DNA of 64,000 bases, from assembly GCA_025558075.1 (NCBI GenBank), contig JAHLKF010000024.1, forward strand, positions 241,606 to 305,605, given 5' to 3'. The notes beneath the pieces are model-generated. The model did no database searches. It had not been told where the DNA came from and saw only the letters and a list, made by a program, of their open reading frames with translations. The DNA is from Gaertneriomyces semiglobifer (Eukaryota; Chytridiomycota; Chytridiomycetes; Spizellomycetales; Spizellomycetaceae). The stretch's first letter is position 1, and each line of letters starts with the position of its first letter. This document shows, piece by piece, positions 1 through 64,000 of this stretch. The translations under genes and the position numbers were made by a program.

Positions 1-623
1 ATGTTGAGAAGGTCGTCAAGTCCAAGACTCTTCGTGCCGGTGTTGGTAAGATCAGGAACAGGCGCCACAGGCAGAGACGCGGTCCTCTCGTCATCTACAA
101 CGAGGACAACGGTATTGTTAAGGCTTTCCGTAACATTCCCGGAGTTGAGCTTGTGAGTTGAAGTGGCATGTGCGATTTCTTTGAGATGGTAGCTTACGCA
201 TTTCCTGTTCAGGCCAGCGTGAACTCCCTGAACCTCCTTCAGTTGGCCCCCGGAGGTCACGTCGGTCGTTTCGTCATCTGGACTCAGACTGCTTTCGAGA
301 AGCTCAACGCTCTCTTCGGTGACTACGCCAACGGCTCTGAGCTCAAGAAGAACTTCAACCTTCCCGCCCCCCTCATCTCCAACCCCGACCTTCCCCGTAT
401 CATCAACTCTGATGAAATCCAAGCCGTTCTTCGCCCCGCCAACTCCGCCGTTACGAAGAGGCCGTTCGCCCAGCGTAAGAACCCTCTCCGTAACACCGGT
501 GTTCTTGTGCGTCTCAACCCCTACGCCCAGACCCTGCGTCGTCGGGAGCTCTTGGCCAAGAAGCAGACCAAAAAGGTCAAGCGTGTGAGCAACAAGGCTT
601 TCGAGGAGATTTTGTTGGCTTAG
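1..623 (+). CDS. RPL4: Ribosomal protein L4 (uL4), 3' part, two exons
   Basis: This is the C-terminal part of cytosolic large-subunit ribosomal protein uL4, which binds 23S/25S-type rRNA near the exit tunnel. The first exon is open from the window edge in the frame starting at base 3 and ends at 152. A 60-base intron (153-212, GTGAGT...TTCAG) follows. Exon 2 runs from 213 to the TAG at 621-623. Visible hallmarks are the basic [15 protein letters not shown] stretch, the FRNIPGVEL segment at the splice site, and [11 protein letters not shown] in exon 2, followed by the eukaryote-specific lysine/arginine-rich tail. The N-terminal half lies outside the window. Identity is clear from these conserved segments; only the exact family numbering is uncertain. 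Confidence 0.95.
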
Positions 624-773
624 GATGTGGTAGCTGGGCAGTGCAGGAGCTGGAACGTGTACCGGTGCATGCAGGACGAGAATAATACATAAATACAACC
701 CGCTACCCCCAGTTCATTTGCCACATTATGCTCTGTTATTTTACAATGCACGGTGCCATTTGTCTAGTGAAGA

Positions 774-3705
774 CTATCGCCATTCACTGGATGCATCGGT
801 AGAGTAAGTATCTGATGAAGATTTGTCAGAAATGAAGTTTGTTTCCGTTATAGGTGAAAAGCGGACTTCAGGAGTTCGTGGAATCCGAAAATCTTCCATT
901 GCAGGATCAGCGGCAAAACCAGGTATTTTTCGTCGATTGGCACCGCGGGCGGAGAACGAGGATACATTCGAGTGACGCCTGGTTAGCGCAGACCTCGGCC
1001 GTTCCCTCAGTATTCCTCGCGACGCGGCATTCGCACTCACAGATCTTCTCCTCCCCGGCTGTACGGGCGCCTGTCGCCTCGTCACAATCGGTGACGGCTT
1101 TTGGTTCATCTTGTGCTTGAAGCCCTCAGTATACTCCTCCGTACTGTTCTGAACGTGCGCACGCATTGCCTGGTGCAATGCATCTTTTTGAGGTCCGTCG
1201 GGGAACGTCAATAGCCATGTGTCGGTAAATCGGGGAATTTTGTTGTGCTGTGACTTGAGAATGGCGGCGCATTGTACGTTGAGCTGTTCTTCCAGGGCGC
1301 GGCGTTCGCTATGGAACTCGATCGGGTCGTGCGGGTAGAGTGTGCGCAACCAGTGGGATGTCGGAAGCGGGGTTTCTGGAGTGGGAAAATGATGACGAAA
1401 AAGAGTAGGATGGCAGGTTGAGTGGAAGCCAGTGTTGTTTGCAAAACCTGTGTACTGAAATCTTACCCTTGTGCGCGGATAACAATTCTAGAACTGTCGT
1501 CCACGTAAACTGTTGCTGTTTGTCGCCGAATCAATGTGATGAGGAGACCGGATATTGCGGCCGTCAGTGGCATGTACGACTTTTTACGTACCTCCTGGGA
1601 ACGGTTCTCACTGTTATCATGTTTCGAGTCGACCGCTGCTGATGCTGGCGGTGACGGCTGTCGACCCATAGCGAATGACTCGTCTGCGGTGACACTCGGT
1701 TTCACGATAATCTTGCGCGGTTGAGCGTGTTTGGCCTCAGACTTCCGTTTCGGACGGACGACCTACCGACACACAAGCCAAAGTTTGGTAAGCATCATGT
1801 CATAGGCGATGGTACACGGGTTACTTGTTGTAGGTCTACGTACGGATGAGGGTTTGGCTTCCGCGGGTTTGGTGGGTGGTGATGCGTGGACGGGTGACGC
1901 AGGCGGTTGATTTTCGGAAGATTCATCCCATTCGATTGGTTTCTCATCTTCCAAGACGCCGAACTTGGATTGTACCGGTTGAAACTGCGAATGTTTTAAT
2001 TCCTGTAAGGCAAACAACAAGCACGCTTGCTCATCAATACGGCAAGTTTGTCAAAGGAGATCTTGTTGGTCGGCTTACTCACCCCAAAGCCGCTACTCGG
2101 CGTTTTCATGGTTTCCAGTGCTTCGTTTCGCTCTTCCTGCTCTCTGCGCAGTCGCGCCTTGGAAAATTCACTGATTAGTTATGAGTTATAAGAGTATCAC
2201 CATCCGCGGGGACGACACACCTTGAACTCTTCCAAGTCGGTTTGCATTTTGAGTTTTTGTTGTGTGATGGCATTGCTCAATGCTACCTATAAAATACCAG
2301 CAATCAATTTCCAGTCCACATGACCAGCAAGTAATGATTTGGAAGCAGGGGTCACTCGACGTACCTCACGACTGTTCAACTCTCTCTCCAACTTTCTCTC
2401 CATCTCTTCACGGAGTTGCTTTTCAATCTCCTGCATCTTCGAGTGGAAGGATTCGACTTCTTGCTGGAGAGCTTGGCTGTCTGCCTGCGGGACGGGTGCT
2501 GATGGTTGTGACACGGATGTTTGCAGTTGTGGTTGTGGTTGCATAGTTGTTGGTTGTGGTTCAGGTTGTTGCTGCGGTTGGTGCATTACTGCGGGCTGTG
2601 GCTGCGGTTCTGACTGCGGTTGGGGTATCAAGACCTCCTGTTGTGGTTGTGGTTGCGCTTGCGGATGGGGTTGCTGCTGTGGCTCATGGCGTCGCTTTAT
2701 ATGCGTATCGAGGTGAAATGCCGACACAAATGCCTTCGGACATAGCGTGCATCTCTATAAAACATGATAAGCATGCATATTCATCTGCCAACCGTTTTGA
2801 CGGATGCGATTCGCCATGCAAAGCAGATAACTCACGTAAAAGCTCGTCTGTTGCACTTGCTCGACTTTTGCATTTGCGCTTTTCGTCATCACATGATACG
2901 CATAGGCCAGCTTCCGAAGCATGCGCGACTGCTTTTGAAGCTGGCTCAACTCGGCGGTCTGGAACATACTCATCAGAGGTCAGGGAATCACCACTTCCAC
3001 GAATGGCGTTGACTGAGGAGACAGACCTGTTGGCTAGACTGCACAGTCAACTTTCTCAACTGTCCCCTCGTTTCATTGAGCTCTTTGGAAATCGCCGTGC
3101 GCTGCGTGACGAGTTGGCCCTAGTTCGCTCTGCATCAGCACCCACAACCCTTTGAGAAACCAAAAGTTCAAGACGAAGAAGGTACCTGAGAATGCAGCAG
3201 ATACTCAATAATCAACTGAGCCAGCTGAAACAATTTGACAAAACTTGCATCCACATTTATTCCTGAGCACCAGTGGTCACACCGGCTGTCATTAACAACG
3301 GATTTTCACCCACAGACAAACAGCACCAAGATCGTATAAATTTTACTCACCTTCCTTTTCAATATCACAGTACACTACATTTCCCATAAATGCTTGGAGC
3401 TCGTCTACGTTGATCTACAAAGAAGATGGTCAAAACCAAGAATCAATTCCTATGTTCGTTCTCCCATATTTCACCAACCTGTTTTCTCATCCGTTCTAAG
3501 TCTAGTTGTGCAAGAAGTCTCCAATCCAGCCGCTCGGTGCGGCGGCTAGATGTAAACTCTGTCGAAGCTGAGAAAGGAGGAGGTCGCGGCCGGACCATTG
3601 CGAAGATCCTGGTTGTGGTGAGCTATGAAGCCGCTGTAGGTCATATTTCATTTCGACTTGTCGGGCAAACCGTGTTGTTGCTGACGTAAAAGTGAGCTGT
3701 GCCAT
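774..3705 (-). CDS. DZIP1: DZIP1/Iguana-like C2H2 zinc-finger ciliary protein, multi-exon
   Basis: DZIP1 proteins act at the basal body and transition zone in cilium assembly. Reading the minus strand, a DZIP1 N-terminal module is visible around 3550-3450 (TERLDWRLLAQLDLERMRK) and continues in small exons near 3410-3360 (INVDELQAFMGNVVYCDIEKE) and 3260-3200 (VKLFQLAQLIIEYLLHSQ). A coiled coil follows (about 3135-3040 and 2960-2835). One C2H2 finger, CTLCPKAFVSAFHLDTHIKRRH, starts immediately after an 81-base intron (about 2755-2835). Next come a Pro/Gln-rich tract (about 2700-2540), more coiled coil, and a basic/Ser-rich C-terminal exon (774-1349). The first ATG at 3705 fits but the first splice junction is uncertain. 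Exons were joined by eye, so coordinates give the gene span rather than a finished model. The finger and the N-terminal module together make the family call secure. Confidence 0.75.
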
Positions 3706-3940
3706 CGACGCGTCTGGTTAAATTCGACAAGGTCTGGTTAAATATCAAGCTTTGTATTTGCAGAAAAGTCTATCAATCTGTTCAACAGTTTACTGCTATC
3801 TTAGGCGAACGGTGCCCAACCCACCCACATCCTAGTCAGTGCATTCGGATCTCTAAATAAGTCCAGTATGGCCCGCACGGTGGCGCCCACACTACCACAG
3901 TTGTCTGGGAAGCTTGTCTCCGGCGGCACAATAGTATTTT

Positions 3941-6267
3941 TCAGTAATTTTTAATATCACCAAACCACTCTTGGGTAGCGTTCTTGGACTCAATCTCTGC
4001 ACAAAGAATGTGTCTCGGGTGCTGTTGTTCCAATCGGTTGCGCACTTGAGCTAAGCGTCGGTCAATTTCCACCAGGGCATCGTCATAGGCGGTTGCCCCT
4101 CTCGCTTGATTGATGAGAATCCCACCAACTGCGCCGATCCCAGTTGTCGGGAGGTTGCGAAAAATGGCCAAGTGGTCCAACACCACGTCACGATACTTAT
4201 GGAGCAAAGCGAACACTGCGATCATAATATTTTCCAGGGACTCCAGATGCACAGCGTTTTGCAGTTGAGGCGTAAATCTCATGGGGACTAGTTCAGGAAT
4301 CCTCAGATGCTGCCCCATCCCCAGCATCAGGTCAAAGTTGATGGCGGCCACATCTCCTTGCTGCGTCACCAACCAATTCCCGTTGTGCCTATCTCCGATC
4401 CCGAGGACGTACAGGCACACACTCAGCGCGCCGAAGGAACGAGTGAACCTCGAGCTCACATCCGCGCCGTTGGGTTGGCTTTTCAACCAAGCGTGCAGGT
4501 ACGGTGTTCCAATGGCGCACTCGTTCCAATGGCGTAGAACTTCCGCCCTCGTGATTTGAGCCGCTCTTGCGGTTTCATGATGAATGCCAAATAAACGGCT
4601 GAAATTGGCACGTGCGGCCCTCTCGGCGTCCCGGTAGGGCGGATACTGCTTGTGGATTCTATCAAAAGTGGTAGACTCGTACCATTGCACGAGACCCATT
4701 TCTGCCGACATGGGTACAACCTTGATAGAGGGAATCCGAAGGTTATAAGCAGCGCAAGATTCCTCATATCGCATGAGGATGTTGGTCATTTCGAAAAATC
4801 CCGCGGCCCTTTCGGCGTTCCGGAGGTCCTCTCCATGCTTCAACACCCAATGGTGTCTGCTCCCATTCACTCCTATCATTGTGATTTTCTTTGGCACTCG
4901 CAGGGAGTGGATGACTTCTACTAGTCGCCCAAACCCATTCAGTAGAATGTTGGTCCCAGGAATCAAGAGGCGCTCAGCACTTGGTAACATATGTACATCA
5001 TAGTTGGCCAACGCTGGCGAGTAATTGACGAGGGGAACTACTCCTGGTGTTGGTCGAGCGGTATGGACTTTTAAGTTACCCTGGAGCATCCAAAGCCTGC
5101 CAAAGGTCTCGTCGGCTCGTGGCCCAATAAGGTTTGATCCCTCGTTTCCACACAAGTCCCTGATGGTTTGTCCATATCTTTGCGCAAAATTCAGACCGAT
5201 GGCGCCCATATCAGCATGCGAAGCATCAAGGCACAACATGTCGAGCTTAACCATTTCCTTTCCAATTAAGGTTCGCTTCATTTTTCCCGCAAGCGTGCTC
5301 TCCAAAATCCTTTGGATATCCTTCACAAATTGCTCAAAGAGATCCACCGGTTCCACGAGGCGATAAAGATTCATTTTGAATGCCTCAAGTCTCTGCACAA
5401 CGTCGGAATCGATGCCCCGCTCACCCACACGCTTTGACTTCGCCACGTTCAGTTTAACCAGATTTTGCAGGCTGTATCGCGACTCCATTTGCCAAAACAC
5501 ATCTTCCGGGAATTCTTCCGCAACGTACTTCATGATGTCATTTCGAATGTATACAATTGACAGTCTCCTGGCAACGCCGTCAACGCAGGAAGGTAAGGTA
5601 GGAGAACACGCGGTGGCAATGTAAAGCACATCGCGCAGAACGTTTGGCGTGCAGGGGGGTACCTTTCAGCAAGTTGCAACACTCGGGGAAAATAAAGCAT
5701 AGCACGTTCTGCGTGCTCTGTTGTCAGAGCGACTTGCATGATGAAATCCACAATCCTAGTGGCAACCCTCTTAGAGTTAACCAGATCAAGGTCCGTGGTC
5801 GGGTTCGCCTCCACCTCACGGAGCGTGGCGTCCAACAATTCGGCCTTTCTCAGCATTGGGGGAAACATAAGAGGTATTTCAGATCGATCGGGCATGACAG
5901 GAGCAGGCGGTGGAAGGTTCTGGGGATGACGTTGACTACGTCGCGCGGACACTGCGGCAGGCACATTCGTCCAGGATCTTTGAGCTCCAGGAGCAGCTCC
6001 GGCGGGTTGACCCGCTTGTGAAGGTCCTGCGATAGCCTGTGGCGGCACAGTCGGCGTACCTCCTTGAGCTCCAGGAACCGCTCCGGCGGGTTGAACCGCT
6101 TGTGCGGGTCCTGCGACAATCTGTGTCGGCAGAGTCGACCACGTAGGTCCTTGAGCTCCAGCGGGTTGACCCGCTTGCGAGGGTCCTGAAACAATTTGTG
6201 TCGGCACAGTCGGCGCAACTCCTTGCATTTCTGAAGCACCGCCAGCGGGTTGGTCAGGGTCGGACAT
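3941..6267 (-). pseudogene. PIKK-type (DNA-PKcs-like) kinase-domain gene, frame-shifted, likely pseudokinase
   Basis: Two overlapping minus-strand frames (6267-5530, then 5629-3941) read as one protein with a frame change near 5570-5600. The N-terminal ~95 residues are three imperfect Pro/Gln/Ala/Gly repeats, followed by a helical FAT-like segment. The downstream 562-residue frame carries PI3K-like kinase landmarks: KHGEDLR (residues 264-270), VVPMSAEMGLVQW (about 304), and the catalytic-loop GIGDRHNGN (410-418). The layout around PELVPMRFTPQL resembles DNA-PKcs. The position of the DFG-type metal-binding Asp reads I-N-F-D, so the usual Asp is Asn. No convincing FATC tail is visible. The protein is far shorter than a full PIKK. 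A 42-base GT...AG segment could be an unusually short intron instead of a frameshift. Either way, kinase activity is doubtful. Confidence 0.55.
5985..6225 (-). repeat. Three imperfect coding repeats (Gln-Pro-Ala-Gly rich)
   Basis: The N-terminus of the kinase-like gene repeats a unit of roughly 25 residues built on T-Q-I-V-x-G-P-x-Q-A-x-Q-P-A-G-A. Repeats of this sort usually form a disordered linker and change length by slippage. Confidence 0.6.
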
Positions 6268-8302
6268 AACTTCGGGCGCCTTATTGTTTTCGAACTATCA
6301 AATGGGCGCGTGTGAGTATGTTTGAAGGTAATAAAACAAGCACCGGTGGGAAAAACTCTGTCAGCATATACTTACTGAAATGTAAAACGGAATGAAAGAG
6401 AGAGATCAAATGAAAATTCACAAAGGGGACGTATGCCTCGAATCGTAGATACGTGTTCGGGTGTTCTGTCGTGTTGTTTTTTTCGGAAATGTATTAGGGC
6501 AGTTTGAAAAGTACGCAGGGAGGTTGTTTGCGTTGAGCAATTGGGAGCCCGTTGATGGCGAGTGTGTGAAGATCCAAGTTCGATTGATAATTTTTGTTGA
6601 TGAATGTACGCAGTTCGTAGTTAACCTTTTATGAGTATGTTGTGAAGATCCGTGTCCGATTGTTTTATTTGTTCTTTCCAGAAGTGGTTGAAAACAGATG
6701 AAAGTAGCCGTAGGTAAGTAGTTCGTAGTTGCCCTTTTGTGATTGTGTTATGAGGATCCGTGTCCGATTGTTTTTTGCTTTCGTTTTTTGTAGAAGTGGT
6801 TGAGAACTGGTAAAAGTACCTAGGTAAGTTGGTCGAAAGTTGACCTTCTGTGAGTGTGTTGTGAAGATTCGTGTCCGATTGTTTTTTGGTCTTTTGCAGA
6901 AGAGGTTGAGAACCGATAAAAGTAGAATGAATTGATGTGTTGATGTCTTGGGGATGGTAAGTGATTAAAGATGGGAGTTCGGTTGACACAGGTAAGTTGC
7001 TTGTAGTTAACTAATGGAGGCCTAAGCAAGCAAGAGCAGGAGGGCAGAGACAGAGGATGGGCTTTTATAGGCAACGAGTGACCGTCCCCCGCAGGAACAA
7101 GGGTGGCTGAAATTGTTTTCAACGGAAGAACGCAAAATGAGATTGCGGAGTGTTTTGCATTCACAAAATGGTGTTTGGTGAGGTTGGAGCATGGTCGTCC
7201 ATGTCCAAGCTGCGGAATGCCGTACCCGCTTGCTTCAACGGCTCACCCGCCCATCGTAACACATCGTTCAGTATGCTCTTATCAGCATGGACTCGCATCC
7301 ACATGTCACGTCTGAACGTGCAAAGAGAAAAGCGGCCACACCTCCGTGCACGGTGGTTGAGTGTTTTGGTGTGTGCGTGAGTTGTTTCCCAGGAATGGCA
7401 TGAAACCCGTCAAAGTTCCGCTTGTCAGTGAGAAAGTATCACCGACATAACTTTTGCAAAGCGCGTCTTGACAGCTTTATTAAATTTATGTCCAGCGGAC
7501 GCTTACATAAATAGAACTTTGAGCTTTTGCCCGAGATGCCGTAATCCACGCTTGACAGGTCACACAACGACGATGCTATTTCCTGATACCACTAGCATCG
7601 TAAAGTGATTCCTTCGGCTGTCTCTGTGACGCTTTGACGCCCACCAAGTGCGACGATGTTTTATTGCATCAGAGTGGGGGATGGCTGATTCAGTTCCAAA
7701 TTGCGTCCCTTGGTTAATCCTTTTTTAACTCGGTCAAGAAATTCGAGTTAATTCCCACACTGGTTGTCCCTCCAGCGGTGCATGTCCATGTATGGTTAAT
7801 GAGGTTTGTTGCTCATGCGAAATCCGCAATTACTTTAAACGATTCCGTGCATCGCACACGAGGCCGTCAAACATCTTTACACACCAGTGAAGAACAGAGG
7901 GACGTCCTGTACGATTTTGGTCGAGGCCGAGTAGAAGAAAAAGTGCGCCCATTGCCAATCTTAGTTAGGGTATCGCTCTGATGTTCTACGATAGCTTGCA
8001 CCAAGAAGCCACACAGAAGCATCGTCATTGATGTGACTTCCTGGGTACCCGCACTAGACAAGTAGTTGGCATATCGCCTTGAGGTTCTGGGAGTCTGCGA
8101 CTAGTTGGCTTTGTGTATTTGCGCGCCGGCCAACGGCCACCACCCGTGTTCAAACTTCCACGCATGCATCAAAACAACATATTTTTCAATTTACACAACA
8201 CAATAACAGCGAATCTGCTACTCGGTTGATCTAACTACAGGCCTCATGATGAAGAAAAAGCAGGCTACGCACGCCGTAAAACCAAGGCAGTTCTTCTGAC
8301 TT
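6268..8302. other. Intergenic region, no gene recognised
   Basis: About 2 kb between two minus-strand genes. Apart from the tandem repeats at 6616-6930 it shows only short, unconserved open frames and T-rich stretches. No RNA gene was recognised. The kinase-like gene's promoter should lie at the left end. Confidence 0.5.
6616..6930. repeat. Tandem repeat, ~110-bp unit, three copies
   Basis: Three degenerate copies share GAAGATCCGTGTCCGATTG, starting at 6643, 6752 and 6863 (spacing 109 and 111). Each is followed by a T-rich run and a GAAGTGGTTGA(A/G)AAC block. A more diverged partial copy of the core begins near 6568. Open minus-strand frames through here simply follow the repeat and do not look like a gene. 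Confidence 0.7.
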
Positions 8303-11300
8303 CTACATCTCCAACGACGTAACACTCTTCCTCTGATTCTTCTTCCACAACCGTGTACTCTTCATGCCTTCCACCAACGTGTCCTTACTCCACTCTAACG
8401 TCCGCGTCAACTTATTTCCAGGCAACCTTGAATCCTCACTCTGCTTGCCCGAAACCGTTCCTCGCTTCTTCTTATGCTTCGTAGGGTGGTTACGGTTGGT
8501 CGCCTCTACAGATGCAGAGGTGAGGGGGTTGAATAACTTGGAGGCTTTCGGGGGTGGATGAAGGGATGCGGACGTGTCGGCCTCAAGCTGTTCCTGGGCC
8601 TCACTGTGTTCGAGGTACTCCATTTCCTGTTCTTCACCGACGCGTGGAGTAGAAATCCATGTACGACCAGGCGAGAAGCGGATTTTGAGCGTGAGGGTCG
8701 GATGCGTGCGGACAGCAGGGGAAGAGAGGGAGGTAGGTGCGTCGTGGGCTTGACCTCCAGCATCATTTGTAACGCCATCTGCCACCGGATCCGTAGTTCT
8801 GCTCGGACGCCGCTGGGAGGTACCCACATCTTGATCAGAAGTGATACTCTCAAAATCAGTGCTGTACGCCGTCGACGGCCGTCGTTCGCTCATCGCCACG
8901 CTGCCTCGTCTTTCGTTATCTCCTGCGACCTCGTCCCCATCACTTTCGAACGACGAGATTGAATCGGTCTCCGCGCTGTCCACTGAATGAACCGACCGCG
9001 TGTCTGGGTCAAAATCCCCGTCTCCATCGATATCGCTATCCACTCCTTCAGCCCTCGCTGCCCCTTCCACGACAGGTCGGCCCTCCATATCCGTCGCCGT
9101 TCCTTGTCTCACCGCCCTCTCCCCTTGCACAACATCCTTACCATGCTCTCTTTGCGCGCTGTACACATCTCCTATCTGCGTACTGCCAAAATGATCCTCC
9201 TCATCCAACGCCTTACTCTTCTTGCCTCTCTTCCATCGCTTGAGCGCCAACACCACATCTTGTTCGTCCCCATCATTCAAATCCTGTAAAAACAGCTTGC
9301 CGATGGCCAATACCTTGTCCCTCAATCCAAACAGATTCTTTTGATGCAACTCGAATCGGACCGCGGTTTGGTAGCGACTCTTCACGCGCATCCGGAATTC
9401 AGTGTCCCAAGATGGCTTGAACGACGCTTCTGTTGCCAAATGTGTGGACACACGGGTGGGTTCCGTTAAAGGAGACCGACACACCAACTTCAAGTGCGCA
9501 GGTGGTGCTGGCGCGCCGCCCTTTGCAGCCTCTTCCGCATTCAAATGCTTGAGAACTTTTTCCAAACCTTGAACTCTAAAGTCCGACATTACGACCTCAC
9601 CCACAGCCGCTCCCCTCATGTTCCTCGGCTCTTCCATCATGACCGGCCTAAATGCCAAGCTTACTCTGACACGTCCAAACCCAATACCGCCTTCCATATC
9701 ATGCCATGAGCTCTCGAACATGTCCTCCTGCTTTTCAAGTAATTGGTGGACGTCTAACATGATCACTCCGATGACGGGGTCGTGTTCATGTAAACGAGCG
9801 TCTTTGACAACAAGGCGAAGTGTGGTGGATGTCCAGTCGCGGATAAAGGATTCGTTAGTGACAGCGTACATGGGAGATGGGTTGTGATGTTTGACGCGGG
9901 TTTGGAAGAGCTTCTGGTCGTTAAGGTAGACGGCAATGTAGGGCGATGGGTACATACCGTACCGGTCCTTGGGTCGGAGCAGGAGGTCCATGGCTTGATG
10001 GATTTGCACTGCAAGGATACCTGAGCCTAAATACGTAAGATCACGACATTAGCATTCCGGTCCTGTAATTAGCAAGCAAACAGGCAAGCGACAAAATCTA
10101 CTTACGATACTTTTCCGCATCTTTCCTTACTTCTCGGGTATCAACCTTTGGATAGAACCCGAGTTGCAAGTCCAACTTTCCGTTCTTCGCCAGCCCCTCG
10201 TCGTGTTCACCGTTCGTTTTCTTTTCCTTTTCGGGTTCACCACCTTTCCGCAGTAGCGTCTTCCACCCATCAAACACTGTTCCACATCCATCTACCACCT
10301 CCTCCGTCCTCACCTCGAACATTCCCAACACCTCATTTCTGGAAATTGCATCAAAATCCCACACTTTCACACTCAATGGCATCCCATTCTTAACATCATC
10401 TTCTGTCACAGTTACATACTGCGTTTCGTTCCACACCGGGTTCCTGTCACGAGGGATAATCCTCGTTCTGGCCAGTAACTTTGGCGACGTTCCCCACGAA
10501 AGCGTGGCGAAGGGGTCCGACGTGCCACCCCAATCAGCAGCTCTCAAACCCTTTGCCCCTCGGAAAACCACCTTGATCACACCAATAGCCCGCGTCTTCT
10601 TCAAAGCCCCATCACCCATCAACATCCGCTCCAAATCTAACGCCATAACATGGGGGCTCACAAGCATACTCTCTACCGTCGTGTCAATAACACTCATGAT
10701 AAAGTTGCTCAATAACGGCATGTTCATGATATTTCCCAGTTTCAAAGGCGAAACAGCAAAGTCCAACAACGGACGGTTAAGAAGGGTGAATTTGGCGAGT
10801 TTGAGGAAGGGCGGGGAGGAGGATAGTTTGAGGTAGAGACGCACTTGGGCTTCGAACCCGGCTTCTTGGACCAAGACGGGAATGGTCACGGAGCCGAGTT
10901 TCGGGTGTCCCATGTGAATCTCAATGAGGATGTGTGTGTTAAGACGTGAACGGGACGCGAGTTCTTGGGGTGACGGGTGGAGAGACAGCGTCAAGTCCAT
11001 TAGCTGGGAAATATGAAAACATGGAAGTCAGTGAATGCCGTCCGCACGTTTGTTCGAGAAATAGTAATAACGAGTTTCCAATCCAGCGATAGTAGAGGCC
11101 ATCTTTCTTTTCCGTCCATCCGTTGCCGAAAATTTCACATCATTCGTGCGATGGCCCCCGTAGACACCATTCCATCAAAGATGTACCAAAAAGCGGAACT
11201 CCACACCCACAACGTACGCCGCAAACGCAACATAAGCGAGAACCGCCAAAAAAAACCAGTACTCACCACCGCATCTTCCCCACTGGCCATCGGATACACC

Positions 11301-13088
11301 TGCATACTCGAGATCCTCGGCGCACGCGGGCCCAACTCGAAATTCGCAATATGAATCCTGGTAATAAAACTCGGCGCCTGCGCGATAAACTGGTCCTCCA
11401 GCGTGTCAATGGCGGCGACAAACAGAGACGGATCAATGATCGGCCAGAGCTGGGCAAGGAAAAAGTTCATCCATTCGACGGATTCAACGTTCTGTCCCAA
11501 CTACTTTCCGGAAGGGAGAAAACCATGTGGATGAGAAAAGGACCTAGACCAGCAGAGCCGCAACAAGAAAAAGTGGCAACGGATTTTACCTTTAACATAG
11601 TCTCGTTCCTACCCATCTCCCATTTCAGTGCTCGGCCCCATTTGCGTCTGATACCCAGAACCCATACTCCGACCGCCACTCCCATCAGCAGGGTCCACAC
11701 ATAACTCCACCCCCAATAACCCACCGTCCATCCCAAAAGCGCCGCCGCACCCATACCAGCCGCGCTCATAAACGGGTCCAACGTCGTCAGTACCCGTGCC
11801 AGAAGTGGTACCATGTGGGCGAGATCATTTTGAGAACGATGCGCAGAGCGATAGGTGCCGCTTAAGAACGGGCTGTTCGGGGCGGACGTGACGGTTTCGG
11901 GAGCCTTCTCTCCACTCGCTGGTCCGGGACGCTCATTCCCTCCCTGATTGGGAAGTGATTCCTGGTCGTTGTCCACGCCTAATCCCGTCGTGCTGTGGTT
12001 GATGGGATTCTCTTTGGTTCCAGGGATGCCGGTGATGGGACTGTCGATCAGTTTGTACTTTTCCTTGATCGCGGCGGTACGGGATGCGGCCCACGGAACG
12101 TGCGAGGATGTAGTCTGGAGGTGCATATCGGTGGGGTGCGCATGATTCTTCGTCTCTGACCCGGTCTTTCCTTTCTCCGTAGTCGTCGAGGATGTATCAT
12201 TCCGACCTGAGTGGAATAAGTGAGACCTACTGTCTCTCGAATCAGCGGTGATCTTCTGGTTCTGAGGGTTGACATCGTCTTCGGATACGGATGTCATGGG
12301 ATGCGATAGTGCGCGTACGACATGAACATTCCTAACTCGTGTCGCATCTGCATCCGCATCGTTATCTGCCTTTTCTTCCTCCCCGCGGTTCTCACTCGTC
12401 CACCAACTCTGATCGGAATGTCCAGACGTCTTTTGTGCACTAAAATGCGCATGTAGACTCTGACCCACGCCGTTGGATGACGGTCCAGAAGACTGCTGTG
12501 AGTTGATATGTGCTTGTTGATTGCGCTGTGGAGATGCGTCCGGGTAAGGATGGTTGGAATGGTAGGCGCCGCGAAGCCCCTCCATGCTGGGCACTTTCAT
12601 AATTCCGGACGGTGTGGGAAGGATGATTGTCGGATCAGCCATCTCATGCACATTCGGCCCTGTTTCCTCCTGCGCATTTACTCCATCTCGCACAGTGACA
12701 TCCGCAGAGACGGCAGGAACCCTTATGAACGCATCGTACACCACACCCTCTACAACCGTAGAAAAACAAACCAACGTGAAATCAATACGATTACAGACAA
12801 CCACCTAAACACAAGCGTGTGGATACGAAGAAAGCACATACCTCCCGGATTCACAATTTTGTCACTGCGACTTGTTGTCCCTGTACTCGGCAGCGTACTG
12901 TAACCACTTGAAGTCGGCATCATCGCATCAAGATGACTGTCATCAGTGCGTCTACTCGCAGGCGAACTCCCTGAAGCAAAAGTTTCACTATCGCTGTTTC
13001 TCTCTTTGTGCCCCTCTCCATTCACACCCTGCCATCCCCTCAATGCATCCAATACTGCTTTCTCCTTTGATGGGTCGTCCATCGTCAA
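8303..13088 (-). CDS. Tricalbin/extended-synaptotagmin-like protein (TM, SMP, C2 domains)
   Basis: Tricalbins tether the ER to the plasma membrane and move lipid through an SMP domain. The exons read by eye are 13088-12842, 12749-11590, about 11492-11267, 11003-10106 and about 10020-8303, all with GT-AG borders. Exon 1 and most of exon 2 encode a long Ser/Thr-rich disordered N-terminus. Exon 2 ends with a hydrophobic hairpin (MGAAALLGWTVGYWGWSYVW and following). The next two exons encode the SMP domain (VEWMNFFLAQLWPIIDPSL; later PLLDFAVSPLKLGNIMNMPLL). A C2 domain follows (GVIKVVFRGAKGLRAADWGG, SDPFATLSW, RNPVWNE). The last exon has a second C2-like block (GMYPSPYIAVYL, TRVKHHNPSPMYAV), a third weaker one, and an acidic/Ser-rich tail. 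The final acceptor has two adjacent AG choices that both keep frame. The N-terminal extension is longer than in yeast tricalbins. Confidence 0.8.
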
Positions 13089-15140
13089 TGTTCTAGTTCA
13101 ATAGTGATGCACAACTTTCAAAAGAATACTGCTCATAAGGGGGTGGACCAACAATCAAATATCGTTCATTCACTGTTCAGTACGTTTACAAAAAGGCGGG
13201 CGGCACAAGAAGCCAAGTCATCAATATATATGTGCTTCCACCGATCCCCCCACCTCTCTCTGCATGTAGTCATTGCATAACCTGAATATTGTACCTGCGA
13301 TAGTTATTGGGCTTGCCTGCTCATGTCGCCGTGACATCAACAACGGGTCATTTTTTTACAGCCTCGTTTTTTTACCACAGGCGACGTGTAGAAACATGTC
13401 GCATGAGCCGTTTCGTTCTGCGGTTTAGGTCAACGTACGTATACCTGTCAGATATCCTCCATACTTCACATTTTGCTGCCCTTACACCATTATTATATAC
13501 ACTTGCATGCCTTGCTGCTCGTCTTCAATAATCGCAGGAGGTAGTAACTGAACGTACCTGAACGAGACCGGGCGAGCGCAGCAACGCGTAGGCGACGGTG
13601 ACGTCAGCCAAGCTCACGTGATAGAGATCAGAGCTAGGGCTTCATAACCCCAATACCTCTTACGTGGTTTTGAGTGCATCAGTTGCTTACACATTCAACA
13701 TAAGCAGTCATGTGACGAGCCCATGGTGGCTTCCGCAATCATGTCCTGGGCCCATGGAGGAGGCTTAGTAACCTTTACAGTTATCAGATAAGATAAATAT
13801 CGTGGCACAGGCACGATCCTCGCGATGTCGATAAAGATAACTTAATTTAAGGTTATGTGATCCATCGACATGGTCCGAGTCAGAAACACGCGGTGCATCT
13901 ACGCGTCCAGGTCAAGGGGGCAAATTGGGGGCGAATTGGGGGCTCAACGGGGGCCTTCGCTCGAACATAAAAAGGCAGCCCTTCCCCGCTTGACCCCCCG
14001 CTTCCAGTCTTCAGCCAAAATCACCAACCATCAAATACCAACCACTACTAGTCACCATGAAGGGTATGCGACTATCGTCACTGTATACTCTTGTTACTGG
14101 TCTTCACCGTCCTCCCCTTCCAGCTCAACGACGATCAAGGACAAAGTATTACGAACTTGGAGCACCTTCTGTTGGATGAATTATCTCAGTTACACATGGG
14201 TATGTTACTGCCATCTCCACGTCGCTTATTCCTCAATCATCATGCAGTTCACCTACGATAGTCCCCGCGGGCATTATCAGTGACAGCCGCAGCAGTGTGT
14301 TCAGTCCAGTCCTCCACAGTGAGAAGTCGGATACCGACACTGGTTAGTACCATCATGCTGGCTGGCACTTGTTATCCAAACCTGAATCTCGATATCTTGT
14401 CAATAGTATACGAAGCTAGTCAACCAAGGCTACGGTAGTGCGCCTGCGCGGAGGATTTCGATTCGAGGGGTTCTATTCGAAAGTGGGTGACGAATCCCCT
14501 CTGCGACAGACGGTACAAGGACTCGAGCTCTGGTGAGGCGGCAACTGCGTTGTCGTTTTCCTGCGTTACTGCAGGAACCCCGGGCTGTGTGTGTGGTGTG
14601 GTGTCTTTGGTGTGGTTTTAAGTTCGGGGCTCATTATCTTCGGGACACCCTATCGTCGGCATGGGACCGGAGCACGCTTTACCTGTAGAGCTTGCCCAGA
14701 CGGGTCTGAAGTGTGGAACACTATTGTGTGTTCATCTGCTTGTGAGGGTCCTGCTCATGGTTAAAAGGGTTCCTTTGCCGTTGACAGTGCACCCGGAGCA
14801 ATCATGTGGCTCCTCGGGCTGCGGAGGTGAACTTCGGTGTGCATGAGGTATTCATGAAAGCGATATGCAGACGGACGAACGACTCTGGGCCAGCTCCGGA
14901 ACATAGATATGTGCATTGTATATGTTGAGGTTCATAATACACATGTTGCAACCCCATTCTTATGTCTTACATGCGGTAATGTCGCTCAGAATTTATGGAA
15001 ATTGAGCCGTCGAGCTTAATGATTATTACACCGCCGCTTACATTTTCCAAACGGCACTCACTGTGCGTGATGAAGCTTTTGCGGTGGAAACAGTTTATTA
15101 AAGCAATGTCCCATGCAGCATGCATTCCCGACGTTTTGGT
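13089..15140. other. Intergenic region with one possible small transcript
   Basis: About 2 kb without a recognisable protein. The notable content is the G-run cluster at 13916-13953, a TATA-like CATAAAAAGG at 13966-13975, and an ATG at 14057 followed by candidate GTATG donors and CAG acceptors (about 14063-14122 and 14200-14247). These could make a short spliced transcript ending near 14283. No spliced frame gave a recognisable protein, so I do not call a gene. From 14300 to 15140 I see only short unconserved frames. Confidence 0.35.
13916..13953 (+). other. G-quadruplex motif, four G5 runs
   Basis: Four runs of five G are separated by three 6-base loops (CAAATT, CGAATT, CTCAAC), giving a strict 11-base period. 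It fits the canonical intramolecular G-quadruplex pattern on the + strand and sits 13 bases before a TATA-like box. Confidence 0.7.
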
Positions 15141-17011
15141 CTAGCTGTTTGACATTTGGGTCGTGATTGCCGCTCCCCGGTTCTGTACGCCGACCTTCCT
15201 CTCAATTTCCCGGTAATACTTTTCGGGAATTCCCAGGGATCGCAGTTCCTGTAAGAGACAACGCCTTCAGTCAGTGTGGTTACCAGCCCCATGCATGAAT
15301 AATGAATACGATACCTCGAGTTTTCGCAGTTTAATCTGCTCCAAATGCTCGGCCTTCTCGCGCCGCTCTTTTGATAGACGCGCGCCTTCCATGAAGAACT
15401 CATTCCTGGCTTGTCTTACGAGCGTTTCCTTTTCTTCAATTTGATCCTTCAACTCTTTGGCATACTGTTTCCTGCGTTCCGCCTGCTTCCCCTCCTCTAG
15501 CTTCACCTTGCTCTCAGCCTCCTTCTGTGCGCGCATATTTTCCAGAAACTCCTCGCGCATTTTGCGCGCTTCTAACGCTATTGCTCGCTCTCTTGCTCGT
15601 TGCTGTGTGGCACGAGTCTCTCTGAGAGACGCTTCTGCCAAAGATTTCTTTTCAGCTGCAAGTTTTAACTTTTGCCGATACTCCCGCTCGTGTGCTTCAA
15701 AAGCTCTTCTTGCTCGTAGTGCATCCTGTTGAGCTTGCTTGTCTGACATCTGTGGAAGGCGTCAAGTTCGGCTACAGGAGAAAATGTTCGTAATTGCATT
15801 GCCGCGTCAAACCTTTTCTTGAGCAGCCCTCAAGCGAGCCAATTCCATCTCCCGCTCGGCTTTTTTCGCTTTCATCAACTTGTCGCTTTCAATCTCCCGC
15901 TTCTCTTTTTCAAGTAGGTACTCTAACACCTTTTTGTCCTCATCTATTTCCTTTTCTTTCGCCAAGCGGCGTCGTTCACATGATTCCTGATTGGCTCTAG
16001 CTACTTGAACCATTAAGGCTTTCTGCGCTTCAATCCTAGCGGCTTTCTCGCGCGCTTCCTGTTCAGCAAGAGCCTGCATCTTGGCGATACTGATTTTGGT
16101 TTCTTGGTCGCGCCGTTCAGCTTCCAGCAATGAAGCTTCTCGGCGCTCAGCGATTTGAGATCTAATGGTAGCAGCACCTCGGCGAAGCTCTGAAAAAAGT
16201 TATCAATTGAGTTCCCCATGAGCGCACTAATGAATGGGAACGAACCAGCAAGTCTCGTTTTTTCCTTTTCCTCAAGACGCCGCAACTCGTTTTGACGTTC
16301 AGTCTCCATTATGGCATCGAGCCTCGCTTCTTCTTCGTGACGTTCCTTTCTGATAATTTCCTGTTCATAAACGACAGTGAGAAAATGATCAGACGCTCAA
16401 CCTAATCACTTTTATCTGTACCCGCTCGGCGACTTGTCGATCCCTGATGGCAACGCATTTGGCATACAGCATTAGCTCATTCATACGCTTTATTTCATCC
16501 TCCTGTTCCTCCAACTGCGCTTGCGCTTTGGCCAAGAGGTGTCGCGATTGTGCCTTCGCTTCCGCCTCAATGTCATTCAACTTTGCATTATTGGCACGTG
16601 AAGTGTCCATTTGTTGCATTCGGAGCTGTAACCAGAAAAAAAGTCAAAAGTACCAGCCAGACATTGTTCTACCAACATAGGGTATACCTTGCGTTCCCGG
16701 GCTGCTTCTAGAATGGCTACCTTTTCAAGTCGGCTCTGTCTGGCGGCAAGTTCATACTCTTCGGCCTTCATCACCGCATTTTTAGCCACTCCTTGAATTT
16801 TCCTCAACTGGTCGGACCCAATGACCACGGAGCGAGGTTGATTTGCTGGAGCTTCGGAGCCCTCCCTGTGGTGCGTTGGGGAATGAGGCCGAAGGGTCCG
16901 AACTAAATCCCGCGTCAATATAGTGATAGGTTGTGCCGACGTCTAAGACACGCATGGTGAGAATGTTGCATGATATTTTCTCATGCAGTTTATCGCAATC
17001 ATACTTACCAT
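15141..17011 (-). CDS. CFAP45: CFAP45 (CCDC19) flagellar inner-microtubule protein, multi-exon
   Basis: CFAP45 lies inside axonemal doublet microtubules. The protein is almost wholly charged coiled coil, with the TPH-type pattern of the family. In order it contains SVVIGSDQLRKIQGVAKNAV near the N-terminus, the diagnostic NELMLYAKCVAIRDRQ (about 16480-16430), long Arg/Glu/Lys helices, EQDALRARR-like QQDALRARRAFEAHERE (about 15710), and the closing LRSLGIPEKYYREIERK (about 15235-15185). The last codon is followed by TAG at 15143-15141. Exon 1 appears to contribute only the ATG at 17011-17009, followed at once by GTAAGT; exon 2 begins near 16946 with TSAQPITILTRDL. Five or more introns of 60-90 bases interrupt the gene. 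Its presence implies motile flagellated cells. The match is strong at several separated motifs. Confidence 0.88.
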
Positions 17012-17124
17012 CTTTGTCAAGTCGGCTTGGTTAGCTGAAGTTTAGTTCTCTGTACGCGAGCAAAGTGTAGTACAGCGGAGTTATTATGTCATCCCGCGTA
17101 TTACGTTATCAACTGACACTCATT

Positions 17125-20100
17125 CTATGGACTATCTGAGTGCTCATCAGGAAACTCGTCTACCCCAAAAAGATCCTGTTGCCCTTCTTCAGCGAAAACG
17201 GCTACATATCCGTCGGCCTGTCTGGATCGGAATGCCGTGAAACCTAACATAGCCGCTGCTTTCCTCCACAGAGGTCCTAATACTCCAGTAACAATCTCGC
17301 CAGCTTCTCGAACAACTTGACCAGCCACTTGAAGCCTTTGACCCATACCGGGCAGCTCTCGGGAGCCTATACCACGGGACGCATCACTATCTGGTAGACG
17401 AATTCGACCAGTGCGCGAACCCAACTGGAAGCGTCCCTTCCAGCACGCAACAGCACCTAGCGCGAGCAAGCACAAGCCAAGAATCCATAACAGCCAGCGC
17501 CAGAACGATGCGAAGCTAGCACCATCGCCACAGCTCCCCAGGCGCTCTCCATACTCATATGTTTCCTGAACACCTCCTTCACATCGGGACAACGCAACTT
17601 TTTTCCACCCGGTTGGACGCCTTAAGGTACCGTCTACGCATACCGGCTGAGGATCACGCAAGTCGCGTGCTCGAACACATGTGCGGCTATGATCCGTCTC
17701 GTTACTACTGAGTGTTGATGGCACAAAGCCACTATCACAATCGTAATCCCTTGTGGTGCATTCACAGCGACGGACAATTCGCTGCGAGGGGACTTGATCC
17801 GGGAAGCATCGCACTGCCTCAGGTAGTCGTGGGTACTCCATCTACATGGGTGCGTTAACGCTGCATATCGCTGGAAGACTACACAGAAAGCAAGTTTTTA
17901 CCACTGCGCCAAAAAAACACACTGATGAGTCTGCAGCATTCCCAGGCGGATTCCACCACTCCCACTCGTCACCCTTGCAAGGCCCAGCAAGGCCCTTGAA
18001 GTCCATTGCGACGGCTACAACGCCTTTCACGTCTTTCACTGTTCCGAACAGCACAACGTCTGTGCCTAACCCGGATGGATCGGATATCATGTGTGTGTGT
18101 TTGGTCAGGTGCAGCCGTGTGTCATGATTTTTGCCCTTAAAATCTAAAGCCTCCTCGACTGCCGCTGAAAAGTTGAAGGCTTCTGGCAACTTCCGGTCCC
18201 ACAGCCAGACGCCACCGTTGACACCTTTTTCCTCTTGGACCAAGACGGTTAGACCACCAGCCAAAATCTCCCACCTCCAACTTCCATCTATTACAGGTTT
18301 CCACGACAGACCAGCGTCTTTGCTGATAAACATGCTGGCGCGGCTGTGTGGCAACAGAGAGCTTCCGACATTTCCTGCGCCAATTAGTATATGAGGAGAG
18401 GACGGAGATGTAAAGGTGTCTCTGGCATCGTGTCGGTGGGTATAAGAGTGCAGATGTAGCCGACAAGACTCTTCCTGGCATTTGGGGGTAGTACTTAAGT
18501 ATTCCCATACAGCCCCTTAAAGAAAAACAATTAGAAACTTTCCAATAGAACCAGCAAAATTCTACAATCTACCGTCGTCAAACGAGATTCTGGTCCCGAG
18601 AACCTTTTCGGCCCCGAGTTTGACTTGATCGACATTCTCCACCACATTCAACAAGGCAATTCCCTCAAGGCCCGCAAGCTTCTCAAAGTCGACATAGCTG
18701 CAATTAAAATGATTCGTGAGAGGCTAAGGAATGAGAAAGCACAGCGCCCAGAGACCTACCCCTTCGCATCCATGTTAGCTCCAACGGATGTGCCGCCCGC
18801 GCTGGCGATGCGCACTTCTTCGTACCAGTCAGCTCCAATGCCGCTTCGCAAGATGGATCCCCATTCTTTATCTATCCATCTGCTTATGACCGCATCCAGA
18901 AAAACGCGCCCAGTGCTGGATTGCAGGACCGTGTACCCAGTGTCATCAAGATTGAACTCTTTGGGAAAGGTGGCTGGCCGAAATTCCGCTCCGCCTGCTG
19001 AGCCAGTATTCTTTGGCTTGATATATAATGAGAACATTCGAGTTGGGCGATCATGAACCGCAGTTAGCAACCAATCTGGGAGGGCCACCATTCCCACCAC
19101 GCCTTCAACTTTTTGCATGTCTTGAACAACAAGCTTTGCATTACGACCACTGCCTTCAATCGCAAACTTTTTGAGGACCGTGCTCCGGACCTCAGTAGAG
19201 TCATGCATGCAGAACACGTTGCTCTCGAAGAAGGTACACTGCGTCGTCCGTTGCAAAGCAAGCACCCAAGAGGCTCCGCCGTTATTGGAAAAGTGCAACT
19301 GCCCATAGCAGTCTGCCATAGCGCCTGTGGTGCATCCAGGGGACTTACTAATCCATAGTAACCAGTCAGGTTCTAGCGGGTGCGAACGTAAAACCCCTGT
19401 TGCCGGTCGGACCCCTCGAAGGTCAACCCATGCCGGTGCTGGGACTTTAATTGACGTTACAACTGCGGCCGAATCTTGAGTTTTGTATAGTACTTCTCCA
19501 GTTGTTATTAACCATACCCGCGATTGTGGTGGGTTGGCCCAATGTTCGTCCGGCATAAGGCTAACTACTGGCTTTTGCGGGGCACCCTCCTTTTGCCAGA
19601 CTTGACCAGCATCAACGGATTTCCAGACGGTCCCGTCTTTGAATAGCACAAGCAGGGTTTTTGTGCCGTTGATCCACACGTAATCTTCCTCTTCACTCAA
19701 AAAGTGCTTCGCCGCAATTCGCACAGAATCGTTGGAACAAGGACGCTGAACATCGGGTGCATGGTCGACTCCAGGCTCACATTTGTTGTGAGAATTCCGA
19801 GAATACCCAGACGGCGAGGTAAAATTCGACTTTGGCGCACACGTCGCCGGCTGCAAGGAGGCCAGCATCGCTGGTGTCGGAATGCACCGAAATGAGGCAC
19901 CACGGTAGAAGCCGTATGCGCTACAGAGCAGCATATTAAATTGGCATGTCGGCATCTCGTAAACTCCAACCACTTACCAGTGCCAGTCGCCTTCTGTACA
20001 CGGACAGCTCTTATCCTTTTCCCGGTCCCATTGATCACCCGACAAGTTTATGCGACACAAATGATTTCCGTCTTTCTTTCGCCAAATGTGCCTTTCACGG

Positions 20101-21970
20101 CCAAACCAACAGGGTGCAACCCAGGTGTCCATTTGACTATGATTACAAATGGGCACCTGCTGGAAGTCCAGCGTGACAACCACAAGCTCGCCCTCCTTCT
20201 CACCTACCAAATGCACTACGGCATCCGGTGATTGCGAGGAACTGGAAAGCATCCGGAGGGAGATCTCAACATCGAGTGCCAGCTTGGTCCACGTTTCACC
20301 TTTATCTAGAGAATAACTTTCCATGAAAAAACATCAGAAATCTGGGACGCAACGGCAAAGACACAACGAAAACCTACTGCACGGTATTGACCACTCCCTC
20401 ACCAGCGACAACCCAAATTGCCCCACCACCAGTAGCTGCCCATGACCCAAGCCCCTGTTCCGTGTCTCGCCAAGCCTCTTTCCACTCTTTACCTCCGTCC
20501 CAACTGGCCCACAGGGAACCGTCCTTCCAAGCGCTTAAGCCAGATCCGACATTCCCCTTAGCAAGCACGAGACCGGGAACGCGTTCCGACGAACGCTTTA
20601 TGACCGCAGACCTTGATGGAGGGCTGGTGGTATGGTGATGCAAGTGCAACGTGCAGTCCGCAGGTCTATTAGGATTGCATGGAAGTTGACTCCCTTTGAA
20701 TCCGAGTTTAGGAGGGTGCAATCCTTGCCAAGTCGCGCCATCGTCGTAGCTTATTAAGGACCGTAAACCATCGTCATTACGAATATTGGCCAGCTCAACA
20801 GAATTGAGACCACCGAGCTTCTCGTAATCAACTTTCTGGCGTTTATCGCGAGCAATGGAATTCAACGTGGCTGAAAAATATGAAGAATTGCCGCTTGACT
20901 TGAAGAGGAGACCGCTATCGTCATCTCCTTTGCGAGCGGCAGCGAGAAAAACTGAGTTTGGTACCGAGTGCAACAAAGTGAAGAACTATGAAAACGTCAG
21001 CATACTATATGATAAAGAACAACATGCAAGATAGTGCCCCGCTTACCGAGTCCGTAGTATGTGCTGGGTGGGAGATCAGCTCTACATGTGTGAAATCTTT
21101 ACCATTCTCAGAAGTAATCAACTCAACCTTCTCCGTGCCTTGATCTTGCACAGCTGCCAGCAGTGTCCCGCCAAGCACAAAGAATTCCACCACACTCTCC
21201 TTATCGCGACCGCCGGCCAATACCTGTCGCTTTTTTGCCTCATCCTTTTCCCAAGGTAAATGTAGGACTAGTTGCAGCTGATTGGTAGCCGGACTTAACC
21301 GAGGCTGTGCGATGTTTCCACCCTTATCCTTCCATTCAATACAGTACACAGCGTCTTCTGGAAGACTGGGTGAGTCGTAATCCAGATCACGAGCCCACAC
21401 ACATTTCTCAGCCCAAGTGGTTACTGAGACCCAGTCCTTATGCTCGTTCTTGGTAGCAAAAGCCTCGGTATGACAAACCCCTCCTCCGAAGCCGTTACAT
21501 GCGTTGTCATCCGCGTGTCCCAAAAAAGTGAGCCAATCAGACTTCGAAGAATCGGGATGGAAATCGAGAATTGGAAGGCCCAGGATGTTGTACTTTTTTG
21601 GCGTAGGTAGTTCTGCAAAAGTCTGTCCTGAATCGTGCGTTACAGCAATTCCTGTTCTGGTAAACGCAAAAGCCCTCTTGGTTGACGTTTCATGTAGAGT
21701 CACACCTATCACAGACCGAAGTTCGCTGTCCTTCCACTTGCGACCATTGTCCGAAGACACATGCAGCTGCTCACGCTTGGTCCGCAGAAGGAGCGACGAT
21801 TGATCTTTGAAGTAGACGAGTTGGGCGGCTTCGTCCCGTGGAAGTCTGAAGTGATGCTTCTCTGGTGTATTTCCTAATGTACTACCCGTAGTCCCTCCCC
21901 ACAGTAACGAGAGACATATGAGGTGCAATACGCGGCGAAGTAGTGGAGGTAGCAGCACTGAATGCGCCAT
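17125..21970 (-). CDS. VPS10: VPS10/sortilin-type vacuolar protein sorting receptor, multi-exon
   Basis: VPS10 (Pep1) is the Golgi type I receptor that sorts soluble hydrolases to the vacuole. The N-terminus has a signal peptide (Leu-rich run after MAHSVLLPPLLRR). Exon 1 spans 21970-21047 and exon 2 spans 20985-20378, with GT-AG borders; five or so further exons follow. Two VPS10 beta-propeller halves are visible, with repeated Asp-box-like SxDxGxxW elements (VSSDNGRKW, ISYDDGATW, SLDKGETW, KSVDAGQVW, FSNNGGASW). Each half is followed by a Cys-rich 10CC-like segment (for example CECTTRDYDCDSGFVPS). The last exon encodes one transmembrane helix (FWRWLLWILGLCLLALGAVAC) and a cytosolic tail with acidic, aromatic sorting-type sequence (DLFGVDEFPDE) before the stop at 17125. 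The two-propeller layout is the usual fungal form. Internal junctions are approximate. Confidence 0.9.
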
Positions 21971-22291
21971 ATTGACGAAAGCGATCGCAAAACAGACCCG
22001 GTTCTAGTGTAAAATGGTTCACTGCTGCTTATGTTCCGGAGCTATATCGTCCGTTCAACAACATCTTCAAGTAATTCGTGTTGGCCAACACGCTTGCAAT
22101 AGGTGTAATATCAATAAGAGCGTACACCGCGCCCATATTATATACCTCGGCTTGACACATGGAGCTGTGTGACAAGAGGGATTTCAGATTCCAACGTCAG
22201 TTCCAGAAGACATTCGGCAATTACACGTCCGAAATCTATTGTATGACATACAGTCACAGGTGATATGTTAGATATATATACATGAATCAAT
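21971..22291. other. Intergenic region between VPS10 and URA2
   Basis: A 321-base AT-richer spacer holds the VPS10 promoter side and the URA2 3' untranslated side. I saw no further gene or clear motif. Confidence 0.6.
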
Positions 22292-25200
22292 TTAATGTTG
22301 TTGCACAGTTCCGCAAACAAGCGCCAGTAAGGCCATTCGGACATACATTCCATAACGCATTTGCCTGAAGTAGGCTGCCCGCTGATCGAAATCAACTTCG
22401 TCAGCAATTTCATCCACGCGCGGAAGTGGATGCAAGACGATCATGTTTCGCTTCGCCTTTTGCAGAAGTTTGTTGGTAATGATATAGCTTCCGCGCACTC
22501 TTTCATACTCTTGTACATCGGTGAACCGCTCCTTTTGAATGCGCGTGACATAAAGCACATCAGTGGTTGCGATGACATCCTCTAGGGACGAAGTCACATT
22601 GAACGCTATATCCCGTCGTGAAATTTGAGCGAGTATCTCATTTGGCATTTCAAGGCCAGTGGGAGCGACGAAGTTCAGCTTGACGTCGTACTGGCACAAC
22701 AATTTCACAAGCGAGTGCACGGTGCGACCGTTCTTCAAGTCCCCGACGACAGTGATCGTAAGACCATTCACTGTACCTAGCTCCTCACGAATGGTGTATG
22801 TGTCGAGGAAAGCTTGAGTGGGGTGCTCGCCAACGCCATCACCGGCGTTAATGACAGGTACGGGAGAGTACGTAGCACCTGCTTGTACACTTCCAGGCTG
22901 GGGATGACGAAGGACAATGACATCGCCGTACGAAGCTAGAGTACGCACTGCAATATTCCCATGTGAGTCCATAGCAAAAGAGACCAACTAGCACTGGATA
23001 TTATACCTGTATCCCCAAGGCTTTCTCCCTTGACGATGGAACTGCTTTCCGGATTAATCTTGACTACGCTTCCTCCTAAACGAACCATTGCAGCCTCAAA
23101 GGAACTGGTGGTACGAGTGCTGGGTTCGTAGAATGCCGTACAAAGTACTTTGCCAGCCAGCAAATTGACGGTACCAAAGCGCTCCACGAGCGTTCTCATT
23201 TCTTGTGCGACACCGAAAAGGATGTGAAGATCATGGCGCGAGAACTGCTCGACCGACAGCACATGTTTACGGCGGAACGCGGACCGCAAAATCGCAGCTG
23301 CTGTTGGCTGCGACAGATAGTCAGATATCAAACGAAGAGCGGAGCCATGCTCTACAGACTGTCCATGTTTCTGGAGGCTCATATCAGAGGCATCTTTGAG
23401 CTGCTTTTGAGGTCCATCCTCCGGGTACCCTTCTAGAGGCTTGTGTGGGTTTTCCACAGGTATCGCCGCACGAGGTAGAGGACTGGGTGGCGGTGCATGT
23501 CCAGACAAAGCGTCCATGGTGCTAACGTCAGGCAAGAGTGACGCTCGCCTTGCTGTTGCTGGGGCAGCACTGGCGCTGACGGCCACCGAAGGAGTTACGC
23601 GAACAAGCTCGCTGATATCAGAGCCATTGTTCACTTCAAAGACACCGCCATCCAGATACACAGTGTCGCCACGAAGCACAACCCGATGCAGGCAGCCATT
23701 CGACATATTGGATGTCTGCCCAATGAAAACCTGTAAACGGCAGTTAAGTATGCATTCACGCGAAACTGTGCACGAGACAATGTCCCATACCTCCACGTAA
23801 GTGTCAGGTTGATCGGGTAGCCCAAAAATGCGCTTCGGGTTGTCATAAAGCCTAGCTTTCACATCTTCTAATCCGACACGACCAGTTGCAACTGCAGACA
23901 TCAAGTGGCACAAGTCAGCGTCCGCGGCGGGGTTGACGTCGCCGTTCAACGACAAGCAGTCAATATTCTGAAGGTTATCCCAGAAGAACTGTACTTCGTC
24001 AGGATCATCGCCGAAGAGAGTACCCACAGGTACGTCACATGTAATGGCCACGCCCCTGTCTTTACCCATCACGACCAGGGCCAAATCCGCTTTTCTCCGA
24101 ATTGATGTTACATGAACCGAGCGCCCTTGCAGATTCGCTAGATATAGTACAGTCGCCAAATCATTTCCAGTCGCTTCTACCAGGACAGGTCTGCCCATGG
24201 GCCACTTGCGTAGATGAGCGGCAACGTCATCAATGGATTTTAATCCAGACATACCGAAACTGATCAAGAGGCTGGAGGCACCCTTGATGTTGCTTGAGTC
24301 TACAACATTGGTAGGTGTCGCTACCACACATCTGGTAAAATCGCAATGAGCAGTAACCTTTCCTCGATTCGTCGGATCAGCGGAGATGTTGCACACAGTC
24401 GTAAACCCTTTCTGAACTGCATCTCGAGCGAGTGAATCGAAATCGCCGGCCTTTCTCGGATGCACGCTGATTAAGCCCGGAAGAGTTACCGTACGATGTG
24501 AAGTTTGCGAGTCCACTGAAGAGATTTGAAATTCGCGGTGACGTCCAAGGGCCTCAACGAATAACTTAGCGCATTTAATGTTCGTTATCAACGGCACAGC
24601 GAAGTCCACGGCAAGACGGCGGCTCTTGTAACCTCTGCTAACATAGCTAGCAGGACGGCGGAACTGGTTCTTGGAAGGCAAGTTAACGTATAGGTCGATT
24701 AAATTATTTGCGAGATGTTGAGTCAAGCTGTACTCCAACTTCTGCTGAGGCAGCTTCGACATGTCGTCATCCAACGTTTCTAGATACTTAACCGGGATGT
24801 CATGCTCTTGAATGAAGTCCGCGGTTCCAGTAGTGGCGAATAACGTGTAGCCCATCTGATGCAGTTTCCTGACCGAAGGTAAGAACTCTAGCTTCTCTTT
24901 GAACGACCCGATTGACAAAAGTACATTCTTCCGAGGAAGAGTAAAGCCAGTGGCAAGGAGCGCCTTCATGTACGCTTCATACTTGTCTCGGCCAAAACAT
25001 GCTACCTCCCCTGTAGAGGCCATTTCCACACCAAGAATAGGATCCGCCCCGGCCAAACGGCTGAAACTGAACTGAGGCACTTTCACAGCCACGTAATTCT
25101 TCTTCACCTCTATCTTGGGGTACGCTTCGTACGGCTGACCTGTCATTGCCTTGGTCGCCATCTCTATCAGATCCACACCAAGCACCTTTGAACAGAAAGG

Positions 25201-28200
25201 AAACGATCGAGACGCACGAACATTACATTCAATAACTTTGATCTCGTTGTTCTTGGCAATGAACTGAATGTTGAAGGGACCGGTAACGTTCAGAGCATTG
25301 GCAATCTTACTAGTGGCAACTTCAATCTTGCGAACCGTTTCAGGATCCAGATCTTGAGGCGGCAAAACAAGAGTGGCATCTCCCGAGTGAACTCCGGCAT
25401 TCTCGACGTGTTCTGAAATGACGTGCATAATGATATTTCCATCATGAGCAACCGCGTCCATTTCTATCTCCTTGGCCTCCTCAATGAACTTCGATATGAC
25501 GACTGGATGGTCCTGGGAAACTTGAACAGCCATATCCAAATAACTGCGCAAATCATTATGCGAGTATACCACATTCATGGCCGCTCCGGACAGGACATAT
25601 GACGGTCGAACCAATACAGGATAACCGACTTTGTCACAGAATGAAGATGCCTCCTGAAGAGAAGTCAGCTCTTTCCACTGTGGCTGATCAACTCCAATCT
25701 TATCCAACATTCGAGAAAATTTGTACCGGTTCTCTGCGTTATCAATCATTTCTGGAGATGTACCCAAAATCTTAACATTTTGCCGATGTAACGGTAAGGC
25801 GATATTGTTCGGCGTTTGCCCGCCCATTGACACGATGACACCTGCGGCGGACTCCATTTGATAGATATCCAAAATGCGTTCCAATGTCAAGGTTTCAAAA
25901 TATAACCGATCCGCCTCATCATAATCAGTCGAAACGGTCTCGGGGTTGTAGTTCACCATGATCGTCTTCATTCCATTCTCGCGGAGCGTTCGAATGCATC
26001 GAACAGCGCACCAATCGAACTCCACGCTGCTTCCAATTCGATAAACACCACTTCCAAGGACCATGATACCTTTGTCATCGAAGGTTACATCGTGCTCAAC
26101 CGCATTATACGTTACGTATAGGTAGTTGGTGTATGCTGGAAACTCCGCTGCTACCGTGTCAATTTGTTTCACATATGGGGTAATGTTCTTGTCGACACGA
26201 ATTTTGCGCACACCCAACTCCGTAGTGCCAATGGCTTTCGCGATCTGTCGATCGGAGAACCCAATCTGCTTGGCAGACCGTAGCAAATTGGTAGGCAGGG
26301 TGGATGCCGTAAAGGATGAAAGCTTTCCATCAAGATCAACAATGTTCTTGAGCTTGTTTAAGAACCATTTGTCGATATTAGTAAGAGCCCAAATCTTATC
26401 CACCGAGAAACCTTTATGCATCGCGTTGGCAATAGCGAACAAGCGCTGGTCAGAAGGATACTGGAGTTCCTCCTCGAGCTTTTCATCTTCAACGACATCG
26501 TTTTGTGCAAAACCAATGAACGTGTATTCAACAGCCCGTATGGCTTTTTGGATGGTTTCCTCAAACGTTCGTCCGATGGCCATAACTTCACCAACACTTT
26601 TCATTGCCGAGCCAACTTTGGTACTAACACGGTTGAATTTTTTCAAATCCCAGCGCGGTATCTTGACAACGCAATAATCGAGGGAGGGTTCGAAACAGGC
26701 TATCGTCTTCTTCGTAACATTGTTCTTCACTTCTGTTAACGGAATGCCGAGCCCGAGTTTCGCAGCTACAAAAGCAAGCGGATACCCCGTAGCTTTAGAG
26801 GCTAATGCGGAGCTTCGAGACAACCGGGCATTGACTTCGATGATGCAATACTCTTTGGATACCGGGTTCAATGCGTACTGAATATTGCACTCGCCAATAA
26901 CTCCCAGGTGGCGGATGACGTTGACAGCAGTTCTCCTCAGCATCATATAATCGTCATCTGAAAGCGTCTGTGATGGCGCCACGACGATACTGTCGCCCGT
27001 ATGGATGCCCAAAGGGTCAAAATTTTCCATATTACAGACAGTGATACAGTTGTCGCACGCGTCACGAACAACTTCGTATTCAATCTCTTTCCATCCTTTC
27101 ATGCTGCGTTCCACGAGCACTTGGGGCGAAGTAGCGAAAGCCTTCGTCGCTAGCTTTAGCAATTGTTCTTCATTGTCAGCAAAGCCAGACCCAAGACCAC
27201 CCAAGGCATAAGCCGCACGGATGATGATTGGATATCCGATACGCCTGGCTGCCGCCACGGCTTCTTCAACCGTATTCGCGGATTCACTTTGGGCGCATTT
27301 TTCACCAATTTCTGCCATAGTTTGCGCAAACAAATCACGATCCTCGGTAATCTCAATAGTAGAAATAGGGGTGCCCAAAACACGCACTCCAAGGGCTGAA
27401 AACTCGTCTTTTAGTTTGACACCAACGTTGAGAGCTGTCTGTCCGCCAAAGGTACAGTAGATGCCATCAGGCTTCTCATACTGGATAACCTTCCTTACAA
27501 AGTCCGGGGTAACTGGCAAAAAATAGACCTTGTCCGCCAATCCCTTTGATGTTTGAATTGTAGCGATATTCGGATTGATCAAAACTGTGTAAATGCCCTC
27601 TTCTTTGAGGGCCTTGATCGCTTGGGAACCCGAGTAATCAAATTCGCCAGCTTGACCAATCGACAAGCCACCAGAACCAAGGATGAGCACTTTTCGTGGC
27701 TTAATTCTCTCTGGCGCGTGAGGTCTAGGTTCTTGAGGTAGAGGGACAAGCTTACCGGCATGATTACAAGCAACCACTCCAGCGATGAAGCGGTCGAAGA
27801 GGTACTCAGTGTCCCACGGTCCAGGGGCAGATTCGGGATGGAATTGAACGCTGAAGTATGGAAGGCTCGAGTGAATGATCCCCTCGTTTGATCCATCGTT
27901 CGCGTTCACAAAGTACTCATTCCATCCGTCCGGTAGTGACGATGTATCTACGCAATATCCGTGATTTTGAGAGGTGATGTAACACCGCCCGGATTGCAAA
28001 TTTGTGCAAGGTATGTTGTGACCACGATTACCGTATTTCATCTTCATGGTCGTCGCCCCAGCAGCTAATGCCAGTAACTGATGTCCCAGACAGATACCAA
28101 ACACAGGCTTGTCAGCCAGCTTGAGCTGCTGACCAATGCGGTCAATTGTAATCTCAACAGATGTTGGATCACCCGGACCATTGCTGATGAAGAGTCCGTC

Positions 28201-29188
28201 GAAGTCGCGATCAGCAATGAAATCGTAATCCCAGGGTACCACCTTCACCTCTACCCCTCTCTTGACGAAGCAGCGCACTTGATTCGCCTTCAAGCCAACA
28301 TCAACAGCCAAAATTCGCAACACTTTGCCATTGCGACCGCGAACCCAGCTACGCTCGTCCGGTGGCGTGTAAATAGCGGGCTTCTGCACCGACACTTGGG
28401 CGACTAGATTGTTGGCATTGGGGTCTTGCCAATCCACATCGGATAAACTGTCCATCCAGGAGCCACTGGTAGGCGCGACAGTGCCGGATTCGACGATAGA
28501 CAATGGAAACAATATCTTGGCCAACATCACACCATGGGTCCGAATCTTTTTAGTTAGGGCACGGGTGTCAATGCCGTACAAAGCTGGAACTTTGTTCTCT
28601 TTCAACCACTGTGAAAGAGAGGAATCGGCAAGATAATGTGAATAATCGTGCGAGTAGTGACCAACGATGAGTCCTCTGATATGCATTTGGACGGACTCGA
28701 AATGGCGAGGTAAATTATTGAGAAGCTCATCGACCTCTTTGCGAGACGGGACCCCATAGTTGCCAACTAACGGAAACGTGAGAACAAGGATTTGCCCGCG
28801 GTAGGAAGGATCGGTCAACGACTCAGGGTACCCAACCATGCCTGAATGTAAAGGAAAAGGGCAGGGGATAGGAAAGAGATTAACATCTCAGAACTACAAG
28901 GGTGGACCCTGACAGAGTGATTCGCTGCACGAGGAGCACACCTGTTTGAAAAACACATTCTCCAGCGACCGATTCCAACTCTGCTCCAAAAGAGTAACCC
29001 TGGAAAGCCGATCCATCCTTCAGAACGAAAGTGGCAATCGTCGGTTCGGGGGTACTCAGCGGAGGTGCAGCGACGGGAGGAGCGGGCCCAGCATTGGCTT
29101 TAACCACCGGAGCCTCGGCGACACCGGGATGAAGGTCCGCGGCAGCGGAAGCAGTGGGAGCCATTGCAGCCTTCAAAAATGATGGCAA
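22292..29188 (-). CDS. URA2: URA2: GATase-CPSase II-(inactive DHOase)-ATCase multifunctional protein
   Basis: The enzyme makes carbamoyl phosphate from glutamine and transfers it to aspartate, the first two steps of pyrimidine synthesis. Exons: 29188-28942, 28841-23791, 23730-23007 and 22947-22292. The introns are 28842-28941, 23731-23790 and 22948-23006. The 23731-23790 intron is 60 bases with no in-frame stop, so an unspliced frame reads through it. Domains in order: GATase ([15 protein letters not shown] nucleophile elbow; QFHPES), two CPSase ATP-grasp halves, the MGS-like regulatory domain ([12 protein letters not shown]), a DHOase-like domain and ATCase ([31 protein letters not shown]). 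The DHOase-like part reads [13 protein letters not shown] where active enzymes have the metal-binding HxH, so it is inactive as in other fungi. The start could be the ATG at 29188 or the in-frame one at 29164. Confidence 0.95.
23731..23790 (-). other. 60-base stop-free intron inside URA2
   Basis: On the minus strand this begins GTATGGGACA and ends CCGTTTACAG. It separates a DHOase-like end (PDTYVE) from the start of the linker ([10 protein letters not shown]). Its length is a multiple of three and it contains no stop in frame, so retention would add 20 residues rather than truncate the enzyme. Confidence 0.6.
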
Positions 29189-30260
29189 AACACCTTCGTC
29201 CTTCTCGATAGGATAGTGCTATAACCAGACTAAGGGAGAAAAGCAGAAAGGTGGATGCTGGAAGCCCTTCAGAAAATAGGCGTATGCTCTTATGTGGAGG
29301 GTTTGTGTGTTGTTCCGTTCCTATGCTATCCTATACTCCCCTAGCTAGCTCCCAAGTGGGAGAAAGAACATCAGCAGGAGCTGGGCAGACAAGATGTCTT
29401 TTATACAAAAACAAGGCCAAAAAAGAGTTCACGAAAAAAATCTCGCTTACCAAGCTGGTATCACGTGTCGAAGTCGCATGGGCTCACGTGCATAAGTAGA
29501 CTGTTCAAAACTTTAGAAACTTCGGGCTCTGTGAATCTGTGATGAGAGCCTGCTCATCAGTTAGTTTGCAACCCTGAACTCACCATGAATGCGCGCGTGC
29601 TTCTCCGCCCTGCCCTTCCTAGGCAGAGAAAAGGACATGGTCTGCATTGCCAACAGGGATGTTGCAGGTAATTGGGATTATGCATATGCTTCATTTGGCG
29701 TTTGATTAGTGCGTACGCCGGAACCGACATGCCGGTGCCTGTTCATTCGTGATGTATAATTCATAAAATCCATTTCGCATTGGGAATCCATCCTGTTCGA
29801 AGTAGTATGACTGTCGTTCAGTGCCCACCGCAGATGGATTGGTGCTATCCCTCAAGGGCTAATAATAGGCCGCCATATATCCAAGTCACGTGCCGCGATG
29901 GGGCATTCGGCTGTTGGTTGCAAAGATTCTCCTTAGACCACAAGCTACACGTAGGCAGACCAGCAGGCCCCACCTCCATATCCCAGCAAGCCTTCGTTCG
30001 GGAAGAAAAGTTCAATCCATCCCAGTTCGCTTGGTATGTGAGATAATGTGCGTGATATGACTTGTGCGCACATTGTCTGTTAATCTCGGAAGACCCTTCG
30101 GACCATTTTAGTTGCTCGCTCCACATCAGCACGGCCTCGCAGATCCAGCGCGATAATTTCTAGGCGACGTAGCTACTTGATTCACCGTGCCCTAGTTTGC
30201 TATTTTGCAGGACCTGGTCAACAGTGGCTGGTGTAGAGTACCGGGCACGCACACAAAAGT
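29189..30260. other. Divergent intergenic region between URA2 and PP2A-B
   Basis: About 1.07 kb between two head-to-head host genes, so it should hold both promoters. Short open frames here are unconserved. No RNA gene was recognised. Confidence 0.5.
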
Positions 30261-31976
30261 ATGGCCGACCCCGACAATGGATGGAGATTTGCACAATGCT
30301 TTGGAGACAAGCAGGATGTTGAAGAGGTCACCGAGGGTAGGTAACGCTGAGGACAGGTCGTCACCCTCGGTCAAGGCGGATGTCCATTTAACCCCTCTCC
30401 CTTCAGCTGATATAATCTCTGCGGTGGAATTCGATGAAACCGGCGATTATCTTGCCACTGGCGACAAAGGCGGCCGTGTAGTTTTGTTTGAACGGAACGA
30501 GGGGGTATGATTACTTTCACGCACGAAAGGTTGCAGTTCTCATCTCAACGGGGCATCTATTGGCAGAAAAAAGGCTGCGAATACAAATTTTACACCGAAT
30601 TTCAGTCTCATGAACCCGAATTCGATTACCTGAAGAGTCTAGAAATTGAGGAAAAGATTAATAAGATTCGATGGTGCAAGCGGCAGAATGCCGCCCACTA
30701 CCTACTGTCCACAAACGGTACAGTCACTTCGTTAGGGCGGGCAACCATCGTGATAACAGCGCAGTCTCACCTTCGAGTTGCACACATATGCAGACAAAAC
30801 AATCAAACTCTGGAAAATATTTGAAAAGTCCATGAAAGTGGTGTCTGAAAGTAATCTTCAACCGGAAGGTTATTCTTCGGCGTCTCAGCTGCGATTGCCG
30901 AAGTTAACCCATCATGATACAATGATTGCTGCGATACCGAGAAAAATATACCAAAATGCCCATGCATATCACATCAACTCTATTTCGGTCAACTCAGACG
31001 GCGAGACGTACTTGTCTTCGGATGACCTGCGCATCAATTTATGGAATTTAGGGATTTCTGATCAAAGCTTCAGTAAGTCCTTCGCACATCATACTCTCGG
31101 GGCAAGTGCTAAGTGCTAACTTTGGATCTGCGCCATAGATATTGTAGATATCAAACCGGTGAACATGGAGGAGCTTACGGAGGTCATTACCGCTGCTGAA
31201 TTCCATCCGTCACATTGCAATATTTTTGCATACAGCAGCAGTAAAGGCACCATAAAGTTGAATGACATGCGAGCGGCGGCATTGTGCGATAGACACGCCA
31301 AATGTAGGTTATCTTCAGCACTGCCCGTAGTAATCCCGCTGACATCGTTTAGTATTCGAGGAACGGGATGACCCCCAAAACAAGTCATTCTTTTCGGAAA
31401 TTATATCATCGATATCTGATCTCAAGTTTAGCAACGACGGGCGATACATTCTTTCACGAGATTACTTAACTTTGAAGATTTGGGACATGAAGATGGAATC
31501 GCGACCTGTGCAGGTGATCAACATCCACGACCACTTGCGTACTAAGTTGTGCGACCTCTATGAGAACGACTGCATTTTTGACAAATTTGAGTGTACCTTC
31601 AGCGGGAATGGCTCGTAAGTGTCTATTGACTACTCGCACATTGGATCCTTCGTCGTTGACGTTTGTCTACTTGTTTAGGAACGTACTGACAGGATCATAC
31701 AACAACTTTTTCCACATCTACAATCGGTACACCAACAGTGATACCATTCTGCAGGCGGATAAGAACACGTTTCGCGCAAAGCGTGTTGGTTCAACCAAGA
31801 ATAAGCTCGCGGCTGCCGCTGGCAGCAAGCGCCTGTCGCGTAAAGACGAATTTGCCAATGTCGACTCGTTGGACTTTTCAAAGAAGATCCTACACGCGTC
31901 CTGGCATCCTAGAGAGGATACGATTGCGTTGGCAGCAACCAACAACCTTTTTCTGTTCCAGGCTTCTGAGGCTTAG
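30261..31976 (+). CDS. CDC55: PP2A regulatory subunit B55 (CDC55/PPP2R2), WD40, multi-exon
   Basis: B55 is the WD40 beta-propeller that targets protein phosphatase 2A to mitotic and other substrates. The start is the ATG at 30261 ([17 protein letters not shown]). Signature blocks follow across about six short introns: [135 protein letters not shown]-like [19 protein letters not shown], and the terminal [20 protein letters not shown] before TAG at 31974-31976. These segments are close to textbook B55 and leave little doubt. One splice form may use a different donor around 30720. Confidence 0.93.
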
Positions 31977-32964
31977 CTGGTGAGAAAGTTGACGTTTAAC
32001 TGCTCACAGAAAGTTGTTGAGGGTTTGCATGTAAAATAGAAATGTGTGTGCCTACATCCGATTACATGTGATTGCTCATGGGCCTGCTCCACATTGCACC
32101 ATTGCTTTTACCCTGCCAAGGCGCGCTCAATGCTATCGGTGCCTTGTCGCCATACTCACTGTGAGGAGCGCCGGAGCGGTGGTAGTCGGAACCAACGGCC
32201 CGAGCAATTACGTGTGCTCCCAGTATTTGCATGATTCCTACCGATATCCACGAGCCGCACACTGAAGAAGTTACATTGATCAAAGTTGGCTGCGAAACGC
32301 CAAGTGCTGATATAATCCAACATTAAACAGAAGTGCACAGATGGCATCGATGCTACTGCAAAACCCTACCTTCTACAATAGGTGTTCACTGGCCTTTCAT
32401 GCATACATCACCCTGTGTATGCAGCGTCCATGTTAAGTTTGGCCTAACATTATTGAACTTTGTGGTCAAAAAGCTCATCAAGGGTATAACCCTGTTAGAA
32501 ATGTCCACAAAAACTGGAAAACCCAGAACGTGGTCCAATTGTTTAATTTCCATCATTCTACGCTTGCTGGCTAGTTGAATCATGATTTCTTGCACTGTTT
32601 GCAGCGGTTGCCAATGAACCCACATAGGTAACCATATATATTTAGCTTTCCTTTGTGGAACACATGTGGACAATGGTGTGTAGCAGCTTTTAGATATCCT
32701 CATTCTTCAGTTCACTCCCTTCATAACTGTACAAATCTATACATGGTGATTTACAAGTGAGACATTAATATACGCTCCTTCATCTTGCCTGCAGACGGCA
32801 TTGGACAACAAGGTTTCCTGATACACTCAGTTGCATCCCTTTGGCATGATTGTGTGGTGGTTAATCTTGCCTCCTGTTGAAGGTAGGTTTGACTGACCTT
32901 GCATGTGTCCACCTCGACCATATCCAGGAGTTGCCCTGAGGGACATCTTCATTGAAAGCAGAGC
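31977..32964. other. Intergenic region before the retrotransposon cluster
   Basis: Nearly 1 kb with no recognisable gene. Base composition shifts to AT-rich from about 32270. The short frames in both orientations have no family features. Fragments of other decayed repeats may be present, but none could be identified by eye. Confidence 0.4.
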
Positions 32965-32969
32965 ATTAC

Positions 32970-33186
32970 TATTGAAGATAGGTTTGAATACCAATGTATT
33001 GTAGGTGTCTACCTTAATCTTAGCCAGGAGCAATCCTGAGAGGACCCCTCCTTTTATAACAGAGAATTACAAATCCTTATCACACACTGATAACACATCT
33101 GTGATGGCACCTTCCTACAGAAACTTCTATCTAGGTGGCACCTTCCAGAATGTTCTAGCACAGTCCATGCTCATTGTCTTCCAACA
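32970..33186 (+). repeat. LTR, left copy of chimeric copia
   Basis: 217 bp, near-identical to the copies at 35234-35450 and (inverted) 37113-37329. Its flanking ATTAC pairs with that at 35451. Confidence 0.85.
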
Positions 33187-34470
33187 GCTATTCCATGAGG
33201 GCAAACCTCTAGTTAATGTGCCAACCAAGGTTTTAAACTCTCAGCTAGGCAATGAAACACTTTCATAATACAAGGTCTGAACAAAGTTAGACCCAAAGGA
33301 TATGGAGGTGCATTTCCATGCTATCAGAAAATGGCGTTGATTCAGACATTCTGTGTTGTGGCCTGAAGGCATGAACATTGAAGAATAACAATGAAACACC
33401 GCAGTGAAGCTGGACCAGCCTCACAGCAATTTGTATGAAGGCTAGTCGCATGTTAGATACTCCAAAATGTAGCATAGCTCACTGCTGAAGCAGTTTACAA
33501 AGGTGAAGGCCTCAGATGACAGCAGGAAACATTCAATGAACATGTTGCAAGAGCAAATTCTGGGATGCGTTGGAGTCCACCTAAATGCTAGGAGGCCAAG
33601 GCTAGTGCAGCTTGTCACCAGATGAATGAGCATTGGAATTATGCAATTGTGAATGGACCAACAGTGGATGAGGATGCCAAAGGTGGGACTTGCAATGGAG
33701 TTTCCATAGTGGTTCTAACCCCAACCATGAAAGCACTGACAATGCTCCAGAGACCCCAAGAAGTTCGTGCATAGCAATCTAGAGGGAGGCTGAAATCGGC
33801 ACAATCGCACAGTACACCCTTGTAGGCAGGGACAAGTTGTTGCGTTCAAACCCAGGACTTTCATATTGCTGGTACAGGTGCACAACGAATGAGCTACCAG
33901 TTGCAGTTGCGTTTTTGTGGTTTCTAATCCAACGCGCACTTGGTTTCCTCACAAATGAGAGCAGATTATCATTTTCAACAAGTTGCACCACACACATTGT
34001 AAGTTTTCATTTGTTGGAGCCGTTTTCACAATTCCGGGGCTTGGAGGACAGCCTTCACAGAGGTCAAAGGTTTCTGCAAAAGGATCTCCATTCTTGGCAA
34101 TATACAGATTGGGGCAAATGTGTAGTGCCAATTGCTGAGAAGCTGGCAGTGACAATGCTGAGGGGATACTCCGCCTTGATTCAAAGGGCAAGACATCAGC
34201 ATTGTATATCTGGTTTCCCCACTTGCTTTTTGCAAAGATGTGCTTCTTGTGGCCACCTATTGCCATAACATGAGCCCACCTGCGTTTTGAAATGTGCTTG
34301 CCAGCATCTTCCTAGACCACTATTGGTTTCCTCAAATGTGGACCCTCAGCATGTGCACACAGAAGTGATTACAAGGCTGATGCACTCTGAATCACATTCT
34401 TTGAATTCCTGAGCAGCCAGAATCTGGCATGATACCTCCCTGATGATGGACTGAGCACAAGTTCTGACAA
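32970..34470 (+). repeat. Left arm of a 1,501-bp inverted repeat
   Basis: This arm matches the reverse complement of 35829-37329 over its full 1,501 bp, with only a few substitutions. The arm consists of the 217-bp LTR plus 1,284 bp of sequence with no recognised gene. Open frames inside it are shared by both arms only because the DNA is nearly identical. Confidence 0.85.
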
Positions 34471-34476
34471 GAAGAT

Positions 34477-35233
34477 TTGGGGCCACTGGAGTATTTTCTG
34501 GGCATACAAGTCACTAGGGAGCGTTCTGACAAGGCCATCTTCCTTTCCCAACAACTGTACATCAACAAGGTCCTGGCCAAATTCAACATGGATGCCTCCA
34601 CACCTGTTTCTACACCAATGGAGACTGGAAAGCACCGTACCAAGGAGGATCAACCCAGTACAAATGAAGAAAAACTCGGCATGGCTTCAGTTCCCTATAA
34701 GGAAGCAGTTGGTAGCTTGATCTATGACATGCTAGGCACCAGACCTGACTTGGCTGCTGCCATCAGCCAAGTTTCCCAGTATATGGCCAACCCTGGGCAA
34801 GCTCACTGGAGTGCTGTCAAAAGAATAATTCGCTATTTAAAAGGTACAAATGCTTTGAAACTCAAGCTGGGTGGTGCAGACAGCAAGGGGGAGCTGGTTG
34901 GCTATTCTGATGCTGATTGGGCTGGAGATATTGATACCAGGAAGTCAACCACTGGTTATTTCTTCAAACTGGGGACTTCACCAGTGGCCTGGGCAAGCAA
35001 AAAAACAGCCTACAGTCGCCCTATCTACTCCTGAGGCAGAGTGTCTGGCCCTTACCAACACTGCTAAGGAGGCTATGTGGCTCAGGACACTTTTGCAAGA
35101 TCTTGGTCAATTGGACACCAAACAACGAACAGTCATTTATGGTGACAACCAAGGTTCTATAGCCATGAGTACCAATCCAGCTCATCATGATCACTCAAAA
35201 CATGTAGATATCCGCTTCCACTTCATTAGAGAG
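34477..35233 (+). pseudogene. Copia reverse transcriptase/RNase H fragment
   Basis: The frame opens inside the RT thumb (GPLEYFLGIQVTRE), runs through the connection (YKEAVGSLIYDMLGTRPDLA, WSAVKRIIRYLKGT) and RNase H (GYSDADWAGDIDTRKSTTGY), and changes frame at an A-run near 35000. It then continues in RNase H (TPEAECLALTNTAKEAMWL, YGDNQGSIAMSTNP, HVDIRFHFIRE). It stops exactly where the LTR begins, so the last ~40 residues typical of copia are missing. No YVDD-bearing N-terminal RT half is present. Confidence 0.85.
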
Positions 35234-35450
35234 TATTGAAGATAGGTTTGAATACCAATGTATTGTAGGTGTCTACCTTAATCTTAGCCAGGAGCAATCC
35301 TGAGAGGACCCCTCCTTTTATAACAGAGAATTACAAATCCTTATCACACACTGATAACATATCTGTGATGGCACCTTCCTACAGAAACTTCTATCTAGGT
35401 GGCACCTCTAAGAATGTTCTAGCACGGTCCATGCTCATTGTCTTCCAACA
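35234..35450 (+). repeat. LTR, right copy of chimeric copia
   Basis: 217 bp, preceded by a short purine stretch (AGAGAG) that could serve as polypurine tract and followed by the ATTAC duplication at 35451-35455. Confidence 0.85.
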
Positions 35451-35455
35451 ATTAC

Positions 35456-35828
35456 ATAATTATCACAAATCCAACAAGGTGCAGTTCAATCTGGAGCATT
35501 TCATGCTCCAGGAGACCCATTCCTCAAGAAACTTCTGTCTTTTATCTTCCAATACCTTGATGAGTAGGAACAAGACAAAACGAGTTACTGTACCAGCTGA
35601 CTGAAACCAGAGGGTGCAAACTCATTGGCATTCAGTGCAATGTTAACAAGAGGTAATCAAAATGGGCTTGAGCTTACACTGTGGATGTACATTTCAAAAC
35701 AGTTGGTTGATATGTTGGATGATTTTCAGTCACTCATCATCTGGCTCAGGCCCAGTAGGTGACCCCACCTACCTGTTTCCTCTGGTAGTGGGGGTTATGG
35801 GTGCCCAAAAGTCGTTAAAGCACTCTTT
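35456..35828. other. Spacer between chimeric copia and inverted arm
   Basis: 373 bases without a gene. A small hairpin is visible at about 35492-35512 (CTGGAGCAT, 3-base loop, ATGCTCCAG). Confidence 0.5.
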
Positions 35829-37329
35829 TTGTCAGAACTTGTGCTCAGACCATCATCAGGGAGATATCATGCCAGATTCTGGCTGCTCAGGAATTCAAAG
35901 AATGTGATTCAGAGTGCATCAGCCTTGTAATCACTTCTGTGTGCACATGCTGAGGGTCCACATTTGAGGAAACCAATAGTGGTCTAGGAATATGCTGGCA
36001 AGCACATTTCAAAATGCAGGTGGGCTCATGTTATGGCAATAGGTGGCCACAAGAAGCACATCTTTGCAAAAAGCAAGTGGGGAAACCAGATATACAATGC
36101 TGATGTCTTGCCCTTTCAATCAAGGCGGAGTATCCCCTCAGCATTGTCACTGCCAGCTTCTCAGCAATTGGCACTACACATTTGCCCCAATCTGTATATT
36201 GCCAAGAATGGAGATCCTTTTGCAGAAACTTTTGACCTCTGTGAAGGCTGTCCTCCAAGCTCCGGAATTGCGAAAACGGCTCCAACAAATGAAAACTTAC
36301 AATGTGTGTGGTGCAACTTGTTGAAAATGATAATCTGCTCTCATTTGTGAGGAAACCAAATGCGTGTTGGATTAGAAACCACAAAAACGCAACTGCAACT
36401 GGTAGCTCATTCGTTGTGCACCTGTACCAGCAATATGAAAGTCCTGGGTTTGAACGCAACAACTTGTCCCTGCCTACAAGGGTGTACTGTGCGATTGTGC
36501 CGATTTCAGCCTCCCTCTAGATTGCTATGCACGAACTTCTTGGGGTCTCTGGAGCATTGTCAGTGCTTTCATGGTTGGGGTTAGAACCACTATGGAAACT
36601 CCATTGCAAGTCCCACCTTTGGCATCCTCATCCACTGTTGGTCCATTCACAATTGCATAATTCCAATGCTCATTCATCTGGTGACAAGCTGCACTAGCCT
36701 TGGCCTCCTAGCATTTAGGTGGACTCCAACGCATCCCAGAATTTGCTCTTGCAACATGTTCATTGAATGTTTCCTGCTGTCATCTGAGGCCTTCACCTTT
36801 GTAAACTGCTTCAGCAGTGAGCTATGCTACATTTTGGAGTATCTAACATGCGACTAGCCTTCATACAAATTGCTGTGAGGCTGGTCCAGCTTCACTGCGG
36901 TGTTTCATTGTTATTCTTCAATGTTCATGCCTTCAGGCCACAACACAGAATGTCTGAATCAACGCCATTTTCTGATAGCATGGAAATGCACCTCCATATC
37001 CTTTGGGTCTAACTTTGTTCAGACCTTGTATTATGAAAGTGTTTCATTGCCTAGCTGAGAGTTTAAAACCTTGGTTGGCACATTAACTAGAGGTTTGCCC
37101 TCATGGAATAGCTGTTGGAAGACAATGAGCATGGACTGTGCTAGAACATTCTGGAAGGTGCCACCTAGATAGAAGTTTCTGTAGGAAGGTGCCATCACAG
37201 ATGTGTTATCAGTGTGTGATAAGGATTTGTAATTCTCTGTTATAAAAGGAGGGGTCCTCTCAGGATTGCTCCTGGCTAAGATTAAGGTAGACACCTACAA
37301 AACATTGGTATTCAAACCTATCTTCAATA
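35829..37329 (-). repeat. Right arm of the 1,501-bp inverted repeat
   Basis: Near-identical reverse complement of 32970-34470. Here the LTR part (37113-37329) is flanked on both sides by its own 5-bp duplication, so this copy looks like the original genomic locus of the shared 1.28 kb. Confidence 0.85.
37113..37329 (-). repeat. Solo LTR with 5-bp target duplication ATAGC
   Basis: A single 217-bp LTR on the minus strand flanked by ATAGC at 37108-37112 and 37330-37334. This is the expected product of LTR-LTR recombination after an earlier insertion. Confidence 0.85.
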
Positions 37330-37334
37330 ATAGC

Positions 37335-37863
37335 CTGTATTGTGAGTTGTTGTCCATGTATAAGTTTGTGCCCGAGCATTCCAATTGTGACACAGACCGT
37401 TTGTTACCGTCCACGGATAAATTAGAATTCCCACTCAGCATGGCCCTCTGTGAGAAATGCAGTGCTTGAAAAACTATTCCAAAATCCAACAGCAAGTGTC
37501 TTGCAGTCTCCACCAGAGTTTTCTTCATCCTCGCCTTTTCATGTTGTCTAGATGTGCATGAGCCACCAAGTTGGCCCCTCATTCCCTTGACATTGTTGCA
37601 GAGGGATCCTGCTGATGCTCTGATCCTTGTAATAAGCTTATGTGTATTCAAGTCTAAGGTTCTAAGAGTACAGTTGAATGCCCGGCATAAGAGAACCACC
37701 CGACGGAAAAGGTCACGTGTCGGGTGTTAGGGCACCCAGTCACATGGGTCACGTGCTCATGGGCACATGACGCACGTGTACATGCTGATATGGATAAGAA
37801 CCCATGTCATAGCGCGTGCCCTGGTTAGGGTATCCCTATGACGTGTATGTCACCGGGACCTCC
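37335..37863. other. Region between solo LTR and copia 2
   Basis: No gene is recognised. The right part (about 37700-37870), read on the minus strand, starts TGTTGTAAGGAGG after a polypurine-like AGGGGGGAG. It is probably the 3' LTR of the next element, though its far end cannot be fixed without a second copy. It contains repeated CACGTG/CACGTGT words. Confidence 0.4.
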
Positions 37864-37914
37864 TTACAACACTCCCCCCTTGGTGCATGCACGACATTCC
37901 CTGCAAACTGCCCG

Positions 37915-38075
37915 ACACCTTCAGCAACTGTTCAGTGCTTATTGTCAGTGTTCGACATCTTCAGCAGCTTGTCAGCAGTGTCAGGCATTGTCAGCAACCT
38001 GTCAGCAGTGTCAGACACCTTCAGCACCTTGTCAGACACTGTCATCAGCTTGTCAGAAGCGTCAGACGTACGGAG
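37915..38075 (-). repeat. Short tandem repeats at copia 2 polyprotein C-terminus
   Basis: A unit rich in GTCAGCAGTGTCAG is repeated about five times. It encodes the terminal SDTADKLLKM-like units of the copia frame, an unusual tail after RNase H. It may have formed by slippage. Confidence 0.65.
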
Positions 38076-40823
38076 ACCCATGCGGGGAAGCATGCTGTTC
38101 AGAGCAGGTGCTGCTAGGGCCTTGGTAGGTCCGTCAGCAAGCTGGTCGTTAGTGGACACATAGCGGAGAGCGATTTCCTGGGTTTGATGAACTTTTTCGC
38201 GGATGAAATGATGGCGGAGATCAATGTGCTTGGTGCGATTGTGATTAACTGGGTTGTTGACAAGTTTGATGGCTGCCTGGTTGTCCTCGTACACTGTTAG
38301 AGCGCCGTGCGTGTCGGGGCCATGTTCAGTGCCCGGGAGAATGGACTTGTGGGTGTTATTTCGTGGAAAGTGCTCAAGGAGCGCGATCATCAGTCGACGG
38401 AGCCATACTGCCTCTTTGGCGGCCTCAGCTAATGCAATGTATTCCGCTTCTGCTGTAGATTGTGCTGTGCAGTTCTGGAGCTTAGATGCCCACGAAATAG
38501 CGTCTCCGTTCAGCAAGAAGAGGTACGCCAACGTCGAATGTCGATTTTCAGCATTTGCCGCGAAATCAGCGTCGAAGTAACCATGTAGGGAGGATTCTCC
38601 CCCGTCTCTAGGGCCATACAAGAGCTTGAGGTTGCGAGTGCCTTTTACATAGCGGAGGACACGGCGAGGAGCACTCAGATGCTGTTCAGTTGGTTTCGAC
38701 AAGAAGCGGGACAGTTTGGATATTGCGAATGCGAGATCGGGCCGTGTAGCGATGGTAAGATACATCAAACTGCCGATTATTGACTGATAAATTTTTTGAT
38801 CAGCCAGGACGTCATTGTCGGTGGCAGTGACAAGCGATAAGCTGGGCGACAGTGGAACAGTGACAGATGTGGCATCGGCAAGGCCATAGCGAAGGAGCAT
38901 ATCATCAATGTATTTGCCTTGGTTCAGTGTCAGTGTGTCAGCAGTGCGTGTGACTTCAATGCCAAGAATGTACGAAATCTCCCTCATGTCCTCCATCGCG
39001 AAACGCCGGGCAAGACCATCCTTAATGGACTGTATGCGGGCCGTCGTGGAGCAGATGGTGAGGTCATCAACGTACAGGGCGATGATGTCAGGTGTGCCGC
39101 CGGCAGCAGGGCGAATGTACAGCGCGGTGTCGAGAACCGTGGGTTGGAAACCAACGGACTTCAGATAAGTGTCAAGGGTTTGGTTCCATAAGCGCGATGA
39201 CTGCTTTAACCCATAGATCGAATGTAGGAGTTTAACGTACGACCCGTCGGGGAGTTGCATATGAATATTGATGTCGATTACAGCGTTCAGGAATGCCATG
39301 AGGACATCCATTTGGTGGACGACAAGGCCGAAGAGCTGAGAGAGAGCCAATAGCAGGCGGAGCGTACTGAACTTGACGACCAGGGCATAGGTTTCATTGA
39401 AATCGAGACCCGGGCGCTGGGTAAACCCACGGGCAACAAGGCGGGCCTTATACTTCTTGATGGACCCGTCCGGATGATGCTTAATCTTGAAAACCCATTT
39501 AGAGTCGATGGCATAAGCATCGGACGGCAAGGCATCGACGCGCATCGAGGTCTGATTAGCGAGCAAGGATTGGAGTTCTTTATCGATGGCCTGCTGCCAG
39601 GCATGACGGTCAGGTGAGCGCAGTGCTTGCTTATAAGTGACGGGTTCCCGGGCACGGGGGCCGTCCAGAGCGGACGCTACTAAGGCCTCGACTGTAGGAG
39701 GGGACGTGGAGGAAGATGCCGGGGAGCGATGCTTACGAGCAAAATATTCATCAACAATGGGCAAGCCGTGTAAGTTGAACGCATCGTTCCATTCAGGTTC
39801 AGAATGCCCGACGTACTTAACAAAATATTGATGCTCCCCCGTCGGTGCGATCCGTTCATCAACAATGTACTCGACTTCAAAAACTTCATCATTGGGAGCG
39901 TCGGGAGCGGGATCGACATAGTTGGTTTCATCGAACGTGACGTCGCGGGACCGATGAATGCGCTGTGTCAGGGGATCGTAGAAACGGTAACCCGTGGAGT
40001 CAGTGTACCCGATCAGTTTCATGCGACAGGCCCGGGGTTCGAGCTTTTTATGGGGACGGCGTTCGACGGGGATATGAACATAAGCGTCGGACCACAAGAC
40101 CCGCAGGTTGGCCACGTCCGCGGGAGAACCGTGCCATTTTTCGTATGGAGTTGCATTGCCGATGGCGCGGGACGGCGTGCGCTGACGGAGGTAGTTGACA
40201 GCAACGACGATTTCCCCCCACAGGTGCTGAGGTATGTGACTCGACAGCATGACCGCCCGGGTTTGTGTCATTAACGTCTGATTATAGCGCTCGGCAATGC
40301 CGTTTTGTGCCGGAGAGTATGCGTGGGTGGGACGAACCCGGGTGCCGTGCTGCCGAAGATTGCCGACAAGGGCATGACTCAGGTATTCGCCGCCGTTGTA
40401 GCATCGCAGTTCAAGGATTTTGCATCCATGGAGGTTTTCAGCATGTTGGCGGAAAGCGTGGAATTCGGCGGGGACATCGTGTTTATTTTTGATGATGGCG
40501 ACATGTGCGTATCGAGTAAGTTCGTCGATTGTCACAGTGCACTCCCGGTATATCAATATTGATATACCGGGAGTGCACTGTGACAGTAAGATCCTGGTAT
40601 AGCGGAAGGAACCGGACATAGTGGCAGTAAGTGGCTCTCCGCTCCTAAAAATAGCTGTTATGATCCTGGTATAGCGAGAGAAGCCGCCATAATGGAATCC
40701 AACTATTTTTAGAGAGCGCCCATTGTCTTGGTATAGCGGAACCGACACAGCGACCATTACGTAATCCACCAAGACTTCCGCTTCCGCAAACCCGGCATAG
40801 CGAGAGGAGGCGCCGCATTGCAA
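37932..40823 (-). pseudogene. Copia integrase-chromodomain-RT-RNase H polyprotein (partial)
   Basis: The open frame is 963 codons, but only about residues 90-963 are copia. The integrase core keeps the first Asp (TIDELTRYAH) and the Glu (SPAQNGIAERYNQTL). The middle catalytic Asp position reads R-C-Y-N-G-G-E-Y instead of the usual D-N-G-G-E-Y, so it is probably dead. A chromodomain-like block follows (about 308-358: VEYIVDERIAP, QYFVKYVGHSEPEWNDAFNL). RT has KWVFKIKHHPDG, ARLVARGFTQ, QMDVLMAFLNA and the catalytic IALYVDDLTI. RNase H has GYFDADFAAN, STAEAEYIAL, YEDNQAAIKLVNNP and HIDLRHHFIRE. The first ~90 codons read through the palindrome and GGTATA repeats and are not part of the original protein. 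Confidence 0.85.
40531..40584. repeat. 54-bp perfect palindrome
   Basis: GTCACAGTGCACTCCCGGTA... reads identically on both strands over all 54 bases with no spacer, centred between 40557 and 40558. It could extrude as a cruciform. Its CCCGGTATA core resembles the unit of the neighbouring repeat array, suggesting a fold-back duplication at the broken 5' end of the copia element. Confidence 0.9.
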
Positions 40824-40825
40824 CC
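40592..40825. repeat. Irregular GGTATAGCG repeat array
   Basis: A CCTGGTATAGCG(G/A)-type block followed by a purine-rich A/G stretch and CCG recurs at about 40592, 40664, 40726 and 40789, with spacing of 62-72 bases. A fifth relative lies in the palindrome. Spacer lengths vary and the units are diverged. Confidence 0.65.
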
Positions 40826-41101
40826 AAACATCATCCTACTTTGTTCGATCAAAACTCATCCTCTTTGAAACGTCAGCGTCCTTCACGGTTTCTCGTCCAT
40901 GTTACCCGCTTTGCGTCATCACCGCATCTTCGTTGTTGTCAATCGGTCCTGCCAATCATCCTTGACATCCTCGGTTGACAAGGGATGACAAGGGCTGCCA
41001 AGGGTTGCCAATCAGGTCCGTTCGTGTCACACCACGCCCCTTCCCCAATGGAAACCACCGGTACTCCTTATGCTAACCTACCTACCGTCCATTGAAGCCC
41101 T
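40826..41101. other. Junction region between copia 2 and viral element
   Basis: No gene. It holds four tandem 10-base units at 40975-41014 (TTGACAAGGG, ATGACAAGGG, CTGCCAAGGG, TTGCCAATCA). The left border of the viral element should lie in or just after this stretch. Confidence 0.45.
40975..41014 (+). repeat. 10-bp tandem repeat (TTGACAAGGG-like, 4 units)
   Basis: Four units in strict 10-base register. A three-unit relative occurs inside the viral element at 52479-52508. Confidence 0.65.
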
Positions 41102-41365
41102 GAGGTACTCTGAGTATTTTACTAGGCACTCAAAAAATTTCATAAAAAACGTTCTCGTAAGCGTCTTTCAAGGTTTTGAGTATTTGAGTAGTTTGAGTTT
41201 CAAGTTTAGAAAGATTATAAGGATGACCAATGAAATTTGTTAAAAAAAAAACAAGGACCTATATTACAACTAAAAATGCCATTTTCGACCCACTCTAGCC
41301 ACTCAACTTTTTTCGTTCCGGACAAAGCTTTTTTCACTTCAAATCACTCGTCTCATTTTTGCGTA
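41102..41365. repeat. 264-bp direct repeat, copy A
   Basis: It begins GAGGTACTCTGAGTATTTTAC and ends near TTTTTGCGTA. It pairs with 44773-45036 at the same length with scattered substitutions. It ends 14 bases from the 3' end of the primase-helicase gene. Confidence 0.85.
41324..41332 (-). terminator. AAAGCTT 3' motif after primase-helicase
   Basis: On the minus strand this reads AAAAAAGCTTTG, about 50 bases past the stop codon at 41380. It lies inside repeat copy A. Confidence 0.35.
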
Positions 41366-41379
41366 AATTCTCAATTCTC

Positions 41380-43817
41380 TTACTCTCCGTACATCGGTGG
41401 TGGCGATACTTCCATCGTCGTCTCCTCACGCACCAACTCTAAATCATAGATGTACGTCCTCTTGATTCGATTCGCTGTCCCATAATCCTTGCAACACTTG
41501 TCCCGCCCTCCACGTGCCTGCTTGTTGCATCCTTTGCATATGTTGATAGTCTTGATTTCATACCCCAACATCTTGAACGCCGAGTGATCATTCTCATCGA
41601 ACTTGGGTTTGACATCTTGATGATTGAACTTCATATAGTTGTGGAAAGCCTTCTTCACATCCTGCAAACTTGTCTTGATACGTACTGGTTCAACGAACCT
41701 TTTCCGAGCATAAAACATATGGGTAGCATTCTTGTTTCCATCCGGCGATGATGTTAGATACCGGTACAAGTGGTTGGTCGCTACGGCAGCATACTGCATG
41801 TTTTCTTTGAAGTATTCTGGAGAAAAGTCCCAAAAGTCCTTGTTGGGATACTTGTCTCTGGTCGACTTGTACATGGATACGCACTTGAAGATCAACTCCA
41901 TCAGCTCGACTTTGACGATTCTATCCAGAATGCTGCTGTCCAGATTGGTGATGGCTCTGTGGAAGGTCATTATCGGAAAGCGACGTGTGATGCATCCTTG
42001 GGAGTTCGTAAAGGAAAAGAAAAAGTTCCCAAAGACCACCATTTGGGCAGGGATGTGACCAGAAAATGCATCCTTATGCTTTCCAACAATGGACGTACGT
42101 TCTCCAGTCACCATGGTTTGAAGTTGCGTAGGATTCATAAGTTTGTGCATGTCTGAAGGAATTTCGGGTACTACGATAAGGTTCTTGTCATGCAGCCCTG
42201 AGTTTCCATACTTCTCTTCCCAGTTTGCGGCAATGATCCCTATCGTATCTGGGGCAAACATTTTTTCAATGATCTTATTCAGGGTCGACTTTCCGGTATT
42301 GGCGGCTCCAATGATACAAAGCGCAACAGCCCATCTGTCGCATTGATTGACGTTGAAAAATAACCTGCCGATCAACGCAAGCAGAGTATTGAAGATTTCA
42401 TCTACTTCATCCTCCGTTCTGTCTTCACTGAGCTGATATTTGATAAACGAATCAAACGTAGGCGTACTTCCCGATCCCTTGTAGTCCGCATCAATGTAGT
42501 GACGTGCTACTTTGCCTTTGATGCGCTCGTCCGTATAATCCACGAATTCAGCCTCTTCTAATAATAGGCACCCGTTGCGACACGCAAGGATGTTCTTGTC
42601 CACCTTCATAAACGACAGGTCCTTGTCATTGTACAATTGCAGGTGGTCCATAACATCCTTGAAGCGTCTCGGAGTCGAAGTGAAAACATCACTGCCGGTT
42701 AGGACGTTGTTCACAAAATCGGCGTACGACTCGAGCTGAACATATGCAGCTGGCTGAGCAGGCGAAATGGGTTTGTAGATGAATCCTTTGTGCTTGAGTA
42801 GTTTCTCCTTCTTAGCATGAGCCCATAGTTGTTGCATGAGTATCTGATGAGGTGTCGGCGGTTCAGGATTAGCAGACTTGCTTTCTTTTGAGACATCCTT
42901 GTCTCTGACGGCAGCAACAAACTTGTGGTCCCCGGCGGATGGGCGACAGACAAACAGCAACGTTCCATCGCGGCGAACTAGAAACGGGTGGTTGCTGTGA
43001 TTGACATGAGTGCGTTTGCAAATGTCGCAATCGAAATCTTTTGTCTCTTTAAGGATAAGGCGTTGGTGTTGGTCGACCTTCAAACATTTGTGACCCTTGA
43101 ATAGATCTGATCTCTTGAATAACTCAAAGTCTTCCTTGATACTCACTGGTTGATTCTCAAAAGGATCGGCAAACAATGCCTTGACAGAGTTCTGATGAGC
43201 ATCATGATTGTCCGAGTTACAAGTACTGATCATCAACTTTTTCAACCACTCCGGAATCGGTGAGATAGGAACATTGCCAATGTCGTTGGTCGGTTGCCAC
43301 GTATACTGTCCTTCGGCAATCACTGAAGGTGGAGTCATGATGAATCCGCCATCGCCGCGACTGTCGATAGCACAGAGTTTTCCATCGATGGCGATAACAC
43401 AGGAAGCCGTAGTAGCAACTTGGTGTCCGAACTCTTCATCCCATTGAAAGTAATAGTGGGTACCACCACTCGGAGTATTACTTTTCAAAGTTTGAGGTTC
43501 ACCGTGGGTTGCAATAAGTTCCTGCCAGTCATCAGTTCCTTTGCTGTCGCGATAGATTTCCGGCGATTTGGACTACTTGGCGGGCTTCTTGTTATCGATA
43601 TCAATCACCAGGATGTTGGACTTGGGTCCAGTGATGCAGCCGATGTTTGCTTGGACACCAGAAATATCGTTCAACGCCTTGGTGAAGTCGACTAGTTTGT
43701 AATCCTTCCATGTCTTCACAAGGGGATACTTCCGATCGTTGGCAGGAATCAGTAGGAATCCTTTAGCGACTAAAACGCCTTCGCCTTTTTGACTTCTTTG
43801 ATCGAAATGCCTGTCAT
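41380..43817 (-). pseudogene. PrimPol-SF3 (D5-like) primase-helicase, broken
   Basis: This is the replication protein of the element. From the ATG at 43817 the N-terminal PrimPol-like domain contains a VIDID acidic motif, then SGGTHYYF (residues 7-14 of the intact downstream frame) and RGDGGFIMTPPS. The reading frame is lost by a one-base change in an A-run near 43785 and by an in-frame TAG near 43574. The following 702 codons are open. The SF3 helicase part has Walker A GAANTGKST (394-402), Walker B LIVVPEIP (about 437) and motif C MVVFGNFFF. A Cys-rich segment CDICKRTH lies mid-protein and a C-terminal Zn-binding-like CKGCNK...CCKDY is present. The combination is typical of PLV, virophage and giant-virus primase-helicases. 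A helicase-only product could still be made if an internal start is used. Confidence 0.85.
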
Positions 43818-43880
43818 TTTGTACGACACAGATGAACCACTATTTTGGGGAATGGTGATTTATCTAACCTTTAACAAATA

Positions 43881-43892
43881 AAAAAAGCTTTC
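43881..43892. terminator. AAAAAAGCTTTC motif between two viral genes
   Basis: It lies about 100 bases past the 43993 stop and about 65 bases upstream of the primase-helicase ATG. Confidence 0.3.
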
Positions 43893-43900
43893 TTTATATA
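43892..43900 (-). promoter_or_regulatory. TATA-like box for primase-helicase
   Basis: TATATAAAG on the minus strand about 75 bases before the ATG at 43817. Confidence 0.4.
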
Positions 43901-43992
43901 TTTCCAGACGCACGTTATAGAAAATACGGATATTACACACGAAATTATGCCAGTTTTATTTGTACATTGCATCAAGCATTTTACACATGTTC

Positions 43993-44529
43993 CTATCTTC
44001 CTACATTCTCTTTCCTATCCTTCTGAATTTCCATCTTCCTCTTCCTCTTCCTGTCTTGGTTACTCAACCTCTTTTCAGGTAGAATACCAATGAAGGTACG
44101 AGACGTGTCAACCTTTTTCCGTTCATTGTATGCGATCCATTCTCCCAAATACGAACGACGAGGAACATTCACTATCGGCAAAGGTAGTTTGTCGTACTCT
44201 ATCTTGTACATGAGGCTGTCCCGATTGTAGTAGAGCATGGTTTCCGGTAGCTTGAAGTGCTTGAGAACCAAAGCATCGCGAATGTTTTCGAGGTCGTAGA
44301 TGATTTCGAAAAGATCGCGACTTTCCTCATCGCTCATTGTCTTGTAGTATAATTGCACATTGCACAGTAGAATAATCGCGTCAAGTTTTGTGGGTCGAGC
44401 ATATATAGTTTTCAGAAAAACAGAGGGATCTTGTGTAGCTCTGAACGAGTTGCAGATGTACTTCCAAAGTGAAACTTGACGAGGCGTGAAAGTAAGAGGG
44501 ATAGGTTTGTCGAGGAAAGCGGCTTCCAT
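43993..44529 (-). CDS. Viral hypothetical protein, 178 aa, basic C-terminus
   Basis: Not recognised. The protein is mostly helical in appearance, with a Tyr/Leu-rich middle (NVQLYYKTMSDEESRDLFEI, LPETMLYYNRDSLMYKIEYD) and a Lys/Arg-rich C-terminal 25 residues that could be a nuclear localisation or nucleic-acid-binding tail. The ATG at 44529 is supported by a TATA-like box about 70 bases upstream. It sits directly upstream of the primase-helicase on the same strand, and the pair is enclosed by the 264-bp direct repeats, so a replication-linked role is possible but only inferred. Confidence 0.7.
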   Translation of the reverse strand: MEAAFLDKPIPLTFTPRQVSLWKYICNSFRATQDPSVFLKTIYARPTKLDAIILLCNVQLYYKTMSDEESRDLFEIIYDLENIRDALVLKHFKLPETMLYYNRDSLMYKIEYDKLPLPIVNVPRRSYLGEWIAYNERKKVDTSRTFIGILPEKRLSNQDRKRKRKMEIQKDRKENVGR

Positions 44530-44594
44530 GTTGGTGATAGTCCTAGAACTTTTCTAGGATGGAATGAACTGAATGAAATGAGGAATCGAGGTCT

Positions 44595-44604
44595 CTATTT
44601 ATAT
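44595..44604 (-). promoter_or_regulatory. TATA-like box for the 178-aa gene
   Basis: ATATAAATAG on the minus strand, 66 bases before the ATG at 44529. The intervening leader is T/C-rich. Confidence 0.45.
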
Positions 44605-44772
44605 CCGAAATTGAGCATTTGAAGAAACACTTTTACCTTTTCTTTTTCGTGAAAGATAAACCACGCCGTACGGTAAGGTTCCGACGGCAATGTAAAAGGT
44701 ATTTGTCAGTCTTTCAATTTTCTTTCTCGATCTATGGAAGATGTTCGCGACCGCCAGTTCATTTTACTTTTC

Positions 44773-45036
44773 GAGGTATTCTGAGCATTTTACTAGGCAC
44801 TCAAAAAATTTCATGAAAAACGTTAGCGTAAGCGTCTTTCAAGGTTTTGAGTATTTGAGTATTTGAGTTTTCAAGTTTAGAAAGATTATAAGGATGACAA
44901 TGAAATTTGTTAAAAAAAATACAGGGACCTATATATACAACTAAAAATGCCATTTTCGACCCTCTCTAGCTACTCAACTTTTTTCGTTCCGGACAAAGCT
45001 TTTTTCAGTACAAATCCCTAGTCACATTTTTGCGTA
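44773..45036. repeat. 264-bp direct repeat, copy B
   Basis: Second copy of 41102-41365, 3,671 bp away in the same orientation. It too ends 14 bases before a minus-strand stop codon, here that of the tyrosine recombinase. Confidence 0.85.
44995..45006 (-). terminator. AAAGCTT 3' motif after tyrosine recombinase
   Basis: Within repeat copy B, about 45-55 bases past the stop at 45051. The minus strand reads AAAAAAGCTTTG. Confidence 0.35.
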
Positions 45037-45050
45037 TTCGACTCAAACTT

Positions 45051-46259
45051 TCAATCAACCACTATCACTTCATCATTGTCGCTTTCCTCAGGCTCAGAGG
45101 CATCTTCGGTACTCTCTTCTTCGTTCCAGTCCTCTGCTGTGCTCTTAATCTTCATCACCCTAAAGTAAAGATCGAACTCTGCCTTGGTATGGTGAAAGTC
45201 GCTGGCGTAACGAGTCAATTCTCCCGTGTTACGAACCGTTTCGATGAGATGCGTAATATGGCTGCGGCGCATGTCCGAGATTCCGATGGGTTGTTGACGA
45301 ATGCACTTCCACGCTTCCGTAATGTGGTCGCGGAGGGCACGCCAAGTCAGTTGCTTACCTTCAAAGTCCACAAGAACATGGCTGGTACCATCAGGAAAAC
45401 AAAACTTCTTGAAGTGGCGCCAGCGATCAAGAATGCCGGAAAGGTCCTGCGGGATGTCTTGCACGTAACTTCCCGATTGACGCTTGCGGTTGGTGTTGAA
45501 GATGAGGAACTTGCGGTTGCCTGCTACGAAGAATCCATCCTCGGTGTAAACATCAAAAGGAGACTCCTTGATGTCAACCCACTTGGACCGGATGTTGGGC
45601 ATCAGTGTGTAGATGCATAGGAGCAATCCTCGCAGAAGGATGTGGTACTGGGACTTGGTCAGCCTGCGAGTGGCAGCCAGTAGAGATGACGCATTGTCAT
45701 CCCAGTTCTTTTGCGCACTCTCTTTCATGTCTGGGAATTCCACGTGCACATCGCGGTTCTGCTCGCGTGGCGAAGGTTCTCCAGCGAGGCGCCTATCTTC
45801 AGCTGGCTTCCTTTTAGATTTCATAGCAGCATACAAAGCCCGTGTCAACGTTTCCAAGGTGCCATCGTCAAGGCACATGAGTTGACTACCTTGAAGTCGA
45901 TAAAAGCGCGCAATGCTACTGAGATATTGACCTTTGACATCTTCGTTCAATTTCCAAGAGGCTACAGCAGCAACGATTTTTTCTGGCTTGTCAAAGTTCT
46001 TTTTGATATTCTTCTTGTCTCCAAAAAGACTAAAAACAGCCTTGACTTCTTTCCGGCTCGGATCATAGGCTTTGGTTCCAGGTTTGCGTTTGTCATTGAA
46101 GACTTTGGCAATTTCTTCACGAGTCAAGTCAAAGTTCGGGTATTGCTTGGTAGGACGACCGCGTTGTTTCTTCGCCTGTGGAGGTGTTGTCTCGACTGCC
46201 TGGTGGTCGCGTTTCCGAGAATTGGTCGGTACGGAAACTTCGACATTGTCGGTACTCAT
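45051..46259 (-). CDS. Tyrosine recombinase (integrase family, Crypton/PLV-like)
   Basis: A site-specific recombinase expected to cut and join DNA through a Tyr nucleophile. The 402-residue frame is intact. The N-terminus carries an AT-hook-like RGRP (33-36) in a basic stretch. The catalytic domain shows the first Arg in YTLMPNIRSKW (R224), a beta-hairpin Lys region (RKFLIFNTNRKRQ), an Arg-x-x-His-type box (SDMRRSHITH, R331/R332 with H334/H337), a His pair in SDFHHT (356-357) and the likely nucleophile in FDLYFRV (Y365). The tail is acidic. The pattern is closer to eukaryotic viral and Crypton recombinases than to phage integrases. It coexists with a DDE integrase in the same element, which is unusual. 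Confidence 0.75.
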   Translation of the reverse strand: MSTDNVEVSVPTNSRKRDHQAVETTPPQAKKQRGRPTKQYPNFDLTREEIAKVFNDKRKPGTKAYDPSRKEVKAVFSLFGDKKNIKKNFDKPEKIVAAVASWKLNEDVKGQYLSSIARFYRLQGSQLMCLDDGTLETLTRALYAAMKSKRKPAEDRRLAGEPSPREQNRDVHVEFPDMKESAQKNWDDNASSLLAATRRLTKSQYHILLRGLLLCIYTLMPNIRSKWVDIKESPFDVYTEDGFFVAGNRKFLIFNTNRKRQSGSYVQDIPQDLSGILDRWRHFKKFCFPDGTSHVLVDFEGKQLTWRALRDHITEAWKCIRQQPIGISDMRRSHITHLIETVRNTGELTRYASDFHHTKAEFDLYFRVMKIKSTAEDWNEEESTEDASEPEESDNDEVIVVD

Positions 46260-46340
46260 CTTTGAAACTTTTTGATTTTTCGTAGTATTTGTATAGCGGC
46301 GATGTTACTTAAAATATCTCTTACTCTATTGAGATAGTTA

Positions 46341-46352
46341 ATTTTTATATAC
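46341..46352 (-). promoter_or_regulatory. TATA-like box for tyrosine recombinase
   Basis: TATATAAAAATT on the minus strand, about 82 bases before the ATG at 46259. Confidence 0.45.
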
Positions 46353-46407
46353 AAAATGAAACGCACATTGATCGATTCTTGTTCCGTCATAGAAAGAAAG
46401 GAAAGGT

Positions 46408-46414
46408 AAAGCTT
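46408..46414 (-). terminator. AAAGCTT 3' motif after Dam-like gene
   Basis: 32 bases past the stop codon at 46446. Confidence 0.3.
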
Positions 46415-46445
46415 GTATTTTTCTATCCATCATTCTATCAATTCT

Positions 46446-47666
46446 TTACTCTGGTTCTGAACCAGTTTGGGTACTTTTACATGCAACTTCAACGACTCGA
46501 TGACTTCTCATGTTCACATTCGGAATGAAAGCTACATCTTGGAATACTTCAACAAACTTGGACGCCATTGGATAAGTTTCATCGCTATCAACATAGGCGA
46601 CAAACCGACTAAAGATGGTCCCGCAAGTTGATCCCGGGTTTCGTTGCTGGGCAGCCTTGGTCTTATCGAACAGGACGCGCTTCTTCAGCATCCCAATCAT
46701 AGCATTCCCAATTAGCCGTCCACACCAAGAGGCGTATGGACGCATAGGCGAGAGCGTGATGACTCTTTGTATGTTCCCTTTATCAAGTTCAAGTTGAATC
46801 TTTTCCCAAAACTGAACATGCTGACTGGGACTGTTCACGTATACCAGGTCTGATTTGTGCCAGTCTTCCAATTGAAGTGCATCAATGAAAGACCCATCTC
46901 TTTGAATTCCATAGCATTGTGTTGCTTCTACGAGTGATTCTGGGTTCCAGCAGGGATCCAGGTCGATACCGTTTGGACCGGCGAAAGCCTTTATCTTTGC
47001 ATAGAGCCAGGCAGGAGTGTTGTATTCGGACTCGGTGGATGGAGCGATGTTCTTTCGGCGTACTTTAAGCGGTCTAAGATTGACATCTTCTACTTGATCA
47101 TTGCTATTGGGAGCTTCAACTCGTACCTTCCGCGGTCGAAGAGAGTATGTTGAGGAGGGTACTGGACATGTGGGTGAAGGTGTCGCTGAAGAAGGTGGAG
47201 TCGCTGGAGCGGTGGCTGTTTTTGTTAAGGTAACCGCTGGCGGAGGTGGCAAGGGATCTTCCTTGAATGCTTTTTCCATATCACTAGCGACGACATTGCA
47301 TCTGCCACCGAAATACTTCACGACTTTCGTCCAAGTTTCCGCATAAGTGCGCCCTTCTTTTTCCGAGACTTTCTTTACGGCAAGTAAAAGCGAGACGTTC
47401 GTTGGCAATACATCTCTCTCGATCCCAGCTTCTTGAGGAAAAGTGAGGACTCTGCCGGCATGACCAAAGTTCCTCCCTTGTGGTTCGGAGAGGTTCCAAC
47501 GTTGTGCCAAATAGTCCTGAAGATTGGAGAACTGGGACTTGTAGAGTTTCTTGTCCATGATGCGGTACATTGCAATCATCGTATTGAAGAAGCTTTCGGG
47601 CGCATCTGGATTGATAACAAACCATCGTTTGTCTATGAGATTCTCCTCTGCCAGTAATGGGTCCAT
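46446..47666 (-). CDS. Dam-like N6-adenine methyltransferase-related protein with viral N-terminal domain
   Basis: The open frame extends to 47720, but the first ATG is at 47666 (MDPLLAEENL) and a TATA-like box lies between, so I use 47666. Residues 1 to ~135 form a domain shared with the neighbouring fusion gene (RWFVINPDAPESFFNTMIAMY, DKKLYKSQFSNLQDYLAQRW, GRNFGHAG). A Pro/Thr-rich linker follows. The C-terminal ~190 residues match the phage-type Dam layout: NTPAWLYAKIKAF, GIDLDPCWNPES, DWHKSDLVYVNSPSQHVQFW, NIQRVITLSPMRPYASWC. The catalytic NPPY motif is N-S-P-S here, so methyl transfer is doubtful; it may serve as a DNA-recognition or structural relative. It is followed closely by the fusion gene upstream (65 bases). 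Confidence 0.65.
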   Translation of the reverse strand: MDPLLAEENLIDKRWFVINPDAPESFFNTMIAMYRIMDKKLYKSQFSNLQDYLAQRWNLSEPQGRNFGHAGRVLTFPQEAGIERDVLPTNVSLLLAVKKVSEKEGRTYAETWTKVVKYFGGRCNVVASDMEKAFKEDPLPPPPAVTLTKTATAPATPPSSATPSPTCPVPSSTYSLRPRKVRVEAPNSNDQVEDVNLRPLKVRRKNIAPSTESEYNTPAWLYAKIKAFAGPNGIDLDPCWNPESLVEATQCYGIQRDGSFIDALQLEDWHKSDLVYVNSPSQHVQFWEKIQLELDKGNIQRVITLSPMRPYASWCGRLIGNAMIGMLKKRVLFDKTKAAQQRNPGSTCGTIFSRFVAYVDSDETYPMASKFVEVFQDVAFIPNVNMRSHRVVEVACKSTQTGSEPE

Positions 47667-47705
47667 TTTGATAGGTCTGCCCTCCACATGAAGAGCGGAA
47701 CGTGA

Positions 47706-47718
47706 AATTTTTATAGAC
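47706..47718 (-). promoter_or_regulatory. TATA-like box for Dam-like gene
   Basis: TCTATAAAAATTT on the minus strand, about 40 bases before the ATG at 47666 and just past the stop of the upstream methyltransferase fusion. Confidence 0.45.
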
Positions 47719-47731
47719 AAGTCGTGTCATT

Positions 47732-49658
47732 TTACTTCAAGTGGCTCAGTAAATAACTTATGACATCGCCTTGGAAGCTATTTCCTAACAATCTAGCGAC
47801 ATCCGTCTTTGTCAACTTTACATCCATCCAATCATCAGGTAACCATTGCAAACGACACTTTTCAATCCTTGTCAGAAATCGATATACTCCATCACAGCAC
47901 ACCATCTGTTCGTAACTATCCGAACATAATAAAGCTTTACATTTTCCATCCTTGAGCAATGTAATTTTTCGGGTAGAGAAATTACGTGAAAGCGAACAAT
48001 ACACTCCGCGCGGAGCTACAGCTGCTGACATATACGACCATTGAGCTATTGGTGTCTTCTCATTTTTTTCCATGATATCTTCAATTCGAGGCGTCGGTTT
48101 TGGAGAAGGCTTGGGAACAAACCAATTACACCAATAAAGACGCGGTCGCTTCTGAAGTGAAAAGTCCTTTGCGTTGAGTAGAATCGGATTCATTTTCAAA
48201 GCACTAGAGATTGTTTCCTGGGACTCGCGATTCATACGAACGTTTTCAAACAGTACATGCTTGGGCTTTGTCCCTTTCAGAATCCTGATGAATTCAAAAA
48301 ATAATTGCCCTCGTTCATCGTAAAAGTCCTTATTAAGATGCTTTTTGTTTAGGCGCATCGCGGAGAACGATTGACAACAGCTTCCTCCTATCAGTAGGTC
48401 ATATGGTGGTATGGTCGATACATCAATTTTAGATATATCTCCAAGATTCACATGTGTTGGAAAGTGCGTCTGATACACCTTGATAGCACTCGGATCGATT
48501 TCCGAGAACCCAACACATATAGCGTCTGGGAATACTTTGTGAATAGCATATTCACCCGTCCCCGATACCAGAAAAGAGTGATAGATATCGGATGGTCGGT
48601 GCCGAGTGCGGAACTTTGTATATTCTCGCAGTAGCATTAGGTATGAAGCTGATATCCGAAAAGTTCTCGCAAAACTTGGGAGCCAGCGGGTACGTTTCAT
48701 CAGAATCGAGATAACATATAAAGTAGCCCTGGCGTTTATTGATAGGTCGGTGTAGTATACCAATCATCCCAGTCGAGAAGAGTAGTTTACACCAATCTTC
48801 CGTCGGTTCAAGTGGCGAAAGTGTGATCACGGCTTTGATATTACCGTTTCGCATCTCTTGATATATTCTCTGCCTCGTCTCCATATAACCATGCGAGATG
48901 GCAATATAGGCAATATCAGATTTTTCCCAATGTTGTGTATTCAACGGATTCATACTGCGTGGATACGCAAAGCTCTTGATTTTTGTGTCAAGCCAATCAG
49001 GAGTATCAAGTATTCGTAATTGTGCTTGTACGTTTTTGCTAGGTGGTACGTTGATAGGTGTGTTGGATCGGCAATCTTCCTCATCAGTCGAAAGGTCTTC
49101 TGTTTCCTGATACTCGACCCTTGCGCGCTTACGCAATGACCGAGAAGCATCTGGCTCAGATTCAGGAGATGGCAGGTGACTTTCAGTCCTTGTTGATGCT
49201 GTTTTTTCTAAATGCGTTACAAGCGGCGTAGGAACAGGCTCTTCAAATGCCAAATTGAGCTGGCAAGCGACCACATTTCTGCGACCACCAAAGAATGTCA
49301 TCGCCTTCCTCCAAACATCCGCACATGTCAGACCCTTCTTTTCTGCCATTTTCTTTATGGAGAGCAACAGTGTGACATTCGTCGGTAGTGACTGTTGCTC
49401 TATTCCATTTGCGCAAAGGTCTTGGATAACCTGACCAGCCTGACCAAAGTTCCTGCCCTGTTGGAGCGATATCCTCCAGCGTTGAAGTAGGTATTGTTGC
49501 AAGTTCGACGCTTGCGATTTATAGAGCTTCTTATCAATGATCTCGTACATAGCTGTCATGGTGTGATAGAAAGATTCTTCTACATCGGCATTCACAATAA
49601 ACCATCTAGTATCAATGGAACGTTCTAGGTCGACCAAATCTAAAGTCGTCGATGGCAT
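47732..49658 (-). pseudogene. Fusion of viral N-domain, Dam-like domain and C5 cytosine methyltransferase, frame-shifted
   Basis: From the ATG at 49658 the first part repeats the N-terminal domain of its neighbour (RWFIVNADVEESFYHTMTAMY, DKKLYKSQASNLQQYLLQRW, GRNFGQAG). It continues into a shortened Dam-like domain without any NPPY (AYIAISHGYM) and reaches the first C5 methyltransferase motif, IRYLSLFSGIG. The frame is lost in a run of four G (plus-strand C run 48560-48563), and the remaining C5 domain is open in the next frame to 47732. That part has GFSEIDPSAIKVYQTHF, motif IV GGSCCQSFS (usual PCQ reads CCQ, catalytic Cys kept), ENV in VLFENVRMN, the QxRxR-type LQKRPRLYW, and LLGNSF near the end. 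One base separates this from an intact ~640-residue bifunctional protein. Confidence 0.75.
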
Positions 49659-49837
49659 GGTTATCAGGAAGAAGTGTTGGTTTCTCAGGAGAGTGACCCG
49701 CACACAGTCTGTACGGGTTTTTAGGGGTTTCCATTTGACACGGTTGATAACCTTACATACAATGAATGGGACGACCCGTACAGTCTGTGTAGGGGTCCCG
49801 ACGCGTTCCAGTAATTATAATCATTCCTGATTAGCAA
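49659..49837. promoter_or_regulatory. Divergent promoter region with paired motifs
   Basis: This 179-base gap separates the fusion gene (-) from the integrase (+). ACAGTCTGT occurs at 49704-49712 and 49780-49788 in the same orientation. The adjoining GTACGGGT (49711-49718) faces its reverse complement ACCCGTAC (49774-49781). Such a mixed direct/inverted arrangement could bind a dimeric regulator or the integrase; no factor is known. Confidence 0.4.
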
Positions 49838-51175
49838 ATGTCTTTCTGCGCATTAACAAACCGTGAACGGGAGCAAGTCGAAGATGTATACGGGAGGATG
49901 AAAGTAGGTAGAGACAACCTTTGGCTCGCTGTCCGTCGCAAGTATCCTGACTTCAAAGGTAGCCAAAGGGCAGTTTTGTACGATTTTCTCTATTCGAAGG
50001 ATGAATGGCAGCGGCATAGGAAGCCGGACAAGCCCACTGTCGTTGCGCCTTTGAATATTCAGAAACCAGGTTACCTCCAAATTGACATGGTGTCGATGCG
50101 AACATACACAGATGCAGGGTATGTCGCCTTTGTCCATATGATAGACGGCTTCACCAAAAAATCGTTTGCAAGACCCTTGAGGAACGAAAGGGAAGTGGAC
50201 ATGACGGATGCAGTGGAGGACATGGTGAAACAGTGTCAACGAGAATTTAAGGGGATCAGAATCGTACAGACAGACCAAGGTAGTCACTTTCAACGTATCT
50301 TTCGAGCAATGCTACAGAGTCACGGCATCAAGCATATCTACTCCCAGGCAGGTCGCCCAGAAAGCAACGCGTATATAGAAAGAAGGGGCTCTGATATCAA
50401 AAAACAATTATACGGTCTCATGAATGCCAACGATGACAGGAAATGGGTATCCCGACTTCCGACCGTAATAAACAATGTGAATAACATGCGTTCTTTTGCG
50501 ACTGGACACAGTCCTAACGACCTTGAAACAGCGGATCCTGAAATGGTCGCTCAGGCGCAAGCCAAGATTACAAAGAATATTTCGAAGCGATACCATGTAA
50601 ACTCGAGAACGAAACCATTACATATTGGTCAAAGAGTTCGCATTAAGCGTGACTTGAAAAGTTCGGTGAAGAAATACGGAAAGGCGGGGTATTGGTCCAA
50701 AGATATTTTCATCGTAGTAGAAAGGATCAATTCAACGTATGCGAATATTTTAGCATCTTACCGTTTAGAAGATGCAGATGGGAAAATCTTGAAAGGTAGG
50801 TACCCCAAAAGTTCATTGCTAGCGGTTCCTCCCATCCTGAAGGAGGATGCTCTCGATGAAAGTGAGGAAGAAGAAGAAGGTGAAGTTGAAGAGGACGACG
50901 TACCAAGTGTCGATGATCCACTCGAGGAGAATGAATTGATTAGAGAACAGAATGAGGAAGCCGCTGAACCACGGCGTCGGTCACTTCGTCTCAACACGGA
51001 CCAAGAGGATCACTATGAAGTTGAAGCAATTGTTGGACAAAGACAGTATCGTGGACGCACGCAGTACAAGGTGAAATGGCTTGGATGGTCAAGTGAACAC
51101 GACTCATGGGTCAATGAAGATGATATTGATGCACACGAATTGATTAATGAGTACAACGAGATACATGACAACTAA
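49838..51175 (+). CDS. Retroviral-type (rve) DDE integrase with C-terminal chromodomain
   Basis: The family inserts linear DNA by strand transfer, as in Polintons/Mavericks and chromoviruses. All 445 residues are open. An N-terminal helical region is followed by the RNase H-fold core with D83 (YLQIDMVSM), D146 (IVQTDQGSHF) and E181 (NAYIERRGSD), giving a D-D-34-E spacing. After an SH3-like segment (HIGQRVRIKRDLK, YGKAGYWSKDIFIV) comes a strongly acidic linker and a chromodomain (about 395-440: YEVEAIVGQRQYRGRTQYKV, KWLGWSSEHDSWVNEDDI). The chromodomain suggests targeting to histone-methylated chromatin. It is the only replication-half gene on the + strand, and its 3' end is 7 bases from the convergent zinc-knuckle gene. 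Confidence 0.92.
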   Translation: MSFCALTNREREQVEDVYGRMKVGRDNLWLAVRRKYPDFKGSQRAVLYDFLYSKDEWQRHRKPDKPTVVAPLNIQKPGYLQIDMVSMRTYTDAGYVAFVHMIDGFTKKSFARPLRNEREVDMTDAVEDMVKQCQREFKGIRIVQTDQGSHFQRIFRAMLQSHGIKHIYSQAGRPESNAYIERRGSDIKKQLYGLMNANDDRKWVSRLPTVINNVNNMRSFATGHSPNDLETADPEMVAQAQAKITKNISKRYHVNSRTKPLHIGQRVRIKRDLKSSVKKYGKAGYWSKDIFIVVERINSTYANILASYRLEDADGKILKGRYPKSSLLAVPPILKEDALDESEEEEEGEVEEDDVPSVDDPLEENELIREQNEEAAEPRRRSLRLNTDQEDHYEVEAIVGQRQYRGRTQYKVKWLGWSSEHDSWVNEDDIDAHELINEYNEIHDN

Positions 51176-51182
51176 AAAGGCT

Positions 51183-52281
51183 CAGTCCCTTGATGCAGAT
51201 GCTTGATTTTTCCTGTTCCTCGGCAACTCTGGACAGTCTCTTCCTAGATGTGTTCCGTTACATTTCTTGCATGGCTCAGTACACGTTGTTACCCAGTGGC
51301 GAGGTTTCCGGCAATTTTTACAACAATTCTTCTTTCTTGGACGTTGACCATTGTCTCTCCGACATCTTCATCACTGTTCTCTCGACGTCTTTTTGTTTGA
51401 GGTGCAGTAGTAGGGACGGCTGACGATGCTGATGACTCGGGGGTAGTAGAGACCGGAGACGTTGGAACTTCATGATTTGTAGTGGCAGTACCGGTCAATG
51501 GGGTTGGTCCACTTGCGGAAGGAGGTGGTATTGCTTGAGGAGCTTCGAGCAACGGTTGCATACTATTCTGATACGGGTGAACACGTTTCGGAATTGGGCA
51601 CTTATTGACTCTATGTCCAGAATCCGAACAGTTTCGACAAGGCTTTCTGCATTTGCGTTGATCATGGTCTGTGTCATCGCAGTTGTGACATTTTCCTTGA
51701 CGACGATTGCCGATATCAGCTTCATCCGGAACAGCGGTAGAAATTACACTTGCAGATGGTGACGTAGACCGTACAGACGGCGGGTAGGTTATTGATTGTG
51801 GCAGTGTGTCGCCAACTAGCAACGGCGGACTCCCAACGTGATACGGTTGATGGTTTTGTAGAGGATTCCGTAGAATAGGTTGAACAGGCGCCAGAAGATA
51901 GGTTTGTGATCGCATGCGTGTACGTGACAACCTCTCGTTCCGAGTATGATCCAAAACGACTCTAACTCCCGGATCGTCTTGTTCATTGATGAAGCATTCA
52001 ACATCCGGATCTTCCAGTAAAGCAAGGAATTCGGAAGTTTGAACAGCTGTGTTTGATAAATCATATGTCATACTGAAAAATTTGTTGAGAAGGGCGAACT
52101 TCACTCGGCAAATGGTCGATCCCAAATTTCTTTCAAGCTTCTTACACTCTCCGAAATCCCTTAACAAATCTAACGGTCCATAGTCGGCTTTGTTCTCGAT
52201 CAGTGTCACAACAGAAATGCGCTTGTCAGTCTTCGATAAAAGTACTCTGTCGGGAGTGTTCAAGCTTGCGAGGATGGACAT
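51183..52281 (-). pseudogene. CCHC zinc-knuckle protein, frame-shifted before the last two knuckles
   Basis: The ATG at 52281 opens a protein with an N-terminal ~120-residue unrecognised domain, a Pro/Ser-rich middle and two clear zinc knuckles, CHNCDDTDHDQRKC and CRNCSDSGHRVNKC. Another disordered stretch ends in a basic KRRRENSDED. The annotated frame stops at 51289. A different frame between about 51345 and 51183 encodes two more knuckles (CKNCRKPRHWVTTC and CKKCNGTHLGRDC), so the ancestral protein had four and ended at 51183. The shift lies near 51355 in a GAGA-type stretch. Gag-like knuckles in a capsid-bearing DNA element are unexpected; nucleic-acid binding during packaging is an inference. 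Confidence 0.7.
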
Positions 52282-52478
52282 TTTTGATGAAGATCGATGC
52301 TTGATGATGATGTCTGGACGAAGGAAACGAACACAGCAACGTTTATAATATCAAGAAAAGAGGTATGTCTTTCCTCAATTTTGAAAGATGGATACCATTC
52401 TCTTTTCTCTTCCTTTTCCTTTTCCTGGCAAGTCTATTTTTGACACTTTCTTCTTTGGTTTCAGTCAACAAATCTTGC

Positions 52479-52508
52479 TTGGCGAGGGTTGGCAAGGGTT
52501 GACAAGGT
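52479..52508 (+). repeat. 10-bp tandem repeat (TTGGCAAGGG-like, 3 units)
   Basis: TTGGCGAGGG, TTGGCAAGGG and TTGACAAGGT in 10-base register, just past the ATPase stop codon. Related to the four units at 40975-41014. Confidence 0.6.
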
Positions 52509-52519
52509 GTGGCTGCGTT

Positions 52520-53242
52520 TCATTCTTCAAAATATTCTTTGAAGCCCTCCGAGTCGCAAAATCTGTACATGTCCCTTGCGTTGTTCTTCGTCGTATCAAT
52601 GTAACAGAAGGAAAAACGTTCCTTTGTGCATTCGGTCAAGTATTCTAGAACTTCTTTCGATGTTTTGAAAGCGGATGCTAATGTTTCTGAAAGCACCTTC
52701 ATGTCTTGGTTAGCATTCCGGAATATTATCCATTCAGTCGTGCAATTCTTATGTTTACTAGTCAACTGTCCCTTCACGCTTTGGATCGCCACGATCAGGG
52801 ACACGCCGAAGTGTCTTGATTTCGTATACAACTTTCCAAGCTCCGCTGCCAAGTCTTTACACCTTGCACCATCTGCGGCATCATCTATAAAAAGTAACAA
52901 GGTGGATCCATTCTCTTTGAAGAGGGTCTTTTGTTCTTCAATGATTGCTTTGATACTATGGTTTGAAACGTCATCGATGAAGAAAATGTTCTTGTGCCTT
53001 GTATGTTTGCTGAGTTCTTTCACCGATGCATCGTATTCAACCGTATCAGACATGATGATTACTCGTGTGTGGATTTTCGCGTATACATCGTTGATCAAAC
53101 CGCACACTAATGCAGATTTTCCTGACTTTCGTGGCGCGCATAATGTTGTACATAAAGGAATGTCCGCCAGTTCTTCAGGAATGCGGGCGTCTCTATGCTT
53201 CCCCTTCTTTGGGAAGATAGCTTTCGGTTTGAAAAGGGACAT
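52520..53242 (-). CDS. A32/FtsK-HerA-type genome packaging ATPase
   Basis: The enzyme pumps the viral genome into preformed capsids. The 240-residue frame is intact. It has Walker A CAPRKSGKSAL (about 35-45), Walker B LLLFIDDAA (about 114-122) with acidic catalytic residues, and a Gln sensor downstream (LIVAIQSVKGQLTS). The length and motif spacing match packaging ATPases of Polinton-like viruses, virophages and NCLDV. The start at 53242 is the first ATG and lies 75 bases from the divergent penton gene, so the two probably share a promoter region (with TATAGTATA-like sequence). Confidence 0.9.
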   Translation of the reverse strand: MSLFKPKAIFPKKGKHRDARIPEELADIPLCTTLCAPRKSGKSALVCGLINDVYAKIHTRVIIMSDTVEYDASVKELSKHTRHKNIFFIDDVSNHSIKAIIEEQKTLFKENGSTLLLFIDDAADGARCKDLAAELGKLYTKSRHFGVSLIVAIQSVKGQLTSKHKNCTTEWIIFRNANQDMKVLSETLASAFKTSKEVLEYLTECTKERFSFCYIDTTKNNARDMYRFCDSEGFKEYFEE

Positions 53243-53317
53243 TACAAAGAATTAAAACTTTGTTTACTATACTATACAGAAGAGTTCTTTTTGATAAACG
53301 TCGTCTCCGTGAAAGCC

Positions 53318-54034
53318 ATGCTGAACCAACACATATACTGCTCCTTGAAGGCAAGATCCTTCAGTGTTCCGCCTAAACGATGCGAGGCATTCAAAGTCCT
53401 TAGTGTAAGTTTCACCCAAGACTGGGACCTTATCAATGAAGAGAACAATACGTTGCTCTTCAAAGAGAACGGGAATGATACCCCGCTAGCTGCTCGTATC
53501 GATGCAGGTAATTATACCGTGGCTGATTTCCCTCAAGAACTAGCACGTGCGATGACCGCTGCGGGGACGCAATCCTATACGGTTACCTATTCCAATACCG
53601 CTAGGAAACTCACCATCACCGCCGCTTCCGAATTCTCCGTCTTGCCTTCCACGGACGGTTCCACTGCCTATGCTCTTGTTGGTTCTTCTCAATATAATGC
53701 AACTGACCCGGCGACTTCGATCACCATGCAGAATCCAGTAAACCTAAGTGCCGCATACCCATTGATCTTGACTTCGAACATTCCTGTCAAAGGTATCCAC
53801 TTCCTGAACGATTTCAATGAAGGCGCAGATACAGCATTGCTCGCCGTAGTCCCAGATGCATTTGGCGACGTCGTGACATGGACGAACCCGGACCCATCGT
53901 GGTTTGAAGTCGACGATATGATCACGCGTGTCGAGTTCCATCTCATCGACAGCATGACTGGTAGAGAAGTTCTTTTGCGGTCGCCTTTGACGGTGACCTA
54001 TGCGTTCACAGATGATTCCGATGATCTTTACTAG
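53318..54034 (+). CDS. Penton-like minor capsid protein (single jelly-roll)
   Basis: The frame is open from 53195, but that part overlaps the divergent ATPase, so the ATG at 53318 (MLNQHIYCSLKARSF) is preferred, giving 238 residues. The sequence is beta-rich. It shows a pattern common in penton proteins of Polinton-like viruses: ARIDAGNYTVADFPQELARAM followed by YTVTYSNTARKLTITAA, then alternating beta strands, and RVEFHLIDSMTGREVLL near the end. Assignment rests on this pattern and on its place next to the ATPase and major capsid genes. A structure prediction would be needed to confirm the jelly-roll. Confidence 0.65.
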   Translation: MLNQHIYCSLKARSFSVPPKRCEAFKVLSVSFTQDWDLINEENNTLLFKENGNDTPLAARIDAGNYTVADFPQELARAMTAAGTQSYTVTYSNTARKLTITAASEFSVLPSTDGSTAYALVGSSQYNATDPATSITMQNPVNLSAAYPLILTSNIPVKGIHFLNDFNEGADTALLAVVPDAFGDVVTWTNPDPSWFEVDDMITRVEFHLIDSMTGREVLLRSPLTVTYAFTDDSDDLY

Positions 54035-54108
54035 TGATTTTTTTTTCAAATTCAAATGTTAAAACTGGTTCACCGATTCAATTCCATAACACAATTCCCT
54101 CAACGAAA

Positions 54109-54643
54109 ATGCAAAATGAACAAGATCCTGACACCGGGAACGTTCCCGAGGAGCAATTCCTGAAGAGCAGTCGCTGGAAAATGACTCTATAAACGAGCCT
54201 GATAATGAACCGGTTGAAGAGCCAGTTCCTGAAGCAGCTGCCCCTAAACCCGTCAAGAAGAAGCAGCCGATGAGTGAGAAGCAACGCCAGTCGCTCAAGA
54301 AAGCTAATGAGGTGAGAAGTAAGAAGCTGAAGGAAATGCATGCACAGCAGCGTCAGTGGATGCTGAGGAGGAGAGGAAGAAGAGATTAGAAGAAGCGAAA
54401 AAAATTTTAGAGGAAGAGAAAGAAAGGAAACGACGTGAAAGAGAACAGAAGAAAGCGAAGAAAGCACCGGTGAAGAAGAAAGGACGTAAGAGAATGAGCA
54501 GTGTATTTCCAACCAAAGCACAAGCAAAAACCAGACCAACAGTAACGGTGCGTATGGACGACAGTTCGGATGAATCTAGTATTGAGGATAAAGGTTACTA
54601 CGATACAGGATATTCCGATCCGTACGGTGGTATTTTCGGCTAA
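54109..54643 (+). pseudogene. Charged Lys/Glu-rich viral protein, two frameshifts
   Basis: The ATG at 54109 starts an acidic, Pro/Glu-rich N-terminus (EQDPDTGNVPEEQ). The frame shifts near 54160 and again near 54356. The frames together encode a Glu/Pro-rich head, a Lys/Arg/Glu coiled coil (RKKRLEEAKKILEEEKER), a basic patch and a Tyr/Gly/Asp-rich end (YYDTGYSDPYGGIFG). No family is recognised. Position between penton and major capsid genes suggests a virion or scaffold protein. Confidence 0.55.
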
Positions 54644-54729
54644 GTAATTTTTTTTCTTGCATATGTGTAAACAACGTCTTCCTGTTTTAATTTTCTCCCG
54701 CGAAACAACTACAGATCAGAAAAAACATC

Positions 54730-55978
54730 ATGAGTGAAGTCGCTGTTCCTGAAACTGGCTTGCGAACTCAAATACATTTGCCCGCCCTTGGGCAGATCCG
54801 AGATCTGAACAAGTGGTGACATTTTCACCCGTTGGTCAGGCAGAATACACAACCAAAGCACGAACTTTGACACCCATACGGATCAAGGCTGATTCTAATC
54901 AAGCGTCCTTTATCTTGCAGAAACTTATACTCTCATGGGATCTTTCCATTTACAAGACGGATGGTACACCATTCCCGGCTGGAGCGGGTGTGAAGAACAC
55001 ACAGCTTGGGGCTGATGGAATCATCCAGACTCTGGTGATAAAAGCCGGTGGGGAGACGGTTGTGAACATCCCTAATTACAACGCGTACTTAGCCGATATT
55101 TACAAGAACCTTCCACATCAACCAAGGCGCTTCTCACAAAGATGTCGGGTTACAATCGAACAGACCTCTTTAGTTCTTCCTCCACCATTTCCGTCAACCA
55201 CCACCCATTGGTAGGTTTCCTTCACCCGAATCACGCAGGATTTCTTCCGGTCTGGGCTTTACCTGACCAAGCCATGGAGATTCAAATAACCTTAGCGGAT
55301 CCTGCCCAATTTTTTGTTGGTGCAAGTGGACAACCCGCTGAAGTTAGGGTATCGAATATTCGATGTCTCATACCAACCATCATACCACCGCCAAGTTATG
55401 TGATCAATACTACTCGTTCAATAGCCGACGGAAAGAATATTTTCTACGATTATGTAAGATCTACTCAAGTCGAGAACGCATCCAGTGGATCCAATTTGAA
55501 TACATACATGTTACATATGTCCGGGGTCCGATCCTTGCAAGGAATCTCCTGCGTGTTCATTGATGGAAATGCTGTCCAAGACCCTACCATGGATACTAAT
55601 CTTTCATATTCGTCTCAGAATTTACGAGAGTGGTGGATCCGTCTGGGACAATTGACAATCCCCGCGGGAATAACAGGTTTTACCCATTCCCCGACCGACG
55701 CTCAGACATTGCTCGTTACGCACTTATCCAATAACGACTTCGATCAGATCGGGAGTATGGATTTAAACTACGACTATGACACGCAGTTGTTCAACTTTGG
55801 GTATTCTTTCCAGGACAGATCAGAAGGTTCCACGGCTGCACTGGGATTTACTGGCACAGACGGTATTATGCGAATTACGACGAGGCACGAAGGATCTGTA
55901 CCTGTGACTGTTCGTTTACTCTCAACATTGCATGAGAATGTCACCCTTGCCATCGGATCAACTGTTACTGTCGTGTAG
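54730..55978 (+). pseudogene. Major capsid protein candidate (double jelly-roll type), two frameshifts
   Basis: Three successive frames encode one protein of about 415 residues: ATG at 54730 to about 54805 (MSEVAVPETGLRTQIHL), about 54806 to 55120 (VVTFSPVGQAEYTTKARTL, GADGIIQTLVIKAGGETVVN, IPNYNAYLADIYKNL), and about 55120 to 55978 (LTKMSGYNRTDLFSSSSTIS, HAGFLPVWALPDQAMEIQIT, VRVSNIRCLIPTIIPPPSYV, to the terminal AIGSTVTVV). The beta-rich sequence and its place after the ATPase and penton genes fit the double jelly-roll major capsid protein of Polinton-like viruses. The pattern of hydrophobic strands with QxLxIKxGGxxV... and NYN is in line with that family. Each shift is a single-base change. 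This copy cannot make full-length protein. Confidence 0.7.
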
Positions 55979-56021
55979 AGACAAGTAAAGTTCCAGGATT
56001 CAATGAAAAACATATTTCAAG

Positions 56022-56033
56022 AAAAAAGCTTTT
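56022..56033. terminator. AAAAAAGCTTTTG motif in convergent 3' region
   Basis: It lies 44 bases past the capsid stop (+) and about 48 bases past the pX-like stop at 56081 (-), so one palindromic copy could serve both genes. Confidence 0.4.
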
Positions 56034-56080
56034 GACGTACTGAAGATTCCTTTACTGCTAGTTAATGATGTTGCGATTTT

Positions 56081-56388
56081 TTATGTCGGCATTGGCTGTC
56101 CTTTTCTTACTTTGTCAATAAATTCGTTTCCTTTTGTATGCAAGGTGTCCAGTCTCTTGATACCTGTATCTGCCTTGTTGGTAATGTTCTGAATTCCCGT
56201 TCGTACCTTGTCATTGAACAGTTCAGGCGTACTTTGGACAGCACGGTTGATATCTGGATTCTCTTATGGGTGGTCCCGGCATGGCGAACGGCTGTGGATG
56301 CAAATGTTCTCGCTTTATTGAAGAGACTTGGCACATTCGACCATATTGTTCTAACTTTCGACCCAAAACCTTTCAAAAAAGATGGCAT
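56081..56388 (-). pseudogene. Small basic pX/pVI-like virion protein, one frameshift
   Basis: From the ATG at 56388 the protein begins MPSFLKGFGSKVRTIWSNVP and SLFNKARTFASTAVRHAG, an amphipathic, Lys/Arg-rich N-terminus like small virion proteins of adenovirus-like and Polinton-like capsids. The frame shifts near 56260. The continuing frame encodes a helical FNDKVRTGIQNITNKADTGI block and ends at TAA 56081. Family placement is by composition and gene order only. Confidence 0.5.
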
Positions 56389-56486
56389 GACTGAAGGACT
56401 TGTTCCTTTTAATAGAAGACACCGAGTTTTTTTTTCGTACCTATCAAGTAACTTTTGATTAATAGCGAAGAGAAATAATCATCATC

Positions 56487-58142
56487 ATGTTGGCTCCGTA
56501 CAGGGCAAACATTCTAAGTCAGAATGGGATTAATAACCAACGACCCGTTGCCAACGTGCAACGGAAGCAGATGGGCTTCGCTGTCGACTATGACCAGATA
56601 GACGAATACGGACAACCAAAGGTAGTGTACAGCTGGAATCGGAACATCCATGACAAGGACAATGCTACGAAAAAGGCAACGGCAGAACTCTACCAGCCTG
56701 GACAACTGACCAGTAAAGAGGAGCTTCGTATGTCTGAGAAGCGACACTATACCAAAGCATACAAAGACGCCCTCGAATTCATCAGAGCTGAAGAAGACTA
56801 CCGTGCCCAAGAACGATATCTTGACAAAGTGACACCGAGCCGAAGGAACAATACCGCCTCCGGAACAAGTTCTTCACATCTTGCCATTCCTGACCAAGGT
56901 GGTAATGTATACCACTATGACGCCGCCACTACTGCCATGACCGGTCTGCGATTTGAGGTCCCACTTGGCACACGGGAAGTCATAGAAGAACCAAGTAACA
57001 AGATGGGAAGAAGTATCGATAGGGTGATCCTTACCAAAGAACGTGAAGTCACAGTTGATCCTGTTACCGGTTTAGGGCATGTGAATTATGCAACCGGCGT
57101 GTCTATTCCTGCCGATGTTGAAGTCCAGGATATGGACATTGACTATCCTATGCCAGGAACCTTCCCAGGAAGCATTGTACCTCGTGAACCGGCTCCTTCT
57201 TCACCTATTGAAGAAATCGTAGATACATCCAGTCCTGTACAAGCATATGCACCTGGTAGATTGCTTGTCAATGAACGTGATAATCCAGCTGAAGTCCAAC
57301 GCATCCTCGACCAAAATGCCTTCTATCAGAAAGTGTCTAATCAACCGGCAAGGACTCCTTTTAGAACAAGAAAAGAAGCACGATATGTTCCCTACAGTAA
57401 GAAGTCCAAGAAGGATGTCGTCTTGGATGCACCTATTGGAAGCACACCACATGTATCGACTGGAATGGAAGCGGCTATTGTTGAAGATGTTGGAAAACTG
57501 GTGACTGTCAAGCACACGGCTGGAGGTGCGGAGATATCATCTGCAGGGAGACCGTTTACTACCAAAGTAGACATCCTCATGCCATGGACAGATGCTAGAA
57601 CGGTAAGTGAACAGCACAATGTAGGGACGGTGTCCAGTGTTGCTAACGATGGGTTATATACCACTTCATCCATTGAATCTTCAGCTGGACGTCGTGGAAG
57701 TGATGTGAAACTCGTCAAAGGTACGAAACGTCCGGCAATGAGACAGCCCGATGAAAGACAAGTCAAGAAGCGAGCAAGAATTGGATCAGCACCGGCTGCA
57801 TTGCCAAAGATGGATATTCAAGAGTTCCACGCTGAGGACCCAAAGGAACTCGACCGTCGTATAAAAATGCGAACTTGGGGAAGACAGGTGAAGGCGGTGA
57901 TGGAGAATGTAGCCCCAATCAGAGCACCAGCCCTGGATGTAGATAATATTGCCATCCAACGTGGGTCCGCTATTCGTCCTCTTGCAAAACTGGGTAAGCT
58001 AGGTCCAGATCAACCGGATGTTGCTCTTGTAACATCGGCAGGTGCTTATCGTGGTACTGCCGAACCTACCGTGTCCATTAGAAAGAAGAAGCGGAAGGAT
58101 GCCGTGGATGAGCGACCTGCTAAGCGTGTGAAGAGATCCTAG
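56487..58142 (+). CDS. Large basic virion-associated candidate, 551 aa, unknown family
   Basis: Intact frame from ATG 56487. I do not recognise the family. The N-terminus (MLAPYRANILSQNGINNQRP) leads into an acidic/Tyr-rich region with an EEDYRAQERYLDKV helix, a Pro/Asp-rich middle, and two basic patches (KKRARIG and the terminal RKKKRKDAVDERPAKRVKRS), likely nuclear-localisation or DNA-binding signals. Its position between capsid and fibre genes suggests a virion or core protein. Its undamaged state contrasts with its neighbours. Confidence 0.7.
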   Translation: MLAPYRANILSQNGINNQRPVANVQRKQMGFAVDYDQIDEYGQPKVVYSWNRNIHDKDNATKKATAELYQPGQLTSKEELRMSEKRHYTKAYKDALEFIRAEEDYRAQERYLDKVTPSRRNNTASGTSSSHLAIPDQGGNVYHYDAATTAMTGLRFEVPLGTREVIEEPSNKMGRSIDRVILTKEREVTVDPVTGLGHVNYATGVSIPADVEVQDMDIDYPMPGTFPGSIVPREPAPSSPIEEIVDTSSPVQAYAPGRLLVNERDNPAEVQRILDQNAFYQKVSNQPARTPFRTRKEARYVPYSKKSKKDVVLDAPIGSTPHVSTGMEAAIVEDVGKLVTVKHTAGGAEISSAGRPFTTKVDILMPWTDARTVSEQHNVGTVSSVANDGLYTTSSIESSAGRRGSDVKLVKGTKRPAMRQPDERQVKKRARIGSAPAALPKMDIQEFHAEDPKELDRRIKMRTWGRQVKAVMENVAPIRAPALDVDNIAIQRGSAIRPLAKLGKLGPDQPDVALVTSAGAYRGTAEPTVSIRKKKRKDAVDERPAKRVKRS

Positions 58143-58162
58143 ATTTCCTTTTCGATTGTGTG

Positions 58163-58173
58163 AAAAAAGCTTT
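58163..58173 (+). terminator. AAAAAAGCTTT 3' motif after 551-aa gene
   Basis: 21 bases past the stop at 58142 and 42 bases before the fibre gene. Confidence 0.35.
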
Positions 58174-58214
58174 ACCATATAGTAATAAATAACCTGGTTC
58201 GACTGGTTCTCGAA

Positions 58215-61200
58215 ATGTCCGGTCTTAATTCACGGACCGCAACAGAGTTGCGATTACTTACCAATACAAACATATTCTCTGGTTTTGTATCCGGTGATGG
58301 GTTGCAAGCCATTGGAGAGGATGTAGAGTTGAAAGATTTTCAAAGAGCCCATATTGAAGAGATCTCTAATAAGAATGGACCGATGCTAATTAATAACATA
58401 GACGCCGAAGCACCTTTGTCTTCAACGATCGAAGACGGCGTAGCATCCGTGTCCCTAATGTACAACGAGGAGGACTTTCAGGTTGATAATCAATCCGGTA
58501 TCGCCTTGCGTCGATCTGTCGCTGCGGAATTCCCTTTGACTGTTGAGAGGGAGGATACATATGATGTGATTGATTTAAAATATGGGGCTCCATTTGGAAT
58601 CTCTGAAGACGGATTGAGTTTGGTGACTGATTCTTCTTTAACATTGGATGGAGAAGGAAAATTGACCGTTGTCCGTGAAGAAAAGGAAACCTATGAACTT
58701 CCTATCGTGAAGGACACTGATAATGTGGTTAAGTTAAGCATCGACTCTCCACTCGTGGTGAAAGATGGCAAATTGGGAGTGGAGCAAAAGGAAATGAGCA
58801 AAGGTATTGGTGCTATCTCTGTGTACTCTGCAATGGACGAGATCATTCCTGGAATGGGTGATTTTATCGACATTCCGGATTTACCTGGCGACATGGAAGA
58901 GTACATTGGAAATGCCATACTGGTGAAATTGAATGTGTCGGATGATTTCCAGCAAACAGGGAACAGGCTAGCAATATGTTCCAAAGGCATGCATGAGATA
59001 CCCTATTACGGAGGACTCAGTGGTTTCAACTCTTCCAATCGGTTTACCTACAATGAAACCTTATCGACTCTGACGGCGCCGACATTCCATGCTGAAGCGG
59101 TCGACTATAATATTATTGAACCTCGGCAATTACCAACTTGCGGCTATGTTCATCAACTTTACCAATCGCAGGCAGGAAGCGGTATTGATGTTGGAGTCGT
59201 TACAAACGGACGCAAGTTGATCAAGATCAACCACGACACTACATTGAACATTAATGAAGCAAACCAGCTGGAAGTGAATGTTGCTAACATTGCGGACGGT
59301 ACTTCGGTCAAAGCAGTGAATGGGAAACTGTCAGTTGATCTTACTGCAGGTGACGGCATCAGCGTTACGGACAATACAATTGCAACAACTCTCACATTTG
59401 AAGGGAGTCTTTGGAGAACAGGCGATGTAGTGTCCGGTCGCACAGTCCTAAGTGGAAGCACAAATGTCACTGTTAGTACGAGCAATCCTTATGCGTACAC
59501 TATCGCCGTCACGGATCCACAACCTGCCATTGACAATTTGCAAGATGAAGTTACTGATCTCAATGACAAGGTCGACCAGAATAAGATCGACCTTGACGCA
59601 GAAGATGATCGCCTCGAAAACAAAATCGACGCCGTGGAGTCTCGTGTTCAACAACAAGAAACAAAGAGTGATCTCTTTGAGAGTGATATCAACACCAACC
59701 GGTCCAACATCATTGCATTGGACAATGCGAAGAATCAAATTCAAGGAGACCTCATTTCCTTGGCAGCGGACGTGACAGGGTTAACTGGTGTCGTAGATAC
59801 GGTCAATACGGTGGCGACTGGAGTGCAAGTCGCGCAGGCTGTTATGAAAGCCGATGTAGGTTCTCTTCAGGCTACCGCTCTATCATTAGGTGCCCAGCTG
59901 ACTGGTCTCGACAGTGTGGTAACAGCCTATACCAGTTTACCGGTGGTAAGAAATATCATCGGCGTGGGGGGGTTGCTCGTTACATCAGATCCTATTTCGG
60001 GTACAACAGTGATAACTGCAACCAACCCTCTGATGGCGAAAAGCAAAGGCACTGCTCCTGTAGATCCAATTCTAAAGTCCGATGATTCTATATTAAAGGA
60101 CAATGGTGGAGGAACCGACATCGGGGAGACGGCTCCTCCTGTCGATCCTCCAATATTGCCACCCAATCCACCTCCACCACCTCCTGGGGGTGATACGTTG
60201 AGGTCTACGGGACGAACAGACGGTAATAATGGACCTTGCCTTGACCCCATTCCACCTATATGGAAAGGTAAAGATCATACCAATCAGGAGAGCTGGTTCA
60301 GAGACAGTTGGGGGGACAGATACCGATTTCCGACAATTGAAGTTGATGGTGTCCAAGAACAGTTCTCGAATACGATGAAAATAATTTGCCTATTGTCCCT
60401 CACGGGCACATAGATATCATTCACCGGCGTACAGATGAAGACGACTTTTCCAGTGTCCTCTTGACACACGACAGGCACCTGCAATCAGGCTATCTAGGCG
60501 TTTACCATGAAAGCATGTTGCAAGTGCCTAACCTTGCCATGCTCTACGAGACTTGGGATTCATTCATGCGTCCGTATGTGGAATCGTGCAACTATCTAAA
60601 TGTTGTCGGAAATGGATTGACCAAAACAAATAATACATTATCCCTAAGTTTTGATCATACAACCTTTGCGAAAACAAGTGACCTTCAAAGTCTCACAACA
60701 AAGTCCTATGTTGATGGATTGTCGTATCTCACCGCGGGTACTGGTATCACGAAAACAGGGAGTACGTTATCAGTGGACAGCTCAGGAATTACCAGTGTAG
60801 GGACATTGACTGGTTTGACCTCTTCAGGTGTAGTCGCCATTTCCAATGCCACGGCGGCTATTAACACCACAACGGGTGCATTGCGTGTTACAGGTGGAGC
60901 GGGAATTGGTGGGAACATCTTCGCTGGAGGAACCGTCACTGCTGCTACCCCAACTGCTGCAGGACACCTAACAACAAAGGGGTATGTTGACGCATTGTCT
61001 TATCTTTCCGTCGGAGCCGGTTTGGTAAAGACAGGAAACACTATTAGTTTAGGATCAGATCTCAGTGCCTTCGAGGTGAAAAGTAATCTCAAGGTTCTTG
61101 CTTACAAGGACAAGGTTGATTATGCGACTGATGTAATTAATGCTCCAGCGTCCGTTACTTACGGAAGTGGTCTGTTGTTTAGTAATAACACGGTGTCGTT

Positions 61201-63409
61201 GAACCCAGCAGTCAGCGTTGATTCGGTTACGACCACTGGAAACATTTCGTTTGCAGGGTCCTTCAATGGAACAATGAATGTTAACGGTTCTTATCTGCAC
61301 TCCCTTGTCAATTCATCAACAGGTTCAAATTCGAGAACAACTCTTCAAATTAGAGCAGGAACTGGAACCGGTCTCTATATTAATGTCAACGCGCAGGCAC
61401 GCACTGCCTTTGGTGGTGGAAATACAGCGACACTGATGAACTACAACGGTGCTCTCAGGGTTCTCAGTCAAAGGGAAAAGGGTATCGTTATAGATGAACA
61501 TGGCGCTATAGATGTATCTGAAAGGCTTTCAGTTGGAACAACTTCTGATGTGGTTGCATTCCCTCCGCTAAGCATGACGTCAAATTCCACTGTCATCTCA
61601 AACCAAGCATATGGGAATGGAAATTATGTTGCGAGTACAAGTTCTATCTTCTCATCCACGTATCAACCATATGCGGTTTTTGCTGCCGGGGGAGGATGGT
61701 ATTCAGAAGCAACATCAGGTTACGATGTCACCACCGGTCTGTATGCAGGCTCACAAACAACCATTGTGAATTCGACAAACATTGCTGGAGAATGGGTTCA
61801 GATTCAGATGCCAGTTGGCATTTTCTTAACATCGTTCGATATATCTGGAAGTTCTATCTATATAAGAAATGTGAGGGATTTCACCCTAGTCGGTTCGAAC
61901 GATGGATCCACCTTCATTCACGTTCTTTCATCGACTATTTCATCTTGGATTAATGGTCAAACGCAAACAGTCAATGTACAGACACCAAAGACAACAAAGC
62001 CATTCAAGATATACAGGTTGATTATACGATCTGTTAGCGGACTTAATTCAGCGTATTGCTATGTCGGTCGTTTGGTTTTCAATGGCACACCTGTTTCGAT
62101 GGACATCCGAGGCACCATTTCCGCAAATCAGGTAGTGACAGAGAACTTGGTATGTTCCGGTGGTGTCCAGATGAATGGACTCACTTTGCAAGATGATGTT
62201 CTTTCAATTGCAACGTTTCCTGACATTCCTATGACAGGCGCTCTAACAGGACAATATACTACTAGTTCATCAAGTGTATATTCGGGAACGTGGACGGCTT
62301 GGAAAATTTACAATCCATATGTTTCGGACAACAACAACACTTGGTTTTCTGCTAACGATACATATTCAACCAATGCGCCGTACTCGTATATTGGGACAGC
62401 ATCCACAACAGTGGATGGATCGGCAGTCAGTGGCGAATGGGTTCAGTTGGGCATGCAAACTTCAATTGCTTTGACTTCCGTTTACATTGCTAGTCCTACT
62501 GCTGCAAGCAGTCAATCCTTTGATATTAAAGATTTTGTTCTTGCAGCTAGTAATGATAATTCAACTTGGAAACAGGTGACTTCTGGAACATTCAATTGGA
62601 GTAGTTCTACTACGAATGGCTTGTTGCGTGAACTAAATATCGTTATAACTACTAACCCACCTGCTTACAAATCGTACCGATTGATTGCAAAATCCATTAT
62701 TGGGGGTTCAACAGGTGCAAAGTACGCCCAGATATACGCCTTGAAATTTAAGGGTGGACCCTTGAAGAAGGTTTTGAGTGTGGACAACCAAAAAGTAAGG
62801 AACCTAGCGTTCAAAGATACGATCGACTGGAATACAAACGATATTATTAACAAACCTTCTACATTCGGCGCTACTCCTATCGGTGTTTTTCAATACACTG
62901 GAGTCAATTGGTTGACAGCAAGCCGAACCGATGGATATTTAAGTTTTGACTACCTACCGAACATTTCGACCAATGGAATCACATGTACAACCACAGAAAC
63001 CTCCTATGGTTATCGGATTTCATTTTTGACACTGCCATCCGTCGGTGTATACTCAGTAGAAATTGTTCTCTCTTGGATGTATCCATTAAATACTCAAGTG
63101 AATGCATACGAATGGTTATGTCAAGCCCGTAATGTGATTAGAGATTCTGAAGCAGAATACATGCCAGAAGGAACAGTGATGAGCAAAAGTAACATAATCA
63201 CGTATCCAGAATCTGCCACACAGTATGCATCAGGAAGATTTCAAACCTTAAGATTCAATATGTGTGCCCACATCCAATCTTTAACCAATTGGATGAATAC
63301 ATTGTCCTTTATCATTTGGCATGTTCCCACGACGGTAGAACATAGAACGGATGCTTTCAAGATTAACGATATTGGTATGTCACGATTAATTGTAACAAGA
63401 GTTGGATAG
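58215..63409 (+). pseudogene. Giant fibre/adhesin protein with two discoidin-like domains, one frameshift
   Basis: Two frames, 58215-60413 and 60386-63409, together encode about 1,740 residues. The second has no ATG at its start and the two overlap by 28 bases, so a single-base change near 60365 most likely split one gene. The first frame is beta-rich with fibre-like repeats, a coiled coil (DLNDKVDQNKIDLDAEDDRL), and a Pro-rich hinge (PPILPPNPPPPPPGGD). The second frame has YVDxLSYLxxGxGxxKTG repeats (about 108-131 and 200-222) and a phage-tail-fibre-like RVTGGAGIGGNIFAGGTV. It also has two F5/8-type C (discoidin)-like domains (about 400-570 and 610-795), each with GEWVQ(I/L), a DF(T/V)L..SND.S(T) core and YRLI near the end. 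Discoidin domains often bind sugars, so host attachment is inferred. Confidence 0.7.
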
Positions 63410-63491
63410 GATGGACACTTCATTTTCCGATTCTTTTCTCGATCAAAAAAGGATTCTTCACTTTCTGGAAAGGGAAAAGGATCCGAATGAG

Positions 63492-63498
63492 AAAGCTT
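63492..63498. terminator. AAAGCTT motif in convergent 3' region
   Basis: It lies 83 bases past the fibre stop and 22 bases from the minus-strand stop at 63520. Confidence 0.3.
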
Positions 63499-63519
63499 AA
63501 TAACATTGAAGTGGAAGAA

Positions 63520-63993
63520 TCATTTTGTTTTACGTGGTTTCCTTTTATAATACATTCCTAAGGACCATGCCCAATCATCAGGTTCGGCGTCACAAGAGAG
63601 TGTGAGAATATGACCTTCTCTTCTGTTCAAGTCTGCGATATTCATGGTGTTATGTAAAAACTCCTCTCCAATACCATTCACATGAATGTCGTTTTCGTAC
63701 ACGATTAAGACCCGCCGTTTTCGAAAATGTTTTTGACCAATGAATGAGTGTCGTATGATGCTTTCATGGTATCCACTATAATGGAAAATTTCCCATTGGT
63801 GATGCTCTCCCACACTGTAATGAAGCTCCGTGTCCGTCCCGGGTGGGTTTAAACGGATGCGTTGTGAGATAAAGAATCTCACGGGAAACTTGAGTAGTGT
63901 CTCTACAGCCTGTCGTCGTTTCTTAAAGTCCGCATGATGCATGAGACGACGTCTTTCATCCAAAATCATGTGAAGGATTTCCAATGGAAACAT
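63520..63993 (-). CDS. Viral hypothetical protein, 157 aa
   Basis: The frame from ATG 63993 is open to TAA at 63520. The protein starts MFPLEILHMILDERRRLMHH, which recalls an F-box-like opening (hydrophobic-Pro-hydrophobic-Glu-Ile-x-x-x-Ile), but the remainder (RRQAVETLLKFPVRFFISQR; EEFLHNTMNIADLNRREGHI; LSCDAEPDDWAWSLGMYYKR) matches no family I know. It is convergent with the fibre gene. An F-box adaptor function is a guess. Confidence 0.55.
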   Translation of the reverse strand: MFPLEILHMILDERRRLMHHADFKKRRQAVETLLKFPVRFFISQRIRLNPPGTDTELHYSVGEHHQWEIFHYSGYHESIIRHSFIGQKHFRKRRVLIVYENDIHVNGIGEEFLHNTMNIADLNRREGHILTLSCDAEPDDWAWSLGMYYKRKPRKTK

Positions 63994-64000
63994 CTTTTAC

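What the first reader, a model, noticed from the sequence alone, without database searches (positions are those of the whole stretch)
41102..64000. Endogenous Polinton-like/virophage-type virus in a flagellated fungus
A 22.9-kb block in a host chromosome carries a capsid morphogenesis set (ATPase, penton, major capsid candidate, pX-like, fibre) with a PrimPol-helicase, methyltransferases and two integrases. Such elements are best known from algae and other protists. The lack of polymerase B and the mix of genes do not match a standard Polinton, so it may define a separate fungal lineage.
Basis: partly seen in the sequence, partly recalled or inferred. Interest (0 to 1): 0.85.

Follow-up and report, generated by a model that had tools for sequence, protein, structure and literature searches.

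The report
Fungal virus with palindromic hairpin-type ends
The chromosomes of a chytrid fungus carry many integrated copies of a small DNA virus whose ends are exact palindromes, which likely fold into hairpin caps when the virus is free and which its integrase is predicted to open so that it can insert itself.

Summary
The block is real: an integrated polinton-like (MELD-type) virus in the chytrid Gaertneriomyces semiglobifer. The capsid protein folds as a double jelly roll; packaging-ATPase, rve-integrase and D5-like helicase genes are present; PolB is absent from this element. The genome gives at least 31 ATPase matches. The kind is known: a Spizellomyces PLV and Powellomyces "MELD viruses" are on record. 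The left end is 40530, not 41102, and the contig stops about 50 bp before the right terminal repeat.

The new part is the end. Position 40530-40585 is a perfect 56-bp palindrome exactly at the virus/host junction, the outer edge of a 0.93-kb terminal inverted repeat. The genome has 41 such sites (reversed controls 0). They share an outer TGTCACAGT; the inner sequences differ between classes yet are self-complementary (231 of 257 inner pairs; shuffles at most 102). Three of six insertions read at both ends show exact 5-bp target duplications outside the palindromes.

Best reading: the free genome has hairpin ends, copying round them keeps the arms matched, and the integrase nicks at the hairpin base after CA. 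A tyrosine-recombinase-like gene may resolve replicated ends. Hairpins in free DNA were not observed, and the pattern is known to me only from this genome.

The parts
37932..40529 (-). Host flank: Copia-type retrotransposon ORF, cut by the virus insertion; the listed ORF reads on into the viral end up to 40757
   Evidence: Pfam RVT_2 E 1e-55; junction with viral DNA at 40529/40530
40530..40585 (.). Terminal 56-bp perfect palindrome (28-nt arms), outermost bases of the virus
   Evidence: same palindrome at 3 further class A ends
40530..41455 (.). Left terminal inverted repeat (right partner off the contig)
   Evidence: 931 aligned columns, 97.1% identical in inverted orientation to the class A right end L062
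41380..43338 (-). D5-like SF3 helicase / primase C-terminal domain protein
   Evidence: DUF5906 E 1.1e-9; phrog_864 'DNA primase' E 6e-22; primase_Cterm E 2e-14, below its cut-off
43993..44529 (-). Unknown 178-aa ORF
   Evidence: no family
44773..45036 (.). Internal direct copy of the inner edge of the terminal repeat (other copy 41102-41365)
45051..46259 (-). Tyrosine-recombinase-like protein, candidate end resolvase
   Evidence: aligned R224, K259, R331, H357, Y365 shared with class D and class B proteins; no recombinase family matched, only weak unrelated hits; structure model low-confidence
46446..47666 (-). ORF 406 aa, function not established (C-terminus looks methyltransferase-like by eye)
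   Evidence: no family
47732..48700 (-). C5 cytosine DNA methyltransferase
   Evidence: Pfam E 4.8e-32
48552..49658 (-). ORF 368 aa, resembles the N-terminus of ORF 406 by eye
   Evidence: no family above cut-off
49838..51175 (+). Retroviral-type (rve) integrase with C-terminal chromodomain
   Evidence: Pfam rve E 3e-16, Chromo E 1e-13
51289..52281 (-). Zinc-knuckle (CCHC) protein
   Evidence: weak Pfam E 0.019
52520..53242 (-). Packaging ATPase
   Evidence: phrog_2666 E 3e-7; 31 matches in the genome
53318..54034 (+). Penton candidate
   Evidence: position; about 97% identical in C38b and C11; only an E 0.94 PDB sequence hit
54730..55978 (+). Major capsid protein, broken over three reading frames in this copy
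   Evidence: fold of the one-frame C38 copy
56487..58142 (+). pX-like protein (551 aa)
58215..60413 (+). Fibre-like protein
   Evidence: weak coiled-coil and Adeno_shaft (E 0.043) hits
60515..63409 (+). Fibre-like protein with F5/8 type C stretches
   Evidence: Pfam F5_F8_type_C E 2.7e-6, just under its cut-off, two stretches
63520..63993 (-). ORF 157 aa, last gene before the missing right terminal repeat

Best explanation
This is an integrated polinton-like virus of the chytrid Gaertneriomyces semiglobifer whose chromosomal copies end in exact palindromes, and the free viral DNA likely has hairpin ends that its retroviral-type integrase is predicted to nick at the base and insert into the chromosome. 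Steps. (1) Shown: the outermost viral bases form a palindrome (56, 57, 49 and 52 bp in classes A, B, C and D); in classes A and B it is the edge of a 0.83-0.93-kb terminal inverted repeat, and in C and D the 30 bases next to it are inverted at the two ends. Exact 5-bp target duplications flank three of six insertions read at both ends, outside the palindrome. (2) Shown: the inner palindrome sequences differ between virus classes but stay self-complementary. (3) Inferred: this happens because one arm templates the other when replication passes round a hairpin end. (4) Inferred: the palindrome ends in CA, followed inward by GT or AT, so an rve integrase cutting after CA at the base of the hairpin would free a 3'-OH carrying the folded arm; strand transfer with a 5-bp stagger and host fill-in would leave the full palindrome. 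(5) Inferred and weakest: the tyrosine-recombinase-like protein resolves replicated, fused ends back into hairpins, as telomere resolvases do.
For: Perfect palindrome exactly at the junction in the window, C38, C49 and both ends of C38b, next to unrelated flanks. Genome pattern searches give 30 and 35 sites, 41 in union, with 0 for the reversed control in each. In 16 sequences (14 classes) 231 of 257 inner pairs are complementary; 2000 shuffles have mean 69 and maximum 102. Scan of 264,000 held bases for perfect inverted repeats (arms 15 or more, loop 12 or less, two-letter sequences left out): 12 found, 9 of them these ends. Seven IMG/VR matches to the same outer pattern have arms of only 10-14. 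The single centre base in classes B and C is A at some ends and T at others; the two C6 ends differ. TIRs: 871 bp at 99.4% (C38b), 833 bp at 99.0% (C11), 836 bp at 97.6% (C31), 931 at 97.1% (class A). TSDs: CTCGT (C38b), CCGTG (C21), ACCGT (C11). Recombinase-like ORFs with aligned R-K-R-H-Y in classes A, B and D. Eight of the 14 end classes were folded as single DNA strands: each forms one long hairpin, and none of 200 shuffles each does as well. The 14 PolB-family rows lie outside the class A and B copies and outside the paired class C and D palindromes, so these elements need another way to finish their ends.
Against: No free viral DNA was examined, so hairpins are unseen. Of six insertions read at both ends, three lack an exact 5-bp TSD: C6 shares only ACGG, C35 has none and its two 30-bp flanks are reverse complements, and C31 has none, its left palindrome being truncated. 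The centre-base flip could be plain A/T substitution. The recombinase call rests on motif and order; the model has pLDDT 41, the class A/D against B profile comparison gives probability 0.9%, and no match was found in class C, whose replication region I could not read. Classes E, F, G, K, L and M and two class B copies have mismatches; G (C6:638591) has 10 of 25. Several sites have no viral gene row nearby. No relative with such ends was found in IMG/VR.
Confidence: 0.6

Rival explanations
1. Parvovirus-like fold-back ends: the free genome has terminal palindromes that fold only as single strands and prime their own copying, without covalently closed ends and without a telomere resolvase.
For: Same arm identity, same full palindrome in the insert and the same centre-base flip would result. 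No confirmed resolvase.
Against: The gene set (packaging ATPase, D5-like helicase, double jelly-roll capsid) resembles that of large dsDNA viruses, for several of which hairpin-ended dsDNA is described (PMC12085832, passages). Pfam and PHROGs showed no rolling-circle nickase among the window ORFs searched.
Confidence: 0.18
2. The palindromes are double binding sites for the integrase or for a tyrosine recombinase, kept symmetric by protein binding; the virus replicates as an ordinary linear or circular element.
For: The outer 9 bases are shared by all sites found (by design of the search), and 11-12 by most, as expected of a protein site. A recombinase-like gene is present.
Against: Protein binding explains a conserved outer part, not inner arms that differ between classes and remain complementary. 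Tyrosine recombinases are not expected to give target duplications (PMC12220804, passages).
Confidence: 0.15
3. The palindromes are by-products of assembly or of head-to-head joining of elements.
For: The contig ends just before the right repeat, and one C49 end is joined to telomere-type repeats.
Against: The same 56-57 bases recur at several ends with different host flanks, and with matching TSDs at C38b.
Confidence: 0.04

Closest known systems
Polinton-like virus in Spizellomyces punctatus (Bellas and Sommaruga 2021, PMC7805220; passages seen)
   Same: Same fungal order, integrated PLV; Spizellomyces proteins are 59-61% identical to the C38 capsid protein. I did not check that they belong to the published element.
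   Different: 'hairpin' occurs 0 times in that text; its termini were not compared here.
Powellomyces chytrid fungus MELD viruses 1-6 (GenBank / NCBI taxonomy)
   Same: MELD virus 5 hexon is 56% identical over 99%.
   Different: Genome records were not available here; termini unknown to me.
Polintons / Mavericks
   Same: rve integrase with chromodomain, double jelly-roll capsid, packaging ATPase, TIRs.
   Different: No PolB in the element; exact TSDs are 5 bp rather than 6 bp; terminal palindromes.
Phaeoviruses with telomere resolvase and a telRL-like site (PMC13236599; passages seen)
   Same: A eukaryotic virus proposed to form hairpin telomeres from a palindrome that resembles the 56-bp telRL of phage N15.
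   Different: Giant virus, thought to integrate through a tyrosine recombinase as a circle, with the palindrome internal; here the palindrome is the outer end and the insertion looks rve-type.
Poxvirus / ASFV / PBCV-1 hairpin ends
   Same: Linear dsDNA with terminal repeats and hairpins, flip-and-flop forms in vaccinia (PMC8956199, title and abstract start in listing; PMC12085832, passages); best capsid fold matches are PBCV-1, faustovirus and ASFV.
   Different: About 24-kb integrating element; perfect rather than mismatched stems.

Membership tests
Polinton-like virus (PLV/MELD) | Double jelly-roll major capsid protein | tested here: met
Polinton-like virus (PLV/MELD) | Packaging ATPase beside the capsid genes | tested here: met
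   phrog_2666 head and packaging, E 3.1e-7; Pfam hits below cut-off; order kept in C38b and C11
Polinton-like virus (PLV/MELD) | Penton with single jelly roll | tested here: inconclusive
   candidate ORF only; no family or significant PDB sequence match
Polinton-like virus (PLV/MELD) | About 14-40 kb with terminal inverted repeats | tested here: met
   C38b 38781-62205 with 871-bp TIRs; class A right end on C38 97.1% to the window's left end; the window copy itself is cut by the contig end
Polinton/Maverick sensu stricto | Protein-primed DNA polymerase B in the element | tested here: not met
   none of 14 PF03175 rows lies in the class A or B copies; none among window ORFs or five class B proteins. 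One PHROGs hit named 'DNA polymerase' (phrog_4210, E 3.8e-9) falls on the helicase domain
Polinton/Maverick sensu stricto | 6-bp target site duplication | tested here: not met
   5 bp in 3, 4 bp in 1, none in 2 of 6 insertions read at both ends
Virophage | Virophage-type MCP/penton/protease/ATPase set | tested here: inconclusive
   Sputnik and mavirus capsid folds listed below giant-virus ones; no protease among the window ORFs searched, a SprT-like domain in class B
Hairpin-telomere replicon (N15 type) | Palindromic telomere sequence | tested here: met
   in integrated form only
Hairpin-telomere replicon (N15 type) | Telomere resolvase of tyrosine-recombinase type | tested here: inconclusive
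   R-K-R-H-Y alignment; weak N-terminal fold matches to recombinases amid unrelated rows; class A/D to B profile match not significant
Hairpin-telomere replicon (N15 type) | Covalently closed ends on free DNA | not testable with these tools
   no free viral DNA or reads

The most novel reading that the evidence does not exclude
A whole group of fungal polinton-like viruses uses covalently closed hairpin telomeres, made by a virus-encoded tyrosine-recombinase telomere resolvase, instead of protein-primed PolB ends, and integrates by a new route in which a retroviral-type integrase opens the hairpin at its base and carries the folded telomere into the chromosome.
Probability: 0.38. Interest if true: 0.88.

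Novelty: new variant of a known kind. Interest (0 to 1): 0.72.

Why it matters
To my knowledge it is open how polinton-like viruses without PolB finish and protect their DNA ends. Here integrated copies seem to preserve the answer: a palindromic end that evolves as a unit. If right, it joins hairpin telomeres (known from poxviruses, ASFV, chloroviruses and phage N15, proposed for phaeoviruses) to retroviral-type integration in one small virus. It also gives a sequence signature (outer TGTCACAGT, inner self-complementary, 5-bp TSD) that can be looked for in other chytrid genomes and tested with two proteins and a 56-bp DNA.
Full report
What is there. The window is C24:241606-305605 of a 20.86-Mb, 66-contig genome and ends with the contig. 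Proteins filed as Gaertneriomyces semiglobifer lie on contigs of the same lengths as C38 and C11, so I take the host to be that chytrid (Spizellomycetales). From 40530 to the contig end lies a viral block with D5-like helicase, C5 methyltransferase, rve integrase with chromodomain, packaging ATPase, capsid protein and fibre-like proteins. The capsid protein of the C38 copy, one 416-codon frame, folds as a double jelly roll (model pLDDT 57). In the window the same gene lies in three frames, so this copy is damaged.

Extent. Searches of the genome gave 31 ATPase rows, 38 capsid rows (fragments included) and 43 integrase rows, the last including chromodomain-only hits. I call the window type class A (C24, C38 1-16355, C49, C45) and a second type class B (C38 38781-62205, C11, C31). 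The two share the capsid module (in C38b: capsid 84-88%, pX-like 94%, integrase 84%) but differ in the replication module. Class A has a D5-like helicase; class B has a D5_N-type protein and a separate SF2 helicase with a weak Prim-pol 4 hit. The integrases near class C and D palindromes are only 28-31% identical to the window's.

No PolB in these elements. A whole-genome search with the protein-primed PolB family PF03175 gave 14 rows. None lies in the class A or B copies, nor between the paired class C palindromes (C6, C21) or class D palindromes (C35). Several lie about 7 kb outside class D palindromes and one beyond C38b, so PolB-bearing elements also live in this genome.

The ends. Alignment of copies puts the left end of the window element at 40530, where a Copia-type element begins. 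Bases 40530-40585 are a perfect palindrome with 28-nt arms, the only such inverted repeat (arms 15 or more, loop 12 or less) in the 64-kb window. The same 56 bases end the C38 and C49 copies next to other flanks. Class B elements end in a different palindrome of 57 bases, with terminal inverted repeats of 871 bp at 99.4% (C38b), 833 bp at 99.0% (C11) and 836 bp at 97.6% (C31). A class A right end on C38 matches the window's left end over 931 columns at 97.1% inverted; it shows that the window stops about 50 bp before its own right repeat. For classes C and D I read only 30 bases inward; these are exactly inverted at the two ends of the C6, C21 and C35 elements.

Palindromes genome-wide. TGTCACAGTGN{20,50}CACTGTGACA has 30 sites (control 0). 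TGTCACAGTN{8,38}ACTGTGACA has 35 (control 0), 11 of them new, 41 in union; 37 were read and 4 were not shown. I sorted the 37 by eye into 14 sequence classes. Eight classes (A, B, C, D, H, I, J, N) are complementary at every arm pair in at least one copy; two class B copies have one mismatch each; E and F mismatch only near the centre; K, L and M have 2-5 mismatches; G has 10 of 25. Beyond the nine searched bases 231 of 257 pairs match, against a shuffle mean of 69 and maximum of 102 in 2000 (16 sequences, identical copies and centre-base variants dropped). The same outer pattern in IMG/VR gives 7 matches with arms of 10-14. Some sites (for example C1:1471506, C8, C9, C40) have no capsid or ATPase row nearby; I do not know what element they end.

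Insertion marks. Of six insertions read at both ends, three have exact 5-bp duplications outside the palindromes: C38b CTCGT, C21 CCGTG, C11 ACCGT (its left palindrome has collapsed). C6 shares only ACGG. C35 has none, and its two 30-bp flanks are reverse complements. C31 has none, its left palindrome being truncated. The outermost bases are TG...CA, and the palindrome is followed inward by GT (A, B) or AT (C, D).

Mechanism. Arms that differ between classes yet remain complementary need a process that copies one arm into the other. Replication round a hairpin end does this; protein binding alone does not. The centre base of the odd-length palindromes (B, C) is A at some ends and T at others, and the two C6 ends differ. 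That is what inversion of a hairpin tip gives, though plain substitution is not excluded. That retroviral integrases cut 3' of a CA is general knowledge, not a result here. A cut after CA at the hairpin base would leave a 3'-OH with the folded arm attached; joining and fill-in would give exactly the integrated form. These steps are inferred.

The resolvase candidate. The ORF at 45051-46259 aligns with a class D protein (37-38%) and a class B 338-aa protein (18%), with R224, K259, R331, H357 and Y365 in common. The order fits the catalytic residues of tyrosine recombinases (recalled). The structure model is too weak to decide, and profile comparison does not link class A/D to B. I treat it as a candidate only.

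What is known. A PLV in Spizellomyces punctatus is published (PMC7805220, passages), and Powellomyces MELD viruses are named in public databases. The large survey of Bellas 2023 excluded fungi (PMC10120064, passages). Cryptophyte PLVs are described with rve integrases and TSDs or with tyrosine recombinases; 'hairpin' and 'palindrom' do not occur in that text (PMC12220804, passages). Phaeoviruses are proposed to form hairpin telomeres through a telomere resolvase at a telRL-like palindrome (PMC13236599, passages). My ten literature searches, several with capped lists (see Tried and rejected), showed no report of terminal palindromes in PLVs; two key papers were not held.

Verdict. The palindromic termini are plain in the sequence. 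The hairpin reading is likely. The resolvase and the integrase route are open to direct test.

Noticed in passing
L041 (C49) 8058-8120: A class A terminal palindrome is cut short and joined to CCCTAA telomere-type repeats, then to an inner piece of another terminal repeat.
   Followed up: partly
C35:91630-115205 (L049, L050): The element's two 30-bp host flanks are exact reverse complements of each other, with no target duplication.
   Followed up: no
C35, C19, C30, C34, C39, C47, C2: Class D elements seem to hold two different capsid-like genes on opposite strands, about 47-49% and 29% identical to the window's.
   Followed up: no
C19:368895 and C30:158145 (L051, L052): Identical outer flanks: these two class D copies are likely segmental duplicates, not separate insertions.
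   Followed up: partly
C19:360299, C30:142238 and 150049, C34:134660, C39:68829, C47:30827, C2:1351172, C59:23094: PolB-family genes lie about 7 kb (C30:142238 about 14 kb) outside class D palindromes: PolB-bearing elements may neighbour the PolB-less ones.
   Followed up: no
window 41102-41365 and 44773-45036: A 264-bp piece of the terminal repeat's inner edge is repeated inside the virus; each copy ends about 14 nt from the stop codon of the helicase or the recombinase-like gene.
   Followed up: partly
L031 4451-4491 and 8730-8770, L034 1159-1199: In class B elements of C31 a second inverted repeat with 15-nt arms and an 11-nt loop lies about 0.7 kb from the end.
   Followed up: no
C38:62206-68098 (L030): The C38b virus sits beside or inside another virus-like element with ORFs unlike the window's.
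   Followed up: no
C11:376481 region (L035): The left palindrome of the C11 element has collapsed to a few bases while its 5-bp target duplication remains.
   Followed up: yes
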